From Citrifermentans bemidjiense Bem (GTDB taxonomy: Bacteria; Desulfobacterota; Desulfuromonadia; Geobacterales; Geobacteraceae), in assembly GCF_000020725.1 (NCBI RefSeq), contig NC_011146.1, forward strand, positions 3,223,501 through 3,287,500: DNA of 64,000 bases, given 5' to 3'. Shown here in pieces: positions 1 to 64,000 of the stretch (positions are counted from its first letter, which is position 1; every line of letters begins with the position of its first letter). The notes under the pieces were generated by a model. The model made no database searches, was not told the origin of the DNA, and saw only the letters and a list, made by a program, of their open reading frames with translations. A program made the translations under genes and the position numbers.

Positions 1-425
1 TCATGCCGGAGGTGACCACCATGGTCTGCTTCCAGGTGGTCGGCGCGGATCTTACCGTCGCCATGGCGGCGCAGGCCGGGCAGTTGGAGCTGAACGTCAT
101 GATGCCGGTCATCGCCTTCAACACGCTCTTCTCCCTGGAGATACTGAAGAACGTGGTGCATCAGTTCACCACCTTGTGCGTCGCCGGCATCAGCGCCAAC
201 GAGGAGCACTGCCGCAACTACCTGGACCAGTCGGTCGGGCTTGCCACCGTGCTCGCGCCGAGCATCGGCTACGCCGCGGCGGCAGAGGTCGCCAAGGAGT
301 CGGCCCGGACCGGGAAGAGCATTAGGCAGGTGATACTGGAAAGCGGCATACTGACCGAGGCGGAACTGGACCAGGTGCTGGCCCCCTTCCCGCTCACTAC
401 TCCGGGCGTGCATGGCAAGGGTTGA
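1..425 (+). CDS. aspA: aspartate ammonia-lyase, C-terminal part (5' truncated by window)
   Basis: C-terminal about 141 residues of a fumarase/aspartase-superfamily lyase; the frame is open at the left edge, so the gene starts outside the window. The sequence opens just after the mobile catalytic loop (the MPEV.. stretch follows the family's KVNP) and carries the AspA-like segments AAQAGQLELNVMMPVI and the closing helix TGKSIRQVILESGILTEAEL. AspA deaminates L-aspartate reversibly to fumarate and ammonia in the cytosol, feeding the TCA cycle. The wording of the AGQLELNV helix fits aspartase better than fumarase C, which usually has ASGNFELNV. Followed by a long G-rich repeat rather than another gene. 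Confidence 0.85.
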   Translation, partial: MPEVTTMVCFQVVGADLTVAMAAQAGQLELNVMMPVIAFNTLFSLEILKNVVHQFTTLCVAGISANEEHCRNYLDQSVGLATVLAPSIGYAAAAEVAKESARTGKSIRQVILESGILTEAELDQVLAPFPLTTPGVHGKG

Positions 426-429
426 CCTT

Positions 430-584
430 AGTCCCCCCCTCCCTTGACGGGCCTGCGCGCCGGAGCGCTACGGCTCGCGAAGGCGGGAGGGGGTCGGGGG
501 GTGGGTGAAGCTGCCAACGTAGTCGCATATGGCGCCTTCCCCCCCCACCCCAACCCTCCCCCGCAAGGGGGGAGGGGGTTTGAT
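430..584. repeat. composite G/C-rich palindromic intergenic repeat
   Basis: The first half pairs a CCCCCCCTCCC arm (432-443) with GGGAGGGGG (485-493) around a loop holding small GC hairpins. The second half has CCCTCCCCC (555-563) facing GGGGGGAGGGGG (566-578). It belongs to the dispersed family also seen near 7.7, 9.2, 16.9, 25.9, 35.0, 39.3, 41.3 and 45.3 kb. It fills most of the 421-682 gap after aspA and may act as a terminator or REP-like element. No coding potential was seen here. Confidence 0.75.
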
Positions 585-615
585 TAAGACGCTCTCCGAA
601 ACTTTCACACCATTC

Positions 616-643
616 TTTGCATTTATCGTAAAAATCTTATAGA
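616..643 (+). promoter_or_regulatory. sigma-70-like promoter for the NifU-domain gene
   Basis: TTTGCA at 616-621 and TATAGA at 638-643 with a 16-base spacer, about 40 bases before the start codon at 683. A strong GGAGGAG ribosome-binding site lies just upstream of that start. Judged by eye only. Confidence 0.4.
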
Positions 644-682
644 CTCGTCCCTGTTGCTAACCCAGACCAATTGGAGGAGTAA

Positions 683-904
683 ATGACTGAAGAAGTAAAA
701 GCGATATTGGAACAAATCCGTCCCGCACTGCAGGCAGACGGCGGCGACGTGGAACTTGTTGAAGTAACGGACGACGGCATTGTCAAAGTACGCCTCGTCG
801 GCGCTTGCGGCCACTGCCCCATGTCCACCATGACTCTCAAGATGGGGATCGAAAGAACCATCAAGGAGAAGGTCCCCGGTATCAAGGAAGTCGTCGCGGT
901 ATAG
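683..904 (+). CDS. NifU C-terminal-domain iron-sulfur scaffold protein
   Basis: This 73-residue protein consists only of the NifU C-terminal (Nfu) domain. It has the [11 protein letters not shown] opening and the Cys-x2-Cys pair in GACGHCPMS (around residues 41-44), which in this family binds a transient [4Fe-4S] cluster for delivery to apoproteins. Single-domain Nfu proteins of 70-80 residues are common in anaerobes, so the length is normal. A GGAGGAG ribosome-binding site precedes the ATG. It is monocistronic: repeats lie upstream and a hairpin (934-973) downstream. Confidence 0.9.
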
Positions 905-933
905 CCGACCGACTCCTTCAGTCCGCAGTACCT

Positions 934-973
934 GAAGCGCGGAAGTAATGCCATGACGTTATTTCCGCGCTTC
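934..973 (+). terminator. stem-loop after the NifU-domain gene
   Basis: A 15-base arm starting GAAGCGCGGAAG (934-948) pairs with TTATTTCCGCGCTTC (959-973) with one mismatch and a 10-base loop. T-rich sequence follows (TTCGCTTAAAG). Likely a transcription terminator separating this gene from the cardiolipin synthase gene. Confidence 0.6.
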
Positions 974-1003
974 TTCGCTTAAAGAAAGGCAGGCTCGCTA
1001 AAG

Positions 1004-2191
1004 ATGATCAGGATGCGGCGTAAAAGAAAGCAGTTGCTGTTCCAGACCAAGAAGTTCTTCGACTTCTTCAGGAGGAACACGGAGGCTGTTTCCTTTGCGG
1101 GCAACCGCGCCACGCTGTTTCGTTACGGCTCCGACTTTTTTCCCGCCCTTTTCGATGCGATCCCAAAAGCCACCACCAGCATCTGCCTTGAGTTCTACAC
1201 GGTCGCAGACGACGAGACCGGGCGCCTGATGGCGGACGCACTCATGGCCGCTGCCGCCCGCGGGGTCCGGGTTTACCTCCTGTACGACTACATCGGATGT
1301 TTCGACACACCCGCCGCCTTCTTCAAGAGGCTCTCCAAAGGGGGGGTGTGCTGCCGTGCCTTCAATCCTCCTCCGTTTCGCAAAGGAATCGCCTGGTTCG
1401 ACAAGAGGGACCACAGAAAGCTCGCGGTCATGGACGGCTGGCGCGTCTTCACCGGCGGCATGAACATCGCCAACGTCTACTCCGGTCTCGGGAAGAAGCG
1501 GACCAAGTGGCGCGACGTCGGCCTCAAGATCGAGGGCGAAGTCGGGCTGGAACTTTTGAGGCTGTTCCAGGAGACCTGGACCGGCGAATGCGGCACTCCC
1601 CCCATCGGCTGCGATCCCGGCCCCCCGCCGGATATCGTCGGGGACGCGAACGTCATGGTCATCAACGGCGGCCCCCACCACGAACGGAGCTTCATCAGGA
1701 GCGCCTTCCGACTCGCCATAGCCGGCGCCTCGGAGAGCGTCACCATAGCCAGTCCCTACTTCGTCCCCGGCCCCCGTGTGATCCGCTCGCTTTTGCGGGC
1801 GGCGGGGCGCGGCGTGAGGGTGCGGCTCCTTTTGCCGCACAAAAGCGACGTCCCCCTGGTGCGCCTGGTCAGCAGAACCTATTACGCGCAACTGTTGCGA
1901 AACGGGATCGAGATTTGCGAGATGAACAGCGCGGTCCTGCACGCGAAGGTGCTGCTCATCGACGGCAACTGGACCATGGTCGGCTCCGCCAACATGGACC
2001 TCAGGAGTTTCCACCGCAACTACGAGTTGAACGTGGTCGTGGATAGCCAGATCTTCGGCGCGCAGGTGGAGCAGATGCTGGAATTCGACCTGGCTGGCGC
2101 CCGCCGCATCGTCCTGCACGAGCACGAGAGGCGGGGATGGTCGATCCGTTTCCTGGAGCGGCTCTTCAGCCCCGTCGCCTGGTTTTTGTAA
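1004..2191 (+). CDS. cardiolipin synthase / phospholipase D-family protein
   Basis: A 395-residue protein with two HxKxxxxD phospholipase-D motifs: HRKLAVMD starting at His137 and HAKVLLID starting at His313, each followed by the usual G(G/S)xN stretch (GGMN, GSANMD). Two HKD motifs form one active site that joins phosphatidyl groups to make cardiolipin at the inner membrane. There are no N-terminal membrane helices, only a basic start rich in Arg and Lys, so it resembles ClsB-type rather than ClsA-type synthases. The ribosome-binding site is weak (AAAGGCAGG region). It sits 30 bases before mutS2, possibly co-transcribed. Another PLD-family transphosphatidylase activity cannot be excluded. 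Confidence 0.85.
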   Translation: MIRMRRKRKQLLFQTKKFFDFFRRNTEAVSFAGNRATLFRYGSDFFPALFDAIPKATTSICLEFYTVADDETGRLMADALMAAAARGVRVYLLYDYIGCFDTPAAFFKRLSKGGVCCRAFNPPPFRKGIAWFDKRDHRKLAVMDGWRVFTGGMNIANVYSGLGKKRTKWRDVGLKIEGEVGLELLRLFQETWTGECGTPPIGCDPGPPPDIVGDANVMVINGGPHHERSFIRSAFRLAIAGASESVTIASPYFVPGPRVIRSLLRAAGRGVRVRLLLPHKSDVPLVRLVSRTYYAQLLRNGIEICEMNSAVLHAKVLLIDGNWTMVGSANMDLRSFHRNYELNVVVDSQIFGAQVEQMLEFDLAGARRIVLHEHERRGWSIRFLERLFSPVAWFL

Positions 2192-2221
2192 AACCTTCTA
2201 CTACCCTCCGGAGTTAATTTA

Positions 2222-4573
2222 ATGATCAGCACCGATACACTCAAGCGGCTGGAGTTCGACAAGATCCTCGACACGGTCGCTTCTTATGCACACTGCGACG
2301 CCTCTCACTTTGGGGCGCTGTCCATAACACCCCTTTCGGCACGTGACGAGATCGAACTCCGCCTGGGGCTCGTCGATGAGGTGCGCAAGCTCACCCGGTT
2401 CGGCATCAGCCTCAAGCTCTCGGAGTTCGAGGACATCACCCCCCAGGTCAGAGCGGTCCGCCCGACCGGCGCGGTGATCTCGCCGCTTGAGTTGCAGCGC
2501 TTCATCCCGACGCTGCGCGTAATGAGCGCCATCTCCGCACAGCTCGGTTTCCGCACCGACGTGCCGCTCCTCACCTCGCAAGCGGGCTCCATCACCGGAT
2601 TCCCGGACCTCTTGAATCCACTGGAACACACGGTGAACGAGGAAGGTGAGATCCTCGACACCGCTTCCAGGCTCCTGGCCGACATCCGCGGCCGCAAGAA
2701 GGGGTTCACCGCCCGCATCAAGAAAAGGCTGGAGGAGATCGTCCGGGAGCGGCATACCGCCATCTTCCTGCAGGACGACTTCATCACCCAGAGGTCCGGG
2801 CGCTGGGTCATCCCGGTGCGCATGGACTCGAAGGGGATGGTCCCGGGCGTCGTGCACGACGTCTCCAACTCGGGCGAGACAGCCTTCATGGAGCCCTTGG
2901 AGATCATCGGGCTCGCCAACGAGCTGGAGAACCTGGTCGCCGACGAGAGGGCCGAGGAGATCAGGATCGTCAGGCAGATCTGCAACTGGATCAGGGAGGA
3001 CGCGGAACAGATCCTGGAGCAGTTCGAGGCTCTGGTGCGCCTGGACATCCTCAACTGCATCGCCACCCTGAGCGACAAGCTCAGGAGCGAGACGCCGGTC
3101 ATCTCGCCTACCCCCGCCATACTGCTCAAGTCGGCACGCCACCCTATCCTCACCCTGATGGGTAAGGAGGTGGTCCCCCTCGACCTGGAGCTCGCCGCCG
3201 ACAACCGGGTCATGGTGGTCACCGGCCCCAACACCGGCGGCAAGACCATCGCCATCAAGAGCGCGGGTCTCCTCTGCGTCATGGCCCTTTGCGGCATGCC
3301 GGTCCCGGCGCTTCCCGGCACTGTGCTCCCCTTGGTGGAAAGCATCCTGGTCGACATCGGGGACGAACAGTCCATAGAGGAAAGCCTCTCCACCTTCTCC
3401 GCCCACATCTTCAAGATCTCCAGCATCATCGAGGAGGCAGGACAAGGCGCGCTGGTGCTTCTGGACGAACTGGGGACCGGCACCGAGCCGGGCCAGGGCG
3501 CGGCCATCGCCTGCGCGGTCCTCAAGGAGCTGCAGAACAAGGGGGCGCTGGTGGTCGCCACCACGCACCTCACCGAGATCATCGGCTTCGTGCAGCGCGA
3601 GGAGGGGATGGTGAACGCCGCCATGGCCTTCGACCGCGATAAGCTGGCGCCGCTCTACCGGCTCGTGGTCGGCGAACCGGGAGAATCGCACGCTCTCGAA
3701 ATAGCCAGCCGCTACGGCCTGCCCGATCGCGTGGTGCGCTTCGCCCGGGGGATGCTCGGGACCATGGAGGCCGACTTCCATTCCCTTTTGCGCGACCTCA
3801 AGGGAAAGCGGGCTCAACTGGAGCGCGCCCTGGCGGATATGGCAGAAAGAGAGGAAAAGGTGGCCTTCGCCGAGCGGAACCTGGTGGACCGCAGGGATGA
3901 GGCGGCCCAGTTGGTAAAGGACGCCAAGGAAAAGGGGTTATTGGAAGCGCAGCAGATTATCTGGAAGGCAAAGCGCGAGGTGGCGACCCTTCTGGACGAG
4001 GCCAAGCGCGAGAAGACCAAGACGCGGGAGGCGAAGGAAAAGCTCGACCAGGCAGCGAACGAGTTGGAGCAGGCGCTGGAAGAGTTGCACCCCGAGGAGA
4101 ACGTGGACCCGGAGAAGGTGTCGGTGGGGGACGTACTTTTCGTCAAGCCGCTCAACTGCGACGCCACCATCCTCGCCATCGATACGCGCTCCGGCAAGGC
4201 GCGGGTCCGTGCCGGGAGCATGGAAATGGAGGTGCAGGTCAATTCGTTGCTAAAGCCCAAGGGCAAAGAGCCGAAGAAGGTACAGAAGCGGCGCGAAAAG
4301 CAGCAGGCCCAAGAGCAGGAGCGCGCCGAGCCGGCCTCCACCATCAACCTTCTCGGGATGCGCGTGGAGGAGGCGGTCGGCGTTTTAGAACCGTTCCTGA
4401 ACCACGCCGCGCTGGACCGGATCCCGGAAGTGCACATCGTGCACGGCAAGGGAACCGGCGCCCTGATGAAGGGGGTGCGGAGCTACTTGGCCGACCACCC
4501 GCTGGTTGCCTCCTTCCGCACCGGCGAGCGCTACGAAGGGGGCGATGGGGTGACGGTGGTGACCCTGCGCTGA
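2222..4573 (+). CDS. mutS2: endonuclease MutS2
   Basis: At 783 residues this has the MutS2 architecture. It lacks the MutS mismatch-recognition domains. It has the core/lever region, then an ABC-type ATPase with Walker A GPNTGGKT (about 335-342), signature region ESLSTFSAHI and Walker B ALVLLDELGTGTEPG. A long charged coiled coil (about 520-640) follows, and a C-terminal Smr nuclease domain with HIVHGKGTGAL (about 740). MutS2 suppresses homologous recombination and has been linked to rescue of collided ribosomes. The first Smr motif, usually LDLRG, reads INLLG here. A ribosome-binding site GGAG lies 8 bases before the ATG. Confidence 0.95.
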   Translation: MISTDTLKRLEFDKILDTVASYAHCDASHFGALSITPLSARDEIELRLGLVDEVRKLTRFGISLKLSEFEDITPQVRAVRPTGAVISPLELQRFIPTLRVMSAISAQLGFRTDVPLLTSQAGSITGFPDLLNPLEHTVNEEGEILDTASRLLADIRGRKKGFTARIKKRLEEIVRERHTAIFLQDDFITQRSGRWVIPVRMDSKGMVPGVVHDVSNSGETAFMEPLEIIGLANELENLVADERAEEIRIVRQICNWIREDAEQILEQFEALVRLDILNCIATLSDKLRSETPVISPTPAILLKSARHPILTLMGKEVVPLDLELAADNRVMVVTGPNTGGKTIAIKSAGLLCVMALCGMPVPALPGTVLPLVESILVDIGDEQSIEESLSTFSAHIFKISSIIEEAGQGALVLLDELGTGTEPGQGAAIACAVLKELQNKGALVVATTHLTEIIGFVQREEGMVNAAMAFDRDKLAPLYRLVVGEPGESHALEIASRYGLPDRVVRFARGMLGTMEADFHSLLRDLKGKRAQLERALADMAEREEKVAFAERNLVDRRDEAAQLVKDAKEKGLLEAQQIIWKAKREVATLLDEAKREKTKTREAKEKLDQAANELEQALEELHPEENVDPEKVSVGDVLFVKPLNCDATILAIDTRSGKARVRAGSMEMEVQVNSLLKPKGKEPKKVQKRREKQQAQEQERAEPASTINLLGMRVEEAVGVLEPFLNHAALDRIPEVHIVHGKGTGALMKGVRSYLADHPLVASFRTGERYEGGDGVTVVTLR

Positions 4574-4619
4574 CGATGGACGGTAAGACCTTTATGCACT
4601 AACGACCTCGGAGGTCATG

Positions 4620-5540
4620 ATGATCATCTCCACGATAGCGGCCTTGTCTGACAACAGGGTGATAGGCGCAGACGGAGGGCTCCCTTGGGATATCCCCTCG
4701 GACCTCACTCGCTTTCGGTCCATCACCATGGGGCATACCGTCATCATGGGGAGAAAGACCTACGAGTCGATAGGGCATCCGCTTTTGGGGCGCCGCAACA
4801 TCGTGCTCACCAGGAAGGGGTCGCAGATAGAGGGGTGCGAGATCGCCCGCAACGTCCCGGCTGCAATCGCAGCAGCTGAAGGCGAGGAGGAGGTCTTCAT
4901 CTGCGGCGGCGGCGAAGTCTTTCAGGAGGCGCTGCCGCTTTGCCAGCGGCTCTATCTCACCGTCGTCCACGGCAACTACCGGGGGGATGCCTTCTTGCCC
5001 GAACTTCCCGAGGGGTTCGTGGAGCTGCACCGGGAGGAATTCCCCGACACCACCCCGCCTTCGAGCTTCGTGGTGCTGGAGAAGGTGGAGCGGGTCGAGA
5101 CGGGGGCGGACGCCGAACAGTTGCGCCGCAAGGGACGGGAGGCGCTGAACCGCCAGCTCTACTTCCTGGCCCGGCGCTGTTTCGAACAGGCGCAGGCACT
5201 GGAGGAAAACCCGGAAACCGCGTCAGATCTCGCCTACAGTCTGATCAAAAGCGGCGCTACAGGGCGCCAGGCACGGGACATGGCGGAAAGGGCGCTGCTG
5301 CAACAGCCGAAAAATCTCCGCATACTCCTCAATGCAGGGAGGGTACTCATCCTCTCCGGCGAGAAGAGCAAAGGTCTCGACACGCTGCGCAGGGGTGTGC
5401 AGGCGGGAGGCGGCCCGGAGTTTGTTGCCGAGCTCGCGCGCTGCGGCACCAGAAAGCTGCAGCCCATCAAAAGCCTGCCGAGGAGCCACCCGCTGAACCG
5501 GTACCTGGGCCTATTGCTGCACCGGATGAACCTCAAGTAG
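4620..5540 (+). CDS. folA: dihydrofolate reductase with C-terminal TPR-like extension
   Basis: Residues 1 to about 158 are a complete DHFR: IAALSDNRVIGADGGLPW, the HTVIMGRKTYESIG NADPH site, FICGGGEVFQEAL and a C-terminal FVVLEK strand. It reduces dihydrofolate to tetrahydrofolate. About 145 extra residues follow, predicted helical, with TPR-like spacing (AREALNRQLYFLARRCFEQAQALEE is one such helix pair in shortened form, then ASDLAYSLIKSG and NLRILLNAGRVLILSG). This roughly doubles the normal 160-residue length. Two ATGs are adjacent. The second (4620) is preferred because the GGAGG at 4610-4614 then lies 5 bases away rather than 2. The tail has no assigned role and may mediate protein contact. 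Confidence 0.88.
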   Translation: MIISTIAALSDNRVIGADGGLPWDIPSDLTRFRSITMGHTVIMGRKTYESIGHPLLGRRNIVLTRKGSQIEGCEIARNVPAAIAAAEGEEEVFICGGGEVFQEALPLCQRLYLTVVHGNYRGDAFLPELPEGFVELHREEFPDTTPPSSFVVLEKVERVETGADAEQLRRKGREALNRQLYFLARRCFEQAQALEENPETASDLAYSLIKSGATGRQARDMAERALLQQPKNLRILLNAGRVLILSGEKSKGLDTLRRGVQAGGGPEFVAELARCGTRKLQPIKSLPRSHPLNRYLGLLLHRMNLK

Positions 5541-5603
5541 GGGCTCTCTCCCCCACCCTCCTCACCGCTTGACTTGATCCGGCGGCCGATGTACCTTCGA
5601 CCG

Positions 5604-6242
5604 ATGCGAAAAACCGAGGCAGAGGCCATAGTGCTCCGCTTCACCGACTTCGGTGAGGCCGACCGGATCGTCACCTTCTTCACCCTGGAACAGGGGAAGC
5701 TGCAAGGGGTGGCGCGCGGGGCCAAGCGCAGCAAGAAGCGCTTCGCCGGAGCCTTGGAGCAGTTCGCGCACCTGAAGCTCCAGCTGCAGCAGGGAAACAG
5801 CCTCGCCACCCTCTCCTCAGCCGACATCGTCAGCATCTTCCCCGGAATCCGCGGGGACCTCGTCAAGATCGGATGCGCCGCCTATGCCTGCGAACTGGTG
5901 GAGCGGCTCACCCCCGACGAGGAGCCCGCCCCCCGCCTGTTCCGCCTCTTGTACTGCTACCTGGAAAGGCTGAACGAGGCCCCCCCCTCCCCTTCGGACC
6001 GCCGCTTCTTCGCCGTCAATCTCCTCAAGATCCTGGGCTACCAGCCCGACCTGCAGGTGAGGGGAATCTCCGAACAGACCGCCCGCCTACTTGCGCTCGC
6101 CATGCAGACCGGGCGCTTCGGCGCCATATCCTTCCCCGAGCCGGAGCTTCGGGAAGCGGACCTCCTTTTGAACCCCGCCATCGACCTGCACCTGGACCGG
6201 GAACTCAGGTCCCTCGCCTTCCTCAAGGAGGTCGGCGGGTAG
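5604..6242 (+). CDS. recO: DNA repair protein RecO
   Basis: RecO anneals single-stranded DNA and, with RecR/RecF, loads RecA in recombinational repair. The N-terminal OB fold is clear: [20 protein letters not shown], then [18 protein letters not shown]. The helical C-terminal half contains [16 protein letters not shown]. The zinc-binding cysteine cluster found in many RecO proteins at this point is missing; only a short link leads to the last helices. The frame is open from a TTG at 5574, but the family normally begins a few residues before EAIVLR, so the ATG at 5604 (about 212 residues) is preferred. The ATG at 5589 is an alternative. Confidence 0.85.
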
Positions 6243-6297
6243 CCGAACCCCTCCAAATTTGTTGACCGGCGCGACGGATGAAGGTACTATCCGACGG

Positions 6298-6339
6298 CTG
6301 TACCGTAACTCCCGACTGCCGTCGGGGCTTGCGGTACAG
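6298..6339 (+). other. two-tier stem-loop upstream of dnaB
   Basis: An outer stem pairs CTGTACCG (6298-6305) with CGGTACAG (6332-6339) and an inner stem pairs CCCGAC (6311-6316) with GTCGGG (6321-6326). There is no T-run, so it is not a classical terminator. It lies 30 bases before the dnaB start and could be a leader structure or a protein-binding site. Confidence 0.45.
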
Positions 6340-6368
6340 GTTAGGGTTACTGTCACTTAGAGGTCTGC

Positions 6369-7718
6369 ATGAACGCAACGGACATGAGAAAGCTGCCACC
6401 GCAGAGCATTGAGGCGGAGATGTCCATCCTGGGCGGGATCCTGGTGGATAACGAGGCGATCAACCGCGTCCTCGAAATCCTGGTGCCGGACGATATGTAC
6501 CGGGAAAGCCACAGGAAGATCCTGCGCGCCATGATCGATTTGAACGAGCGCGGGGAGCCTTGCGACCTGATCACCATGACCACCATCCTCAAGAAAAAAG
6601 GTGAGCTGGAAGAGGTCGGCGGCGGGGCCTACCTGGCGACACTGGTCGACTTCGTCCCCATGGCCGCGAACATCTCCTACTACTGCAAGATCGTGAAGGA
6701 GAAGTGGCTCACCAGGAAGCTCATCTCGGCGGCAACCGACATCGTGAGCAAGGGGTTCGAGGACAAGATCGATACCGAGGAACTCCTCGACGCAGCCCAG
6801 AAGGTGATCTTCGAGATCTCGGAGAACAAGATCCGCCCCGCCTACTACCAGGTGAGCGACATCCTCAAGGACACCATCAAGAACATCGAGCTCCTCTACG
6901 AGAAAAAGGAGCTGGTGACCGGCGTCCCCACGGGCTACACGGACCTGGACAAGCTGACGGCCGGTTTTCACGCCGGCGACCTGGTCATCATCGCTGGACG
7001 CCCGGCAATGGGAAAGACCACCTTCGCCCTGAACGTGGCCCAGTACGCGGCCATCGACGCCGACAAAGCCTACCCCGCCGCCGTCTTTTCCCTGGAGATG
7101 CCCAAGGAGCAGCTGGTGGAGAGGCTCCTTTGCTCCGTGGCGAAGGTCGACCTGAGCCGACTGCGAAGCGGTCACCTGGTGGAGAACGACTGGCCCAAGC
7201 TGATCAAGGCCGGCGGCAAACTGCACGACGCGAAGATCTTCATCGACGACACCCCGTCGATCACCATCATGGAGCTCCGCTCCAAGGCGAGGCGCCTGAA
7301 GGCCGAGCACAACATCGGCCTCATCGTCATCGACTACCTGCAGCTCATGCGCGGCGGCGCCAACCCCGAAAGCCGCCAGCAGGAGATCTCGGAAATCTCC
7401 CGTTCGCTCAAGGGTCTGGCCAAGGAGTTGAGCATTCCGGTCATCGCCCTGTCGCAGCTCAACCGCGGATTGGAGCAGCGCTCCGACAAGCGCCCGATGA
7501 TGAGCGACTTGAGGGAATCCGGAGCTATCGAGCAGGACGCCGACATCATCATGTTCGTCTACCGCGAAGAGGTGTACGAGAAGGACAAAGAGGACCTCAA
7601 GGGTAAGGCTGAGGTCATCATCGGCAAGCACAGGAGCGGCCCGACCGGAACGGTTCATCTGGCCTTCCGCGGCGAGTTCACCCGCTTCGAAAACCTGAGC
7701 GGCCGGGACGATTACTAA
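6369..7718 (+). CDS. dnaB: replicative DNA helicase DnaB
   Basis: This 449-residue protein has the standard two-part DnaB layout. The N-terminal helical domain starts at PPQSIEAEMSILGGIL. The RecA-like motor contains Walker A GRPAMGKTT (about 215-223), the DnaB box FSLEMPKEQLVERL, Walker B IVIDYLQLM and the motif-4 stretch RESGAIEQDADIIMF. It unwinds the parental duplex as a hexamer at the replication fork. Length is normal and no intein or insertion is present. The weak ribosome-binding site is AGAGGT. No single-strand-binding or primase gene is adjacent. Confidence 0.97.
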   Translation: MNATDMRKLPPQSIEAEMSILGGILVDNEAINRVLEILVPDDMYRESHRKILRAMIDLNERGEPCDLITMTTILKKKGELEEVGGGAYLATLVDFVPMAANISYYCKIVKEKWLTRKLISAATDIVSKGFEDKIDTEELLDAAQKVIFEISENKIRPAYYQVSDILKDTIKNIELLYEKKELVTGVPTGYTDLDKLTAGFHAGDLVIIAGRPAMGKTTFALNVAQYAAIDADKAYPAAVFSLEMPKEQLVERLLCSVAKVDLSRLRSGHLVENDWPKLIKAGGKLHDAKIFIDDTPSITIMELRSKARRLKAEHNIGLIVIDYLQLMRGGANPESRQQEISEISRSLKGLAKELSIPVIALSQLNRGLEQRSDKRPMMSDLRESGAIEQDADIIMFVYREEVYEKDKEDLKGKAEVIIGKHRSGPTGTVHLAFRGEFTRFENLSGRDDY

Positions 7719-7737
7719 GACAACGCAGCCTCCCAAA

Positions 7738-7786
7738 AGTCCCCCCTCCACCGGCGCGCAGGCGCGTCAAGGGAGGGGGAGAACTG
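7738..7786. repeat. G/C-rich palindromic intergenic repeat
   Basis: AGTCCCCCCTCC faces GGGAGGGGGAGAACT around a GC-rich inner hairpin (GCGCGCAGGCGCG). It is similar in layout to the elements at 9225 and 41302. It lies just after dnaB and may terminate its transcript. The remaining 7787-7933 sequence before the next gene holds small hairpins such as CTTCC-AGT-GGAAG (7848-7860) and no recognised site. Confidence 0.7.
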
Positions 7787-7933
7787 TGAAAGCCTTGATG
7801 TGGGCGACGGCAGATCGCGCAATAGTTTCATGGCCGCTCCCCCCGCCTTCCAGTGGAAGTGGGGTGGAAGCGCCATGCAAGTGCGGAGGGCGACTAAGCC
7901 TCCCGCGTATTTTCAACCAAGAAAGGAAACTAA

Positions 7934-9217
7934 ATGAGCAGGTACAATGCAATGCGGGAAATTCCCGCTACTGCCGGATTCAAGGAAGGGGACGTATTTT
8001 TTCTCTGCGGCGAGCTCTTCGGCCGCGGCTATGCCAACGGCATCGTCGACGAGGCAAGGGCCAAGGGGATGACCATCATCGGGGCCACCGTAGGCCGCCG
8101 CGACAACGACGGGACCCTGCGCCCGCTCAACGCCGAGGAACTGGCAGCGGCAGAAGAGAACCTGGGCGGCAAGATCATCAACATCCCGCTGGAAGCCGGC
8201 TTCGACATGGAGCCGGGTAGCGACGGAATCGCACCGGTGGACAGGTTCAAAGGCGTTAAACCTGACGAGTGGGCCTCGGTGAAACTGGACCAGGCCGAAG
8301 TCGAATTTTCCAAAAAGCGCGGCACCGAGCGTTTCTGCAAGAACCTCGCGGCTGTGGTGGCAGAAGTTGAGAAGATGCTCCCGGCCAAGGGGCGCCTCCT
8401 CGTGGTGCACACCATGGCGGGCGGCATCCCCAGGGCGCGCGTCTTCATGCCGATTCTCAACAAGCTCTTCAAGGGGCAGGGAGACCGCTTCCTCTCCTCC
8501 GAAGCCTTCTGGAACTCCGACATGGGGCGCCTTTGCGACGCGAGCTTCAACGAAGTGACCGCCGACACCTTCCGCTACCTGATCGACGCCACCGCGGGCC
8601 TCAGGGAGAAGCTCGAAGTAACCTACGCGGCCTACGGCTACCACGGCACCGGCGTACTCATCGACGGCGTCGTCACCTGGCAGTCTTACACCCCCTACCT
8701 GCAGGGGTGGGCGAAGATCCGCCTGGAAGACATCGCCATCGAGGCATGGGAAAAAGGGATCAAGGCAACCGTCTACAACTGCCCGGAGATCCTCACCAAC
8801 TCCAGCGCCCTCTTCCTCGGGGTCGAGAATTCCCTCTATCCGCTGATGGACGCGCTCAGGGCCGAAGGGGAGCAGAAGATCGTCAAGGAGTGCGCGGCGC
8901 TCTTGAAGGAAGGGGCCACCGTCGACACGCTGCTCGGCATCGCCAACACCTACCTCACCTCGGAACTCGTCACCAGCACCCGGGACTTCGACAGCTGGCC
9001 GCAGCACAACAAGCCGCAACAGCAGGAGTACATGCTGAACGTATCGGCGGAGCTGATCAGCCTGAACGCGGACCCCAAGGAGATCGTCTGCGCCGTCCTC
9101 TCCAAGGGCGTGTTCCAGGGGGTAGGAAAACTGATGTTCGACAGCTCCTGGGAGCCGAAGGCCCCGGTATTCTGGCTGAACCACGACGTGATCGCCAAGA
9201 CGCTGGTAAAGATGTAG
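7934..9217 (+). CDS. conserved protein of unrecognised function, 427 aa
   Basis: A soluble 427-residue protein with no signal peptide or membrane span. Near the N-terminus GRGYANGIVDEARAKGMTII resembles a glycine-rich dinucleotide-binding turn (short-chain dehydrogenase-like), followed by GATVGRRDNDGTLRPLN. Later features are LLVVHTMAGGIPRARVFMP, YAAYGYHGTGVLIDG and a C-terminal SWEPKAPVFWLNHD. I recall some database entries naming similar Geobacter proteins as FabMG-type enoyl-ACP reductase family, but I cannot confirm this, and classical reductase catalytic spacing is not evident. A GAAAGGAAAC ribosome-binding site precedes the ATG. It is isolated between two G-rich repeats, so context gives no clue. 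Confidence 0.6.
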   Translation: MSRYNAMREIPATAGFKEGDVFFLCGELFGRGYANGIVDEARAKGMTIIGATVGRRDNDGTLRPLNAEELAAAEENLGGKIINIPLEAGFDMEPGSDGIAPVDRFKGVKPDEWASVKLDQAEVEFSKKRGTERFCKNLAAVVAEVEKMLPAKGRLLVVHTMAGGIPRARVFMPILNKLFKGQGDRFLSSEAFWNSDMGRLCDASFNEVTADTFRYLIDATAGLREKLEVTYAAYGYHGTGVLIDGVVTWQSYTPYLQGWAKIRLEDIAIEAWEKGIKATVYNCPEILTNSSALFLGVENSLYPLMDALRAEGEQKIVKECAALLKEGATVDTLLGIANTYLTSELVTSTRDFDSWPQHNKPQQQEYMLNVSAELISLNADPKEIVCAVLSKGVFQGVGKLMFDSSWEPKAPVFWLNHDVIAKTLVKM

Positions 9218-9224
9218 TGAATTG

Positions 9225-9256
9225 AGTCCCCCTCCCGTCAAGGGAGGGGGAGAGCT
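9225..9256. repeat. G/C-rich palindromic repeat (short form)
   Basis: AGTCCCCCTCCC pairs with GGGAGGGGGA across a five-base GTCAA loop. The copy at 41302-41334 is nearly identical, including the flanking AGAGCT. It lies eight bases after the preceding stop codon and may form a terminator-like hairpin. Confidence 0.75.
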
Positions 9257-9336
9257 GGCCAAAGGGGAGTTTTGCGGAGGCTCGGCTGAAGATGTCGCAA
9301 ATGAAGTTATGCAATGAAGTGACAGGGGGAGCGTAA

Positions 9337-10050
9337 GTGGCAAGCAAGGTTCTGCTCGTTGACGACGTAAGCATGTTTATCGAACTCGAGAGGGACTACC
9401 TGCAGCTCTCCGCTGTGACCGTCTTGACCGCGCGCGACGGCGAGGAGGCCTTCAGGATCTGCAGATTGCAGCGGCCGGACCTGGTTTTCATGGACCTGCA
9501 CATGCCGATCATGAACGGAGCCGACTGCTGCCGAGAGATCAAGCGCGATAACCGGCTGTCGACCGCCGTGATACTGATTACCACCGAAGGGAAAGAGGAG
9601 GACCGGCAACTCTGCCTGCAGGCCGGGTGCGACGGCTTCCTCACCAAGCCCCTGGACCGCCACGCGTTTTTAGAGGCGGCCCGCAAGCTACTCCCCGCCA
9701 TCGACCGGCGCGACCGCAGGGTGAACAGCCGCTTGAACGTAAAGTTCCGAGCCTTCGGCCTCACCCTTTCGGGGTTCGCCTCCAACCTGAGCCAAAACGG
9801 CATGTACGTGGCCGCCGACGTGGAGCTGGAGGAAGATGCGACCGTAGAGATCATCTTCGCTCTCCCCGACCCCTTCGGCGCCATCATCCAGACCAGGGCG
9901 CGCGTAGCCTGGCTGAACAGCTCCAAGACCAGAAAGAAGCCGGCGCTCCCCCCGGGGTTCGGCATTGAGTTTCTCTCCATCGCCGAAGGGGAAAGGGAGC
10001 AGATCGGCCGCTTCGTGGACAGCCTGGAGCAGACTAGCGCACGAGTTTAG
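9337..10050 (+). CDS. response regulator with PilZ output domain
   Basis: A 237-residue protein. The receiver domain (1 to about 120) has acidic residues D9/D10, phospho-acceptor D53 in VFMDLHMP, Thr in ILITTE and Lys in LTKPLD. The PilZ domain (about 127-230) has an RxxxR motif (RVNSR) and NxSxxG (NLSQNG), the two signatures that contact cyclic di-GMP. The protein should therefore join a phosphorylation input to a c-di-GMP-binding output, typically for motility, surface attachment or polysaccharide control. The start is GTG with a GGGGGAG ribosome-binding site. No partner kinase is adjacent. The 3' end overlaps the convergent hydrolase gene by 17 bases. Confidence 0.88.
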   Translation: MASKVLLVDDVSMFIELERDYLQLSAVTVLTARDGEEAFRICRLQRPDLVFMDLHMPIMNGADCCREIKRDNRLSTAVILITTEGKEEDRQLCLQAGCDGFLTKPLDRHAFLEAARKLLPAIDRRDRRVNSRLNVKFRAFGLTLSGFASNLSQNGMYVAADVELEEDATVEIIFALPDPFGAIIQTRARVAWLNSSKTRKKPALPPGFGIEFLSIAEGEREQIGRFVDSLEQTSARV

Positions 10051-10597
10051 AAAGCTTCTTAAACTCTTCGGTGCCGGCCACGCGCAGCAGTTGGAAGAGC
10101 ACCGACTCGGTCGAGGTCATGACCACCCCTGCCGCCGTCATGGTCTTAATGGCGATCTCCCAGTTCTGCTTGCGACGGCTCATTGCCGCATCGCACACCA
10201 GATGCACCACGTAACCGCGAGACAGAAGCTCCAGCGCGGTCTGCAGCACGCAAACGTGGGTCTCCATGCCGACCAGGATCACCTGCCGCCTTCCGTTTTT
10301 CTCCAGCGCCTCCATGAAACCCTCGCCTCCGCAGCAACTGAAGGTCATCTTCTCCAGGCTCGCCGCCTGAAGTTTCTCCTTCAGGACTGGTAGCGTCTCG
10401 CCGAGCCCCTTCACGTACTGCTCGGTCGCGAGAGCCGGGATGCCGAGCTCCGCCGCCGCATCCAGAAGTATGGAGATGTTACCGGTCAGCTTGGCCAGCA
10501 CCTTCTCGTCCATCGCCCGGCAAAGCTTCTCCTGCACGTCGACCACCACGAGCTGGGCGTTCTCTCTCTCCAGAAAAAATCTCTCCAACAGGGACAT
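10034..10597 (-). CDS. isochorismatase-family cysteine hydrolase
   Basis: About 187 residues with the isochorismatase-like triad: Asp in VVVDVQEKL, Lys in LEKMTFSCC and Cys in GMETHVCVLQTALEL. Members hydrolyse amide or vinyl-ether bonds (nicotinamidase, isochorismatase, various amidases); no specific substrate can be read from the sequence. An upstream in-frame ATG exists at 10615, but AAGGAG sits 6 bases before the ATG at 10597, so that start is chosen. It lies downstream of, and on the same strand as, the ntrC-like gene (32-base gap), possibly the last gene of that operon. Confidence 0.82.
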   Translation of the reverse strand: MSLLERFFLERENAQLVVVDVQEKLCRAMDEKVLAKLTGNISILLDAAAELGIPALATEQYVKGLGETLPVLKEKLQAASLEKMTFSCCGGEGFMEALEKNGRRQVILVGMETHVCVLQTALELLSRGYVVHLVCDAAMSRRKQNWEIAIKTMTAAGVVMTSTESVLFQLLRVAGTEEFKKLSKLVR

Positions 10598-10629
10598 GGG
10601 TAACTCCTTTGTCATGGGGTGGGGGTAGC

Positions 10630-12066
10630 CTATTCCTTGCGCAGCTCGATGCCGAGCTCGGTGATCTTCTTTCTCAGGGTGTTGCGGTTGATGCCGAGGA
10701 TGTCGGCGGCGCGGACCTGGTTGCCGCGGGTCTTCTCCAGGACGAAGCGGATCAGCGGCCGCTCCACCTGTTCCAGCACCATGGCGTGCACGTCGCCGCT
10801 CTCCATCTTCTCCATGTTGCTGAAGCAGCCGCGCAGCTTCAGGTCGACGATCCCCTCCAGGGAAAGCTCCTCCCCTTTGCCCTCGCTCTGGCGGTTGCGC
10901 AGCCCCGGGAAATCGGAGGCGACCAGGAGTGGGTCCGGCGAGAGGATGACGCCCCTCTTGATGGTGTTTTCCAGCTCGCGGATGTTGCCGGGCCAGCTGT
11001 AGTTGGTCAGGAGCTTGATGGCGTCGGCGGAGCAGCGCTTTTGCGGCACTTCGAGCTCGGCGCAGATCTTGGTGAGGAAGTACTGCACCAGAAGCGGCAC
11101 GTCCTCCTTCCTGTCCCTGAGCGGCACCAGATGGATCGGTATCACGTTCAACCGGTAGTAGAGGTCCTCGCGGAACTGCTTGTTGTGCACGCTCTCTTCG
11201 AGGTCCTGGTTGGTCGCAGCGACCACCCTGACGTCGACCGGGATGCTCTGGTTTCCGCCGGTCCTGGTGATCTCGCGCTCCTGCAGCACCCTCAGGATCT
11301 TGGCCTGCAAGTCGAGCGGCATGTCTCCGATCTCGTCCAGGAAGATGGTGCCGCCGTTGGCCTGCTCGAACTTGCCGAGTTTCCTCTCGGTGGCGCCGGT
11401 GAAGGCCCCTTTCTCGAAACCGAAGAGCTCGCTCTCCAGAAGCTCCTTGGGGATGGCGGCGCAGTTGAGCGGTATGAAGGGCTTGCCCAGACGCTTTGAG
11501 TTGTAGTGGATGGCGCGGGCGATGAGCTCCTTTCCCGTCCCCGATTCGCCCTGCACCAGCACCGTCACGTCGCTGGGAGCCACCTTGCCGATGGTCTTGT
11601 AGACCTCCCTCATGGCCGGGGAGTTGCCGATGATGGTCTTCTCCAGCTGGTAGCGGTCCTTGAGCTCTTCCTTGAGGAGCGAGACCTGGCTGGTCATCTC
11701 GCGCGCCCGGCTCACCTTCTCGACCACCGCGTCGATCACCCCGAGGTCGAAGGGCTTGGTGAGGTAATCGTAGGCGCCGCGCTTCATCGCCTCGACCGCG
11801 TTTTTCATGCTCGCCTCGGCAGTCATGATCACGACGAAGAGGTCGCTGCGCTCCTCCTTCACCCGGTCTAGCAGTTCGAGCCCCGTCATCCCCGGCATCT
11901 TGATGTCCAAAAGCGCCAGGTCGTAGACGTTCTCCTTAATCAGCCTGAGAGCCTCGTTGCCGTCGCGGGCGAGCTCCACGTTGAAGCCTTTTTTCCTGAG
12001 CGCCTTGGAAAGGACCCAGCGCATGCTCTCTTCGTCGTCGGCAACCAATATGTTGTTGATGGACAT
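10630..12066 (-). CDS. ntrC: sigma-54-dependent response regulator, NtrC type
   Basis: 478 residues in the order receiver (phospho-acceptor D54 in LLDIKMPG), AAA+ domain with Walker A GESGTGKE and the sigma-54 contact loop GAFTGA, and a Fis-type helix-turn-helix at the end (NQVRAADILGINRNTLRKK). It activates transcription by sigma-54 RNA polymerase when phosphorylated. AGGAG 6 bases before the ATG at 12066 decides the start over one at 12090. It follows dusB and an NtrB-like kinase, the order known for nifR3-ntrB-ntrC in other proteobacteria, so nitrogen control is the best guess. It may correspond to the GnfM regulator described in Geobacter sulfurreducens. Confidence 0.88.
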   Translation of the reverse strand: MSINNILVADDEESMRWVLSKALRKKGFNVELARDGNEALRLIKENVYDLALLDIKMPGMTGLELLDRVKEERSDLFVVIMTAEASMKNAVEAMKRGAYDYLTKPFDLGVIDAVVEKVSRAREMTSQVSLLKEELKDRYQLEKTIIGNSPAMREVYKTIGKVAPSDVTVLVQGESGTGKELIARAIHYNSKRLGKPFIPLNCAAIPKELLESELFGFEKGAFTGATERKLGKFEQANGGTIFLDEIGDMPLDLQAKILRVLQEREITRTGGNQSIPVDVRVVAATNQDLEESVHNKQFREDLYYRLNVIPIHLVPLRDRKEDVPLLVQYFLTKICAELEVPQKRCSADAIKLLTNYSWPGNIRELENTIKRGVILSPDPLLVASDFPGLRNRQSEGKGEELSLEGIVDLKLRGCFSNMEKMESGDVHAMVLEQVERPLIRFVLEKTRGNQVRAADILGINRNTLRKKITELGIELRKE

Positions 12067-12083
12067 AAAATCTCCTAAAAAGC

Positions 12084-12319
12084 GGTTCAACGTTCAATGT
12101 TCAACGTTCGCTACGGGCATCGCCATTGGGCATCTGCATTGTGACTTGACCGTCCGTTTCGCGTCAAAGTGAGCACTGACGACGGCACCAAGTGCTAAGC
12201 GAGTCGAACGTTGAACCTGGAACGTTGAACGGTCTTTATCGCTGCAGGTCAAAGTCAGGGTAATTGCGCCGTCAACGGGCAAGGCCACTCGAACGTTGAA
12301 CCTGGAACGTTGAACGGTT
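12084..12319. repeat. three copies of a GAACGTTGAAC-type repeat between ntrB and ntrC
   Basis: Copies at 12204-12233 and 12289-12319 share CGAACGTTGAACCTGGAACG and the following TTGAACGGT. An inverted, slightly different copy lies at 12084-12110. Each copy contains two AACGTTGAAC units, and AACGTT is itself palindromic. They fill both ends of the 259-base spacer of an otherwise tight operon. The spacer has no other gene. Confidence 0.8.
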
Positions 12320-12325
12320 TCTTGT

Positions 12326-13411
12326 TTATTGCACCAGCGGCAGCATCACGGTGAAGACGGTGCCGCGCTTGGCGTCGGAATCGACCTTGATCATGCCCCG
12401 ATGCTCTGAGACGATCTTCTGGCAGATGGCCAGGCCCAACCCGGTACCCTGTGACTTGGTGGTGAAAAACGGGGTGAACATGTTCTCCAGCACCTCGGCC
12501 TCGATACCCGGGCCGTTGTCGGCGATGTCGATGGCCACCATGCGCGCCCGCCGCTCCCCCTTCTGGGTCATGGCATAGTCCGACAGCACCCGGCTGGTGA
12601 CCTTTACCACACCGCCGGCCTCCACCGCCTCCAGCGCGTTCTTGATCAGGTTCAGGAAGAGCTGGGTTAAAAGCGCTTCGTCCCCCAGGATGGGAGGGAT
12701 GCTCGGGTCGAAGTACTGCTGGAGGTAGACCTCTTTCCCTTCGCTAGCGTTTTTCTGCAATAAGACGATATCGGAAAGGACCCGGTGCAGGTTCACCTTG
12801 GAGAGCTTCAGGCGCCCAGGCGAAGCGAGCGCCAGGAGTTCCTCCACGATGACGTTGACCCGCTGTACTTCCTTCAGCATCACCCTGATGTACTCGCGCA
12901 GGTCCTCGTTGTCGGGAAATTCCAGTTCCAGTAGCTGCGCCGCCCCCTTGATCCCGCCGAGAGGGTTCTTGATCTCGTGCGCGAGCCCCGCTGCTAGCCC
13001 CCCCAGGGCCGAAAGGCGGTCCGCCTGGCGCACGGCCGACTCCAACTCGCGAACGTTGGTCAGGTCCCGCAAAAGTAAAATGGTGCCGATGCGCTCCCCG
13101 CCTGCGCTCAAAAGCGGCGAAGTGCTGGCGCCGACTGGGATCAGCTTCCCCGCCCGCTTGACCACGATGTTCTCATGGTCGGAGACCGACATCCCGGTCT
13201 CCACGGTCTTGGCGACCATCTCGTTCAGAGGACCTTCCCCTTTGAAGATCTCGCTGAAGAGAACGCCCATGGCCTGGCGGCGCGAAACGCCGGCCAGCTC
13301 CTCGGCGGCGGGATTGACCAGCGTCACGGCCCCGGCGTTGTCGAGGACGATCACGCCGTCACCCACGCTGTCGATCACGTTGGCGTAGTAACTCTCCAGT
13401 TTCTCAGGCAT
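12326..13411 (-). CDS. ntrB: PAS-domain sensor histidine kinase, NtrB type
   Basis: A 361-residue soluble kinase. An N-terminal PAS domain (about 5-115: VIVLDNAGAVTLVNPAAEELAG) is followed by the dimerisation/phosphorylation helix with His145 in AHEIKNPLGG, then an ATPase domain with N box NALEAV, G1 IADNGPGIEAE and G2 GTGLGLAIC. No membrane segment is seen, as in NtrB/GlnL. It overlaps the dusB stop by 8 bases, so translation is probably coupled. The expected partner is the NtrC-type regulator downstream. GnfL of Geobacter would be the equivalent if the pair controls nitrogen fixation; that is inference from gene order. Confidence 0.87.
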   Translation of the reverse strand: MPEKLESYYANVIDSVGDGVIVLDNAGAVTLVNPAAEELAGVSRRQAMGVLFSEIFKGEGPLNEMVAKTVETGMSVSDHENIVVKRAGKLIPVGASTSPLLSAGGERIGTILLLRDLTNVRELESAVRQADRLSALGGLAAGLAHEIKNPLGGIKGAAQLLELEFPDNEDLREYIRVMLKEVQRVNVIVEELLALASPGRLKLSKVNLHRVLSDIVLLQKNASEGKEVYLQQYFDPSIPPILGDEALLTQLFLNLIKNALEAVEAGGVVKVTSRVLSDYAMTQKGERRARMVAIDIADNGPGIEAEVLENMFTPFFTTKSQGTGLGLAICQKIVSEHRGMIKVDSDAKRGTVFTVMLPLVQ

Positions 13412-14369
13412 CGAAGAACTCCTCCATCGCCCGGATCAGCTCCGGAGCGCTTTCGATCCGGTTCACCGCCGCGCGAAACTGCGCCGCCCCAGGCAGCCCC
13501 TTGGAATACCAGGAGAGGTGCTTGCGCATCTCCATGAGCGCCACCCGCCCCCCCGCGAACTCGGCGAAAAGCTCCAGGTGCCTGCGGGAGACCGCCAGCC
13601 GCTCTTGCACCGTCGGGGGAGCCGGCTCCTCACCGGCCAAAAGGGAAAGCGCCTCGCGGAAGATCCAGGGGTTCCCCATGGCGCCGCGGGCAACCATGAC
13701 GGAGTCGCACCCGGTTTCGGCCAGCATCCCCACCGCGTCGGCCGCGCTGAAGAGATCGCCGCTGCCGATCACCGGGATGCTGAGCGCGCTCTTCAGCTCG
13801 CCGATCCGGGACCAGTCGGCCTTCCCCTCGAACATCTGGGCGCGGCTTCTGGGATGCAGCGTTACCGCGTCGCACCCCTCCTCCTGGGCGATTCTCCCCA
13901 CTTCCAGGAAGGTGTCGTCGCCGCAGACCCAGCCGGTGCGTATCTTGATGGTGAGCGGAAGCTTCGTTGCGGCCCTCACGCTCCTGACGATGCGCCCCAC
14001 CTTTTGCGGGTCCTTCATCAGCGCGCTCCCGGCGCCGGTTCCCACCACCTTGCGCACCGGACATCCCATGTTGATGTCGATCAGCTCGCCGTACTCTTCC
14101 ACCAGGCGGGCCGCCTCGGCCAGCATCTCCGGATCGTCGCCGAAAAGCTGCATCCCGATGGGGCGGTCCTCCGGGCTACTCTTTAAAAGATCGAAACTTT
14201 TTTGCCCTTCCCGGGTCAGGCCGTTCACGCTTACCATCTCGGTGAAGGCGAACGAGGCCCCTCCCTCGCGGGAGATGATCCGCATCGGCAGATTGGTAAT
14301 CCCCGCCATCGGGGCCAGAAATAGTTGATTCTTCAACACAAGTGGGCCGAGGGCCACCGTTTTTTGCAT
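13404..14369 (-). CDS. dusB: tRNA-dihydrouridine synthase DusB (NifR3 type)
   Basis: A 321-residue FMN-dependent TIM-barrel enzyme that reduces uridine to dihydrouridine in tRNA. Family landmarks are FLAPMAGITNLPMRII, INMGCPVRKVVGTGAGSALM with the catalytic Cys, KIRTGW, the LHPRSR FMN site and GSGDLFSAADA. It is the first gene of an operon with ntrB- and ntrC-like genes, the arrangement that gave the family its older name NifR3. Confidence 0.93.
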   Translation of the reverse strand: MQKTVALGPLVLKNQLFLAPMAGITNLPMRIISREGGASFAFTEMVSVNGLTREGQKSFDLLKSSPEDRPIGMQLFGDDPEMLAEAARLVEEYGELIDINMGCPVRKVVGTGAGSALMKDPQKVGRIVRSVRAATKLPLTIKIRTGWVCGDDTFLEVGRIAQEEGCDAVTLHPRSRAQMFEGKADWSRIGELKSALSIPVIGSGDLFSAADAVGMLAETGCDSVMVARGAMGNPWIFREALSLLAGEEPAPPTVQERLAVSRRHLELFAEFAGGRVALMEMRKHLSWYSKGLPGAAQFRAAVNRIESAPELIRAMEEFFDA

Positions 14370-14405
14370 AAAGCGATCGTTCCTTATCTGCCTAAAAAAT
14401 GAGCA

Positions 14406-14434
14406 ATACTAGCAGTAAGGAATTGGTATGGCAA
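14406..14434 (-). promoter_or_regulatory. sigma-70-like promoter of the dusB-ntrBC operon
   Basis: On the minus strand TTGCCA (14429-14434) and TAGTAT (14406-14411) are 17 bases apart, ending 37 bases before the dusB start. The same TTGCCA-17 layout occurs before the receiver gene at 15940 and before fabI. Confidence 0.55.
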
Positions 14435-14478
14435 GGTTTTTTTATCGGCGGGGTTCAACGAAGGAAGGGACCCTCATT

Positions 14479-15321
14479 TCAGGGCCTTGAGCGAAGGCGG
14501 AGCATCTCCTCTATTCCGTTAAGCCCCTCCAGGGCTCCGCAGGGAAGGGAGAGGTGAGGTTTGGAAATCTGCGGCTCGCGCGGGTTGATCCTGATGACGC
14601 GCCCATGGGCCAGGGCGCCGATCCGCTCGCTGGCGGCGCGCACGGTGGGGATGGCGGTCCCGGCTCCCATCTCGACCACCACGATCCTCCCCGCCCCCTG
14701 CCGGGAGAGGAACTGCCGGAAGCGCTCCTGCTGGCGCATGGTGCGGTCGTCGATCCAGCAGTAATCGCCAAACATGAGGATGTTGGGGCGTGCGGATGAA
14801 CCGCAACGGGGGCAAAGCGGGACATGGTCGGCCCGCATTGTCTCGGTGTCGATCCGGAACTCTTCCCTGTTCTCCCAGATGGCGCTGCTGCAGGGCCTGG
14901 TGCACTGGAGGTGATGGATGGAGCCGTGGAATTCCAGCACGGCGTCTGCGGCGAAGCCGGCCTTTTGGAACTGGCCGTCGACGTTGGAGGTGGCGACGAA
15001 GCAGTCGAGCCGGCAGCGCTTGGCCCAATCGAGCAGCAGTTGGAAGCCCGGGTGCGGGACAGTTTCCCGGTACAGGTTGGTGCGGTGGCCGTAGAACCCC
15101 CAGCCGAAGCGGGGATCGCGCTCGAAATGCTCCGGGTTCGCCGCATCGACGAAGCTGATGCCGAGCCTCTGGTACAAGGGATACGCGGTCCAGAACCCCT
15201 GGTCGCCGCGGAAATCCGGCAGCCCCGAATCCACCCCCATGCCAGCTCCGGCGGTCACGACCAGCGCCTTGGCCTGCGCCACCAGTTCCGCCGCCTGTTC
15301 GAAACTCCTGGAGAGATCCAT
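14479..15321 (-). CDS. SIR2-family NAD-dependent deacetylase (sirtuin)
   Basis: 280 residues with the sirtuin NAD fold: TAGAGMGVDSGLPDFRG (family form GAGxSxxSGIPDFRG), TSNVDG in place of TxNID and the catalytic His in LEFHGSIHHLQC. A zinc site is formed by C-x3-C (CTRPC) and C-x2-C (CPRCG). Sirtuins remove acyl groups from lysines using NAD, making nicotinamide and O-acyl-ADP-ribose; acetyl-CoA synthetase is a common target. The first motif has Met-Gly where Ile-Ser is usual and the first zinc pair has three rather than two spacer residues, so this is a divergent branch. It lies 8 bases after the YbaK-type gene and is surely co-transcribed. Confidence 0.82.
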   Translation of the reverse strand: MDLSRSFEQAAELVAQAKALVVTAGAGMGVDSGLPDFRGDQGFWTAYPLYQRLGISFVDAANPEHFERDPRFGWGFYGHRTNLYRETVPHPGFQLLLDWAKRCRLDCFVATSNVDGQFQKAGFAADAVLEFHGSIHHLQCTRPCSSAIWENREEFRIDTETMRADHVPLCPRCGSSARPNILMFGDYCWIDDRTMRQQERFRQFLSRQGAGRIVVVEMGAGTAIPTVRAASERIGALAHGRVIRINPREPQISKPHLSLPCGALEGLNGIEEMLRLRSRP

Positions 15322-15329
15322 CGCTCCTC

Positions 15330-15812
15330 CTAGATACCGACTTTCACCAGTACCGGCTGCAGCACCCGCACCAGCTCGGAGGGGGGCATGGAAACCAGGA
15401 AACCGCGGCTGCCGCCGTTAATGTAGATGAGCGGCAGTTCCAGGATGCTCTCTTCCAGGTAGACCGGCATCTGTTTCCTGGTGCCGAAGGGTGAGGTCCC
15501 CCCCACCATGTAGCCGGAGTGGCGGTTTGCCGTATCCGGGGTGCAGGGGGCGACGGACTTGACGCCGATTACGCGCGCCAGTTCCTTGGTGGAGACCTGG
15601 AGGTCTCCGTGCATGAGGACCACGAGGGGGCTTTTCGCCTCGTCCTCCATGATCAGGGTCTTGATGACGCAGCTCTCGTCTACGCCGAGCTCCCGCGCCG
15701 AGACTGCGGTCCCCCCCTTTTCCTCGTACTGGTAGGGATGTTCGCCGTAGGATACCCCTGCCTGCCGCAGCACGCGTACCGCAGCTGTCACGGGGGACTT
15801 AAACTTGGCCAT
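15330..15812 (-). CDS. ybaK: YbaK/EbsC-type aminoacyl-tRNA deacylase
   Basis: A 160-residue YbaK-like protein that hydrolyses mischarged Cys-tRNA(Pro) and related errors. It shows the conserved Lys in CVIKTLIME, MHGDLQVSTKELAR, and GYMVGGTSPFGTRK, which is the substrate-pocket loop, followed by the YINGGSRGFLVSM C-terminus. Length matches YbaK (159 in Escherichia coli). First gene of a two-gene operon with the sirtuin. AAGGAGAG upstream is the ribosome-binding site. Confidence 0.9.
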   Translation of the reverse strand: MAKFKSPVTAAVRVLRQAGVSYGEHPYQYEEKGGTAVSARELGVDESCVIKTLIMEDEAKSPLVVLMHGDLQVSTKELARVIGVKSVAPCTPDTANRHSGYMVGGTSPFGTRKQMPVYLEESILELPLIYINGGSRGFLVSMPPSELVRVLQPVLVKVGI

Positions 15813-15858
15813 TTCCAGCTCTCCTTAAGATGAATCGAGTCTCACATGAAAAAGTGAC

Positions 15859-15887
15859 TTGCCAGCTGCAAACATACCGGCTATAGA
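15859..15887 (+). promoter_or_regulatory. sigma-70-like promoter of the receiver gene
   Basis: TTGCCA (15859-15864), a 17-base spacer and TATAGA (15882-15887), about 50 bases before the start codon at 15940. Confidence 0.55.
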
Positions 15888-15939
15888 TTAATATCACGCC
15901 ACGCGCAGCTTAACAACCGTGTAACTAGGGAAGCTTCCA

Positions 15940-16353
15940 ATGCAAAACGACAACGATCGGGTAGTTGCGAAGGTACTTGTCATGGACGACGACGAAATGG
16001 TCCGTTTCGTCGCGGGCGAGACCTTGAAGAGGTACGGCTTTGAGGTCGAGTTCGCTATTGACGGTTCCGAGGCTGTCGAACTGTACCGGGAGCGGCACCA
16101 GGCGGGGCTGACCTTCGCCGCGGTGATACTGGATCTGAACATCCCCGGGGGGATGGGGGGGCAGGAGGCGATGAAGCGCCTGCTGGAAATCGACCCGGGC
16201 GCCAAGGGGTACGTCTCTAGCGGCCGCACCGACGATCCGGTCATGGTAAATTTCAAGACCTTCGGCTTTGCCGGCACCATCGAAAAACCCTACTTTTACC
16301 TCAACAAGCAGCTGATGGAAGATTTCAGCAAAAGCCTGCGCGAGAACGGTTAG
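15940..16353 (+). CDS. single-domain response regulator (receiver)
   Basis: A 137-residue receiver without an output domain. D16-D18 form the acidic pocket, D65 in VILDLNIPGG is the phospho-acceptor, Ser in VSSG replaces the usual Thr and Lys is in IEKPY. Such stand-alone receivers act through protein contact or as phosphate sinks. Its stop is one base before the start of the cysteine-cluster gene, so the two are co-translated. A GGAAGC sequence before the ATG is a weak ribosome-binding site. No kinase gene lies next to it. Confidence 0.88.
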   Translation: MQNDNDRVVAKVLVMDDDEMVRFVAGETLKRYGFEVEFAIDGSEAVELYRERHQAGLTFAAVILDLNIPGGMGGQEAMKRLLEIDPGAKGYVSSGRTDDPVMVNFKTFGFAGTIEKPYFYLNKQLMEDFSKSLRENG

Positions 16354-16354
16354 C

Positions 16355-16864
16355 ATGGCGGGACTGGAAAATTATCACGCACTTGTGGAGCGTATCGACG
16401 ATCTCTGCGCCCGGACCGTAGACCAATTCCCCGAAAATATCGCCTGCCGCGCCGGATGCGACGCCTGCTGCCGGCACCTCTCCATCTTCGCCGTAGAGGC
16501 AGCCGCCGTGAGGGAGGCGCTGAAAAGCCGCTCCGCGGACGAAGCCGACCTCATCCGCGGCCTCGCCGCAAGCGCAGAGCCGGTGCGCTGCCCTTTGCTC
16601 CACGACGGGCTCTGCCTGCTCTACGAGGCGCGCCCGGTCATCTGCCGCACCCACGGACTGCCGCTGATGCTTGAGTGCGACGGCGAAAAAAGCATCGACT
16701 TTTGTCCCGAGAACTTCAAGGGGCTTCCGAGCATCCCCGGCAGCGCCGTCATCGACCTCGAGCGCCTCAACACCATGCTGACCGCCATCAACGCACTCTA
16801 CCTGCAGGAGTTTCCGGGTCCGGAGCGGCTCACCATGGCCCAGGCACTCGCCCTCGCCGATTGA
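16355..16864 (+). CDS. YkgJ-family cysteine-cluster protein
   Basis: 169 residues with the YkgJ (zinc/iron-chelating) pattern: CRAGCDACCRH near residue 30-42 and CPLLHDGLCLLYEARPVICR near 72-91. Eight cysteines are placed to bind a metal or FeS cluster. The family's function is unsettled; roles as metal chelators or in oxidation responses have been suggested. Co-transcribed with the receiver (1-base gap). A second, more divergent member of the same type lies at 63165, also directly after a signalling gene. Confidence 0.85.
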   Translation: MAGLENYHALVERIDDLCARTVDQFPENIACRAGCDACCRHLSIFAVEAAAVREALKSRSADEADLIRGLAASAEPVRCPLLHDGLCLLYEARPVICRTHGLPLMLECDGEKSIDFCPENFKGLPSIPGSAVIDLERLNTMLTAINALYLQEFPGPERLTMAQALALAD

Positions 16865-16901
16865 CTTTTTTCCCGCTTCGCGATATACCGCCCACTTCAG
16901 C

Positions 16902-17011
16902 AGCGCCCCCTCACCCCGACCCTCTCCCAAAGGGAGAGGGAGGATGGACGGCTGCCGAAAGAGTCCCCCCTCCACTGGCGGGAGGGGGTTAGGGGGTGGG
17001 GGTAGGTGCCA
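16902..17011. repeat. two tandem G/C-rich palindromic repeats
   Basis: The first element pairs CCCTCTCCC (16920-16928) with GGGAGAGGG (16932-16940). The second pairs CCCCCCTCC (16965-16973) with GGAGGGGG (16981-16988) and continues as TTAGGGGGTGGGGGTAGG. The second is nearly identical to the element at 35045-35093. Its G-runs could form a G-quadruplex. Confidence 0.75.
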
Positions 17012-17064
17012 CTACCAATACGGCGCGCCAGCGCATTCACAATCAAAAGGAGATCGACCCGCAG

Positions 17065-17322
17065 ATGAAAATCAGCTACAAGACTTCCGGGAGCTGCGCC
17101 TCCCGCATCGAGATCGAGATCGACAACGGCCTTATCGTAGACACGACGTTCGTCGACGGCTGCGCCGGCAACACCAAGGCGGTAGCCGCACTGGTGCGCG
17201 GCATGGAGGTAAGCGAGGCGGTCAGGAGGCTCAAAGGTATCGCCTGCCAGGGTGACACCTCCTGTCCGGACCAGTTGGCCCAAGCGCTGGAAAAGGCGCA
17301 GTCCGACGCCCTCGCATCTTAG
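17065..17322 (+). CDS. TSCPD-domain small protein
   Basis: An 85-residue protein starting at the ATG that follows AAAAGGAGA; the frame is open further upstream into the repeat, but that part is not protein-like. Conserved features are KTSGSCASRIEIEID, FVDGCAGNTKAVAALV, GIACQGDTSCPDQLAQAL, which includes the motif that names the TSCPD domain. The same domain occurs at the C-terminus of some vitamin-B12-dependent ribonucleotide reductases and stands alone in many anaerobes (the TIGR03905-type proteins). Function is not established. The three cysteines suggest metal or redox chemistry. Confidence 0.75.
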   Translation: MKISYKTSGSCASRIEIEIDNGLIVDTTFVDGCAGNTKAVAALVRGMEVSEAVRRLKGIACQGDTSCPDQLAQALEKAQSDALAS

Positions 17323-17333
17323 AAAGGGGAGTT

Positions 17334-17576
17334 ATGGAAATCTTCGGCGGCTTCATGATGATGATGTCCATTCTGGGATTTTTCCTGGTGGTGATCTGGT
17401 TCCTGGTCCCCTTCCTGATCCTCAGCATCAAGGGGAAGGTGGACCGTACCCTGGTCGTTCTGGAGGAGATGGAGAAGAGGATCGCTGTCATCGAGCGCAC
17501 CCTGGAAATTCCCCGCAGCGCCGCGCCGGCAGACCCGCAAAACCACCCGCAGCAACCAGTCGCCCCCGAAACTTAA
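17334..17576 (+). CDS. small single-span membrane protein, unknown function
   Basis: An 80-residue protein. An N-terminal hydrophobic segment (about 4-31, rich in Met, Phe, Ile and Val) is followed by a charged helix (KVDRTLVVLEEMEKRIAVIE) and a Pro/Gln-rich tail. It is predicted to be anchored in the inner membrane with a short cytoplasmic coiled coil. It starts 11 bases after the TSCPD gene with AAAGGGGAG as ribosome-binding site, so it is probably co-transcribed. No family recognised; real-gene status is supported by the ribosome-binding site and the clear membrane/amphipathic pattern. Confidence 0.65.
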   Translation: MEIFGGFMMMMSILGFFLVVIWFLVPFLILSIKGKVDRTLVVLEEMEKRIAVIERTLEIPRSAAPADPQNHPQQPVAPET

Positions 17577-17601
17577 GGGGGCGCAATACCCGCCATAGTC
17601 C

Positions 17602-17681
17602 TTGCCAACTCATTTTTTATTCATTATTATGTGCCGCTGTGTGTCGTCTCACCGAGTAACGCATCCTAATGCGACGACACA
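17602..17681 (+). promoter_or_regulatory. fabI promoter and 5'-end hairpin
   Basis: TTGCCA (17602-17607), 17 bases, then TATTAT (17625-17630) gives a strong sigma-70-type promoter with a start site near 17637. At the very 5' end of the predicted RNA, TGTGTCGTC (17640-17648) pairs perfectly with GACGACACA (17673-17681), and an inner CGCAT/ATGCG stem lies between. The hairpin ends three bases before the GGCAGGGAG ribosome-binding region of fabI. It could be an operator or an RNA control or stability element. Confidence 0.55.
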
Positions 17682-17699
17682 GGCAGGGAGATAAGACGC

Positions 17700-18470
17700 A
17701 TGGGTTTACTTGAAGGTAAAAAGGCACTGATTTTCGGTGTCGCCAACGACAAAAGCATCGCCTGGGCCGTAGCCGAGGCATTCAGGCGCGAGGGGGCCGA
17801 GATCGCCCTGGCCTACGCCGGAGAAAGCGTGGCCAAAAGGGTAATCCCCTTGGGCGAGAGCATCGGGGCGAGCATGATCCTTCCCTGCGACGTGAGAAGC
17901 GACGAGGACATCGCCCGGCTCTTCTCCGACGTCGCGAAACAGTGGGGTGGGCTGGACCTCCTGGTGCACTCGGTAGCGTTCGCCAACAAGGACGAACTCA
18001 AGGGGTCGTTTTTGAACACCACGCGTGAAGGGTTCGCCACAGCACTCGACATCAGCGCCTATTCCCTCATCGCGCTGGCCAAGGAGGCCGCGCCGCTCAT
18101 GCAGGGGCGCGAGGGAAGCATCATCGCCATGACCTATTACGGCGCGCAGAAGGTTTTCCCCAACTACAACGTGATGGGGGTTGCCAAGGCCGCGCTTGAG
18201 GCAAGCGTGCGTTACCTCGCCGAGGCCATGGGCCCCGAAGGGACCCGCGTCAACGCCATCTCCGCAGGCCCCCTGCGCACCCTCGCCTCGGCGGGCATCG
18301 GCGGCTTCGGCCAGATTGCAGGCCACGTCGCCGGCAAGGCGCCGCTTAGGCGCAACATCACCCAGGAGGACGTCGCCAACTCGGCGCTCTACCTCGCCAG
18401 CCCGCTCGCCGGCGGGGTGAGCGGGGAGATCCACTTCGTCGACAGCGGCTACAACATCATCGGCCTGTAA
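17700..18470 (+). CDS. fabI: enoyl-ACP reductase FabI
   Basis: 256 residues, closely matching FabI, which reduces trans-2-enoyl-ACP with NADH in the last step of each fatty-acid elongation cycle and is the triclosan target. It has GVANDKSIAWAVA (dinucleotide site), the active-site Tyr156 in NYNVMGVAK with Lys163, and RVNAISAGPLRTLA. AGGCAGGGAG precedes the ATG. A promoter and a hairpin leader lie immediately upstream. Confidence 0.96.
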   Translation: MGLLEGKKALIFGVANDKSIAWAVAEAFRREGAEIALAYAGESVAKRVIPLGESIGASMILPCDVRSDEDIARLFSDVAKQWGGLDLLVHSVAFANKDELKGSFLNTTREGFATALDISAYSLIALAKEAAPLMQGREGSIIAMTYYGAQKVFPNYNVMGVAKAALEASVRYLAEAMGPEGTRVNAISAGPLRTLASAGIGGFGQIAGHVAGKAPLRRNITQEDVANSALYLASPLAGGVSGEIHFVDSGYNIIGL

Positions 18471-18484
18471 ACGGGAGGCGCGCC

Positions 18485-20188
18485 ATCAAAGGACTGCACG
18501 GTAATCTGACAGGGTTGAAGTCGAGCCAGGTAAAGCGGCTCGAAAGGCTGTACCGCCGCCGTGTGAAACCGGGCGAGGTGATCTCGCTGGAACTGGCCCG
18601 GGAAATGGCCGACATCTCCCTGGAGATCAGGCGCCAGCTCGGCATCCTGGTAAGCCGCATCGGCGAGATCGCTTACGTGGTCGTAGGCGACGAGCGCGCC
18701 CTGATGATCCCGGCCCTGGAGGATTACCCCCTGGGACGCAGGCTTTTGCGCGGCATCCGCCTGGTGCACACCCACCTGAAGGGGGAGCCGCTCTCCGACG
18801 ACGACTTGACCGACCTCTCGCTTTTGCGCCTCGACATGGTCGCGGCCCTGCAACTCACCCAGAACCCTGACCGCTTCTCGATCCAGACCGCAGAGCTCGT
18901 CCCACCGGAGGGGCACAACCTCCCCTACCAGGTGGAGCCCTCCGTCCCCTTCGCCAAGTTCGACCTCGACTTCCGCTCCTTCGTCGAGACCCTGGAGCAG
19001 ACCCTTGAGCGCGGCCTCAAGGAGGGGACCCTGGTCGCAACCGGCCAGGAGCGCGGCATCCTCATCTCGGTGACCCAGCGCCCGATGGAAGAGGCGGTCG
19101 ACTCCATGGAAGAACTGAAGGAGCTGGCGAGAACCGCCGGGGTCGGCGTACTGGACACCGTGATCCAGCGCCCGAAGGAGTTCAACCCCCGCTACCTTTT
19201 GGGGGAAGGGAAGATCCGCGAGGTGCTCATCAAGGCGCTGCAGTTCGGTGCTACCATGTTGGTTTTCGACCAGGAGCTCTCCCCCGCCCAGGTCCGCTCC
19301 ATCTCGGAGCTGACCGAACTGAAGGTCATCGACCGCAGCCAGCTGATCCTGGACATCTTCGCCCGGCGCGCCACCTCGCAGGACGGCAAGGTGCAGGTGG
19401 AGCTCGCCCAGTTGAAGTACCTCCTCCCCAGGCTGATCGGCCGCGGGGTGCAGATGTCGCGGCTCATGGGGGGGATCGGCGGGCGCGGGCCCGGCGAGAC
19501 CAAGCTCGAAGTCGACCGCAGGCGCATCAGGGACCGCATCGCCCACCTGGAACGGGAGCTGAAGGAGCTTTCCAACGGCCGCTATCAGCGCCGCCAGAAA
19601 AGGGTGAAGGCGGGAATCCCCATCATCTCCATCGTCGGCTACACCAACGCCGGTAAATCGACGCTCTTGAACACACTCACCCGCAGCGAAGTTTTCACCG
19701 AGGACCTCCTCTTTGCCACTCTCGACACCTCGTCGCGCCGGCTGCGCTTTCCCATGGACCGAGAGGTGATCATAACCGACACCGTGGGCTTCATCCGCAG
19801 CCTCCCCAAGTCGCTTCTGGGTGCGTTCAAGGCGACGCTGGAGGAGCTGAAAGACGCCGATCTCTTGATCCACCTGGTCGACTGCAGCAACCCCCGCTTC
19901 GAGGAGCAGATCATCCAGGTGGATGCCATCCTGGGCGAACTGGAGCTCTCGCAAAAACCCAAGCTTCTGGTCTTCAACAAGGCGGACCTCCTTCCCGAAC
20001 TGAAGAAGGGGGACCCGCTCGCGTTCATGAAAGTACGCCAGCTAACCCGCAGGTACGGGGCCGTCACCATCAGCGCCGCCGACCGCAAAACCCTGGAGCC
20101 GCTCCTGAAGGAGCTGCAGCACCGTTTCTGGCACGACGTCGAGGATTACCGCGCGCCCGGACAAAACCACGACGAGTTCGAGGAGTAG
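18485..20188 (+). CDS. hflX: ribosome-associated GTPase HflX (long form)
   Basis: HflX splits stalled 70S ribosomes. The core has the family domain [11 protein letters not shown]...[22 protein letters not shown] in broken form, [14 protein letters not shown], and a G domain with P loop [19 protein letters not shown] and NKAD. About 170 extra N-terminal residues precede the core, as in other Geobacter-type HflX. An ATG is absent. The only ordinary start is TTG at 18515, with no spaced ribosome-binding site. Reading back, ATC at 18485 gives [20 protein letters not shown], which resembles the usual start of long HflX proteins, and lies 6 bases after GGGAGG (18473-18478). ATC (567 aa) is therefore proposed; TTG would give 557 aa. 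Confidence 0.9.
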
Positions 20189-20312
20189 CCAGCTTAGAAA
20201 AAGGCGCCGCATCCCTTCCTGCTTCCTGGCGCGATCCCCCTGCTCTTGCAGCAGGAGGCCTTCAACGGCATCCCTCCCGAGACCGATCCCCAAGGACAGG
20301 AACCTTAACGAA

Positions 20313-20930
20313 ATGAACAACCAAGCCATCATCTACGCGTTCGACCTGCTCGGCACGGTCGCCTTTGCCGCCTCGGGAGCGCTGGCGGGAGTCCGCCGCG
20401 GCATGGACCTCCTGGGCGTCATCGTCCTGGGGATCGTGACCGCGACCGGCGGCGGCGTCATGCGCGACGTCCTCCTGAACGACACCCCTCCCTTTTGCTT
20501 TAAGAATGAGCTGTACCTCTACCTCGCCGTGGCGGCATCCGTGGTGGTCTTTCTCACCCCCAGGAGCTTCGAGAGGATGAACCGGGCCATGCTGCTCCTG
20601 GACGCCTTGGGCCTTGGGACCTTCCTGGTCATCGGCACCTCCAAGGCGCTCCAGTTCAACCTGGGGCTCATGGGGGCGATCATCATGGGGGTGATGACCG
20701 CCACCTGCGGCGGATTGGTGCGCGACCTTTTGAGCAACCAGATCCCGCTCATCCTGCAGCGCGAGATCTACGCCTCGGCATGCGTCGTCGGCGGCGCCCT
20801 CTTCTACTTCCTCCATTTCACCGAGGTCCCCAACGCGGTGAACCTCACCGTCTCCGCCGCCACCGTGATAGCCATAAGGTGCGCCGCCCTGGTCAAAGGA
20901 TGGCAGCTGCCGCGCGGCCAGGCCCATTGA
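20313..20930 (+). CDS. UPF0126/TRIC-like membrane protein (YicG type)
   Basis: A 205-residue protein with about seven hydrophobic segments in two related halves. Each half carries the glycine-rich TATGGGVMRD or TATCGGLVRD motif, the hallmark of the UPF0126 family. Structural work on relatives shows trimeric cation channels (TRIC-like). In bacteria the transported solute is uncertain; glycine uptake has been proposed for YicG-type members. The 124-base gap after hflX holds only small hairpins, for example CCTGCT/AGCAGG near 20239-20253. The stop is adjacent to the Nudix start (TGACATGA). Confidence 0.87.
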   Translation: MNNQAIIYAFDLLGTVAFAASGALAGVRRGMDLLGVIVLGIVTATGGGVMRDVLLNDTPPFCFKNELYLYLAVAASVVVFLTPRSFERMNRAMLLLDALGLGTFLVIGTSKALQFNLGLMGAIIMGVMTATCGGLVRDLLSNQIPLILQREIYASACVVGGALFYFLHFTEVPNAVNLTVSAATVIAIRCAALVKGWQLPRGQAH

Positions 20931-20931
20931 C

Positions 20932-21390
20932 ATGAAGAAAAGCGCCGGGCTCGTCATGTACCGCTTCAAAGATGAGCAACTGGAACTTTTCCTGGTGCAC
21001 CCCGGGGGGCCTTTCTGGGCCGGGAAAGACGAGGGAGCCTGGTCCATCCCCAAGGGGGAGTACCTCCCCGGCGAGGACCCTTTCGAAGTGGCCCGGCGCG
21101 AGTTTCTGGAGGAGACCGGGCTTGTTGCTGAGGGGGAGTTCCTGGAACTTTCCGAGATCCGGCAGCCCGGCGGCAAAAAAGTGAAGGCCTGGGCCTTTGC
21201 CGGGGACTGCGACCCCTCCGCCATCACCAGCAACACCTTCTCCCTGGAATGGCCGCCTCGCTCCGGGCGATTTGCCGAGTTCCCCGAGGTGGACCGGGCA
21301 GGCTGGTTCGAGTCCGGGGCCGCCAGGGTGAAGATACTCAAAGGACAGCTGCCGCTAATAGAGGAACTCTGCCTGCTCATCAATTCTTAG
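20932..21390 (+). CDS. Nudix hydrolase
   Basis: A 152-residue protein with a full Nudix box (GEYLPGEDPFEVARREFLEE plus TGL, residues about 40-62), the Mg-binding signature G-x5-E-x7-RE-x2-EE-x-G. Preceding WSIPKG fits the subset of small Nudix proteins related to diadenosine or NTP pyrophosphohydrolases. The substrate cannot be told from sequence. It starts one base after the UPF0126 gene, so it is co-transcribed, and is followed by a strong terminator. Confidence 0.88.
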   Translation: MKKSAGLVMYRFKDEQLELFLVHPGGPFWAGKDEGAWSIPKGEYLPGEDPFEVARREFLEETGLVAEGEFLELSEIRQPGGKKVKAWAFAGDCDPSAITSNTFSLEWPPRSGRFAEFPEVDRAGWFESGAARVKILKGQLPLIEELCLLINS

Positions 21391-21420
21391 GACCAGACCC
21401 GCCGCAGCAACCGAAACGAC

Positions 21421-21451
21421 GAAGGCGGCCCCCACACGGGCCGCCTTCTTT
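21421..21451 (+). terminator. intrinsic terminator between Nudix and rtcA
   Basis: GAAGGCGGCCC (21421-21431) pairs perfectly with GGGCCGCCTTC (21438-21448) around a 6-base loop, followed by TTTAC. It lies between convergent genes and may work for both strands. Confidence 0.85.
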
Positions 21452-21482
21452 ACTTCCATCCAGCGCTTCACCTCATGCCTCC

Positions 21483-22535
21483 CTATCGGGCGCGGTTTCC
21501 TGCCGGCACGATCCGCACCTCTCCCGGCGCGCCCTCCGCGCCTCCAAGTTCCGTTTTCAATTCCAGGAAATACCCCGCCACCAGGAGGTTGGTTTCGAGA
21601 TGCGAGGTGATGCGCGAGGTCGCGAACCGCGACCCCTCCTGCGCCCGGGCAAGGTAGAGCACCAGTTGGTCGGCAAGATGCGGGTCCACCGGCATCCCGG
21701 TAGCATGGTGCTCCAGGAGCTCGCGCGCCACCTCCTCCCCCACCAGCTCCGCTGGTTTGCCGCGCGCGCCCAAGGAGGTGAACCCCGCCTCCGCGCGCTC
21801 GTAGTGGGCCTTGATGAAGATGAAGGTCCCCTGCCCGTAGACCCGCACCTCCCGCACTTCCAGGTCGATGGGGACCTCCTCTCCCAGTTCTTGCCGCAAA
21901 AGGTGGAGCGCCGAGCTGCGCTCCCTTTGCGCTATGGAGAGGGGGAGGTTTCCGACTGCAGAAAAGCCGGTGATCCGCAAAAGGCGCCCGCGCTCGGTGA
22001 GGGTGAGGGAGGACGGGGTTCCCTGCGGCTGAAGGCGGCAGCGTATCCTCCCACCCCCCTTCGGGTAGAAGCCGTACGCCTCCAGGTCGAGGTTGCCTCT
22101 GACTCCCAGGCGGGAGACGGCAGGCCAGAAGATTTCGGATAGGTAGTTCCAGCAGGGACTGAACGGGACGTGGGTGCCGCCGGTGACGGTGACGCTGCTT
22201 TTCCTGTCTGCGGACAAGAGCGCGGGGATGACGGTCTGCAGCACCAGGGAAACAGAGCCCGCGGTGCCGATGTCGAAACTGTAGTCGCCCCCCCGGACTG
22301 CCCGGGGGACGAAGCTGATCTCTGCGGAGCCGACCCGGTCTCCGGCCAGCTCCGCGGAAGAGATGCGGGCCGCGGCCTGCACCGCCATCAGGTGCTGGCG
22401 CATCAGGCCGGGCTTGGACCTGTTCTTGCGGATGTTGTGGATCCTGAAGCCTTGGCCGGTGAGGCAGGAGAGGCTGAGCGCGCTGCGCAGCACTTGCCCT
22501 CCCCCCTCACCGACGCTGCCGTCGATCTCTATCAT
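21483..22535 (-). CDS. rtcA: RNA 3'-terminal phosphate cyclase
   Basis: A 350-residue RtcA: IDGSVGEGGGQVLRSALSLS at the start, the inserted RNA-binding domain, and ADQLVLYLARAQEGS plus SHLETN near the C-terminus, where the His matches the residue adenylated in Escherichia coli RtcA. It uses ATP to turn RNA 3'-phosphates into 2',3'-cyclic ends for repair or ligation. RtcB and the sigma-54 activator RtcR, its usual companions, are not in the window. Instead it follows a phosphofructokinase gene by 14 bases on the same strand, an unusual pairing. Confidence 0.92.
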   Translation of the reverse strand: MIEIDGSVGEGGGQVLRSALSLSCLTGQGFRIHNIRKNRSKPGLMRQHLMAVQAAARISSAELAGDRVGSAEISFVPRAVRGGDYSFDIGTAGSVSLVLQTVIPALLSADRKSSVTVTGGTHVPFSPCWNYLSEIFWPAVSRLGVRGNLDLEAYGFYPKGGGRIRCRLQPQGTPSSLTLTERGRLLRITGFSAVGNLPLSIAQRERSSALHLLRQELGEEVPIDLEVREVRVYGQGTFIFIKAHYERAEAGFTSLGARGKPAELVGEEVARELLEHHATGMPVDPHLADQLVLYLARAQEGSRFATSRITSHLETNLLVAGYFLELKTELGGAEGAPGEVRIVPAGNRAR

Positions 22536-22549
22536 ATGTTTGTCTGGGA

Positions 22550-23722
22550 TTAGTACAGGAACATCGGTTTGCCGAGTACGTGGCGCACCTTGGGGCGGTA
22601 CTCCGCGAGGTCGTAGAGTTCGGCCACGTCTACCCGCTTCTCGCCTTGCATGATGGTGCTGATCGGGATGTGCCGGTAGGTCCCTCCCTGCAGGGATACC
22701 ATCCTTCCCGACATCCCCTCGCTGATCAGATCCATGGTCATATTGGCGTAGTTGTAGGCGACCATGAGGTCGAGGGAGTCAGGGGCGCCGCTGCGCATGA
22801 GGTAAGAGAGCTGCTGGTAGATGATGTGCGAACCGGTGAGCCCCTTCACCGCCTCGCTCACTACCACGCCGATGCCCCCCAGCTTCTTGTGGCCGTAGGC
22901 ATCCTCCTGGCCGTACTCGACGGTCTGCCCGCCGATCATCGATGCCCCTTCGGATACGGTCACCATGGCGTAATTGCTGCGATTTGATCTTTTGTCTTCC
23001 TGCAAGAGGAGGGCGAGCCTTTCGACATCGAAGGGAACCTCGGAGATGAGGGCGCGATCGACCCCGGCAAGGTACGCGGAGATGAGGGAGGTTTCGCCCG
23101 AGTTGCGCCCGAAGAGCTCGACCACCGCAATCCTCTCATGGGAGCCGGCGCTGGTCCTCAGGTTGTGGATGAAGTTGACGCTGCGGGTCACGGCCGTGGA
23201 AAAGCCGATGCAGTAGTCGGTGCCGAAAACGTCGTTGTCCATGGTCTTGGGAATGGCGACCACCGGGACCCCCTCGCGGAAGAGGCGTTCGGCGTAGCTT
23301 AAGGTATCGTCGCCGCCGATGGCGATCAAGGAGTCGACCCCCAGGTGCTCCAGGTTGGCGAGAACATGTTGGGTGAAATCGTGATGCCCGGGGTTAAGCG
23401 GATCGAAGTCTGCGCCGCGCAGGAACTCAGGCACGTCGGCGGTCGCCACTTTGCCCGGGTTGGTGCGGCTTGTGTGCAGGAAGGTGCCGCCGGAGCGGTC
23501 TACGGTGCGAACCGAGTGCCGGTCCAAAGGCATCAGGGTGCTCTCGCCGGAGTGCGGGTCGTCGCGGTTGTAGGCTAGGAGTCCGCCCCAGCCGCGCCGG
23601 ATGCCGAGGACCCGGTAGCCGTTCTCTACGGCGCGGGTCACCAAGGTTTTCAGGGCAGGGTTCAGCCCAGGCACATCGCCCCCGCCAGTCAGCACCCCCA
23701 CCGTCTTTTGTCTGTCACCCAT
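22550..23722 (-). CDS. 6-phosphofructokinase, probably PPi-dependent
   Basis: 390 residues of the PfkA superfamily: [35 protein letters not shown] and the sugar-phosphate site [16 protein letters not shown]. In ATP enzymes the diagnostic sites read GGDGS and TIDND preceded by Gly; here Asp in GGDDT and Lys in PKTMDND are the two residues associated with pyrophosphate specificity. It would phosphorylate fructose 6-phosphate reversibly with PPi, useful for gluconeogenic growth on acetate. AAAGGAG upstream sets the start. Confidence 0.87.
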
Positions 23723-23768
23723 GAGCAGACTCCTTTCTAGTGATTAATGGAATTAGAGAACGCTCACT

Positions 23769-23796
23769 ATTATATAGGTGGAGATGTGCATTTCAA
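23769..23796 (-). promoter_or_regulatory. promoter of the phosphofructokinase-rtcA operon
   Basis: Minus strand TTGAAA (23791-23796), 16 bases, TATAAT (23769-23774). The -10 is a perfect consensus and the -35 overlaps the stop codon of the upstream GGDEF-EAL gene. Confidence 0.7.
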
Positions 23797-25364
23797 GCTT
23801 TCTTGTCGTCGGCGAGATGCCTGATGAAATCGGCCATTTCAGAGGCGACGAGGGGGCGGGAGAAATAGAAACCCTGCATGTAGCGGCAGTCGATGGAGGA
23901 GAGGAATTCCTTTTGCGCCTCGGATTCCACCCCTTCTGCGATGGCCTCCATGTCAAGGCATTTGGACATGAACATGATGGTGGTGGCGATGGCGGCGTCG
24001 TCCGAAGAGGTGACGACGTCGCTGACGAAGGACTTGTCTATCTTGAGCGCCTGGAAGTGGTAGTGCTTGAGAGAAGAGAGGGACGAGTAGCCGGTGCCGA
24101 AGTCGTCTATCTGGATGTTGGTTCCCATCCGCTGCAGGCGCTCCAGCACCCCGAGCGCCTCCGTCTCGTAGATCATCAGCGACTGCTCCGTGATCTCGAG
24201 CGTGAGCCGGTCCGGGGGGAGTTTGCTGTCGTTCAGCGCCTTCTCGATCACCTCTTCCAGGTCCTGATGCGAGAAAACGGAAGGGGAGAGGTTGACGGCG
24301 ACGTTCAGGTCCAGCCCCTCGTTGCGGTACCAGCGCGCCGCCTGGGAACAGGCATTCTTCAGCACCCACTCGGTCAGCGGCCAGATGAGGCCAGCCTTCT
24401 CGGCCACGGGGACGAAGCTCGCCGGCCCGAGCACTCCCAAGTGCGGGTGCTTCCAGCGCACCAGTGCCTCAACTCCGATGACGCGCATGTTGGAGGTATC
24501 CAGCTTGGGCTGGTAAACCAGGAACAACTCGTCGTAGTTGATGGCACGCAAGAGCCCCTGTTCCAACTGCAGGGTATGGTCGCGCTCTTCCCGCCATTCG
24601 CCGCCATAGAAGCAGAAGGTCGCGCGTCCCTGCTGCTTCGCCTGGTTCAGGGCGAAATCGGCCATCTTGAAGAGCTGCATGGGATCGTCAGCGTCGGAAG
24701 GAAACATGGCGATGCCGATGCTGACGCTGGTCTTCAGCGTCTCGCCATCCACCTGCACCGGCGCCGACAACGACTCCAGCACACGCCTGGCGACAACCCC
24801 CGGCCCGTCCGGCATATCGGGGTGGCGCAGCAGCATGGCGAACTCGTCCCCCCCCACCCGGGCCACCAGGTCTTCTCCGCGTTTGGCGCAGTCGGTGAGC
24901 CGTCGCGCTGTCTCGATTAGGACCGCGTCTCCCACGAAATGCCCACGCCTGTCGTTGACGAATTTGAACCGGTCCAGGTCGAGAAACAACAGGGCGACAG
25001 ACTCCCTGCGGCGTTTGACGTATTCGATGGACTGCGCCAGGAAATCGTCGAAAGCCTGCCGGTTGTAGAGCCCGGTGAGCCCGTCGCGTATGGCCTGCTC
25101 GCGGATGCTCGACTCGATGGCCCGATGCCTTGCTTCGCTCTTGTCGCTGAGCAGATAGACGATGACGGTCATGGTGGCGACCCCGAAAAGCTCGAGGATG
25201 CTAAGGGCGAGGTAGGTGAGTTCGCGGTCTACAAATATGCTACGGAAGAGAAGGTGGGCAAGAAGAAGCCAAGAGAGGCTGCTGAAGGCGAAGATGGAGC
25301 TGATGGCGGCGGGGGAGAGCCCCCCTATCCAGCTGAAAAGTCTGCGTATTCCGACGCGACCCAT
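23793..25364 (-). CDS. membrane GGDEF-EAL cyclic-di-GMP protein
   Basis: 523 residues with two N-terminal hydrophobic segments (about 17-43 and 50-71) and almost no periplasmic sensor. A diguanylate cyclase domain follows, with intact RVGGDEF (about residues 165-175). A phosphodiesterase domain carries EALVRW, NLSPSVF, LEITEQSLM, IDDFGTGYSSL, KIDKSFV and AEGVES, all EAL catalytic landmarks. Both activities appear possible; one may dominate. An I-site RxxD four residues before GGDEF is present as RGED. GAGGAG lies before the ATG. Stand-alone gene between unrelated neighbours. Confidence 0.92.
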   Translation of the reverse strand: MGRVGIRRLFSWIGGLSPAAISSIFAFSSLSWLLLAHLLFRSIFVDRELTYLALSILELFGVATMTVIVYLLSDKSEARHRAIESSIREQAIRDGLTGLYNRQAFDDFLAQSIEYVKRRRESVALLFLDLDRFKFVNDRRGHFVGDAVLIETARRLTDCAKRGEDLVARVGGDEFAMLLRHPDMPDGPGVVARRVLESLSAPVQVDGETLKTSVSIGIAMFPSDADDPMQLFKMADFALNQAKQQGRATFCFYGGEWREERDHTLQLEQGLLRAINYDELFLVYQPKLDTSNMRVIGVEALVRWKHPHLGVLGPASFVPVAEKAGLIWPLTEWVLKNACSQAARWYRNEGLDLNVAVNLSPSVFSHQDLEEVIEKALNDSKLPPDRLTLEITEQSLMIYETEALGVLERLQRMGTNIQIDDFGTGYSSLSSLKHYHFQALKIDKSFVSDVVTSSDDAAIATTIMFMSKCLDMEAIAEGVESEAQKEFLSSIDCRYMQGFYFSRPLVASEMADFIRHLADDKKA

Positions 25365-25510
25365 AGCTTTCTCCTCGCTCCAGGGGAAAAAAACACCGTC
25401 CTAGTATAGCGCAGGGATGGAAAAAGACGTTGCGGCGCAGAAATTGAAACAAAGGAGAGCAGGAACGGCAGGTGAGTCGACGTCCGGTTGGCGAACCAGG
25501 CGAGGAGGGA

Positions 25511-25804
25511 TCAGGTGGTGAGGTAATAGGTGATTTCGTTGTGCCCCACCAGGAGATCCAAGCCGATAAGCGCCGGACCCGGGCAGGGAACCGCGCCGAT
25601 TTCAGCCAGGAAGTCCGATGCGAAGCTGCCGCAATCAGGGGTGAAGAAGAGGTCGGCGCCTCCGTCCTCGTTTCCCTTTTGGAAAAGGGCCATGGCGCGC
25701 GGTCCGCCTGCGGCGCGGAATGAGGAGGTGAAGCCGTCCTTTATCGGGGCGATCTTCCCGGCTGCAACTTCCTCCGGGGTCAGGGTCAAACGATGCCAGG
25801 TCAT
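25511..25804 (-). CDS. hypothetical protein, 97 aa
   Basis: A short soluble protein of unknown family. The frame is open to 25951, but the upstream part runs through a G-rich repeat and is not protein-like. ATG at 25804 with AGAGG upstream is chosen, giving a product with MTWHRLTLTPEEVAAGK at the start and FFTPDCGSFASDFLAEIG and VGHNEITYYLTT later. It lies downstream of the acyl-CoA catabolism operon but 314 bases away from it. No function proposed. Confidence 0.55.
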   Translation of the reverse strand: MTWHRLTLTPEEVAAGKIAPIKDGFTSSFRAAGGPRAMALFQKGNEDGGADLFFTPDCGSFASDFLAEIGAVPCPGPALIGLDLLVGHNEITYYLTT

Positions 25805-25896
25805 ATTGTTGCCTCTTCTGAGTCCCCCTTTGCAAAGGTTCGTCCGGCATATTCCGGGGACCGAGATTATGTTTGCCCATGCAGGTTTGTGGCGGC

Positions 25897-26012
25897 GGTC
25901 TCCCCTCGCCCTTTGGGAGAGGGGCGGGGGTGAGGGTGGTGCCCCAGCCAAGGTCTTGCCTTCGTGGCGTCTCCCTCACCCTGTCCCTCCCCCAGAGGGG
26001 GAGGGGACCCAA
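25897..26012. repeat. two G/C-rich palindromic repeats in the 25805-26118 gap
   Basis: The first pairs CTCCCCTCGCCC with the GGGAGAGGGGCGGGGG side (25900-25931). The second has CCCTCCCCCAGAGGGGGAGG (25984-26003) as a near-perfect palindrome. They occupy much of a 314-base gene-free stretch. Outside them I see nothing coding, and no terminator with a T-run. Confidence 0.7.
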
Positions 26013-26118
26013 AGTTCCCGGCAATTCTGATGAGCTTTTACAAAGGGAAGCCCCGCTGTCCAAGGCGGGACCGCGATGTCTCGTGCAACGCTTCGTGCGC
26101 GACTATGTCCGAGATTGC

Positions 26119-26574
26119 TCAGCTTTTGTTGCGGGGGGAACGGTAACCGGCGCAGGTGCCGATCAACTTGTCGTGGATGGCGTCCATCATCTCCTGCTCG
26201 GTGGCTATTCCCGCAGCGGCGTTCAGGTTGAGGGCAAGCGGGAGCAGTCCGAGCAAGAGGTTGCGCATGTTGCCGCACCCTCCTCCTCCCCCCAGCACCT
26301 CGGCGAGCTTGCGCTGCAGCCCCTTGCCGATGGTGAAGCCCACAAGCCCTTGCATGCGGGCCGATACGTTGCCGCAATCGGGGGTGGGGGAGCGGTGGAA
26401 ATCGGCTTTCGCCGAAACTATCTTCAACGTGGCCACGTCGACAACGACTTCGGCCACAACGTCATGGAACTTGTCCTTCAAAAGCGCCGTCAGCTTCGCG
26501 GTGCCGTCATCCTGCTTCAACAGACGATAGGAGATGTCCCTCTGGAAATCCTCCATCGGGTTCAATTCAGCCAT
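26119..26574 (-). CDS. DUF2889-type protein
   Basis: A 151-residue soluble protein. KLTALLKDKFHDVVAEVVVD and the stretch GFTIGKGLQRKLAEVLGG followed by GGCGNMRNLLLGLLP match the layout I know for DUF2889 proteins (where the latter reads like a G-x-R-x-L-GG-x-GC-x-HL motif). Cysteines at GNVSAR-side DCGN, GGCGN and GTCAGYR may bind a ligand. Such proteins are often found next to acyl-CoA and aromatic catabolic genes, but no activity is known. It starts 2 bases after the CoA-transferase beta gene and is the last gene of that operon. Confidence 0.65.
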   Translation of the reverse strand: MAELNPMEDFQRDISYRLLKQDDGTAKLTALLKDKFHDVVAEVVVDVATLKIVSAKADFHRSPTPDCGNVSARMQGLVGFTIGKGLQRKLAEVLGGGGGCGNMRNLLLGLLPLALNLNAAAGIATEQEMMDAIHDKLIGTCAGYRSPRNKS

Positions 26575-26576
26575 TG

Positions 26577-27401
26577 CTACCCTTTGTGCTTCACCTTGGG
26601 AATGAAAATCTGCTCAGGGTCGAGCACACTGTGGATGAAGTGCAGCTCCTCCCTGGTCGGGGGCAGAGTTTCGCCGCTAACCCGCGAGATGTCAAGATCA
26701 AATTGACACATCTCGCGGATTTGCTCGGGGGAGTTACCCCGGTGGCAGGTGTCTAGGTAGATGCGCCCGGTCTCGTCGTCGAAGCGGAAGACGCCGGCCG
26801 TGCTGATGACGGCGGAGGGGCCTCCGCGGTAGGCGGAGCCGTAGAGTTCCTTGCGGTGGACGAAGCTCCCTTCAGGCCATTTCTTCACCCGCCATCCAGG
26901 GCTGGTGATGTAGCTCACCTGTTCGGTGAAGCGGCGCTTCTCGTGCACCATGATAAAGACGGTGCGTCGGGCGAAGGAGTTGATGTCGGGGTTGCCGCCG
27001 GAACCGGTGAGGCGGAGTTCGGGGTCGAGGTAGTTCCCGATGCAGGTGGTGTTCACGTTGCCGTACTCATCGACCTCCGCACCGCCGAGGAAACCTAAGT
27101 CGACGTACCCTCTTTGGGCCACGCTGAAGGCGTCGTAAAGCCCAGAGGAGCGGGAGGCTCCCATCTCGCAGCGCGCGTCGCCTACCGAGGTCGGAATCTG
27201 CGGTGGGCGCCCGTCCAGCGTCCCGGCCTCGAAGATCAACTTCAGGTTGGGGGCGTGGGTTTTCTGGGCCAGCATGATCGCCACCATGGGAAGGCCGGTG
27301 CCGGCGAAGACGATTTCGTTGTCCTTTACCTCGCGCGAGGCGGCGCAGCAGAGAAGATCGGGGAGGCCGTATTCTTCGGGAGTTGCGTAATTGCTTTCCA
27401 T
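26577..27401 (-). CDS. CoA-transferase beta subunit, glutaconate CoA-transferase B type
   Basis: A 274-residue class I CoA-transferase subunit. It shows FAGTGLPMVAIMLAQ, KLIFEAGTLDG with the Glu expected to form the glutamyl-CoA thioester, QRGYVDLGFLGGAEVD and GSGGNPDINSFARRT. With the alpha subunit it should move CoA between an acyl-CoA (acetyl- or succinyl-CoA) and a free acid. Relatives act on glutaconate, 3-oxoadipate and other acids; here the cluster suggests a short- or branched-chain fatty acid, which is inference. It starts one base after the alpha stop, so translation is coupled. Confidence 0.85.
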   Translation of the reverse strand: MESNYATPEEYGLPDLLCCAASREVKDNEIVFAGTGLPMVAIMLAQKTHAPNLKLIFEAGTLDGRPPQIPTSVGDARCEMGASRSSGLYDAFSVAQRGYVDLGFLGGAEVDEYGNVNTTCIGNYLDPELRLTGSGGNPDINSFARRTVFIMVHEKRRFTEQVSYITSPGWRVKKWPEGSFVHRKELYGSAYRGGPSAVISTAGVFRFDDETGRIYLDTCHRGNSPEQIREMCQFDLDISRVSGETLPPTREELHFIHSVLDPEQIFIPKVKHKG

Positions 27402-27402
27402 G

Positions 27403-28365
27403 TCATTGCCCCCTTTTCACGCCGGTGCTGTAGTTGAGCGCGGTATTGGCCTTGAGGTTCAGCATGCGCGGCCAGCCCAGTTTCTCCAGGTAGCTATGGT
27501 GGTCCTGACCGTGGATCCACTCCTTGGCAAAGTCGTCGAACCCTTCCTGGGTCCTGGTCCTGCCGTAGAAGTCCTTGAGGAAGGCTCCGTCCACGTCGTA
27601 GCGCCCGAACATCCCCGTGGGGTGTGCGCCGAAGGGGCATTCGACGATGTAATCGACCTCGAAGCTCGCTATGGTGTTGCGGTCGCTCTCCCGGCGCAGG
27701 TACTCCTCGGGGACAATCTCCTCCGCCATGACAATGGTGATGTCGGCGGCCCGGGCCGCTTCCGGGTCGGAGTAGAACTGGCCGTTCACCCGCACCGTCC
27801 CCTCCTCCCCCACCTGTTGCACGCACATGACCGCCACGTCGACCTTCGCCGCGGGGACCAGCACCTGCTCTCCGGCGCCGTAGAAGGGGTCCTCGGTGAA
27901 GATGTACTTGTGTTTGGGAATCCTTTTGCCGTCCCTGAGGCCCGCTCGTCCCAGCATGTCGTACTCGGGGTTGTGCAGGTCGGTCCCGAGCGAGGTCTGG
28001 GTCGCCGCGTAGGGGGCGCCGGAAGCCGCGGCGGCGAAGCGGAACAACATCTCCGCGTGGCTGTAGTCCTCGACGATGATCTCCTTGTTGCCGACCTTCC
28101 TGGAGAGGTTGGCGCCGTACTTGCCGTAAAGCTCATGGCCCACCCAGCACGACTCCCAGATGTCGACGCAGCCGGCACCGACGAGGAACTCGGTCTGCGG
28201 GCCGCCGTTGACCTCGATCAGGTGCAGCCCCTTGCGCCCCTGGCGGATCAGTTCGAACACCAGCGCGAAGGGGCGGCGCCAGATGGTGAAGCCGGAAAAG
28301 GTGAGGCTGGAGCCGTCCTTGATGATCTCCGCAGCCTGCTGTAAGGTGATGCGCTTGCCAGTCAT
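27403..28365 (-). CDS. CoA-transferase alpha subunit, glutaconate CoA-transferase A type
   Basis: A 320-residue partner of the beta subunit. It has GSSLTFSGFTIWRRPFALVF at the N-terminus, then GAGCVDIWESCWVG and the conserved GTDLHNPEYD region. The frame allows a GTG at 28371 but AGGAGG directly touches it; the ATG at 28365 lies 6 bases from AGGAGG and is chosen. It follows an acyl-CoA dehydrogenase gene after a 62-base gap with a small tandem repeat. Confidence 0.85.
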   Translation of the reverse strand: MTGKRITLQQAAEIIKDGSSLTFSGFTIWRRPFALVFELIRQGRKGLHLIEVNGGPQTEFLVGAGCVDIWESCWVGHELYGKYGANLSRKVGNKEIIVEDYSHAEMLFRFAAAASGAPYAATQTSLGTDLHNPEYDMLGRAGLRDGKRIPKHKYIFTEDPFYGAGEQVLVPAAKVDVAVMCVQQVGEEGTVRVNGQFYSDPEAARAADITIVMAEEIVPEEYLRRESDRNTIASFEVDYIVECPFGAHPTGMFGRYDVDGAFLKDFYGRTRTQEGFDDFAKEWIHGQDHHSYLEKLGWPRMLNLKANTALNYSTGVKRGQ

Positions 28366-28393
28366 AGACACCCTCCTGTTTTCTCAATCAGTC

Positions 28394-28425
28394 GGACCTG
28401 TCTGACCTGTCTGACCTGTCGGACG
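28394..28425. repeat. short tandem repeat, 9-base unit
   Basis: GACCTGTCT is repeated three times (28395-28421, last copy with one change), flanked on both sides by GTCGGAC-like ends. It occupies the spacer between the acyl-CoA dehydrogenase and CoA-transferase genes. It is too short for a CRISPR array. Confidence 0.8.
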
Positions 28426-28427
28426 CT

Positions 28428-29585
<1,158 letters not shown>

Positions 29586-29617
29586 CGATTCCTCCCTTCA
29601 GGTGCAACCCCAGGTCA

Positions 29618-30439
29618 TCACGCCAAAGCGACTATCGGCACATCGTTTTCCTGCCCCCACTGTTGCCAATTTGCCGCGCTTTTTTCGGCGAAAGCGGCGC
29701 GGTACCCTTCGTCGCCGCCGATTCCAAGCGTCTCCTCGATCCTTTTCTTGAAGTGCGGCTCAAGCGCCGCAACGGCAACCCAGCCGTCGCTCGCTGCGTA
29801 GAGGTTGTACTCAGGCAATCCCCCGCCAAGAGTGGCGCCGGGGACGGTGCAGCCGTAGCGAAGCGGCTCGGCCATGGCCTCCGCTGCGGAGGAAAGGGCC
29901 ACCTCCAGGTACCCGCTCCCCAGCCCGCGCTCGCGTCCCAGCAATAGCGCCAGCGCGCCGCTCAAGGTCTGCTCGGCGCCGGCCATGTCCGCCAAAAGGG
30001 TGCGCGGCATGTGGGGCGGGGTCAAAAGGCCCAGGGACGCCTGGTAGGTCAGGTCGTGCCCCGCCTCGTTCTCCCGAGGGGCGGGGTAGCCAACGATGGC
30101 CACCTGACAAAGGACGGGGTGCTTCTCGTGCAAGCTCTTCCAGCCAAGCCCCCGCCGCTCCAGGGCTGCCGGACGGGTGGCGGTAATGAGGAGATCCGCC
30201 TCGGAGAGAAGAGCGTCAAGGCGTGCCAGGTCCGCGGGCGCCTTCAGGTCGAGCCGCACGACGCTCTGCCCGTCCGCCATGTCCTGGTACCACGCTGCCT
30301 GGTAGCTCTGCATCGGGTCGCCAGTTGGGGGCTCGACCTTGGTCACGCTCGCTCCCATCGCCGTGAGCCGCCTAGCCGCCGCCGGCCCCGGCAGGTTCAC
30401 CGCCAGGTTCACCACCTTTATCCCCGCGAGCATTTTCAT
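29618..30439 (-). CDS. short CaiB/BaiF-family protein, alpha-methylacyl-CoA racemase-like
   Basis: A 273-residue member of the family III CoA-transferases, well below the usual 360-400. It contains GIKVVNLAVNLPGPAAARRL and the ERRGLGW stretch. Two residues correspond to the catalytic pair of alpha-methylacyl-CoA racemase: His128 in AGHDLTYQASLG and Asp151 in LLADMAGAEQ. Racemases of this type invert 2-methylacyl-CoA, which would fit 2-methylbutyryl-CoA from isoleucine. The missing C-terminal third makes function less certain. ATG at 30439 follows GGGGAG; the ORF extends six codons further. Confidence 0.72.
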   Translation of the reverse strand: MKMLAGIKVVNLAVNLPGPAAARRLTAMGASVTKVEPPTGDPMQSYQAAWYQDMADGQSVVRLDLKAPADLARLDALLSEADLLITATRPAALERRGLGWKSLHEKHPVLCQVAIVGYPAPRENEAGHDLTYQASLGLLTPPHMPRTLLADMAGAEQTLSGALALLLGRERGLGSGYLEVALSSAAEAMAEPLRYGCTVPGATLGGGLPEYNLYAASDGWVAVAALEPHFKKRIEETLGIGGDEGYRAAFAEKSAANWQQWGQENDVPIVALA

Positions 30440-30515
30440 CCTTCTCCCCTTTATCACTGGTTCATCGTGAAAATTGCGTGGAAAGCCGCTCTTTGTCCCC
30501 CTCCCCGCCCCCCTA

Positions 30516-31046
30516 TCACTTCTCGATCCCGGTCCGGGCCGGCACGCCTGCCTGGTAGTAATGCTTCACCTCGACCATCTCGGTGACCAGGTCAGCTGCC
30601 TCGATGACCCGGGGGTCGGCGCTTCTTCCCGTCAGCACCAGCTCCACCTGCTCGGGCCTTAGCTTGATGAGGTCAAGAATGTCCTCGACGGTGATGAGGC
30701 CGAACCAGGCCGCACCGTTGATTTCGTCAAGGATGACCAGGTCGTATTCGCCGCCGGTCAGGGTCTCGCGAGCGAGGTTCAGCGTTCCCCGGGCTATGGC
30801 TACGTCCTGCGGGTCCAGCCGGTCCTTATAGATCCAGCAGTCCCGCCCGGTCTGATGGATGGTGAGCAGCGGCGCCAGCCGCTCGGCGGCTATATGCTCG
30901 CCGTACTCCCCTCCCCCTTTGATGAACTGGACCATGCAGACCTTGAGCCCCCGCCCGACCGCCCGGAGCGCCAGCCCCAAGGCGGCGGTGGTCTTTCCCT
31001 TGCCGTTGCCGGTGTAGACCTGTACCTTCCCTTCCGTCAGGCTCAT
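30516..31046 (-). CDS. cobO: cob(I)alamin adenosyltransferase, CobO/BtuR type
   Basis: A 176-residue protein with the CobA/CobO P loop GNGKGKTTAALGLALRA, VQFIKGG, LDEINGAAWFGL and LVLTGRSADPRVIEAADLV. It transfers the adenosyl group of ATP to cob(I)alamin or cob(I)yrinate, producing adenosylcobalamin. Its ATG overlaps the etfA stop as ATGA, so it is translated within the beta-oxidation operon rather than with corrin synthesis genes. The plausible customer is IcmF (41429-44677), which needs adenosylcobalamin. An overlapping upstream extension to 31277 is out of frame with etfA and rejected. Confidence 0.92.
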   Translation of the reverse strand: MSLTEGKVQVYTGNGKGKTTAALGLALRAVGRGLKVCMVQFIKGGGEYGEHIAAERLAPLLTIHQTGRDCWIYKDRLDPQDVAIARGTLNLARETLTGGEYDLVILDEINGAAWFGLITVEDILDLIKLRPEQVELVLTGRSADPRVIEAADLVTEMVEVKHYYQAGVPARTGIEK

Positions 31047-31960
31047 CTGGCGCACCTTGCCGTCATCGCCGGCACGAACTGCAACACGTCTGCCACGATC
31101 AGGACGTCGGCTATCTCGCCTATGGGCGCATCCTTGTCCTTGTTGATGGCGACTATGAAGTCCGCCATTTTCATCCCCGCCAGGTGCTGAATCGCGCCGC
31201 TGATGCCGCAGGCGACGTAGAGCTTCGGGCTGACGGTCTGGCCGGTGGTCCCGACTTGGTGGCTGTGGGGCGCCCATCCTGCGTCGACGACGGGACGGCT
31301 CGCGCCCAGTTCCCCACCGAGCGCCTTGGCAAGCTGCGCGATCACCTGGACGTTCTCTTTCTTCCCCACGCCGCGCCCGGCACTGACGATCACCTCGGCC
31401 CTGGTGAGATCGACGTCCTTTTGCTCAGCAGCCTCATACCCTACGAATTCGGTCTTTCCGGCTGGGTCCGCCACGTCAATCCCCTCAACCTGGGGCGCAC
31501 CCTGCGGCTCACCCTGGGGGGAGAAGGCACCGGCCTGGATGGTGACCACGGTCCGCGCGCTCTTGGGGGCGACGGTCCGGCGCAGCTTGGCGTTGCAGCA
31601 GGTCACTTCAAATTTTCCGTCGGGAAGCCCCACCACCTCGGACACCTGGCCGATGCGGAGAGCGGCGGCCACGCGAGGCGCCAGGTCCCAGCCGTAGGAC
31701 GAGTGCACGAATACGATGTAGTCGGGGTTCTCCTTGGCGACCGCCTCCAGCACCAGCTTCTTGTGCAGGTCGGGGTTGTACTCGCCGTACTTGGCTACGT
31801 CAGCCAGGTATAGCTTGCCGGCGAACTTCGGGAGATCGGCTGGGCTTCCCACCAGCACCATGGCGCTCTCGGCGCCTAACAGGCCGGCAAAGGCCTGCAG
31901 TTCATAGGTGGTCTCCAGCAGTTTCCCCTGCCTGTATTCCGCGATAAGCAACGCTTTCAT
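31043..31960 (-). CDS. etfA: electron transfer flavoprotein alpha subunit
   Basis: 305 residues starting MKALLIAEYRQGKL. The C-terminal FAD-binding half shows VIVSAGRGVGKKENV, GASRPVVDAGWAPHSHQVGTTGQTVSP, YVACGISGAIQHLAGM and INKDKDAPI, all typical of EtfA. It receives electrons from the acyl-CoA dehydrogenases and hands them to the membrane oxidoreductase encoded upstream. AAAGGAG sits before the ATG at 31960, in preference to the ORF start at 31984. It follows etfB by 13 bases. Confidence 0.95.
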   Translation of the reverse strand: MKALLIAEYRQGKLLETTYELQAFAGLLGAESAMVLVGSPADLPKFAGKLYLADVAKYGEYNPDLHKKLVLEAVAKENPDYIVFVHSSYGWDLAPRVAAALRIGQVSEVVGLPDGKFEVTCCNAKLRRTVAPKSARTVVTIQAGAFSPQGEPQGAPQVEGIDVADPAGKTEFVGYEAAEQKDVDLTRAEVIVSAGRGVGKKENVQVIAQLAKALGGELGASRPVVDAGWAPHSHQVGTTGQTVSPKLYVACGISGAIQHLAGMKMADFIVAINKDKDAPIGEIADVLIVADVLQFVPAMTARCAR

Positions 31961-31973
31961 AGCTGTTCTCCTT

Positions 31974-32756
31974 TCAGGCCGCACGCAACACGGTGGTCTT
32001 TTCCTTGAGAATCCCCATCAGTTTGTCGAGCTGGTCGTTCACCTCGCCCTCGATGACGATGCCGCCTCCCCTCTTAGCGGGAGGATACATGCCGCCGGTC
32101 CCGGTGACCTCGGCTTCCTTCAGGAGCTCCGAGACAGCTTGGACGAGGATTTCCTTTTTCTTCGCCTTCATGATGTTGGGAAGCGTCGGGTACCGGGGGG
32201 TGTTGAGCCCCAGCTGGCAGGTGACTACAGCGGGGAGCTTCAGCTTAACAACCCCTTTGCTGCCGCCTTCCAGTTCGCGTTTCGCCGTGATCACACCCGC
32301 GTCGAAAGCAAAGCCGACCAGGGTGGTGGCGCAGCCAAAGCCCAGCAACTCGGCGACGGTGACCCCGACCTGCGCGGAGCCGCGGTCCTGGGACTGCATC
32401 CCGGTGAAGACCACGTCGTACCCCTGCCCCGCAGCGTGCCCCGCTATGACCGAGGCGACCTGCCAGGGGTCCTTCTGGTAGTACTTGTCATCCTTCACGT
32501 GAACCGCCCGGTCGGCCCCCATCGCCAGCGCCTTCTTCAGCGCCTCGACCACGCGGTCCGGCCCCATGGAGAGGACCGTTATCTCAGGCTCGCCCCCCAA
32601 CTGTTCTTTCAACTGAACGGCCTGCTCCACCGCATATTCGTCGTACTCGTTCATCCGGAAAGCGAGGTCCGCCTCGTCGTACCAGGTACCTTCGCTGTTG
32701 AGCTTGAACCGCGATTCCATGTCAGGAACCTGCTTGATGCATACCAGTATCTTCAT
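31974..32756 (-). CDS. etfB: electron transfer flavoprotein beta subunit
   Basis: 260 residues: MKILVCIKQVPDMESRF, then MNEYDEYAVEQAVQLKEQ and MGPDRVVEALKKALAMGADRA, the adenine-nucleotide-binding signature, and FTGMQSQDRGSAQVG. The reading frame stays open upstream to 33566 through the neighbouring gene, but the ATG at 32756 has a GGAGGAGG ribosome-binding site and gives the standard size. Part of the etfB-etfA-cobO translationally linked block. Confidence 0.95.
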   Translation of the reverse strand: MKILVCIKQVPDMESRFKLNSEGTWYDEADLAFRMNEYDEYAVEQAVQLKEQLGGEPEITVLSMGPDRVVEALKKALAMGADRAVHVKDDKYYQKDPWQVASVIAGHAAGQGYDVVFTGMQSQDRGSAQVGVTVAELLGFGCATTLVGFAFDAGVITAKRELEGGSKGVVKLKLPAVVTCQLGLNTPRYPTLPNIMKAKKKEILVQAVSELLKEAEVTGTGGMYPPAKRGGGIVIEGEVNDQLDKLMGILKEKTTVLRAA

Positions 32757-32815
32757 GGCCTCCTCCTTGTTGACTCTTTTGTAGCTGCGGCTTTGCCGCC
32801 GCTTGTCGATGCGGT

Positions 32816-34960
32816 TCAGGCAGCGTCCTTGCCGTTTACACCCGAAATCTCTGTGGTTTCTCCCGCTTTTTCTGTCTCTGCCGAAACCGGTTCCGCCCCT
32901 GCCGCCGAAGCTTCCGTAACCTGCGGAATCCCTGTGGGCAAGAAGGTGTCGAGCACCGCGGAGAGGTCGGCTGCCGGCTGCAGCCTCTCCACGACGATCT
33001 CGGCCAGGTCCCGAGCCTTCAGCTTCCCTTCGCACTCGCCGGTCTTGATGCCGTCTTCGAACATGGTGAGGCAGAAGGGGCAGTTGGATACCAGGACGGG
33101 TGCCCCGGTCGCTTCCGCCATGTGGACCCTCTTCACGTTGATCCTGTTCCCCAGTTTCTCCTCGGCGAGGATCCTGCCCCCCCCTGCGCCGCAGCAAAAG
33201 CTTTCCTTTTCCGATTTCTCCATCTCGTTGATGCGCCCGCCCGCGGCGTGCAGTATGTCGCGCGGCTGCTGGATGATGTCCTGGTAGCGCCCGAGATAGC
33301 AGGAATCGTGGTAGGTGTAGTCGAACTGCCGCTCGTCGAGGACAAGGGTCCCCTCCTTGAGCAGGCGGTCGATGAAGACCGTGTAGTGCTCCACCTGCGC
33401 ATCCAGCCCCAGGTCCCGGTAGTCGCGCCCGAGCGTGTTCATGCAGTGCGGGCAGGTGGTGACGATCCGCTTGATGCCGTACCCGTTGATCAGTTCGATG
33501 TTCTCCTGGGCCGCCATCTGGTACAGGTACTCGTTGCCGAGCTTCCTGACCGGCTCCCCGCAGCACTTCTCCTCCTTGCCGAGGATGCCAACCTTGATCC
33601 CCGCAGCGTTGCAGATCTTAACGAAGCTTTTGGCGACCTCCTGGTTTCGCTTGTCGAAGGAGGCGTAGCAGCCGACGAAGTACAGCACGTCCACGTCAGC
33701 CCCACCCTCCGACAGGATCTGCACATCCAGCCCCTCGGTCCAATCCCCGCGGCCGGCGTAGGCGAGGCCGAAGGGGTTGCCGTTCACCTCGACGTTGTTG
33801 ACGGCGACCATGACCTCCTCGCCGGGGAACTCCCCCTGCATCAGGACCAGGTTGCGGCGCATCTCGATGATCTTGTTCACATGCTCCACATCCGCCGGGC
33901 AGATCTCCTGGCAGGCGCGGCAGGTGGTGCAGGACCAGAGCGCGTCGTTGCCGACCGTCTCGATCAGGCTCTTGTCGGGGTCGCCGAAGGCCAACTCGCC
34001 TACCTGCTGCACCACCTTCATCGGGGAGAGCGGCTTCTCGGTGTTGTGGGCCGGGCAGCGGTCCTGGCATCTCTTGCAGGAGGTGCAGGCGTCGGCGTCG
34101 AAGATGTCCTTCCAGGAGAATTCCGAAACCTTCTCCACGCCGAACTGCTCCACCCCCTCCTCTTCCAGGTTTATGGTGGCGATGGACCCCTTGGGGCGGA
34201 GGTCGGTGAAGAGGTAGTTGGCCGGCGTGGTGATCAAGTGACGGAATTTGCTCCAGGGAATAGAGACGATGAACCCGAGGACCAGCAGGAAATGACCCCA
34301 CCACCAGAGCGTGTGCAGCTGCCGCAGGGAAACCTCGTCCTGGGCGGAGAACTGGTTGGCCACGAACATCCCGATGGGGGACCAGCGCGCCAGCTCAGGA
34401 TTCATCCGCAGTTCGGTCGCGGCGATGCGCACACCTTCCGCCAGGAATCCGGTGAAGATGATCGCGGTCAGGAGGCCATGCATCAGGTAATCGTCGCGGG
34501 TGATCTTGAGCCCCTCCGGCCGGTAGACAAAGCGGCGCAGCATCAGGCCCAAAAGCATGAGGAAGGCGGCAGCGCCTGCCAGGTCGAGCGCCAGGGAATA
34601 GAACTTATAGAAGGAGCCCTTGAGGATCACCACATTGAAGAGCGGCTGGGTCAGGTCGGCCTGGAGCATCACCAGCAGCGTCCCGATGAAGAGGGTGACA
34701 AAGCCCCAGAAGAAGAGGCCGTGGGGAAAGCCGGGACCGCTGACGCGCAGCACCTTCGCCTGGCCGAACAGGTTCTTGAGCAGGAAGGGGATACGTTCCC
34801 CCAGGGCGTCGAGCCGGTTCAGTTCCTTCCCCTGGCGGTACACCTCGACCCGCTGGTAGATGCCGTAACAGCAGGCGGCGACGGCGACCAGCGTCAGCAG
34901 GTACATGGGGAGCACGACCCCGTGTCCGACGTTCCAATAGATTTCCCTGGTAGCTTCCAT
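32816..34960 (-). CDS. membrane FeS/heme-b ETF:menaquinone oxidoreductase (EMO/EtfD type)
   Basis: A 714-residue protein. Residues 1-230 hold about six hydrophobic spans with a NarI-like heme-b layout (HGVVLPMYLLTLVAV, PHGLFFWGFVTLFIGTLLV, LHTLWWWGHFLLVLGF). Two 4Fe-4S motifs follow (CTSCKRCQDRCP and CTTCRACQEICP), then two CCG domains with CCGEPVRK and FCCGAGGGR, which bind noncubane clusters. The Ala/Glu-rich tail is odd. This architecture matches the EMO-type enzymes that link ETF to menaquinone in anaerobic fatty-acid and aromatic degraders. ATG at 34960 follows AGGAG; a longer ORF start at 35044 is rejected. Directly upstream of etfBA. Confidence 0.9.
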   Translation of the reverse strand: MEATREIYWNVGHGVVLPMYLLTLVAVAACCYGIYQRVEVYRQGKELNRLDALGERIPFLLKNLFGQAKVLRVSGPGFPHGLFFWGFVTLFIGTLLVMLQADLTQPLFNVVILKGSFYKFYSLALDLAGAAAFLMLLGLMLRRFVYRPEGLKITRDDYLMHGLLTAIIFTGFLAEGVRIAATELRMNPELARWSPIGMFVANQFSAQDEVSLRQLHTLWWWGHFLLVLGFIVSIPWSKFRHLITTPANYLFTDLRPKGSIATINLEEEGVEQFGVEKVSEFSWKDIFDADACTSCKRCQDRCPAHNTEKPLSPMKVVQQVGELAFGDPDKSLIETVGNDALWSCTTCRACQEICPADVEHVNKIIEMRRNLVLMQGEFPGEEVMVAVNNVEVNGNPFGLAYAGRGDWTEGLDVQILSEGGADVDVLYFVGCYASFDKRNQEVAKSFVKICNAAGIKVGILGKEEKCCGEPVRKLGNEYLYQMAAQENIELINGYGIKRIVTTCPHCMNTLGRDYRDLGLDAQVEHYTVFIDRLLKEGTLVLDERQFDYTYHDSCYLGRYQDIIQQPRDILHAAGGRINEMEKSEKESFCCGAGGGRILAEEKLGNRINVKRVHMAEATGAPVLVSNCPFCLTMFEDGIKTGECEGKLKARDLAEIVVERLQPAADLSAVLDTFLPTGIPQVTEASAAGAEPVSAETEKAGETTEISGVNGKDAA

Positions 34961-35044
34961 GGTCGACTCCTGCGCGTTTATTGATCTCTCCTGAGGGAGC
35001 CGCCTTCCCGGGCAGCAACCCGACGACGCCCAGCGTTGTCCCAA

Positions 35045-35093
35045 AGTCCCCCCTCCCCTAGCGGGAGGGGGTTAGGGGGTGGGGGGTAGGTGC
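35045..35093. repeat. G/C-rich palindromic repeat with G-run tail
   Basis: AGTCCCCCCTCCCC faces GGGAGGGGG, then TTAGGGGGTGGGGGGTAGG. It is almost the same as 16963-17011. It sits inside the long catabolic operon, between the acyl-CoA dehydrogenase and the EMO gene. Confidence 0.78.
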
Positions 35094-35106
35094 CATCATT
35101 TCTGAA

Positions 35107-36246
35107 TTAAGACAAGAGCAGCTTCGAGACCACAACGCGCTGAACCTCGTTGGTCCCCTCGTAGATCTCGGTGATCTTCGCGTCGCGGTACATCCGCTCC
35201 ACCTCGTAGTCGACGATGAAGCCGTACCCGCCGTGGATCTGGATCGCCTCCTTGGTGACGAAGGTTGCCGCCTCCGAGGCGAGCATCTTACACATGGCGG
35301 ACTCCATGGTGTAGTTCTTCTTGCTGTCCTTCAGGCAGGCAGCCTTGTAGGTCATGAGCTTGCTGGTCTCGATCTTCGCGTACATGTCGGCCAGCTTGAA
35401 CTGGATCGCCTGCAGCTCGCAGATGGGATGGCCGAACTGCTTTCTCTCCTTGGAGTAGGCAAGCGCCAGGTCGAAGGCGCCTTCGGCGATGCCGAGAGCC
35501 TGGGAGGCGATGCCGATGCGGCCGCCGTTCAGGGTGTCCATGGCGATCTTGAACCCCTGCCCTTCCTGCCCTAGGAGGTTCTCCACCGGAATGCGGACGC
35601 TGTCGAGGGCGAAGGCGGTGGTGTAGCTGCCGCGGATGCCGAGCTTCTTCTCGTTCTTGAGGATCTCGACCCCCGGGGACTGCAGGTCGATGATGAAGGC
35701 GGAGACCCCTTTGTGCTTGAGGTTTTTGTCGGAGGTGGCGAAGAGCACGCCGGTTCCCTTGTAGCCGCCGTTGGTGATGAAGATCTTCGAACCGTTGATC
35801 ACGAAATGATCGCCGTCGCGCTTGTAGGTGGTGGCGATGGCCCCGGCGTCGCTGCCGGCGTCCGGTTCGGTCAGGAGGAAGCAGCCGATCACCTTGCCGG
35901 TGTTCAGGTCCGGGAGCCATTTTTTCTTCTGCTCCTCGGTGCCGAAGGTGTAGATCGGGCCGCAGGCAAGGGAGGTGTGGGCCGAGATGAGGACGCCGCT
36001 GGAACCGCAGGCCTTGGAGACCTCCTCGACCACGATGGCGTAGGAGAGCATGTCGAGCCCCGCGCCGCCGTACTCTTCCGGCAGGTAGGAGCCGAGGAAA
36101 CCCATCTCCCCCATCTTGCGCACCAGGTCGTCGGGGATCATATGCTCCTCGTCGATCTGCATGGCGAGCGGCTTGATCTCGTTCACCACGAAATCCCGAA
36201 CGCTATCCTTCAACACCTTGTGGTCCTGGCTCAGTTCAAAGTTCAT
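35107..36246 (-). CDS. acyl-CoA dehydrogenase (first in cluster), butyryl-CoA type
   Basis: A 379-residue FAD enzyme: FLLTEPDAGSDAGAIATTY, KIFITNGGYKGTGVLFATS, KLGIRGSYTTAF, RKQFGHPICELQAIQF and the catalytic Glu in IYEGTNEVQR. Its length and the loop sequences are typical of short-chain (butyryl-CoA) dehydrogenases. It would feed ETF. The gene comes between enoyl-CoA hydratase and the ETF/EMO genes. AGGGGGGAT precedes the ATG. Confidence 0.93.
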   Translation of the reverse strand: MNFELSQDHKVLKDSVRDFVVNEIKPLAMQIDEEHMIPDDLVRKMGEMGFLGSYLPEEYGGAGLDMLSYAIVVEEVSKACGSSGVLISAHTSLACGPIYTFGTEEQKKKWLPDLNTGKVIGCFLLTEPDAGSDAGAIATTYKRDGDHFVINGSKIFITNGGYKGTGVLFATSDKNLKHKGVSAFIIDLQSPGVEILKNEKKLGIRGSYTTAFALDSVRIPVENLLGQEGQGFKIAMDTLNGGRIGIASQALGIAEGAFDLALAYSKERKQFGHPICELQAIQFKLADMYAKIETSKLMTYKAACLKDSKKNYTMESAMCKMLASEAATFVTKEAIQIHGGYGFIVDYEVERMYRDAKITEIYEGTNEVQRVVVSKLLLS

Positions 36247-36297
36247 ATCATCCCCCCTTGGTAAGAAAATCGTTGTCGGTTCCCGGCGCCGCTCCGG

Positions 36298-37080
36298 TTA
36301 TTTCCCCTGGAACTTCGCCTTTCGCTTCTCCACGAACGCCCCCATTCCTTCCTTCTGGTCCTCGGTGGCGAAGAGGACGCCGAAGAGGGAGCTTTCGTAG
36401 CGGAAGCCGTCCTCCTTGGTCATGTTGAGCCCGTTGACGATGGCGTTCTTGGCGTAGCCGACGGCAACGGAGCCGTTTTTCGCCATCTCCCGGGCCAGGC
36501 CGAGGGCCTTCTCCTTCAGCTCGGGAAGCGGCGTAAGTTCGTTCACGATGCCCCACTCAAGCCCTTTGGCTGCCGTAATGATCCTGCCGCTGAATACCAG
36601 CTCCTTGGCCCGGTTCGGGCCGATGAGCCGGGCCAGGTTCTGCGTCCCGCCGAAGCCCGGGATGATCCCCAGAGTCACCTCGGGAAAACCGAACTTGGCG
36701 TTTTCGGAGGCGTAGATGACGTCGCAGGCCAGCGCCAGCTCCAGTCCTCCCCCTAAGGCATAGCCGTTCACCGCGGCGATGACCGGCTTAGTCATCTTCT
36801 CGATGAAGAGGACCAGCCGCTGCCCCTGCTGGGCGAACCGGTGTCCCTCGAAGGAGGTCATGGGGGCCATCTCCTTGATGTCGGCGCCGGCCACGAACGC
36901 CTTCTCGCCGGCGCCGGTGAGGATCACCGCCTTGACCGTTTGGTCCTGCTCGATCCCGTACAGGACGCATTCCAGTTCCGCCAGTACCGCGCTGTTCAGG
37001 GCGTTGAGGCTTTCCGGCCGGTTCACCGTCACCACTGCCACCCCTTCATTTATTTCACACAGGATATTCTTCGCGTCCAT
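36298..37080 (-). CDS. enoyl-CoA hydratase (crotonase)
   Basis: A 260-residue crotonase: NRPESLNALNSAVLAEL, AFVAGADIKEMAPMT (oxyanion-hole part), VNGYALGGGLELALACD and FGFPEVTLGIIPGFGGTQ with the two catalytic Glu residues. It hydrates 2-enoyl-CoA to 3-hydroxyacyl-CoA. It lies directly between the 3-hydroxyacyl-CoA dehydrogenase and acyl-CoA dehydrogenase genes. Confidence 0.95.
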   Translation of the reverse strand: MDAKNILCEINEGVAVVTVNRPESLNALNSAVLAELECVLYGIEQDQTVKAVILTGAGEKAFVAGADIKEMAPMTSFEGHRFAQQGQRLVLFIEKMTKPVIAAVNGYALGGGLELALACDVIYASENAKFGFPEVTLGIIPGFGGTQNLARLIGPNRAKELVFSGRIITAAKGLEWGIVNELTPLPELKEKALGLAREMAKNGSVAVGYAKNAIVNGLNMTKEDGFRYESSLFGVLFATEDQKEGMGAFVEKRKAKFQGK

Positions 37081-37101
37081 GAGATCTCCCCCAAAGAGAT
37101 G

Positions 37102-37947
37102 CTAGTAGTTGTAAAAGCCCTTCCCGGATTTCTTGCCGAGGTAGCCTGCGTCCACCATCTTCACCAGGAGCGGGCAGGGGCGGTACTTCGGGTCCTTGAA
37201 GCCGTCGTGCAGCACGTTGCAGATGGCGAGCACCGTGTCGAGCCCGATGAAATCGGCCAACTGCAGGGGGCCCATCGGCTGGTTGGTGCCGAGCTTCATC
37301 CCCTTGTCGATGTCCTCGGCGGTAGCTATCCCTTCGTAGAGGGCGAAGACCGCCTCGTTGATCATCGGGATCAGCACCCGGTTCACGATGAAGCCGGGGT
37401 AGTCCTGGGAGACGGCCATCTGCTTGTTCAGGAGGCCTACCAGGTGCCCTATGGCCTCGAAGGTTTCGTCGCTGGTGGCGATGCCGCGGATTACCTCGAC
37501 CAGCTGCATCACCGGCACCGGGTTCATGAAGTGCATCCCGATCACCTGATCCGGCCTTTTGGTCACTGCCGCGATGCGGGTAATGGAGATGGAGGAGGTA
37601 TTGGAGGCGAGGATCGCTTCCTTTTTCACCACCTCGTCAAGCTTTCTGAAGAGATCGAACTTGAGCGCCTCGTTTTCGGTGGCGGCCTCGATGACGAGGT
37701 CGCAGCCGGCGAAGTCCTTGAGCTCCTTGGTGGCCGTGATGCGGGCCATGATCCCCTGGATGCTGGTGTCGAAGATGACCCCCTTCTTAGCCTGCCGCTC
37801 CAGGTTCTGCTCGATCGATTTGAGCGCTTTCGAAAGCTGTGCCTCGGAGATATCGAAGACCAGGACCTGGTAAGCGTGCTGCGCGAAAACGTGGGCGATC
37901 CCGCTTCCCATCTGCCCCGCCCCTAAAACACCGACTGTCTTGAACAT
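37102..37947 (-). CDS. 3-hydroxybutyryl-CoA dehydrogenase
   Basis: 281 residues: GVLGAGQMGSGIAHVFA (NAD site), ASNTSSISITRIA, GMHFMNPVPVM with the catalytic His, GFIVNRVLIPMINEAV and GMKLGTNQPMGPLQLADFIGLD. It oxidises (S)-3-hydroxyacyl-CoA with NAD. ATG at 37947 with GGGGGAGG upstream is chosen over an ORF start at 38040 that would overlap the thiolase gene. Confidence 0.94.
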   Translation of the reverse strand: MFKTVGVLGAGQMGSGIAHVFAQHAYQVLVFDISEAQLSKALKSIEQNLERQAKKGVIFDTSIQGIMARITATKELKDFAGCDLVIEAATENEALKFDLFRKLDEVVKKEAILASNTSSISITRIAAVTKRPDQVIGMHFMNPVPVMQLVEVIRGIATSDETFEAIGHLVGLLNKQMAVSQDYPGFIVNRVLIPMINEAVFALYEGIATAEDIDKGMKLGTNQPMGPLQLADFIGLDTVLAICNVLHDGFKDPKYRPCPLLVKMVDAGYLGKKSGKGFYNY

Positions 37948-37975
37948 GTAAGCCTCCCCCCTGCGAGAAAAGTGT

Positions 37976-39151
37976 CTAGACCCTTTCGAAAATGACCGCG
38001 ACCGCCTCGCCGCCCCCGATGCAGAGCGTGGCGAGCCCATAGCGCGCCTGCCGCTTGTGCAGCTCCCGGATCAGCGTCCCGGCAAGCCGTGCGCCGCTCG
38101 CGCCGATGGGGTGCCCCAGGGCGCAGGCTCCGCCGTTGACGTTGACTTTGGCGGGGTTCAAATCAAGTTCTTTCATGGCAATCATGGTCACCGCGGCGAA
38201 AGCTTCGTTGATCTCGAAGAGGTCGATGTCCCCCACTTTCAGTCCGGCCCTGGCGCAGGCCGCCTGGATCGCCGTCACGGGGGCTTCGGTGTAGAGCTCC
38301 GGGTGCAGGCTACCGGTGGCGTAGGCAACCACGCGCGCCTTCGGGGTAAGGTTGCAGCGCTTCAGCGCCGACTCCCCAGCCAGGAGCGTGAAGGCTGCGC
38401 CGTCGTTGATGCTGGAGGCGTTGGCGGCGGTGATGGTCCCGTCCTTGCTGAACACCGGCCTCAACTGCGTCAGCTTGTCGAAGTCCACCTTGAACGGCTC
38501 CTCGTCGTCCGAGATCACCTCGTCCCCCTTGCGCCCTTTTTTCACCACCGGCGCGATCTCGTCCTTGAAGACCCCGCCGCGCACCGCGTCCTGGGCCAGC
38601 TTGTAGGAGCGCAGCGTGAATTCGTCCTGCGCCTCGCGGGTGAGCCCATGCTTTTTCACCGAAGCCTCGGCGATCTCTCCCATGTGCCGCCCGGAGTATG
38701 GGTCCTGCAGGCCGTCGTAAATCATCAGGTCGATGAGCGAGCCGTGCCCCATGCGGTAGCCGTAGCGCGCCTTCTTGAGCAGAAAGGGCGCGAGGGACAT
38801 GTTTTCCATGCCGCCGGCCACAACGATTTCGGAATCTTCCAGCTGGATGGAGCCTGCCCCCAGCATGATCGCTTTTAAGCCGCTGCCGCAGACCTTGTTG
38901 ATGGTCATGGCATGGGCGCTGTCCGGGATCCCGGCGCCGCGCATCGCCTGGCGCGCAGGAGCCTGCCCGCAGCCGCCGGAAAGAACCTGCCCGGCGATGA
39001 CCTCGTCGACCTCGGCCGGGTCCAGGCCGGTCCGCTCCAGGAGAGCCTTGATGGCGCCCCCCCCAAGGACCGTAGCCTCAACATCCGAGAGAACGCCGCC
39101 GAAAGATCCGAACGGGGTTCTCTGCGACTCAACGACAAAGATGTCTTTCAT
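37976..39151 (-). CDS. acetyl-CoA acetyltransferase (thiolase)
   Basis: A 391-residue thiolase II: nucleophilic Cys88 in [12 protein letters not shown], His in [17 protein letters not shown] and a second Cys in [14 protein letters not shown]. It cleaves 3-oxoacyl-CoA with CoA (beta-oxidation) or condenses acetyl-CoA. First gene of the roughly 13-kb catabolic operon; a consensus promoter with a probable MerR-family operator lies 32 bases upstream. TTGGAGGTGAC precedes the ATG. Confidence 0.95.
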
Positions 39152-39182
39152 GTCACCTCCAACAGCAGTTATTTGTGATGCG

Positions 39183-39211
39183 AATATATATGTCGTTTAC
39201 GTGCATGTCAA
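39183..39211 (-). promoter_or_regulatory. promoter and probable MerR operator of the beta-oxidation operon
   Basis: Minus strand TTGACA (39206-39211), exactly 17 bases, TATATT (39183-39188). The spacer carries TGCACGTAAACGACA. Plus-strand reading GTTTACGTGCATGTCAAGC is an imperfect inverted repeat that closely matches the site upstream of the CoA-transferase operon (50325-50353) and the CTTTACGTAAAG palindrome before the MerR gene. Confidence 0.7.
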
Positions 39212-39329
39212 GCATTTCTAGAACAGGTTTTTAGGAATTTAGCACGAGTTGGCAAAGGTGCAAGCTAAAGTACCCGTAAAGGTTGCATAAAACCGTTTGT
39301 CGAACAAGGGGATGGGGAAATTTTTTGCG

Positions 39330-39434
39330 GAAAAGGAGGGTTAGGGAGGGGGGGAAGGGGACTGGCTCCGCCAGGTGCCTGTCCCCTTTGAGCTACCCCC
39401 CTCCCTGACCCTCCCCCTCCGGGGGCGGGGACTC
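39330..39434. repeat. long G/C-rich palindromic repeat with GGGGACTGGC core
   Basis: A GGGAGGGGGGGAAGGGGA arm and a TCCCCTTTGAGCTACCCCCC arm flank an inner stem around TGGCTCCGCCAGG, followed by CCCTCCCCCTCCGGGGGCGG. The inner unit (GGGGACTGGCTCCGCCAGGT and following GCCTGTCCCC) is repeated near-exactly at 45347-45378. It occupies the gap between the thiolase promoter and the M24 peptidase gene; the rest of 39212-39534 shows no gene. Confidence 0.78.
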
Positions 39435-39534
39435 TAAAGGCAATACTCAAAAGGGGGGAAGCTCCGCTGAGCCTCCCCCCACTTTAACTGCAACTGCTGA
39501 TTCTCTGTGATGGACACAGTGCGAAGGGATCCTG

Positions 39535-40701
39535 CTACAGGTACACGACCTCGTCCGGCATGTCGGTCAGCTTCACGCCGCCGTTTTTGCCGACCGCAAA
39601 GGTGTTCTCTATTCCGGCCACACCCTGACCCGGGAAGACGAACTTCGGTTCGATGGCAATGGTCTGCCCATCCCGCAGCGGCACCTTGAACCCTTGCGCC
39701 AGCACCGGGAACTCGTCCAGTTCGAGACCGACGCCGTGACCAACGAACTTGGCGTTCTCCCCGGGGGCCCCCATGAAGTTCCGGCCGAGGCCAGCTTCCT
39801 CCGCCATTTCGGCCGCCTTCAGGAACAGCTCCTCGCAGATCACCCCCGGCTTCAGATTGTCGACCAGGTATTTCTGGATGGCGAGCGCCGTGGCGAAGCC
39901 GTGCTCCAACTCGGGCGCCAGCTTGCCGATGACGAAAAAGCGCGTTATGTCCACGATGTAACCGTTGAAGATGCCGGTATAGTCGACGAGGATCGGGGTA
40001 TTGGCTTTGATTACTGCGGCGGAAGCACCATGCGGGGAGGCGCTGGACATCCCCTGCCCGGTCACTGCGCCGTCGAAGAAGCCGGGGTCGCAGGCCGCGG
40101 ATGAAACGGCAAGCCCCTGGAACAGTTCCTGATTGAAGGCGCGCATGCGCACGTAACCTTCGCTCCCCGCCTTTCTGAGCCGGCATTCGAACTCCGCCGC
40201 CAGGTCAACTTCGCGCATCCCCTCCTTCAGGAATCCCGGCACCTCCCTGAAGACCTGGCAGATCATGTCGCCGCTTTTCCGCATCTGCCCCAGTTCCCAC
40301 TCAGACTTCACCGAGCGGATCTCGCGGTTGATGGCAGAGACGTCGACGAACTCGCGCCCCGGCAAAAGCTTCGCGTAGTAGTTGTACTGCTGCACCGGCG
40401 CCACGTCGAAGGTGAAGCCGATCTTCTGCAGTTCGGGCGGAAACAGCGCCGGAAACTCCTTACTGGACGGAAAGGGGACAGTCTCCTCGATGCAGCTTTC
40501 CTTGATCGCCCTGGAGACGCTTTTCCGCACCATCAGCCGCGGTTTCCCCTCGGCCGGGACCCAGAGCGTCGAATTCTGGCGGGTGCCGGTGAAATAGTAG
40601 ACGTCGATGGGGTAGATGAAGAGCGCTCCGTCGATACCCTTTGCCTTAAGTTCCTGTTGCAGCCTGGTGATTCTCTGTTGCGATTCCTGCTTGTTCAGCA
40701 T
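39535..40701 (-). CDS. M24-family metallopeptidase, Xaa-Pro aminopeptidase-like
   Basis: 388 residues. A creatinase-type N-terminal domain (1 to about 155) is followed by the pita-bread catalytic domain with all five metal ligands: Asp in ILVDYTG, Asp in VDITRFF, His in GHGVGLELDE, Glu in AIEPKF and Glu in GIENTF. It probably removes N-terminal residues before proline with two Mn or Co ions. The start overlaps the nitroreductase gene by 56 bases in another frame. No functional link with the surrounding acyl-CoA genes is evident. Confidence 0.88.
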   Translation of the reverse strand: MLNKQESQQRITRLQQELKAKGIDGALFIYPIDVYYFTGTRQNSTLWVPAEGKPRLMVRKSVSRAIKESCIEETVPFPSSKEFPALFPPELQKIGFTFDVAPVQQYNYYAKLLPGREFVDVSAINREIRSVKSEWELGQMRKSGDMICQVFREVPGFLKEGMREVDLAAEFECRLRKAGSEGYVRMRAFNQELFQGLAVSSAACDPGFFDGAVTGQGMSSASPHGASAAVIKANTPILVDYTGIFNGYIVDITRFFVIGKLAPELEHGFATALAIQKYLVDNLKPGVICEELFLKAAEMAEEAGLGRNFMGAPGENAKFVGHGVGLELDEFPVLAQGFKVPLRDGQTIAIEPKFVFPGQGVAGIENTFAVGKNGGVKLTDMPDEVVYL

Positions 40702-41230
40702 CCGTCACCCCCCAATCGTTGTAGTAGGCAATTTCATTCAAATCCTTGCGCGGGCGCTGTTTGGGATCCTGGTCGGGATACCCGAGCGGGGTCACGCCGA
40801 TGACCCTGATACCGGCCGGAATGGCCAGCCCCGCCTTGATGGCGGGCTCATCATACCATCCCATCCAGCAGGTGCCAAGACCTAGGCCGTGCGCCGCGAG
40901 ACAGATATGTTCGAAGGCGATGGCTGCGTCGGCTACGTAGTACTCGATGCCGTTCTCTAAGCCCGATTGAGTCGGGTCGGCGCAGACGACAATGACCACC
41001 GGCGCCTGGGCCAGCGCCTTCTTCCCAGGATTATCGTCCGAAAAGCCGTCGAGGAGCGCCTTTTTCCTCTCTGTAGAGTTCAGAACCAGAAAGCGCCAGC
41101 ACTGCATGTTCTTCCAGGAAGGGGCAAGCCTGGCTGCATCCAGCACCTGCCCCACCTTCTCCCATTCGACCGGAGTGTCCTTGTACTTCCGGATGCTCCT
41201 TCTGCCGTTGATTGCCTCGAATACGTCCAT
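40646..41230 (-). CDS. nitroreductase-family FMN protein
   Basis: 194 residues: AINGRRSIRKYKDTPVE (FMN phosphate contact RRSIR), ARLAPSWKNMQCWRFLVL, and GLGTCWMGWYDEPAIKAGL near the C-terminal half, followed by IRVIGVTPLGYPDQDPKQRP. These are standard for the family of NAD(P)H-dependent FMN reductases acting on nitro compounds, quinones or flavins. The last 18 residues are extra and overlap the next gene. AAGGAGAACGC precedes the ATG. Confidence 0.9.
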   Translation of the reverse strand: MDVFEAINGRRSIRKYKDTPVEWEKVGQVLDAARLAPSWKNMQCWRFLVLNSTERKKALLDGFSDDNPGKKALAQAPVVIVVCADPTQSGLENGIEYYVADAAIAFEHICLAAHGLGLGTCWMGWYDEPAIKAGLAIPAGIRVIGVTPLGYPDQDPKQRPRKDLNEIAYYNDWGVTDAEQAGIATENHQAATGT

Positions 41231-41301
41231 GCGTTCTCCTTATCCGGTTCCTGTCCATCGCTTTGGCGTCGGCTTCTCCATGGTTGATCCGCCCAGCACA
41301 A

Positions 41302-41334
41302 ACTCCCCCCTCCCGTAAAGGGAGGGGGAGAGCT
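41302..41334. repeat. G/C-rich palindromic repeat (short form)
   Basis: CTCCCCCCTCCC and GGGAGGGGGAG around GTAAA, with AGAGCT after it, the twin of 9225-9256. It lies in the 198-base gap between icmF and the nitroreductase gene. Confidence 0.75.
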
Positions 41335-41428
41335 GAAAACTGCTTGATCTAGATAAATGCCAATACCTAACCGCACAACACTGCTGTTATCCGCGTCATC
41401 CGTAAAATCCGCGTGCGATGCCGTTGAC

Positions 41429-44400
41429 CTACATGTTCCGCCGGTACTCCCCCCCCACCTGGTAGAGCGCGCGGGTGATCTGCCCCAAGGATGCGACCTT
41501 TACCGTCTCCATCAGCTCCCCGAAGATGTTGCCGCCGGAGACAGCTACCTCCTGGAGGCGCTTCAGGGCCAGCGGCGCCTTTTCCTTGTTCCGGTCCTGG
41601 AAGGCGCGCAGATTCTTGATCTGCTGTTCCTTCTCTTCCGCGGTTGCGCGCGCAAGTTCTCCCGGGACCTGGTACCCCTCCTCCCCGGCGCGGGGATTGA
41701 GGAAGGTGTTGACCCCGACGATGGGGAGCTCGCCGGAGTGCTTTTTGTGCTCGTAAAGCATCGATTCGTCCTGGATCTTGCTCCGCTGGTACTGGGTCTC
41801 CATGGCCCCCAGCACCCCTCCGCGCTGGTCGATCTTCTCGAACTCGGCGAGCACCGCCTCCTCCACCAGGTCGGTCAGCTCGTCGATGATGAACGCGCCC
41901 TGGAGCGGGTTCTCGTTTCTGGCGAGCCCCAGTTCCTTGGTGATGATCATCTGCACCGCCATGGCCCGCCGCACCGACTCCTCGGTCGGGGTCGTCACCG
42001 CCTCGTCGTAGGCGTTTGTGTGCAGCGAGTTGCAGTTGTCGTAGATGGCCATGAGCGCCTGCAGCGTGGTGCGGATGTCGTTGAAGTCCATCTCCTGCGC
42101 ATGCAGCGACCGGCCGCTGGTCTGGATGTGGTACTTGAGCTTCTGGCTCCGCTCGTTGGCGCCATACTTCTCCCGCATCACCACCGCCCAGATCCTCCGC
42201 GCCACCCGCCCGATCACCGTGTATTCCGGATCGAGTCCGTTGGAGAAGAAGTAGGAGAGGTTAGGCGCGAAGTCGTCGATATGCATCCCGCGCGAGAGGT
42301 AGTACTCCACGTAGGTGAAACCGTTGGAGAGGGTGAAGGCGAGCTGCGAGATGGGGTTCGCCCCCGCTTCGGCGATGTGGTAGCCGCTGATGGAAACGGA
42401 GTAGTAGTTCCGCACCTGCTGCTCGATGAAGTACTGCTGGATGTCCCCCATCATCTTCAGGGCAAATTCGGTGGAGAAGATGCAGGTATTCTGCCCCTGG
42501 TCCTCCTTGAGGATGTCCGCCTGCACCGTGCCGCGCACCGTCTGCAGCGTGCAGGACTTTATCTCCTGGTACTCCGTCGCCGACGGCTCGCGCCCCTTTT
42601 CCGTCCTGAACTTCTCCACCTGCTGCTCGATGGCGGCGTTGAAGAACATGGCAAGCATCATCGGCGCGGGGCCGTTGATGGTGATGGAAACACTGGTGGA
42701 AGGGGCGCAGAGGTCGAATCCGGCGTAGAGCTTCGCTACGTCCTCGACGGTGCAGACCGAGACCCCGCTCTCCCCCACCTTGCCGTAGACGTCGGGCGGG
42801 TAATCCGGGTCCTCGCCGTACAGGGTCACGCTGTCGAAAGCGGTCGAGAGCCTCTTGGCGCCGTCGTCCTGGCAAAGGTAATGGAAGCGGCGGTTGGTCC
42901 GCTCCGGTGTCCCCTCGCCTGCGAACTGGCGCTTCGGATCCTCCTCCGCCCTTTTGAAGGGGAAGACCCCCGCGGTGTAGGGGAAGTACCCGGGGAGGTT
43001 CTCCTTCAGGCTCCATTTGACGATCTCCCCCCATTCCTCGTAATCCGGAACGCAGACCCTGGGGATGCGGGAGCCGGAGAGGGAGGTGGTGAAAAGCTCG
43101 GTCCTTATTTCCTTGTCGCGCACTCGTGTCACCAGTGCGTCCAGCTTATAGCTCGCCTTCAGCTCAGGCCACCCCTCGACAATGCGCCTGGGCTCCTCCT
43201 GCAGCTCCGCATCGGTGCTCTGAATCAGCTGGTCCAGCTCCGCTTGCGCCGCATCTCCCTGTACCTGCGCCCTTGCCCCCTTGAGCTGGAACAGGCTCCG
43301 CGCGATCTTGGACTGGCTCTCCACGTTCTTTCGGTAGCTGCGCGCCGTCTGTACGATCTCCCCCAGGTAATGGATCCGGTCCGGCGGGATGATGTACTGC
43401 TTCAGGCTGTCCCCTTCGGGTGCGCTCAATTGCGAGCGCCACTTGAGCTCCTTCTTCTCGTTGAAGCGGTTCAGGACGGCGAGATAGAGGACGTTGGTGC
43501 CGGGATCGTTGAACTGCGAGGCGATGGTGCCGAAGATCGGGAGCTCCTCGTCAGTCACCTCGAAGAGGTTTCGGTTGCGGCGGTACTGCTTGCGGACGTT
43601 TCTAAGCGCGTCCTCGGCCCCTTTCCTTTCGAACTTGTTGAGCGCGACCACGTCGGCGAAGTCGAGCATGTCGATCTTCTCCAGCTGCGTCGGCGCTCCG
43701 AACTCGCAGGTCATGACGTAGAGCGAGACGTCGCAGATCTCGACCACCCCCGCATCCCCCTGGCCGATCCCGGAGGTCTCCACGATAATCAGGTCGAACC
43801 CTGCCGCGCGCACCACGTCGATGGCGTCGCTGATGGCCGCGGAGAGCTCCGAGCGGGAGTCGCGCGTGGCAAGCGAGCGCATGTAGACCCGGTCCGTGTT
43901 GATGGAGTTCATCCTGATGCGGTCGCCCAGAAGCGCCCCGCCGGTCCGCTGGCGCGAAGGGTCGACGGCGAGGATGGCCACGCTTTTCTCCGGGAAGTCC
44001 CTGATGAAGCGGCGCACCAGTTCGTCGGTGAGCGAGCTCTTGCCGGCGCCGCCGGTCCCCGTGATGCCCAGGGTCGGCACCTCCCGCCCCATGCCGCGGA
44101 TGGTCTCGCGCACCAGCCCATACCCCTCGTTATGATCGTGGACCGCCTGCTCGGCAAGCGTGATCAGGGCGTTCACGGCGCGCACATCCCGTTCTTTGAG
44201 CCGCTCGATCTCCGCTTGCAGGTCGCGCTCAACGTGGAAGTCGCAAAGCTCCAGCATGTGGTTGATCATCCCCTGCAGCCCCATGCGGCGGCCGTCCTCG
44301 GGGGAGAAGATCTTGCTGACCCCGTAGCTCTCGATCTCCTTTATCTCTTCCGGGACGATCACCCCGCCCCCTCCGCCGAAGACCTTCACCTGCTCCGCGC

Positions 44401-44677
44401 CCCGCTCCTTCAGTAGATCGCGAATGTACTTGAAGAAGGGGACGTGTCCCCCCTGGTAGCAGCTGACCGCGATCCCCTGGGCGTCCTCCTGGATGGCGGC
44501 GCTCACGATCGCCTCCACGGAGCGGTTGTGCCCCAGGTGGATCACCTCGGCCCCCGAGGCCTGGAGCATCCGTCGGATGATGTTGGTGGAAGCGTCATGG
44601 CCGTCGAAGAGGCTCGTGGCCGTGACGAAACGGATCTTGTTCTTGGATTTGTAGGGTGCCGCGGCTGCGGTGTGCAT
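41429..44677 (-). CDS. icmF: fused isobutyryl-CoA mutase IcmF
   Basis: 1082 residues in the IcmF order. An N-terminal cobalamin-binding domain (about 10-150) has SLFDGHDAS for the base-off B12 His, and GGGGGVI. A MeaB-like G-protein chaperone follows, with Walker [10 protein letters not shown] (about 207-215), [15 protein letters not shown] and [11 protein letters not shown]. The large acyl-CoA mutase TIM barrel (about 560-1082) carries [12 protein letters not shown], which distinguishes IcmF from methylmalonyl-CoA mutase, and a C-terminal [16 protein letters not shown]. It interconverts isobutyryl- and n-butyryl-CoA (some also isovaleryl/pivalyl-CoA) with adenosylcobalamin. Product butyryl-CoA would enter the nearby beta-oxidation operon. 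Confidence 0.95.
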
Positions 44678-44714
44678 GGTGTCTCTCCTTTTCGTTTGAA
44701 TCTTTCCGAGCGGC

Positions 44715-45287
44715 TCAGGGCTTCAGGGTGAACTCCCAGGCGCACCAGAACTCCTCAGGATGCTCGTCCGGCGGGCAGGCGATGCAATTCGTCTGGATCC
44801 GCGGGTCGATGGTGCTGGCGAAGCCGGAGTATTCGACGATACCGACGGATTTGCAGGGATGGTCCGGGAGCCCCTTGCGCTTTCTGGCGGACTGGACCCG
44901 GCAGTCGATCATGCGGAAGACGGCCCGGGTCTCCGTCACCTCCAGGCATTGCTGCAGGTTGAGCCGGGCGTAAAAACGGTGCTTCAGGCACTCCACCAGT
45001 GCGGGAATCCCCCCGCCCGGTTTCAGCCCCAGCCGCTCCATGATCCGCTTGGCCTCGATGACGGTGAAGAGCCTCCAGGCGTCGGTGTCGATATCGACCG
45101 CCACGTCCATGCCGAATTTCTTTTCCAGCGACTGGAACCAGACTCCGTCGTGGGCCAGCCAGTTCTTGGCGTCGTCGGTGATTATCCGGACCAGTTCCTC
45201 CTTGCTGAGCGAGTAAAGGAGCTGGATCCCCTCGTCGCCGGCAGCGTTTTCCGGTTCCGTTTTCTGCAAAGCGGTTTGCGTCGTCAT
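44715..45287 (-). CDS. DUF6125-like conserved protein
   Basis: 190 residues. The N-terminal helix pair [22 protein letters not shown] and [18 protein letters not shown], the cysteines in [19 protein letters not shown], and a [21 protein letters not shown] ending (in part) resemble what I know as DUF6125. Function is unknown; a C-x2-C plus nearby Cys could bind metal. GTG at 45293 overlaps the ribosome-binding site, whereas ATG at 45287 has AGGAGG five bases away and is chosen. It lies 37 bases upstream of icmF, so it may assist the mutase or its substrate supply (inference). Confidence 0.65.
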
Positions 45288-45310
45288 GATCACCTCCTGG
45301 TGTTTTTTCT

Positions 45311-45426
45311 CCTTCCCCCGGAGGGGGGAGGCCGGGAGGGGGGAAGAGGGGACTGGCTCCGCCAGGTGCCTGTCCCCCTTGAGCGCATGATACCCCCTCC
45401 CTGGCCCTCCCCCTCCGGGGGCGGGA
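45311..45426. repeat. long G/C-rich palindromic repeat with GGGGACTGGC core
   Basis: Outer arms CCTTCCCCCGGAGGGGGGAG and CCCTCCCCCTCCGGGGGCGG flank the GGGGACTGGCTCCGCCAGGT unit. It is the second copy of the 39330-39434 type. It fills the gap between actP and the DUF6125-like gene. Confidence 0.78.
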
Positions 45427-45431
45427 AGTTG

Positions 45432-47417
45432 CTAGTGATCTGTCGCCTTGGCTATCCCGAGGCCGGTGTTCTGCCGCACGTCGATCTCGGCGAACATGTC
45501 TTCGGCGCGGCGGTCGCGGAACAAGAGGCAACCAAATACGGCGGCCAGGAACCCGAGGGGCACCGAGACGATACCCGGGTTCTTCAGCGGGAATATCGGC
45601 TTATCGAGCCCGACCATGGAGCTGCCATCCTTGTTCTTCTCATATTCCACCCGGGACTTCTCCAGGGTCTTCAGCTCCTTGTCCGCCAGCGCCACGCCCG
45701 TTGCCTGCTTCTTTTCCAGGGTCTCGACGATCTTCTTCGCGTCGGCCGCGACCTTCTTGGGATAGGTCATCACCGGCGACACCATCACCAGCGCGAGGGC
45801 GGTGACGGTCCCGACCACGAGGCCGGAAACGATCCCCGCGGTGTTGAACTTCTTCCAGAAGAGCGAGAGCATGACCACCGGGAAGTTCCCCGAGGCGGCG
45901 ACCGCGAAGGCGAGCGCCACCAGGGCGACCACGTTCTCCTTCTCGGCGGCAAGCCCCATCAGGATGGCGGAGGTGCCGACGAAAAGGGAGGTGATGCGCG
46001 CCACCTTCACCTGCAGGTGCTGGTCGGCCTTGCCGTCCTTGATGATGTTGACATAGACGTCGTGGGCGATGGCCGCGGAGGCTGCGAGCACGAGACCGGA
46101 GACGACGGCGAGGATAGTGGCGAAGGCTACGGCGCAGATGAAGGCCAGGAAGACGTCTCCGCCGAGGCTCCCGGCGCCCCCACCCATGTGCTGTGCCAAT
46201 AAGAGCGTCGCCATGTTCCCACCTTTGTCCACCGCCAGGATGCCCTGGGGGGTCAGGTAGAGCGCTGCGCCGAAGCCGATGATGCTGATCATGAAGAAGA
46301 AGGTGGAGTTAAGGAAAAGGGCGATGATGATCGACTTGCGCGCTTCCTTGGCGCTGGGAACCGTGAAAAAGCGCATCAGGATGTGCGGCAGGCCGGCTGC
46401 GCCAAGCGCCCAGGCGATACCGAGCGAGATCTGATCCAGCGGGCTTTTCAGGAAGAGCCCGGGCTCCAGGAAGCGCTGGCCGTAATCCACCCCCGCCTTG
46501 GGAATGGCGTCCTTCAGTACGTTCAGCCTGACGTGATCCTGGATGGCCGGGTTGTTCACGATGTCGGTGAAGAAGGAGACCGGGTTGAAGCCCGCCTTCG
46601 CCGCGACCAGGATGCACAAAAGCGTGGTGGCGCCCATCAAGAGCGAGGCCTTGATGATCTGGACCCAGGTAGTGGCTTTCATGCCGCCGAAGACGACGTA
46701 GGCGACCATGAGGGCCCCGACCCCGATGACCGAGACGCGGTAAGGGATCCCGATCAGCATCTGCATCAGCTTCCCCGCGCCGACCATCTGCGCGATCAGG
46801 TAGAAGATCGAGACGGTGACGGTGGAGAGCGCCGCTACGCCGCGCACCACCTTGGGCGACGACCTGAAGGAGAGGATGTCGCCCAGCGTGTACTTGCCGG
46901 CGTTGCGGCAGGGCTCGGCGATGACCAGCAGGATGGCGATGAACGAGAACATCGGCCCCACCGCGTACATGAAGCCGTCGATGCCGTAGAGCGAGATGAG
47001 CCCCGACATGCCGAGGAAAGAGGCGGCCGACATGTAGTCGCCGGCTATGGCCCAGCCGTTTTGGAGGCCGGTGATCCCTCCGCCTGCGGTGTAGAAGTCG
47101 GCGGCGGTCTGCGTCTTCTTCGCGGCCCAGACCACCACCCCCATGGTGATGGCGATGATGAGCGCGAACATGCCGATGGTGATGCCGCGGTTGGGGGTCA
47201 CCTTGGCGGGCTGGGTGTCCGCGCCCTTGGCCGGAGCGGCCTTGGCTGCGGTGGGCGCTGCCGCGGTGGCGGCTGCAGGTGCAACTGTTGCCGCAGGCGC
47301 TGCTATTGCCGGTGACTGCGGTGCGGCGGTGCCGACCGAGGCTGCGACTGCGAGGGGAGCGGCGGCGCAAACGGAGAACGTAAGAGCGAGCGTTATGGCG
47401 GCGATTCTTTTTTTCAT
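45432..47417 (-). CDS. actP: cation/acetate symporter, ActP type
   Basis: 661 residues of the sodium:solute symporter family. A signal-like start (MKKRIAAITLALTFSVC, about 1-26) is followed by an Ala/Pro-rich segment (about 27-75). About 13 membrane spans follow, with GGGITGLQNGWAIAGDYMSA, SAASFLGMSGL and GALMVAYVVFGGMKATTWVQ. A charged insertion of about 55 residues lies before the last spans. It probably carries acetate and other short monocarboxylates with Na+. GGAGG lies upstream of the ATG at 47417. It is preceded by its DUF485 partner. Confidence 0.9.
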   Translation of the reverse strand: MKKRIAAITLALTFSVCAAAPLAVAASVGTAAPQSPAIAAPAATVAPAAATAAAPTAAKAAPAKGADTQPAKVTPNRGITIGMFALIIAITMGVVVWAAKKTQTAADFYTAGGGITGLQNGWAIAGDYMSAASFLGMSGLISLYGIDGFMYAVGPMFSFIAILLVIAEPCRNAGKYTLGDILSFRSSPKVVRGVAALSTVTVSIFYLIAQMVGAGKLMQMLIGIPYRVSVIGVGALMVAYVVFGGMKATTWVQIIKASLLMGATTLLCILVAAKAGFNPVSFFTDIVNNPAIQDHVRLNVLKDAIPKAGVDYGQRFLEPGLFLKSPLDQISLGIAWALGAAGLPHILMRFFTVPSAKEARKSIIIALFLNSTFFFMISIIGFGAALYLTPQGILAVDKGGNMATLLLAQHMGGGAGSLGGDVFLAFICAVAFATILAVVSGLVLAASAAIAHDVYVNIIKDGKADQHLQVKVARITSLFVGTSAILMGLAAEKENVVALVALAFAVAASGNFPVVMLSLFWKKFNTAGIVSGLVVGTVTALALVMVSPVMTYPKKVAADAKKIVETLEKKQATGVALADKELKTLEKSRVEYEKNKDGSSMVGLDKPIFPLKNPGIVSVPLGFLAAVFGCLLFRDRRAEDMFAEIDVRQNTGLGIAKATDH

Positions 47418-47430
47418 GCTGTCCCCTCCT

Positions 47431-47739
47431 TTAATTAAGCACGTCAAGCAGCTGCTTGGTCAGCCGGTCGAAATCCTTGTTGGCGACGTGGGCGTAGTAG
47501 GCCGCGACGCCGATGGCAACCACGAACTGGGAGAGGATGAAGAGGTAGCCGAAATTGATGGGTCCGATCACCTTGATCCGGAACGCTTCCGGAAAATATC
47601 CTGAGATGACCGGGAGGAGCAGGTAGTAAATGGTCGAGATGATCCACCAGCTGAAGAGGAAACTCCTCTTCTTGTTCTTCAGTTCCAGAAACTTGCTGTT
47701 GTTCGCTATCTTTTCCCAGTCGTAACTCGTTTCCGCCAT
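47431..47739 (-). CDS. DUF485 membrane protein, YjcH-like
   Basis: 102 residues with two membrane spans (about 28-47 and 63-85) and the family segments FLELKNKKRSFLFSWWII and FGYLFILSQFVVAIGVAAYY. DUF485 proteins are encoded next to acetate symporters and are thought to assist them. AGGAGGAG precedes the ATG, and the stop is 13 bases from actP. Confidence 0.9.
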   Translation of the reverse strand: MAETSYDWEKIANNSKFLELKNKKRSFLFSWWIISTIYYLLLPVISGYFPEAFRIKVIGPINFGYLFILSQFVVAIGVAAYYAHVANKDFDRLTKQLLDVLN

Positions 47740-47779
47740 GGCTCTCCTCCTTGGTTAAGGTTTGACACATTCCCCTACA

Positions 47780-48544
47780 TCACGGCCTTGCATAGCCGAA
47801 TTTCATTGAAAGCAGCTCGCCGCTTAAAAGCAGCGAGGGTATGATCTCTTCTTCCAGCCGGGAGCCCAAAAACCGCACCGACGGCCCCAAAAGGGTGAGC
47901 GCGCCGACCACCTTGCCGGCATAGTCCCTTACCGCGACGGCCACGGTAATGACCCCCTCACCCATGCCACCGCAGTCGACGGCGACTCCCTTTTCCCTAA
48001 TCGACTCCAGTTCGCGCCGCAAATCGGCCAGGTCCGGAAAGGCCGACCGGCCGCGGCGCCAGCTCTTGCCGATCTTTTCCAATAGGTCCCAGGAATCTAT
48101 GGCGCGCATCACCTTGCCGGCGGCGTTGTTGAAGAAGGGGAACCTCCTCCCCACCAGCGGCTCGCCCTTCCCCCCGGCCTCGACGCAGGCCACGTCGACG
48201 AAAAGCACCTCCTCTCCTTTCAGGATGGCCATGTACACCGCCTCTTTGTGCCTTCGCGCCAGGCTTTCCATGACCGGGCGCACTTCCCGCACGATGCTGC
48301 CGTAAAGCGCCTCCACCTTTCCCCGGGAGTGCCCTTTGCCCGCCTTCGGCAAGAGCCTCTTCCCCGCCTCCTGCTGCTCCAGGCTTTCCAAAAGGCGCCT
48401 GGTCCGATACCTGCTGATACCGACTCTCCGCGCGAGCGCGGAGAGGGAGCACTCTTTTCCCTCGATGGCGAGCGCCTCCAGAAGCTCCACGGCCTTTTCC
48501 ATCCGCTGCGGCGGGTTTCCCTCTTTGGCCCGCTTTTTTTTCAT
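47780..48544 (-). CDS. IclR-family transcriptional regulator
   Basis: 254 residues. An N-terminal winged helix-turn-helix (about 14-75: MEKAVELLEALAIEGKECSL, ALARRVGISRYRTRRLLESL) precedes an IclR effector domain (GEEVLFVDVACVEAGGKGEP, NNAAGKVMRAI, GGMGEGVITVAVAVRDYAGK). It lies within the CoA-transferase-symporter operon (19 bases after the CoA-transferase stop), so it probably controls acetate uptake and activation, sensing a short carboxylate or acyl-CoA. The operator is not identifiable here. Confidence 0.9.
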   Translation of the reverse strand: MKKKRAKEGNPPQRMEKAVELLEALAIEGKECSLSALARRVGISRYRTRRLLESLEQQEAGKRLLPKAGKGHSRGKVEALYGSIVREVRPVMESLARRHKEAVYMAILKGEEVLFVDVACVEAGGKGEPLVGRRFPFFNNAAGKVMRAIDSWDLLEKIGKSWRRGRSAFPDLADLRRELESIREKGVAVDCGGMGEGVITVAVAVRDYAGKVVGALTLLGPSVRFLGSRLEEEIIPSLLLSGELLSMKFGYARP

Positions 48545-48563
48545 GGTTTCCCCCCGCTAGTAC

Positions 48564-50123
48564 CTAGTCCCAGTTGGGGATCTTCATGGTCCCCTTTTCC
48601 GCCAGGCTCTGCTGCATCTTGAAGACCTTGAAGAGCATGTGGGGCTCGTGCCCGACGTTTTGCTCGAAGCACTCCCGCTGCGCCCGCTCGTAGTATTCCT
48701 GCATGATCGGCTTGTACTCGGGGTGTACGCATTTGGAGATGATCTGCTGAGCCCGCTCTCTCGGGCAGAGTCCGCGCAGGTCGGCGAGTCCCTGCTCGGT
48801 CACCAGCACGTCGAGGTCGTGCTCGGTATGGTCGACGTGGGGGACCATGGGGACCACGCAGGTAATGCCGTTTGCGTCGGTCTTCGACGGCCGGGTGGAG
48901 GGGGTGTGCATGATGGAGAGGTAGGCGTTTCTCAGGAAGTCCCCGGAGCCGCCGATACCGTTGATCATCCTGGTGCCCCCGACCAGTGTCGAGTTGGCGT
49001 GGCCGTAGATGTCGAATTCCACCGGGGTGTTCATGGCGATGACCCCCAGGCGGCGGATCGGCTCGGGGTTGTTGCTGATCTGCATGGGGCGCAGCACCAC
49101 TTTTCCGGTGTAGAAATCCCAGTTGTCGTAGAGGCGCTGGAAGCCCCCCTCGGAGAGCGAGAGCGAGGTTGAGGAGGCGAAGTCGAGCTTGCCGGAGTCG
49201 AAGAAGTCCAGCATGGTGTCCTGGATCACCTCGGTCCAGACCTGGACGTTGCTGAACGGTCCCTGCACCAGCCCCCCCACCACCGCGTTGGCTATGTTGC
49301 CGACCCCCGACTGCAGCGGGAGCAGGTTTTTCGGCAGGCGCCCCGCCTTCACCTCGAACTGGAAGAAGTCGATGATATGCGCCGCGATCTGCTCCGACAC
49401 GGCGTCGGGAGCGCTCAGGGCGCGCCCCCGGTCGGGCTTTTTGGATTCCACGATGGCGATGATCTTGTCCGGATCGCACGGGACGTAAGGTGAGCCGATC
49501 CGGTCGTCTACGCGGCTGATCAGGTACGGTTTCTTGTAGGGAGGGCGCTCGGTCATAACGATGTCGTGGAGCCCTTCGAAGGAGGGGATCGCCGTGTTGA
49601 TCTCGATGATGAGCCGGTCCGAGTGCTGGATCACCTCGGTAGCGCAGCCGATGGAGCCGCCGAGGATGATGGAGCCGTCTTCAGTGATGCCGCTTGCCTC
49701 GATGAGCCCGAGATCGAACCCCCCTCCCCTTTCCTTGGTGTAGAAGCCGTAGGCGAGATCCTGGGCGTAGAGCGAGAGGTGCTTGTCTCCCATGCGCACG
49801 CCGCCGTTATTCACCTGCTTTTGCACCACATTCCCGGTCTGGTAGGGCCAGCGTTTGTCGGTCATGGAGAGCGATGCCCAGCGGTCCTCGATCTCGGCGC
49901 CGATGGAGGCGCCGATGAAGAGGTTGAACCGCATCTTCCCCTGCAGGTTGTTTTTCTCTACGTAGTCCGCCAGCGCCTCGGGCACCACCTTGGGATAGCC
50001 GACCGGCGTGAACCCTGACCACCCAAGGTCCATGCCGTTTTTGAAGAACGGGATGGTATCCTCGGCGCTCATGATCCTTTGGTGCAGACTCTTCTTCCTG
50101 ATCCTCTGCTGCAGCTCGCTCAT
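48564..50123 (-). CDS. succinyl-CoA:acetate CoA-transferase (acetyl-CoA hydrolase family)
   Basis: 519 residues of the class I acetyl-CoA hydrolase/transferase family: NLFIGASIGAEIEDRW, LQSGVGNIANAVVGGL (CoA-binding loop) and VWTEVIQDTMLDFF, where the Glu should form the covalent CoA ester. C-terminal blocks are GGSGDFLRNAYLS and DVLVTEQGLADLRGL. In Geobacter such enzymes convert acetate plus succinyl-CoA into acetyl-CoA plus succinate, activating acetate and closing the TCA cycle. Its operon with IclR, DUF485 and ActP fits this. A 200-base leader lies upstream. Confidence 0.92.
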   Translation of the reverse strand: MSELQQRIRKKSLHQRIMSAEDTIPFFKNGMDLGWSGFTPVGYPKVVPEALADYVEKNNLQGKMRFNLFIGASIGAEIEDRWASLSMTDKRWPYQTGNVVQKQVNNGGVRMGDKHLSLYAQDLAYGFYTKERGGGFDLGLIEASGITEDGSIILGGSIGCATEVIQHSDRLIIEINTAIPSFEGLHDIVMTERPPYKKPYLISRVDDRIGSPYVPCDPDKIIAIVESKKPDRGRALSAPDAVSEQIAAHIIDFFQFEVKAGRLPKNLLPLQSGVGNIANAVVGGLVQGPFSNVQVWTEVIQDTMLDFFDSGKLDFASSTSLSLSEGGFQRLYDNWDFYTGKVVLRPMQISNNPEPIRRLGVIAMNTPVEFDIYGHANSTLVGGTRMINGIGGSGDFLRNAYLSIMHTPSTRPSKTDANGITCVVPMVPHVDHTEHDLDVLVTEQGLADLRGLCPRERAQQIISKCVHPEYKPIMQEYYERAQRECFEQNVGHEPHMLFKVFKMQQSLAEKGTMKIPNWD

Positions 50124-50221
50124 TTAAACCTCCGTTTTGATATCCCTGCCATAAGTCATGCCCCGGGCCGTTCATGTTCCAAGGGGCAACTCCAATCGGG
50201 CAACAGTGGCGGCGGCTAAGG

Positions 50222-50260
50222 AAAAACGCCCTGTCTTCGCGGCAGGGGGGCCTGGGCGCC
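50222..50260 (-). terminator. terminator-like hairpin in the CoA-transferase leader
   Basis: On the minus strand a GCCC..CCCTG arm pairs with CAGGGC (loop CCGCGAAGA), directly followed by G and TTTTT (plus-strand AAAAA 50222-50226). It lies between the promoter (50325-50353) and the start codon (50123), so readthrough or attenuation would be needed. The remaining leader sequence shows no ORF or riboswitch that I recognise. Confidence 0.45.
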
Positions 50261-50324
50261 ATTCAGCTGATAAATCATGAGGAAAGGAGGTGCGGGAAGT
50301 CGGGACAGGATCGGATGTGGAAAT

Positions 50325-50353
50325 AAAATATCTATCCTTTACGTTCATGTCAA
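50325..50353 (-). promoter_or_regulatory. promoter and probable MerR operator of the CoA-transferase/acetate operon
   Basis: Minus strand TTGACA (50348-50353), exactly 17 bases, TATTTT (50325-50330). The spacer TGAACGTAAAGGATAGA matches that of the thiolase promoter (TGCACGTAAACGACA..). Reading the plus strand, CCTTTACGTTCATGTCAAGC is an imperfect dyad like those bound by MerR-family regulators. Confidence 0.7.
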
Positions 50354-50399
50354 GCACAAATAAAACAACTTTATAATATGTGGTCAAATTCGAAGGAAT

Positions 50400-50416
50400 C
50401 GGGGAGTAACTCCCCG
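50400..50416. other. short perfect hairpin between divergent promoters
   Basis: CGGGGAG-TAA-CTCCCCG with a TTTT after it on the plus strand. It lies between the CoA-transferase promoter and the merR promoter and may insulate the two. Confidence 0.5.
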
Positions 50417-50443
50417 TTTTAGGGAACCGTTCTGCATACTCTG

Positions 50444-50496
50444 TTGACAAAACTGAAGGGATGGTCTAAAAGTGGGCCTCAGAACTTTACGTAAAG
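50444..50496 (+). promoter_or_regulatory. merR promoter with downstream CTTTACGTAAAG operator
   Basis: TTGACA (50444-50449), 17 bases, TAAAAG (50467-50472). The perfect palindrome CTTTACGTAAAG (50485-50496) lies just after the predicted start site and touches the ribosome-binding region, a position suited to autorepression. Confidence 0.6.
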
Positions 50497-50503
50497 GTAA
50501 ACC

Positions 50504-50908
50504 ATGAACCAATTGAGGCAAGGCGAGACGGCGGTGGGGATAGGAGACCTGGCGAAAGAGTACGGGCTGACCACCAGGACTCTGCGTTACTGGGAAGAAG
50601 TGGGAATCATAGAATCGCTGCAGCGGCAGGACGGCGCCACTCGTGAATTCACCCCCTATTACTTCAGAAGGATCAAATTCATTCTGCGGCTGAAGGAGCT
50701 GGGACTAAGCATCCGCGAGATGCAGGACCTTTATCTCGCCTATGGCGAGGCGAAGAGCACGGAGAGAATGATCCCGCGTCTGATCGAGATTCTGGACCAG
50801 CATACCGATAAGGTTGATGGGAAAATGGCGCAGCTGGCTTCGCTTCGGAAGGAAATCGTGGAATACCGGCAAAAGATGCTGACGCGCCTTGCGCCGGAAC
50901 CATATTAG
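50504..50908 (+). CDS. MerR-family transcriptional regulator
   Basis: 134 residues: winged helix-turn-helix IGDLAKEYGLTTRTLRYWEE and VGII at about 13-36, second wing with YYFRRIKFILRLKELGLSI, and a C-terminal coiled coil (about 85-128). It has no cysteine, so it is not a metal or redox sensor of the MerR/SoxR kind. It is divergent from the acetate operon, and similar operator-like sites occur at its own promoter, the CoA-transferase promoter and the thiolase promoter. In many proteobacteria the MerR-type LiuR regulator controls branched-chain acyl-CoA degradation with TTTACGT-containing sites; an equivalent role is inferred. Confidence 0.88.
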   Translation: MNQLRQGETAVGIGDLAKEYGLTTRTLRYWEEVGIIESLQRQDGATREFTPYYFRRIKFILRLKELGLSIREMQDLYLAYGEAKSTERMIPRLIEILDQHTDKVDGKMAQLASLRKEIVEYRQKMLTRLAPEPY

Positions 50909-50958
50909 GGCAGCACCGTCCGGTTAGCTGTTGCATTTGCCGAACGAATCCCCCTGCC

Positions 50959-52599
50959 CTAGCCGAGGGTGAAGTAGAAGGTCGCCCCTTTGCCGGGTTC
51001 GCTCTCGGCCCAGATCTGGCCGCCGTGCCGCTGAATGATGCGCTGCACGCTGGCGAGGCCGATGCCGGTCCCTTCGAAATCGCGCGCGTCGTGGAGGCGC
51101 TGGAACGGCTTGAACAGCAGATCCCCCAGGGCCATGTCGAAACCTGCCCCGTTGTCCCGGACGAAGTAGGCGGTCTTCCCCTGGTGGTCGATGGTGCCGA
51201 AAGCGATCTCGCTTAACTCCTTTTTGGCGGAGTACTTCCAGGCATTCCCCAAAAGGTTGTCCAGGACCACGCGCAAAAGATGTGCATCGGCGACACCGCG
51301 CACGCCCGGCTGGACAAGGAGGGAGACGTTGCGCTGAGGCTCGGCGCGTTTGAGTTCGGCGTAAAGTTCCTCCACCAGACCGGTTATCTCCACCTCTTCC
51401 CGGACCGATTCACCTACGCTTCGGCGCGAGAAGTTGATCAGCGTGTCTATCAGGTGGTTCATCCTGATGCTGCCGTTGAGGATCTCCCGTACGTATTCCC
51501 TGCACTGCGGGTCCATGCCGGGACCGTAAAGCTCGAGCAGCACCTGGCTGAAGCCGTTGATGGCGGTGAGAGGCCTTCTGAGGTCGTGGGAAACGGTGTA
51601 GCTGAACGCCTCCAGTTCCTCGTTGGCAAGCTCCATCTCGCAGGCGCGCGCCGAAAGATGCGTGTGCAGCACCTCGATCTCCTCGGCAGCCTGTTTGCGC
51701 TTGGTGATGTCGGAGACCATGGCGAACGCCCCGGTGAAGTCGCCGCTTGGGCCTTTTACCGGGATGGCGGAAACGCTGGCCCACATCCTGGAGCCGCCGT
51801 TGCGCAGCAAGATCGTCTCGTAATGCTCGGACAGCCCCTTTTCCCGGCTCTTCATTTTAGCGGCTATCTCGTCGTGCAGGCAGCCGTCGACGAACTCAAG
51901 GAAAAGACGCCCGACGACGTCGCCGACCTCCAGGCCCAGCATCTCGGCGAACTGACGGTTGGCGTAGCTTACGCGCCCTTCGGCATCGACGGCTAGTATC
52001 CCCTCCTGGGAGGTCTCCACTATCATGCGGTAGCGCTCTTCGCTCTCCTTCAGAGCCTTTTCCGCAGCCTTCCATTCGGTCACGTCGGTCATGACGGCAA
52101 AGGAGCGCAGCAGTTCCCCCTGGGGTCCCCGCTCCCCCGAGGCGACAAGGAGCACGTCCAGGAGCTCCCCGCTCTTTTTCACCATCTGATAATGGACGTT
52201 GCGGCAAAAACCGGTGCGGAAGAACTCGGGCAGGACGACCTCTTCGGCATAGCGGCGCGATTCCTCGGTGAGAAAATCGGTCGACTTGCGCCCGATCACC
52301 TCCTCCCGCTGGTAGCCCAGCACCTCGACCCAGTAGTTGCTGACTCCCAGGAGCAGCCCGTTGCGGTCGATGGAGTGCAGCATGACCGGAGTGTCGTTGT
52401 AGAGGGAGCGATACCCCTCCTCGTCGGAACGCTGGGATTCGATGACGCGGCGCAACTGCGCATTCTCGGCCTCGACCCGCGCCAGCCTGCGCTGCAGATC
52501 CTGCAGTAACAAGGCCCCCTTTGGGTCCGGCAGGGAGATGTCGAGTGGAGCCTTCGGTAATTTCTCCCGCCGCTCCGGCGTCAGGTCGTCTTGCATCAC
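50959..52599 (-). CDS. PAS-PAS sensor histidine kinase
   Basis: 546 residues with no membrane span. A coiled coil (about 30-60) comes first, then PAS 1 (about 63-180), PAS 2 (about 190-310: ILAVDAEGRVSYANRQFAEM), a HisKA helix with His338 in SYTVSHDLRRPLTAINGF and an ATPase domain (VVLDNLLGNAWKYS, VRDNGAGFDM, FEGTGIGLASVQRI). The DLRRPL form of the H-box is typical of phytochrome-type kinases. No response regulator is adjacent. The signal is unknown. The gene is convergent with merR. Confidence 0.9.
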   Translation of the reverse strand: MMQDDLTPERREKLPKAPLDISLPDPKGALLLQDLQRRLARVEAENAQLRRVIESQRSDEEGYRSLYNDTPVMLHSIDRNGLLLGVSNYWVEVLGYQREEVIGRKSTDFLTEESRRYAEEVVLPEFFRTGFCRNVHYQMVKKSGELLDVLLVASGERGPQGELLRSFAVMTDVTEWKAAEKALKESEERYRMIVETSQEGILAVDAEGRVSYANRQFAEMLGLEVGDVVGRLFLEFVDGCLHDEIAAKMKSREKGLSEHYETILLRNGGSRMWASVSAIPVKGPSGDFTGAFAMVSDITKRKQAAEEIEVLHTHLSARACEMELANEELEAFSYTVSHDLRRPLTAINGFSQVLLELYGPGMDPQCREYVREILNGSIRMNHLIDTLINFSRRSVGESVREEVEITGLVEELYAELKRAEPQRNVSLLVQPGVRGVADAHLLRVVLDNLLGNAWKYSAKKELSEIAFGTIDHQGKTAYFVRDNGAGFDMALGDLLFKPFQRLHDARDFEGTGIGLASVQRIIQRHGGQIWAESEPGKGATFYFTLG

Positions 52600-52635
52600 T
52601 TTGCTCCAGCTTTCGTGGCACGATGAGTGAGTTTT

Positions 52636-52664
52636 TGTTTACGCCTTGCAGCTGAAAGTGTCAA
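52636..52664 (-). promoter_or_regulatory. promoter of the PAS kinase gene
   Basis: Minus strand TTGACA (52659-52664), 17-base spacer, TAAACA (52636-52641), 37 bases before the start codon. Confidence 0.6.
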
Positions 52665-52701
52665 CTAGAATCACGGCGTCCGGCGCCTGGAAGCCAGCAA
52701 T

Positions 52702-52715
52702 GTCAACCGGTTGAC
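52702..52715. promoter_or_regulatory. 14-base perfect palindrome in divergent intergenic region
   Basis: GTCAACCGGTTGAC lies between the kinase and thioesterase genes and could be a binding site for a dimeric regulator. No partner protein can be named. Confidence 0.4.
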
Positions 52716-52828
52716 CGGGAACCAGGGGCCATCCGGCCCGGGCCGCGTCCCCCCTTTATTTCCCGGGCGAAATCTGATAAGGTACCGCCACGTTAATGTA
52801 TACAAAAACATCCTAAGGAGAAATCGCA

Positions 52829-53326
52829 GTGCCTACTTCGACTGTACTGAAAGCTTGTGACGAGATGCAACCGGAAATAGATTTAAGCGGCGAGGCCGGT
52901 TGGACCCCTTTCGACGCACCCGCACTGGTGGGGGATTCGCTCCGCTTTGTCTCCGGCGACAGAAGCGGAGACCGCTTCCGGGCCCGCTACTACCGCGACG
53001 CCGACAATCATCTCCACGCCAGGTTCTGGCTTGGCCCCGAAGCCGAAGGCCCCCCGGGGCATGCACACGGCGGCGCAGTCGCAGCGATCATGGACGAGGC
53101 GCTCGGGTTGGCGGGATGGGCCGAGGGGTACTCCATCGTAGTGGGAAACCTGAACGTCAGCTTCCGTAACATGCTCCCCTTGGGGAGGGTGATCACCGTG
53201 GAAAGCAGGGTCGTCTCCGTCGAAGGGCGCAAGATCATGGTGCACGGCCGCATCTTCTGCGGCGACACGACCTATGCCGAGGCGCAATGCCTCTGCATCA
53301 CCATCCCCGGCATCCCAGGCAAATAA
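52829..53326 (+). CDS. PaaI-type hotdog-fold thioesterase
   Basis: 165 residues with one hotdog domain. GHAHGGAVAAIMDEALGLAG carries the helix and the Asp/Glu used for thioester hydrolysis in PaaI proteins, and NLNVSFRNMLPLGRVITVES is the central strand pair. It probably cleaves an acyl-CoA; the substrate is unknown. The start is GTG with AAGGAG nine bases upstream. Single gene followed by a terminator. Confidence 0.82.
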   Translation: MPTSTVLKACDEMQPEIDLSGEAGWTPFDAPALVGDSLRFVSGDRSGDRFRARYYRDADNHLHARFWLGPEAEGPPGHAHGGAVAAIMDEALGLAGWAEGYSIVVGNLNVSFRNMLPLGRVITVESRVVSVEGRKIMVHGRIFCGDTTYAEAQCLCITIPGIPGK

Positions 53327-53334
53327 ATCTCCGT

Positions 53335-53369
53335 ACCTGCGGTGGCGCGAGCCGTCACCGCAGGTTTTG
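53335..53369 (+). terminator. intrinsic terminator after the thioesterase gene
   Basis: ACCTGCGGTG (53335-53344) pairs perfectly with CACCGCAGGT (53356-53365), an 11-base loop, then TTTTGCTTTG. Confidence 0.85.
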
Positions 53370-53495
53370 CTTTGTACTTCCCTCAACTGAACAACCTTTT
53401 CCTCACCGACAATCTTTCAGATCTGCACCATGCTGACATAGCAGCACCTCGCCCTATTACCACACCTTTTTGTAAAGTAATTTTTCTTTTTCCCA

Positions 53496-53522
53496 TAAAG
53501 TTTACCCCTCCGGCACCGATAA
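53496..53522 (+). promoter_or_regulatory. sigma-28 (FliA) promoter of the large chemoreceptor gene
   Basis: TAAAGTTT (53496-53503), exactly 11 bases, ACCGATAA (53515-53522). The known sigma-28 consensus is TAAAGTTT-N11-GCCGATAA, so 15 of 16 positions match. The chemoreceptor start is at 53582. Confidence 0.85.
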
Positions 53523-53581
53523 TTTGACTAACAAGCGCAACGCCCTCGTCTACCATCAAATCTCAGCACCGGAGACCCTAA

Positions 53582-56500
53582 ATGAAGATGAAAAAGTTTA
53601 AAGACTGGAAGATCGGAACTAAGGTAATGAGCATCTCCGTAGCGATGATCGTCATGATCACTGCCATAAACTTCCTCTATCTGATGCCGGTACTGCAAAA
53701 AGAGATATTGGAAGAAAGAGAGGCTACCATCAGGTCGGTGGTGGATCTCCCCTACGAGTTGATCGCCGAATACCAACAAAGATTCGAAAAAGGGGAGTTC
53801 ACCCTTGAGGAAGCGCAAAAACGCGCCAAGGATCGCATCAGGGTCATGCGTTACGACCAGAAAGAGTACTTCTGGATCACCACGGTGGATGCCGGAATGC
53901 TCTTGCACCCCCTCAAGCCCGAACTGGAAGGGAAGGATCAAAGCGGGGTCAAGGATCCCCAAGGCAAGGCCATTTTCGTCGAAATGGCCAACGTCGCCAA
54001 GGCCCAAGGATCCGGGCTGGTCAGCTACATGTGGCCCAAGCCGGGCGAAACGGCCTCCACGGAGAAGATCGCCTACGTCAAACTCTACAAGCCATGGGGT
54101 TGGGTGGTCGGAAGCGGCCTGTACGTAGACGACATGAATGCGGTGATAGCCGTCATGCGCTGGAAGCTCGCGGCCATGACGCTCGTTTTCGCCCTCGTGG
54201 CGCTCGCCCTCGGCTACCTTATTTCCTCCCGCATCAGCAAGAACATCGGCCAGGTGATCCATGCGGCCGATGCGCTTGCCCTTGGCGACGTCAAGGTCGA
54301 GATAAAGGCCGACTGCGAGGATGAAACCGGGATGCTCGCCGAAGCCTTCGGCAAGATGATCGGCAACGTCGCCGAAGCGGCCAAGGCTGCGGAGCGAATA
54401 GCCAACGGCGACGTCGGCTTCGAACTTGCGGTGAAGTCGGACCAGGACGTCCTCTCCAAAAACCTGAACATCACCATTGCCGCGGTAAAAGCGATGGCCA
54501 AGGACGCAGACCTCTTGGCCAAGGCCGCAGTCGAGGGAAAACTTTCCTTGCGCGCCGACGCCTCGCAGCACCATGGCGAATACAAAAAGATCATCGACGG
54601 CTTCAACGCAACCATCAACAGGCTGGTGGGGCTCCTCGACAACATGCCGGCACCGGCCATGATCGTCGATAACGACTTTACCGTCTTATACATGAACCAG
54701 ATCGCGGCGCAGGTGGGAGGGAAAATACCGGCGCAGGTTGTGGGGACGAAATGCCACGACCACTTCAAGACCTCCGACTGCAAGACCGGCAACTGCGCCT
54801 GCGGCAAGGCCATGCAAAGCGGGGCCGTGGCCAACAGCGAGACCGATGCGCATCCGGCTGCGGGCGTCGACCTCGAGATCGCCTATTCTGGCACTCCGCT
54901 TCGCGACGATGCGGGGCGGGTCGTCGGCGCCTTCGAGGTGGTTTCAGACCAGACGGCGATCAAGAACGCGGCACGACTGGCGAAGAAGATCAGCGACTAC
55001 CAGGACAACGAAACGAATAAACTGGTCCACGGGCTTGAGAAGCTGGCCAAGGGGGACATGGAGTTCGAAATCAGGACGGAGGCAGCGGACCAGGACACCA
55101 AGGAAGCCAGGGAGATCTTCGAGTCGCTCGCCGGCGCCGTCAACAGCTGCGCGGGCGTCATCAGGACCCTCAATTCGGACGCAGGAACGCTGGCGCAGGC
55201 AGCCAAGGAGGGACGCATCACCGCCCGCGCCGACGCAGACAAGCACCAGGGTGCCTACAAGCAAATCGTACAGGGCGTGAACGACAGCATGGCCACCATG
55301 GTGGGCTTCCTGGACAACATACCCAGCCCCGCGATGATTATCGACCCGGATTACAACGTACTGTACATGAATCCTTTGGGTGCCAAGGTCGGCGGCAAAA
55401 CGCAGGCACAGGTCCATGGCACCAAGTGTTACGACCATTTCAAAACCAGCGACTGCAAAACGGCCAACTGCGCCTGCGCCCAGGCGATCGCCGGAGGGCA
55501 CGAGGCGACCAGGGAAACGGACGCACACCCGGGCGGGCTCGACCTGGACATCTCCTACACCGGCGTCCCGATCAAAGACGCTGCCGGAAAGGTAGTCGGG
55601 GTATTCGAAGTGGTGACCGACCTCACCTCGGTCAAACAGGCGGCCCGACAGGCGCAGAAAATCTCGGATTACCAGAACAACGAAACAAGGAAACTGGTCG
55701 AAGGCCTGGACAAGGTCGCCAAAGGGGACGTCACGATAACGCTTGAAACGGAACCTGCCGACGCCGACACGAACGAGGCCAAACGCACTTTCGACACCAT
55801 CGCCGCCGCCGTGAACAGCTCGGTCGAGGCGACAAGGCATATCGCCGAGGCTGCCAAGCTGATCGCTGGAGGAGATCTCACCGTCGAGATAAAAGAGCGC
55901 TCCCCCGAGGACAGACTGATGATGGCCCTGAAAGCGATGGTGCAGAAGTTAAGCGAGGTGGTGACGGATGTGAAAGGAGCAGCCGACAACGTCGCTGCGG
56001 GAAGCCAGGAACTCTCCTCGAGTTCGGAGATGATGTCGCAAGGTGCGAGCGAGCAGGCTGCCGCCGCGGAAGAGGTATCTTCCTCGATGGAAGAGATGTC
56101 CTCCAATATCAGGCAAAACGCCGACAACGCCCTTCAGACCGAAAAAATCGCCTCCAAATCCGCCAAGGATGCCGAAGAAGGGGGCAAGGCGGTCGACCAC
56201 ACCGTCAACGCCATGAAGGAGATCGCCGGGAAGATCTCCATCATCGAGGAAATCGCACGGCAGACCAACCTCCTCGCCCTGAACGCGGCCATCGAGGCGG
56301 CGCGCGCCGGCGAGCACGGCAAGGGGTTCGCGGTCGTGGCATCGGAAGTGCGCAAACTGGCCGAGCGAAGCCAGAGGGCTGCGGCGGAAATCTCCGGGCT
56401 CTCCGCAAGCAGCGTGGAGATCGCGGAGAAGGCCGGTCAGATGCTGAATCAGATGGTCCCCGACATCAAGAAGACGGCGGAACTGGTGATGGAAATCAGC

Positions 56501-56851
56501 GCCGCCTGCCGCGAGCAGGACACCGGCGCAGAGCAGATCAACAAGGCCATCCAGCAACTCGACCAAGTCATTCAGCAAAACGCCTCGGCATCGGAGGAGA
56601 TGTCCTCCACCGCGGAAGAGCTTTCCACCCAGGCGGAACAACTCCAGGAAGCGATCGGTTATTTCAAGGTGACGGGAATGCGGGAAACGGCGAAAAGGCA
56701 AGCGGAGATGCCTTTGCGGCAGGCCGCAGCCAAACCGGCCAAGAAGAAGCTGAGCCAGGCAGGAACCCCGCCCGCAGAGAAGCGCAAGATAGCAGCAGGT
56801 GGACTGTCGCTGGAGTTGGATCAGGAAGATGGCGAATTCGAACGTTTCTAG
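53582..56851 (+). CDS. methyl-accepting chemotaxis protein with duplicated cysteine-cluster PAS module
   Basis: 1089 residues. A first membrane span (about 15-34) is followed by a periplasmic single-Cache domain (about 36-190, with [20 protein letters not shown] and [14 protein letters not shown]), a second span (about 200-218) and HAMP segments. Two near-identical PAS-like modules each carry Cys-x8-Cys-x4-Cys-x-Cys (C391, C400, C405, C407 and C616, C625, C630, C632), 225 residues apart. The methyl-accepting signalling domain ends with hairpin tip [20 protein letters not shown]. The C-terminus EFERF recalls CheR-docking tails. It senses a small molecule outside and possibly redox or metal state inside. 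Sigma-28 promoter upstream. Confidence 0.93.
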
Positions 56852-56883
56852 AAGACCATTTTCTTAGGAATTAGTCGTAGACT

Positions 56884-56924
56884 GCGGCACCCTATTGTAT
56901 TTGATATGGTGCCGCCGTTTTTTT
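56884..56924 (+). terminator. intrinsic terminator after the chemoreceptor gene
   Basis: GCGGCACC (56884-56891) pairs with GGTGCCGC (56908-56915), followed by C, G and a run of seven or more T. Confidence 0.85.
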
Positions 56925-56936
56925 GAAAGTTTTTTC

Positions 56937-56963
56937 TTAAGTAACCCAAGAACAGGCCGATAA
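56937..56963 (+). promoter_or_regulatory. probable sigma-28 (FliA) promoter of the small exported protein
   Basis: GCCGATAA (56956-56963) is a perfect sigma-28 -10 element. Eleven bases upstream lies TTAAGTAA (56937-56944), 5 of 8 matches to TAAAGTTT. Confidence 0.6.
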
Positions 56964-56982
56964 CACAGTAAAACTTGCAGCG

Positions 56983-57014
56983 AACCCCTGTGAATAAGCA
57001 TAATGGGGTTTTTT
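56983..57014 (+). terminator. hairpin plus T-run in the leader of the small exported protein
   Basis: AACCCC (56983-56988) pairs with GGGGTT (57005-57010), then TTTT. It starts about a dozen bases after the predicted transcription start and before the gene at 57050, so it could attenuate transcription or end a very short RNA. Confidence 0.5.
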
Positions 57015-57049
57015 GAAGGCCGCCAGGTGCTGGTCGTGAAAGGATGAAA

Positions 57050-57346
57050 ATGGAAAAAGCGCCGTTTATTTTGGTACTGTTCGTCTCAATAATTGGACTG
57101 CTCGCTGCCAATCCAGGTTTCAGGGACATCGCCGAGCACGATAAATGCGAGATATCCAGCTATGACTACGCGAAACTGCATGCAGCTATGGAGCATGACG
57201 CAGAGATAGCCGCCCTGGCAAGACGGGAGCTGACGCAGGATCATGTCACTATCGCCCAGTACAACAGGGTCATGCGGAAAATAGATAGCATTAAGCTAAA
57301 GCAAGCGCACCAGGTTGCCGCTGTGCAGCAGGCGAGCCTGAGATAG
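57050..57346 (+). CDS. small exported or membrane-anchored protein, unknown function
   Basis: 98 residues. A hydrophobic N-terminus (APFILVLFVSIIGLLAANPG, about 4-23) could be a signal peptide or anchor. The rest is predicted helical and charged, with one Cys in HDKCEISSYDY and repeated Ala/Glu/Gln helices. ATG at 57050 lies six bases from AAAGG; ATG at 57044 is too close. No family recognised. A sigma-28-like promoter precedes it and chemotaxis genes surround it, so a role in motility or chemotaxis is possible. Confidence 0.6.
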   Translation: MEKAPFILVLFVSIIGLLAANPGFRDIAEHDKCEISSYDYAKLHAAMEHDAEIAALARRELTQDHVTIAQYNRVMRKIDSIKLKQAHQVAAVQQASLR

Positions 57347-57360
57347 ACCGATTTTTTCTA

Positions 57361-57389
57361 TTGAACAATTCTCATAATGTAGTTATTAT
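57361..57389 (+). promoter_or_regulatory. promoter of the SH3b protein gene
   Basis: TTGAAC (57361-57366), 17 bases, TATTAT (57384-57389). It implies a leader of about 135 bases before the start at 57531, in which I recognise no riboswitch. Confidence 0.5.
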
Positions 57390-57530
57390 CTTGACCATTA
57401 AAAAATATTTGTTTCAATAGAGCCACCATCTCCTGCCAGTTTTGGAAAGCGAACTGTCAGGTGCATATGATCGGCAAACGCGATTCAGCATCGACCGAAT
57501 GGCCTGCAATCTAATAGCAAAGGAGAAGTC

Positions 57531-58007
57531 ATGAGAAAAGACATCCGCAGTATCATTCTTGCAGCAGCAGCCGTCGCTGCGTTTGCAGTCCCCGCCGTGG
57601 CTGAGAGCAGCACGGTCTGCACCGTAACTGCACCGGAGATGAGGCTCAGAAAGAGCCCCAGCAAAAAGGCCAAGGTAGTGGCGATCATCAAAAAGGACAC
57701 CAAAGTAACGGCGGAGCAGTGCTCGGGCGGATGGGTCAAAGTCTCCTCGCAAGACGGCAAGCTCAACGGATACATCGGGGGCTGGGCGCTCGCCGCTGCC
57801 CCGACTCAGGTCGCCGAGGCGCCGGCAACGCAAGTAGCCGACACGGCTCCCTCCACTATCGCGGCACAGAAAGAGATCCCCTCCAACGAAAAGCTCGCCA
57901 TGCAGATCACCGAGCTGCGCCTGAACGTGCTCGGCATCGAGCGCGACATGCAGCAGATGCACAAGGAGATCCGCAAAATCAAGTCGACCTTGCGGCACAA
58001 AAAATAA
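57531..58007 (+). CDS. exported SH3b-domain protein with coiled-coil tail
   Basis: 158 residues. A signal peptide (about 1-24, ending AVPAVAES) is followed by a bacterial SH3 domain (about 28-88: VTAPEMRLRKSPSKKAKVVA, GGWVKVSSQDGKLNGYIGGW). An Ala/Pro/Thr-rich linker and a C-terminal coiled coil (ITELRLNVLGIERDMQQMHK, about 122-155) complete it. Such proteins bind peptidoglycan or other envelope partners. AAAGGAGAAG precedes the ATG. Monocistronic with its own promoter and terminator. Confidence 0.82.
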   Translation: MRKDIRSIILAAAAVAAFAVPAVAESSTVCTVTAPEMRLRKSPSKKAKVVAIIKKDTKVTAEQCSGGWVKVSSQDGKLNGYIGGWALAAAPTQVAEAPATQVADTAPSTIAAQKEIPSNEKLAMQITELRLNVLGIERDMQQMHKEIRKIKSTLRHKK

Positions 58008-58029
58008 ACTGGCGGTGCAGGGGCGAGGC

Positions 58030-58083
58030 TCCCTGACCGTTTAACTTAAAGAGGGCGCCCCAGGTCAGGGACGCCCTCTTTTG
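58030..58083 (+). terminator. terminator with overlapping alternative stem
   Basis: GAGGGCG (58051-58057) pairs with CGCCCTC (58072-58078), then TTTTGTTT. In addition TCCCTGACC (58030-58038) pairs perfectly with GGTCAGGGA (58063-58071). The two stems interleave, so they could form a pseudoknot or exclude each other. Confidence 0.7.
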
Positions 58084-58115
58084 TTTGCTGTGGTTTACCG
58101 TCTCAGGTTTCAGGT

Positions 58116-58550
58116 TTATCGGCGTCGCCCCCCCGGTGTGGGAACAGGCGGCAGCAGCAGGAGATAAACCGTGACGACCGCCGCGATGGTAAGGAGCAGC
58201 AACTTTGCCCAGGTGCTCTCGACGAACCATGCCGTCACCGGGAACGAGATCCAGATAGCACAGACAGCGCATGCCTTTGCCTTGCGTGAAATTCCGCCGT
58301 GCACCAGATAGTCCTTCAAGATCGGGCCAAGGTGACGATGTTCGACAAGCCATGTATGAAATTTCTCAGAGCTCCTTGAGAAGCAGAACACAGCCAGCAG
58401 CAGGAAAGGCACGCTCGGTACCAGGGGAAGGAACAAACCGATAACCGCGCAAGCAATGGAAACCCAGCCGACGCCTATGAGTATCAAGCGCAGCACCTCG
58501 TTCTTCACCTGCCTGCCGCCTCGCCTCCCTATGACATAACGCATGCGCAT
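58116..58550 (-). CDS. YbaN/DUF454 inner-membrane protein
   Basis: 144 residues. Family features are GVGWVSIACAVIGLFLPLVP followed by SVPFLLLAVFCFSRSSEKFH, with WLVEHRHLGPILKDY and two further spans near the C-terminus. The function of DUF454 proteins is not settled. AAGGAG lies 4 bases before the ATG at 58550; an ATG two codons later is equally possible. It is convergent with the SH3b gene. Confidence 0.85.
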   Translation of the reverse strand: MRMRYVIGRRGGRQVKNEVLRLILIGVGWVSIACAVIGLFLPLVPSVPFLLLAVFCFSRSSEKFHTWLVEHRHLGPILKDYLVHGGISRKAKACAVCAIWISFPVTAWFVESTWAKLLLLTIAAVVTVYLLLLPPVPTPGGRRR

Positions 58551-58648
58551 TCCTCTCCTTAACTACTTAACATGCCAACCCATTGTAAGCGAGCTGCACC
58601 GGTTTTGACGAGAAAAAAGGGGCGGGACTAAGGCACCGAATGCATCAC

Positions 58649-59449
58649 CTATTGAAGGAGAAGGATCTCCCGTCCGGCAAGACAAAAAACTCCGCGGGCA
58701 TCGTAGTCCCAGCGCTCGACCAGGCAACTGCGCGGCTCATCTTCTTTGCGGTAGCGGATCAGGTTGACCGAGTTGGGAATATCGCCGCGGACCCGGCGGG
58801 AAACGGCGGTCCCGGCAAGGACGGACCAGACCGCGCGGGGAATCCCGTGGACTTCCTTCAGGAGGCGCACATGCGGGAGATGAACGTGTCCCCCGAGGAT
58901 CAAGTCGGCGCCGGCTTCGGCCCAGGCGTGGATGGCGGACTGGTGGTTTCTCAACAGATTTTTCACATCGCTTTGCCGGGTGGCGCGCACGGGCTGGTGC
59001 GCCACTACGACTCGCAGTTGCCGGGGCGAGCCCGCCTGGAGACGGCGGCTCACCGTCTCGATCTGCCGGGGCGACACTTCACCGTGCTTGTGGCGCGAAG
59101 GGCGCGTCGTGTTGGCCCCCACTACCAGGAGCTCTTGCGACTCGAATACCGGCTCCAGGTTGCGGCCGAAGCTGCGTTGAAAATTGCCGTAGGGTGAGAA
59201 AACCCGCCCTAGGATGTTGAAAAGAGGGAGGTCATGGTTCCCGGGGATCACCAAGAGGTGCGGCACGGGCATACGCTCCAGAAAGTCGACAGCCGCTTTG
59301 AACTGCCAGCCGCGGGCGCGCTGGGTGACGTCCCCTGAGAGCACCAGGAGATCCGGGTGCAGGTCGCCGGCCAATTGCAGCAGCGCCTCGGCCACGGCCG
59401 GAATTTCCGTGCCGAAGTGGGTGTCGGATATATGCAAGATGGCACTCAC
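58649..59449 (-). CDS. calcineurin-type metallophosphoesterase
   Basis: 266 residues with every metal motif of the family: HISDTHFG, LVLSGDVTQRA, VIPGNHDLPL, VVAHQPV and GGHVHLPH. The layout resembles cyclic-nucleotide or nucleotide phosphodiesterases (CpdA-like), but the substrate is open. Its ATG overlaps the stop of the upstream lipid-kinase gene by 4 bases, so the pair is coupled and may act on related membrane phospholipid metabolites. Confidence 0.88.
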   Translation of the reverse strand: MSAILHISDTHFGTEIPAVAEALLQLAGDLHPDLLVLSGDVTQRARGWQFKAAVDFLERMPVPHLLVIPGNHDLPLFNILGRVFSPYGNFQRSFGRNLEPVFESQELLVVGANTTRPSRHKHGEVSPRQIETVSRRLQAGSPRQLRVVVAHQPVRATRQSDVKNLLRNHQSAIHAWAEAGADLILGGHVHLPHVRLLKEVHGIPRAVWSVLAGTAVSRRVRGDIPNSVNLIRYRKEDEPRSCLVERWDYDARGVFCLAGREILLLQ

Positions 59450-60411
59450 CCCCCCTCTCCCCCCACCGTTTTGGAACGGGGGACGACGAGCAGCAGCGAG
59501 TCGGGTGCTGCCTGGAACACCAGCGGAGGAACCATCCAGGTAACCTCGCCGTCCGTTGCCACCTTGATGCGCCTGCCGCCGTGCAGCGGTTTCACCGAAA
59601 GCCTCTTGAAGGAAAAGGACTCGACGGCATCCGCTTCCCCCAGCTTTCCCAGCACGGCCAGTGCCAGGGCTGAGATCAGTTGTCCCACCCCTTGAGCCTT
59701 CACCGCGATCGCCGCCAGTTCCCCTTGCTGCACGGCGCGCGCCTCAGGCAGCCCCACCTGCCGCAGTTGCAGCAGGTTGTTGTCGACTACCAGGGTGCAG
59801 ATGTGCACCACGTCGCTCCCAGCGCCGTCGTCGAGGGCCAGCACCAGCCGCGGTGGCGGAGCCAGCAAGGTCGCAAGGCCCGACAGCGCAGCAACGAACC
59901 TGCTGCGCCCGAATCTCTGCTTATGAACCTCTCGTTTTTCCAGCAGCTTGGGGTAAAGGCCCAGGCTTGCATTCACCAGGAACGGGCGCTGGTTCACCAG
60001 CCCGACCTGCACCGGCCGCAGCACCCCGTGCAACAGCAAGGAACAGGCCTCTTCGGTATCGAGCGGGATCCCGTGGGCGCGGCTGAAATAGTTGAAGGTA
60101 CCCTGGGGGAGTACGCCGAAGGGAGACCCCGAAGGGAGCACCTCCCGGACCACGGCGTTGATGGTCCCGTCCCCCCCCGCGGCGACGACGGTTCCCTGCT
60201 GCTGCCGTGCGAGCAACACGGCCTCCCGCGCCGCCTCCGGCAGCCGCCTTATGTCGCTTACGCGCCACAGGCGGTAAGGACGCTTCCCCGCGGCAAGGAC
60301 GCTGCGGATGGCATCCTCCCTTTGGACCGCGTCCTTGTCTCCGGAGCCGGCGTTCATGACTATGAAGAAGGGGCTCGGCGCGAGCTGGTTCGTATCGTTT
60401 GACACTGTCAA
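59446..60411 (-). CDS. YegS/diacylglycerol-kinase-like lipid kinase
   Basis: About 321 residues with the DAGK catalytic signature AAGGDGTINAVVREVL, PQGTFNYFSRAHGIP (usually LGTGNDFAR) and a C-terminal DGE strand (KVATDGEVTW). It should phosphorylate a diacylglycerol, phosphatidylglycerol or related lipid using ATP. The ORF begins with TTG at 60459, but AAGGAG lies 6 bases before TTG at 60411, giving MTVSNDTNQLAPSPFF; that start is chosen. A GTG at 60405 is the alternative. Coupled to the phosphoesterase gene. The 278-base region upstream to 60689 shows no gene. Confidence 0.85.
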   Translation of the reverse strand: MTVSNDTNQLAPSPFFIVMNAGSGDKDAVQREDAIRSVLAAGKRPYRLWRVSDIRRLPEAAREAVLLARQQQGTVVAAGGDGTINAVVREVLPSGSPFGVLPQGTFNYFSRAHGIPLDTEEACSLLLHGVLRPVQVGLVNQRPFLVNASLGLYPKLLEKREVHKQRFGRSRFVAALSGLATLLAPPPRLVLALDDGAGSDVVHICTLVVDNNLLQLRQVGLPEARAVQQGELAAIAVKAQGVGQLISALALAVLGKLGEADAVESFSFKRLSVKPLHGGRRIKVATDGEVTWMVPPLVFQAAPDSLLLVVPRSKTVGGEGG

Positions 60412-60689
60412 GAGAGACTCCTTCGGCCGGAACGTGTACAGCGGATTCCCCGGCAGCAAGGGGCGAAGCGCCGGCGCAAGATTGGAATTCTATCATACCC
60501 GCTATCAAGGGAAGCATCCTCCCGTCTCTTGGGCAACGAACGCGTCGCCCCCGCCCAGGCGCCGGACCGGATGCCCCCCTCCCCCGGCCGCCGCACGAAG
60601 GCCGATATTATGCTTGTAATGCTTTTTGCGGTTTAGTATGTTTCCCGAAGACAAAACAACACACGTTCACCTAAGACAAAGGAACCACG

Positions 60690-61103
60690 ATGGAAAAACT
60701 AGACGAGGCGCTGGTCGAACTGCGCCAGGACATGCGGGACCAGAAGAAGCAGTCGGCCTTTTACGATCTCTTTCTCAACTCCGCCTTTTTCGTTCCCATC
60801 CTGAACAACGACCAGCAGCAGGACGATACGGCGGGAGTCATTCCGGTTATCACCGAGGCTGAAGGAAACGATTACCTGATGATATTCAGCTCGCTGGAGC
60901 GGCTGAAGGCCTGGGCCGGCGAGGAAGGGAAGTTCATAGAAGCGCCGGGATTCCTGTTGGCCCAGAACACCACGCCCCCCCTGCACTGGGCTTTGAACGT
61001 CGGGACCGAGTTCTCCAAACAGTTCCACCCCGAAGAAATAAAGTGGCTCAGGGATTCGGTGGAGCGCTGCAACGCCGAGGCAGCCAAGGGCGCCGGAGCC
61101 TGA
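60690..61103 (+). CDS. SseB-family protein
   Basis: 137 residues. AFYDLFLNSAFFVPIL, GVIPVITEAEGNDYLMIFSS and LERLKAWAG match the N-terminal SseB domain, found in serine-sensitivity enhancer proteins and in secretion-linked proteins. Biochemical function is unknown. Single gene followed by a clear terminator. Confidence 0.75.
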   Translation: MEKLDEALVELRQDMRDQKKQSAFYDLFLNSAFFVPILNNDQQQDDTAGVIPVITEAEGNDYLMIFSSLERLKAWAGEEGKFIEAPGFLLAQNTTPPLHWALNVGTEFSKQFHPEEIKWLRDSVERCNAEAAKGAGA

Positions 61104-61158
61104 TAGGCGCCTCGGGCGGAGTTGCCGCCTTTCCCCAAAATCGCATTCGCCGACTTCG

Positions 61159-61194
61159 AAGGCGCCCGTGAAACAGACAGGGCGCCTTTTTCTT
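61159..61194 (+). terminator. intrinsic terminator after the SseB-like gene
   Basis: AAGGCGCCC (61159-61167) pairs with GGGCGCCTT (61180-61188), then TTTCTTTT. Confidence 0.85.
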
Positions 61195-61278
61195 TTCCCA
61201 AGGCGCACCCGCCAAGCTCGCTATACCCCTCTGCAAACGCACGAACGACCCTCAATCGAGACTGTATACAGTTTTTAT

Positions 61279-61305
61279 TAAAGTCATAGTCTTTCTCGCC
61301 GAACC
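61279..61305 (+). promoter_or_regulatory. probable sigma-28 (FliA) promoter of the chemoreceptor-PilZ gene
   Basis: TAAAGTCA (61279-61286), exactly 11 bases, GCCGAACC (61298-61305). Six of eight and five of eight positions match the consensus, with correct spacing. The start codon is at 61432. Confidence 0.6.
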
Positions 61306-61431
61306 TAATAGGTAGCAAGATAGACTCTCTTATGCGTTATGCCTTCCCTTTTGAAAAGTACGCGGCGGGCTTCTTTCTTGTGTAATGCGCAAAGACGCGC
61401 GACGATCAAAACAGAAAGGAGTTCCCGCTGC

Positions 61432-63006
61432 ATGGAAACTATCTGGCACTACTATCTCTGTCTCACCATCAAGACCAGGTTGATGATTTTATGCCTGTGC
61501 TACAGCTTGTGCATCGTCGCTGCAACAGTTGCAGGTTCACTCGACTCACAGATCTGGCAGTGGGGACTGACGATTTTGTTCATCGCCATGGGCGCGCTAT
61601 TCGGCGGCATCAACATCTGGGGCATCACCAGTGCGATCGCGCGGACCATCAACAACCTGGAGACGCTGGCACAGGGGAACCTCAGCCAGGAGATCGTAAT
61701 CAAGCGCACCAACGAGATCAGCAAACTCCTCCACGCCATGCGCAAGATGGTCGGCAACCAGACCGAGGTGCTGCGCAACATCCACGGCGCCAGCCTGCAG
61801 ATGGAACAGTCTTCCTTTCAGATTTCCGAGATCTCCAACGAGATAGCCGATAGCACCAAGGCACAGCAAGCGCAGGTGCTGCAGGTTTCCGAAGCAACCG
61901 GCGAGGTGCTCACGATTTCTTCATCGGTGCGCGAACTCTCCGATATGATGCTGAACGAATCCCTGGTGACCGAAAAGGAGGCCGAACAAGGCCTTGACGC
62001 CACCAACCAGAACATCGACCAGATGCGTTTAACGGTCACCGAGGTAAACCGCGCAGCGGAAGAGACTTCGGGGTTGAACCAGGTGGCGGAGGAGATCCAC
62101 AAGATCATCGCCAGCATCACGGACATAGCGGACCAGACCAACCTTTTGGCGCTCAATGCCGCCATCGAGGCCGCAAGGGCAGGAGAACAGGGTCGCGGCT
62201 TTGCCGTAGTGGCCGACGAGGTCCGCAATCTCGCCACACGTACCTCGAGGGAGACCCAAGAGATCACCAGGATCATCTCGTCCCTGGCGGAACAGGTAAC
62301 CGCTACCATGGGGACCATGGAACGGATCGTCGAACGCGTCAACGGCGGCGAGCAAAAGACCCTGCAGACGGCCCAGATAATACAGAGCATGGCCTCCTCC
62401 GTCCGCGAGACCTCCGCGGCCAGCCGGCGCATCTCCGATGCGAGCAAATCGCAGATGGAGCGGCTCACGCAGTTGCAGCAAAGCCAGGAATCGCTCTTCC
62501 ACACCATAAAGGACAACGGGGCCAAGATCGGGGTCACCGCCACCATCAGCGGGGACCTCAACGCCGTCACCAAGCAGTTCAACCGCCTGCTGGACAACTT
62601 CACCTTCAGTACCGAAACCGAAATCGAGCGTTCCGCGCGCGAGCAGCGGCAGTACCCGCGCGCGAACAACGGGCTTCTGGCCGTGATGCGCGAGGCAGGC
62701 TCGCAGCAGGAGATCCAGGGAATTACCAGCGATTTCAGCATGACCGGGCTCCAGCTGCGCATCGCCGCGCAGGCCGGCCTCAAAGAGGGGCAACTCGTCG
62801 AGGTGGAACTGATGACTCCCGGCACTTCCCTGGACGAATTCGAGCAACAGGAGCCGCTCAAGATCGCTGCGCGGGTGGTGTGGCTCCGTACCAACCATGA
62901 GGGTGCCGCCTGCGGCCTTGAATTCAACCCCCTGGTCCCGGCACAACAGCAGCGCCTGGAAGCCTGCTTCCGGCATTTCAAGAAGAACTCCCGCTTCAAA
63001 AGCTAG
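61432..63006 (+). CDS. methyl-accepting chemotaxis protein fused to a PilZ domain
   Basis: 524 residues. Two adjacent membrane spans (about 17-36 and 43-66) have almost no periplasmic loop. HAMP-like and methyl-accepting domains follow, with tip [26 protein letters not shown]-terminal PilZ domain (about 400-515) carries RxxxR (RQYPR) and DxSxxG (DFSMTG), the cyclic-di-GMP contacts. It should couple c-di-GMP level to the chemotaxis kinase. The ORF opens at 61339, but AAAGGAG lies ten bases before the ATG at 61432, and the intervening residues are not protein-like. Confidence 0.9.
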
Positions 63007-63164
63007 CGAGGCGGAAGCGCCGCCGGCGCTGCAGCGATCTCGGACAGAAAGGCACTTGGAATTCCAGGTGCCTTTTCGCGTGATGCCCTGGCAAAGATTG
63101 CGGGATCGCAACCTAAGCTATACACTCTTCAACAGAAAACCAACCGGCGGCATCCAACGACGGG

Positions 63165-63851
63165 GTGGGCATTATGGGCGAGATGACGTGGCAGGCTGAA
63201 CGATTCGCTGCAGCATTGCGGGAAAAGCTGCAGGAGACACTGGGCCGGGAACCGAGTCTCCTGTCGTTAAATGAGGCATTGACCGCATGCAGCGCTGCCG
63301 CCGAGAAGGTCTGCGCCGGGCGCCCCATGGCCTGTGCTCCCGGTTGTCCTTCCTGCTGCGTTCTCAACGTGGCGGTACTGCTTCCGGAGGCCATACTGAT
63401 AGCTATGCGGCTGCGCAAAACGCTCCCGCCGTCGGAGCTTAGCCATCTGCAGCGCACACTGTCTGCCCACCGTTCGTGGACGCGCTGGATGGACGACGAG
63501 GAAAGAATCATCAAGCGCGCCGTCTGCCCCTTTCTCGACAGCTACGGCAGTTGCTGCATCCACGAGGTGCGCCCGCTGGCCTGCCGGGGCGCAGCCTCAC
63601 TGGATGCTGATTGCTGCCGCAAGGCCTTCTCCCCCATCATCACTGACGACCCCCGCCTGGTCCCCGCCGACCTGCTGAGGCAGGCAGCCTACGACGAGGC
63701 CTTTTCCACCCTGGGCAAGGCCCTCAAATCCAGTGGTCTCGACGACCGCAGCATCGAATTGGGTACAGGTGTGCTGGCGTTCCTGGAAGAGCCGGAGTAC
63801 CTGGAGCTCTTCAGCGGCCGCGGACGGCTCCCCGACTCCCTCTGGCGCTGA
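63165..63851 (+). CDS. YkgJ-like cysteine-cluster protein, 228 aa
   Basis: Cysteine-rich protein resembling the YkgJ zinc/iron-chelating family: CAPGCPSCCVLNVAVLLPEA (about 57-76), CPFLDSYGSCCIHEVRPLAC (about 122-141) and CC in DADCCRKAF. Such clusters probably bind metal or FeS. The start is uncertain: GTG 63165, ATG 63174 or ATG 63183 are all in frame, with GGGGTGGG as the only purine-rich stretch upstream. It follows the chemoreceptor-PilZ gene by 158 bases on the same strand and may be co-transcribed. Divergent from the protein at 16355. Confidence 0.75.
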   Translation: MGIMGEMTWQAERFAAALREKLQETLGREPSLLSLNEALTACSAAAEKVCAGRPMACAPGCPSCCVLNVAVLLPEAILIAMRLRKTLPPSELSHLQRTLSAHRSWTRWMDDEERIIKRAVCPFLDSYGSCCIHEVRPLACRGAASLDADCCRKAFSPIITDDPRLVPADLLRQAAYDEAFSTLGKALKSSGLDDRSIELGTGVLAFLEEPEYLELFSGRGRLPDSLWR

Positions 63852-64000
63852 CTACTGCCCTTTTTTCCCGCCTTGATCCACCAGTTTCAGGCTCCACGGT
63901 CCATTGGTAGCGATCTGCAGGACCGTTTCCTGGTCCACCCAAGCGTTGTGAACCGTCCTGGGCGCAAGGGCGAAATAGCTTCCGGCCGGAAGCACCGTCG
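63852..64000 (-). CDS. cupin-domain protein, C-terminal end (truncated by window)
   Basis: Reading the minus strand from the right edge gives about 49 codons to a TAG at 63852-63854. The stretches LPAGSYFALAPRTVHNAW and ATNGPWSLKLVDQ have the shape of the last strands of a cupin barrel (PAGS-x-P-x-x-x-HNAW). The stop abuts the stop of the YkgJ-like gene on the other strand. The start lies outside the window, so the full domain content and substrate are unknown. Confidence 0.6.
   Translation of the reverse strand, partial: TVLPAGSYFALAPRTVHNAWVDQETVLQIATNGPWSLKLVDQGGKKGQ

What the first reader, a model, noticed from the sequence alone, without database searches (positions are those of the whole stretch)
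26119..50123. Single-strand catabolic island linking a B12 mutase, its cofactor enzyme, beta-oxidation and a dedicated quinone entry point
IcmF, a CobO-type adenosyltransferase translated from within the ETF operon (ATGA overlap with etfA), two acyl-CoA dehydrogenases, hydratase, hydroxyacyl-CoA dehydrogenase, thiolase, a GctAB-type CoA-transferase, EtfAB and an EMO-type membrane oxidoreductase lie in one 24-kb run, next to acetate uptake and activation genes. Known: IcmF needs adenosylcobalamin and makes n-butyryl-CoA from isobutyryl-CoA. Inferred: anaerobic oxidation of isobutyrate/valine-type or other branched acids to acetyl-CoA with menaquinone reduction.
Basis: partly seen in the sequence, partly recalled or inferred. 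Interest (0 to 1): 0.72.

Follow-up and report, generated by a model that had tools for sequence, protein, structure and literature searches.

The report
Isobutyrate-burning gene island with shared switch

Summary
The genes named are present on the minus strand at 26119-50123, and the cobO start overlaps the etfA stop (ATGA). The island is conserved in Geobacterales: icmF occurs in 67 and gctB orthologs in 55 of 141 genomes of the order, together in 54. The genome is very probably Geobacter (Citrifermentans) bemidjiensis, a known isobutyrate, butyrate and valerate user. Best explanation: isobutyrate is activated by CoA transfer, isomerised by IcmF to butyryl-CoA, beta-oxidised to two acetyl-CoA, and electrons pass through ETF and an EMO-type protein to menaquinone. 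'Other branched acids' is not supported. It is probably not one transcription unit: a terminator-like hairpin and a conserved promoter separate icmF from the beta-oxidation operon. New here: a cysteine-free MerR-family regulator (50504-50908, +), outside the finding, and an inverted-repeat operator over the -35 boxes of the scpC and thl operons and next to merR. The exact operator occurs 112 times in 141 genomes against 2 hits of a reversed control; at least 98 sites lie within 25 kb of genes of this cluster. A DUF6125 protein with five invariant cysteines precedes icmF. The pathway is known; the regulon and DUF6125 are the interesting parts. Nothing was tested at the bench.

The parts
50504..50908 (+). 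MerR-family regulator, 134 aa, no cysteine, divergent from scpC
   Evidence: Pfam PF13411, PF00376, PF09278; no Cys; homologs divergent beside the cluster in 14 of 19 upstream regions
50486..50501 (.). operator-like inverted repeat TTTACGT-N2-AGGTAAA ending 2 bases before the merR ATG
50325..50353 (-). promoter with operator (TTGACATGAACGTAAAG...TATTTT), 230 bases before scpC
48564..50123 (-). scpC/ato: succinyl-CoA:acetate CoA-transferase (probably ato-2, Gbem_2843)
   Evidence: NF053853 589.9 bits over cut-off 500, TIGR03458 614.8 below 658.7; four full-length Ato copies in the genome and four ato genes in PMC2996986
47780..48544 (-). IclR-family regulator
   Evidence: PF01614, PF09339
47431..47739 (-). 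DUF485 protein, small partner of ActP
   Evidence: PF04341
45432..47417 (-). ActP/MctC-type acetate or monocarboxylate symporter
   Evidence: 561 bits to MctC (cut-off 670) and 527 to ActP (cut-off 750), below both; sodium/solute symporter superfamily over cut-off
44715..45287 (-). DUF6125 protein, five invariant cysteines, directly upstream of icmF
   Evidence: PF19620 297 bits; the five cysteines in all 79 distinct sequences compared
41429..44677 (-). icmF: fused isobutyryl-CoA mutase/G-protein
   Evidence: NF045497 1919 bits; Phe585, Gln729, His27, Walker A
40646..41230 (-). nitroreductase-family flavoprotein, role unknown
   Evidence: PF00881; not BluB by score
39535..40701 (-). M24 metallopeptidase/creatinase-like protein, role unknown
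   Evidence: PF00557, PF01321; in 82 of 141 genomes at 63% identity or more (one 38% match dropped)
39453..39480 (-). terminator-like hairpin (12 pairs) followed by TTTT
39183..39211 (-). promoter with operator TTGACATGCACGTAAACGACATATATATT before thl
37976..39151 (-). thl: acetyl-CoA acetyltransferase
   Evidence: TIGR01930 429 bits over cut-off
37102..37947 (-). hbd: 3-hydroxybutyryl-CoA dehydrogenase
   Evidence: NF005715 433 bits over cut-off 420
36298..37080 (-). crt: short-chain enoyl-CoA hydratase
   Evidence: NF004475 323 bits, below cut-off 394
35107..36246 (-). acd1: short-chain acyl-CoA dehydrogenase, catalytic Glu363
32816..34960 (-). EMO-type ETF:menaquinone oxidoreductase-like membrane Fe-S protein
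   Evidence: NarI-like domain, 4Fe-4S domains, two CCG stretches; best PDB match 9ojn
31974..32756 (-). etfB
31043..31960 (-). etfA
30516..31046 (-). cobO-type corrinoid adenosyltransferase, ATGA overlap with etfA
   Evidence: NF004637 and TIGR00708 over cut-off
29618..30439 (-). short family-III CoA-transferase fold protein, racemase-like (273 aa; His128, Asp151, Glu227)
   Evidence: PF02515; best PDB matches alpha-methylacyl-CoA racemases; positions; 273-275 aa in 7 relatives
28428..29585 (-). acd2: second acyl-CoA dehydrogenase, catalytic Glu366
27403..28365 (-). gctA-like CoA-transferase subunit A
   Evidence: 1poi_A E 1.3e-52
26577..27401 (-). gctB-like CoA-transferase subunit B, catalytic Glu58 kept
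   Evidence: 1poi_B E 2.5e-46
26119..26574 (-). DUF2889 protein, role unknown
   Evidence: PF11136

Best explanation
This is an isobutyrate/butyrate oxidation island, co-regulated with acetate uptake and activation. Isobutyrate enters (ActP/MctC-type symporter or diffusion; inferred) and is activated by the GctAB-like CoA-transferase, using acetyl-CoA made later in the pathway, or by ScpC with succinyl-CoA (inferred). IcmF, loaded with adenosylcobalamin made by the co-encoded CobO enzyme, isomerises isobutyryl-CoA to butyryl-CoA (family chemistry, conserved residues). Acd1, Crt, Hbd and Thl convert it to two acetyl-CoA (standard pathway). Acd1 electrons go via EtfAB to the EMO-type protein and into menaquinone (family knowledge). 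The MerR protein at 50504-50908 most likely represses two operons, scpC-iclR-DUF485-actP-DUF6125-icmF(-nitroR-M24) and thl-...-gctB, and its own gene, by binding inverted repeats TTKACRT-N2-AYGTMAA over the -35 boxes, with relief by an acyl-CoA or acid of the pathway (operator and linkage shown by sequence; operon extents, regulator assignment, sign and effector inferred).
For: Complete gene set. IcmF 1919 bits; substrate residues Phe585/Gln729 aligned to the same residues of C. metallidurans IcmF. GctB keeps the transferase Glu58. EMO-type domains beside etfBA. Gene order conserved in relatives; icmF with gctB in 54 of 141 genomes. Recorded donors of G. bemidjiensis are butyrate, isobutyrate, valerate (PMC2996986); the genome has four full-length Ato copies at 564, 934, 3272 and 4434 kb, in step with Gbem_0468, 0795, 2843, 3897 of that paper. 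Operator: in this genome 3 sites at up to 1 mismatch, two of them before thl and scpC; exact order-wide pattern 112 sites in 65 of 141 genomes against 2 control hits; at least 98 of 112 within 25 kb of icmF, DUF6125, gctB or M24, and 12 of the other 14 beside merR, acyl-CoA, ETF, acetate-uptake or icmF genes. MerR homologs are divergent beside the cluster in 14 of 19 upstream regions. A -10 box of 5 of 6 or better is found at 36 of 72 sites against 1.5% of random positions, 21 of the 36 with a 17-base spacer, which fits repression better than MerR-type activation.
Against: No expression, growth or enzyme data were available. The acid-activating enzyme is not proven. acd2, the racemase-like protein, DUF6125, the nitroreductase, M24 and DUF2889 have no assigned role. 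cobO is missing from 9 of 14 comparable clusters. 7 of 20 relatives do not have the beta-oxidation genes in line behind icmF. 9 of 67 icmF genomes have no exact operator and 7 of 65 operator genomes have no icmF match (one of these, G120, shows an icmF fragment). An IclR gene inside the cluster and a histidine kinase gene beside merR could be the real regulators. Geotalea NIT-SL11 did not grow on isobutyrate or butyrate (PMC9961858), but whether it has icmF was not checked.
Confidence: 0.8

Rival explanations
1. The island mainly serves 2-methylbutyrate or valerate: the racemase-like protein and acd2 would process 2-methylbutyryl-CoA, and IcmF would interconvert branched and linear C5 acyl-CoAs.
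For: Racemase-like protein with the catalytic His, Asp and Glu kept next to a second dehydrogenase; valerate is a recorded donor.
Against: The racemase-like gene is not seen in several conserved clusters (L116, L120-L122, L130); the curated model that hbd passes is 3-hydroxybutyryl-CoA dehydrogenase, a C4 name; 2-methylbutyrate is not among the short-chain donors named in the passage seen.
Confidence: 0.15
2. IcmF works in reverse, making isobutyryl-CoA from butyryl-CoA to prime branched fatty acids; the beta-oxidation operon is for butyrate alone.
For: The reaction is reversible (family knowledge); icmF and thl are probably in different transcription units.
Against: The thl and scpC-icmF stretches share an operator and their order is conserved; the organism uses isobutyrate as a donor.
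Confidence: 0.06
3. The island serves isovalerate or pivalate, since IcmF can act on isovaleryl- and pivalyl-CoA.
For: IcmF acts on these substrates (PMC10481361, passage).
Against: No isovaleryl-type dehydrogenase arrangement (rule recalled) and no carboxylase or HMG-CoA lyase among the 21 genes; isovalerate is not a recorded donor of this species in the passage seen. The rest of the genome was not searched for those genes.
Confidence: 0.05
4. The operator is recognised by another regulator (the IclR protein or a histidine kinase system), not by the MerR protein.
For: iclR (47780-48544) and a PAS histidine kinase gene (50959-52599) are close by. Five of 19 upstream regions have no MerR match, L195 with a site among them (some regions are cut at contig ends).
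Against: No iclR match in L193, L198, L200, L202 and L204, where MerR and the element remain; merR with the element but no icmF match is seen beside acd1 in two genomes (L223, L228).
Confidence: 0.12

Closest known systems
Syntrophothermus lipocalidus isobutyryl-CoA mutase cluster (Slip_0757-0760)
   Same: Mutase, cobalamin adenosyltransferase and MeaB-like protein encoded together; isobutyrate isomerised to butyrate and beta-oxidised (PMC5017805, passages).
   Different: There the mutase domains and MeaB-like protein are separate; here they are fused, and ETF, EMO, CoA-transferase and beta-oxidation genes are in the same island.
IcmF of Cupriavidus metallidurans (PDB 4xc6 and others)
   Same: Fused isobutyryl-CoA mutase; the 301-residue substrate-domain stretch aligns end to end without a gap and has the same Phe and Gln.
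   Different: Different lineage; its gene neighbourhood was not examined here.
icmF plus beta-oxidation clusters of Bacillaceae and Desulfobacterales (L009, L010, L012, L025, L080)
   Same: icmF next to thl, hbd and acd matches, in two cases with an EMO-like match (32-34%).
   Different: Different gene order; the exact operator was not found in 77 icmF loci L009-L085.
EMO, the ETF:(methyl)menaquinone oxidoreductase family (recalled; no paper found by one search)
   Same: Cytochrome-b-like (NarI) domain, Fe-S and CCG domains, gene next to etfBA.
   Different: Activity not shown.
LiuR, MerR-family repressor of branched-chain amino acid use in Proteobacteria (PMC3223726, PMC5343134; passages)
   Same: MerR family, catabolic acyl-CoA operons, probably a repressor.
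   Different: Targets here are acetate activation, icmF and butyrate oxidation; the LiuR motif could not be compared.

Membership tests
IcmF (fused isobutyryl-CoA mutase) | Score over the curated equivalog cut-off | tested here: met
   1919 bits against 1500, profile 1-1076 of 1076
IcmF (fused isobutyryl-CoA mutase) | Phe/Gln substrate pair, B12 histidine, Walker A | tested here: met
   Phe585 and Gln729 aligned to the same residues of 4xc6; His27, GTGGAGKSS; residue roles recalled
IcmF (fused isobutyryl-CoA mutase) | Isobutyryl-CoA mutase activity | not testable with these tools
   needs an enzyme assay
EMO (ETF:menaquinone oxidoreductase) | NarI-like membrane domain, 4Fe-4S and CCG domains, gene next to etfAB (definition recalled) | tested here: met
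   gap of 59 bases to etfB
EMO (ETF:menaquinone oxidoreductase) | Menaquinone reduction by ETF | not testable with these tools
   needs an assay
GctAB-type CoA-transferase | Catalytic Glu in subunit B | tested here: met
   Glu58 aligned to Glu of 1poi_B; role recalled
AibAB (GctAB homologs acting as decarboxylase; name recalled) | Closer to AibAB than to GctAB, Glu lost | tested here: not met
   1poi_B E 2.5e-46 against 4.9e-17 for the best of the 5mzw-5n03 entries; Glu kept
Alpha-methylacyl-CoA racemase | Catalytic His, Asp, Glu | tested here: met
   aligned columns; positions; roles recalled
Alpha-methylacyl-CoA racemase | Full length (about 360 aa, as 1x74 and 2g04) | tested here: not met
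   273 aa; 273-275 aa in 7 relatives
CobO/CobA corrinoid adenosyltransferase | Over curated cut-offs | tested here: met
   NF004637 189.6 against 185; TIGR00708 171.8 against 167.75
BluB (lower-ligand synthesis) | Over TIGR02476 cut-off | tested here: not met
   74 bits against 150; BluB 2isj 45 bits against 170 for nitroreductase 4dn2
LiuR (MerR family) | MerR DNA-binding domain | tested here: met
LiuR (MerR family) | Regulon of branched-chain amino acid (liu) genes, LiuR motif | tested here: inconclusive
   sites found lie at scpC/actP/icmF, thl and other acyl-CoA loci; liu genes were not searched; motif source not held
Isovaleryl-CoA dehydrogenase | Catalytic Glu at the isovaleryl-type position | tested here: not met
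   both dehydrogenases carry IYEGTNE; position rule recalled

The most novel reading that the evidence does not exclude
Geobacterales use a MerR-family, cysteine-free, acyl-CoA-responsive repressor with its own 16-bp inverted-repeat operator to switch on acetate activation, B12-dependent isobutyrate isomerisation and butyrate oxidation together. DUF6125, with five invariant cysteines, is a metal or Fe-S protein of short-chain acyl-CoA catabolism that works beside, but not only with, IcmF.
Probability: 0.5. Interest if true: 0.5.

Novelty: new member of a known kind. Interest (0 to 1): 0.42.

Why it matters
It names a testable gene set for isobutyrate oxidation by metal-reducing bacteria of contaminated subsurface sites; the G. 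bemidjiensis genome paper lists isobutyrate as a donor, while the words 'mutase' and 'MerR' do not occur in its held main text. The operator gives a simple sequence marker of this catabolic cluster across an order of bacteria, and it offers a regulator and an unknown conserved protein family (DUF6125) for direct tests.

Tried and rejected
Considered and rejected: GctAB as AibAB-type decarboxylase (Glu kept); nitroreductase as BluB; one single 24-kb transcript; DUF6125 as an IcmF-specific partner (171 of 395 phylum genomes; other neighbours and copies away from icmF). Led nowhere: Rfam scan at gathering threshold (0 matches), tRNA scan (0), papers on DUF6125/PF19620 (0), on EMO by name (0), on IcmF with Geobacter (0), on MerR with Geobacter and acyl-CoA dehydrogenase (2 listed, not on this subject by title and abstract start). 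No structure of DUF6125 was obtained.

Limits: the motif was found by eye in the thl upstream regions and then counted, so the thl sites are not independent of its discovery; the scpC, merR and other order-wide sites are. Fisher tests ignore relatedness. The 20 downstream and 19 upstream regions were picked for contig length and diversity, not at random, and some are cut at contig ends. Several locus counts were read off the printed tables; the thl, MerR and cysteine counts were recounted. Two of the 112 operator sites (L229, L234) and the third site in this genome (C1:2246814) had no recognised target.

Full report
WHAT IS THERE. The window is bases 3223501-3287500 of a single 4,615,150-base contig. 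21 genes from scpC (50123) down to a DUF2889 gene (26119) are on the minus strand. cobO starts at 31046 inside the etfA stop (gap -4).

ORGANISM. No tool named it. The size matches Geobacter bemidjiensis Bem (recalled). A check fits: the genome has four full-length Ato-type CoA-transferases, at 564, 934, 3272 and 4434 kb, besides four weak partial matches, and the genome paper lists four, Gbem_0468, 0795, 2843 and 3897 (PMC2996986, passage); the paper calls 3897 a duplicate of 2843, and here the closest paralog of the window's copy (70%) is the one at 4434 kb. The paper lists butyrate, isobutyrate and valerate as known donors (passage); I saw its abstract and passages, not the whole text.

CONSERVATION. 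In 141 genomes of the order, icmF (75% identity or more) is in 67, DUF6125 in 65, the gctB ortholog in 55 and the M24 ortholog in 82. Dropped before counting: five genomes with only a second, 42-43% identical fused mutase, one 43% gctB match and one 38% M24 match. icmF and gctB occur together in 54; DUF6125 and icmF in 60, with DUF6125 directly upstream of icmF in 52. In 20 relatives chosen for contig length and diversity, icmF ... thl-hbd-crt-acd1 is kept in 13 and extends to acd2-gctA-gctB in 10. Of 19 upstream regions, 14 have actP before DUF6125 and 8 have scpC, one of them a partial hit. cobO is in 5 of 14 comparable clusters (window, L115, L116, L123, L126; L126 shows no etfBA match). 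A second cobO, 67% identical, lies beside a MeaB-like and a B12-binding mutase segment at 3.11 Mb, so each mutase system here has an adenosyltransferase gene nearby.

ENZYMES. IcmF residues 560-860 align end to end with C. metallidurans IcmF, without a gap; Phe585 (RQFAGEG) and Gln729 fall on the same residues there, and on Tyr and Arg of human methylmalonyl-CoA mutase (roles recalled). IcmF is known to act on isobutyryl-CoA and also isovaleryl/pivalyl-CoA (PMC10481361, passage). Both dehydrogenases have IYEGTNE, the short-chain/isobutyryl arrangement (recalled), so an isovalerate route is not supported by this island. GctB keeps Glu58 and is far closer to glutaconate CoA-transferase 1poi than to the 5mzw-5n03 entries, recalled as the decarboxylase AibAB. 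The racemase-like protein keeps His, Asp and Glu but has only 273 residues, 273-275 in seven relatives. The EMO-like protein has the NarI-like, 4Fe-4S and CCG domains.

REGULATION. The run is probably not one unit. After M24 there is a 12-pair hairpin with TTTT (39480-39453), and before thl a promoter TTGACA-17-TATATT (39211-39183). That scan found 5 promoter-like sites (shuffles 3.4, sd 1.9) and 16 terminator-like sites (14.8, sd 4.2), so the support is conservation: the same spot in the 12 relatives extracted has TTGAC-N-T-NN-ACGTAAAC with a -10-like box, and 18 of 22 Geobacterales-type loci with a thl start have a site (up to 1 mismatch) within 100 bases upstream; L006, L007, L146 and L148 do not. 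Sites also precede scpC, DUF485/actP, DUF6125 or icmF in other loci. In the whole own genome the pattern with up to 1 mismatch has 3 sites: before thl, before scpC, and one without a recognised target (control 1). The strict inverted repeat TTKACNTNNANGTMAA has 5 sites: those two, one next to the merR start, one in the first codons of an ORF that looks like fabI (recalled, no search), and one elsewhere (10 strand hits against 4 for the reversed control). Across 141 genomes the exact pattern TTGACWTNNACGTAAAC has 112 sites in 65 genomes against 2 reversed-control hits. 58 of the 65 have icmF and 7 have no icmF match (one of them, G120, shows a fragment); 9 icmF genomes lack an exact site. 85 sites are within 25 kb of icmF and at least 98 within 25 kb of icmF, DUF6125, gctB or M24. 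Of the other 14, 12 are beside merR, acyl-CoA, ETF, acetate-uptake or icmF matches, some at only 30-40% identity, and 2 have no recognised target. 77 icmF loci L009-L085, mostly of other lineages, have none.

THE REGULATOR. A whole-genome MerR scan gave 6 matches, one at 50540-50731 in the window: an intact 134-residue MerR protein, 50504-50908 on the plus strand, divergent from scpC, without cysteine, so it is unlikely to be a cysteine-type metal sensor. Homologs at 57-98% identity lie in held loci of relatives, in 14 of the 19 upstream regions, each divergent from DUF6125. At 72 distinct sites (up to 1 mismatch) the best -10 box with 4 of 6 matches is 17 bases from the -35 in 47 and 18 in 9 (ties favour 17-18). 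With 5 of 6 or better, 36 of 72 sites qualify against 1.5% of random positions, 21 of them at 17. MerR activators usually work on 19-20 (recalled), so repression is more likely. LiuR, a MerR-family repressor of branched-chain amino acid use, is the nearest known idea (PMC3223726, PMC5343134, passages); its motif paper is not held. A paralog (71%) lies at 1.53 Mb.

DUF6125. Pfam PF19620, in 171 of 395 genomes of the phylum (drawn evenly) and 0 of 14 control genomes. In 94 rows, 79 of them distinct, five cysteines (C131, C147, C170, C173, C184, numbered from the GTG start) are invariant. In Geobacterales it also has copies near other CoA-transferase, symporter and acyl-CoA genes away from icmF. 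In 30 phylum-wide loci with short flanks, 6 show a match to another protein of this cluster beside it and 24 do not, so its wider role is open. No paper in the library names it. Metal binding is my inference.

VERDICT. An isobutyrate/butyrate oxidation island of a known kind, compare Syntrophothermus lipocalidus (PMC5017805, passages), very probably in a species already known to use isobutyrate. Shown by sequence: gene content, catalytic residues, synteny, operator. Inferred: substrate in the cell, acid activation, electron path, operon extents, regulator assignment, its sign and effector. What adds interest is the order-wide operator with its MerR gene and the unknown DUF6125.

Noticed in passing
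G053, G043, G064, G055, G041, G052, G035, G023, and a partial copy in G044: A second fused mutase, 42-44% identical to IcmF, in some Geobacterales genomes; not found in this genome. Substrate unknown.
   Followed up: no
window 44715-45287: DUF6125 with five invariant cysteines, widespread in the phylum, function unknown; two-domain forms of about 350 aa in G213, G274 and G318.
   Followed up: partly
window 29618-30439: Short (273 aa) racemase-like family-III CoA-transferase fold, 273-275 aa in seven relatives.
   Followed up: partly
L187 (G000:C1:3108000-3118000): Second cobO (67% identical) beside a MeaB-like and a B12-binding mutase segment.
   Followed up: partly
L221 (G000:C1:1526000-1542000): MerR paralog (71%) with a further etfBA pair a few kb away.
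   Followed up: partly
window 39535-41230: M24 lies within 3 kb downstream of icmF in 60 of 67 icmF genomes, and a nitroreductase match near icmF in 15 of 20 relatives, without an obvious role; M24 also occurs in 18 genomes without icmF.
   Followed up: partly
window 26119-26574: DUF2889 gene at the end of the operon, seen in 3 of the 10 relatives whose cluster reaches gctB.
   Followed up: no
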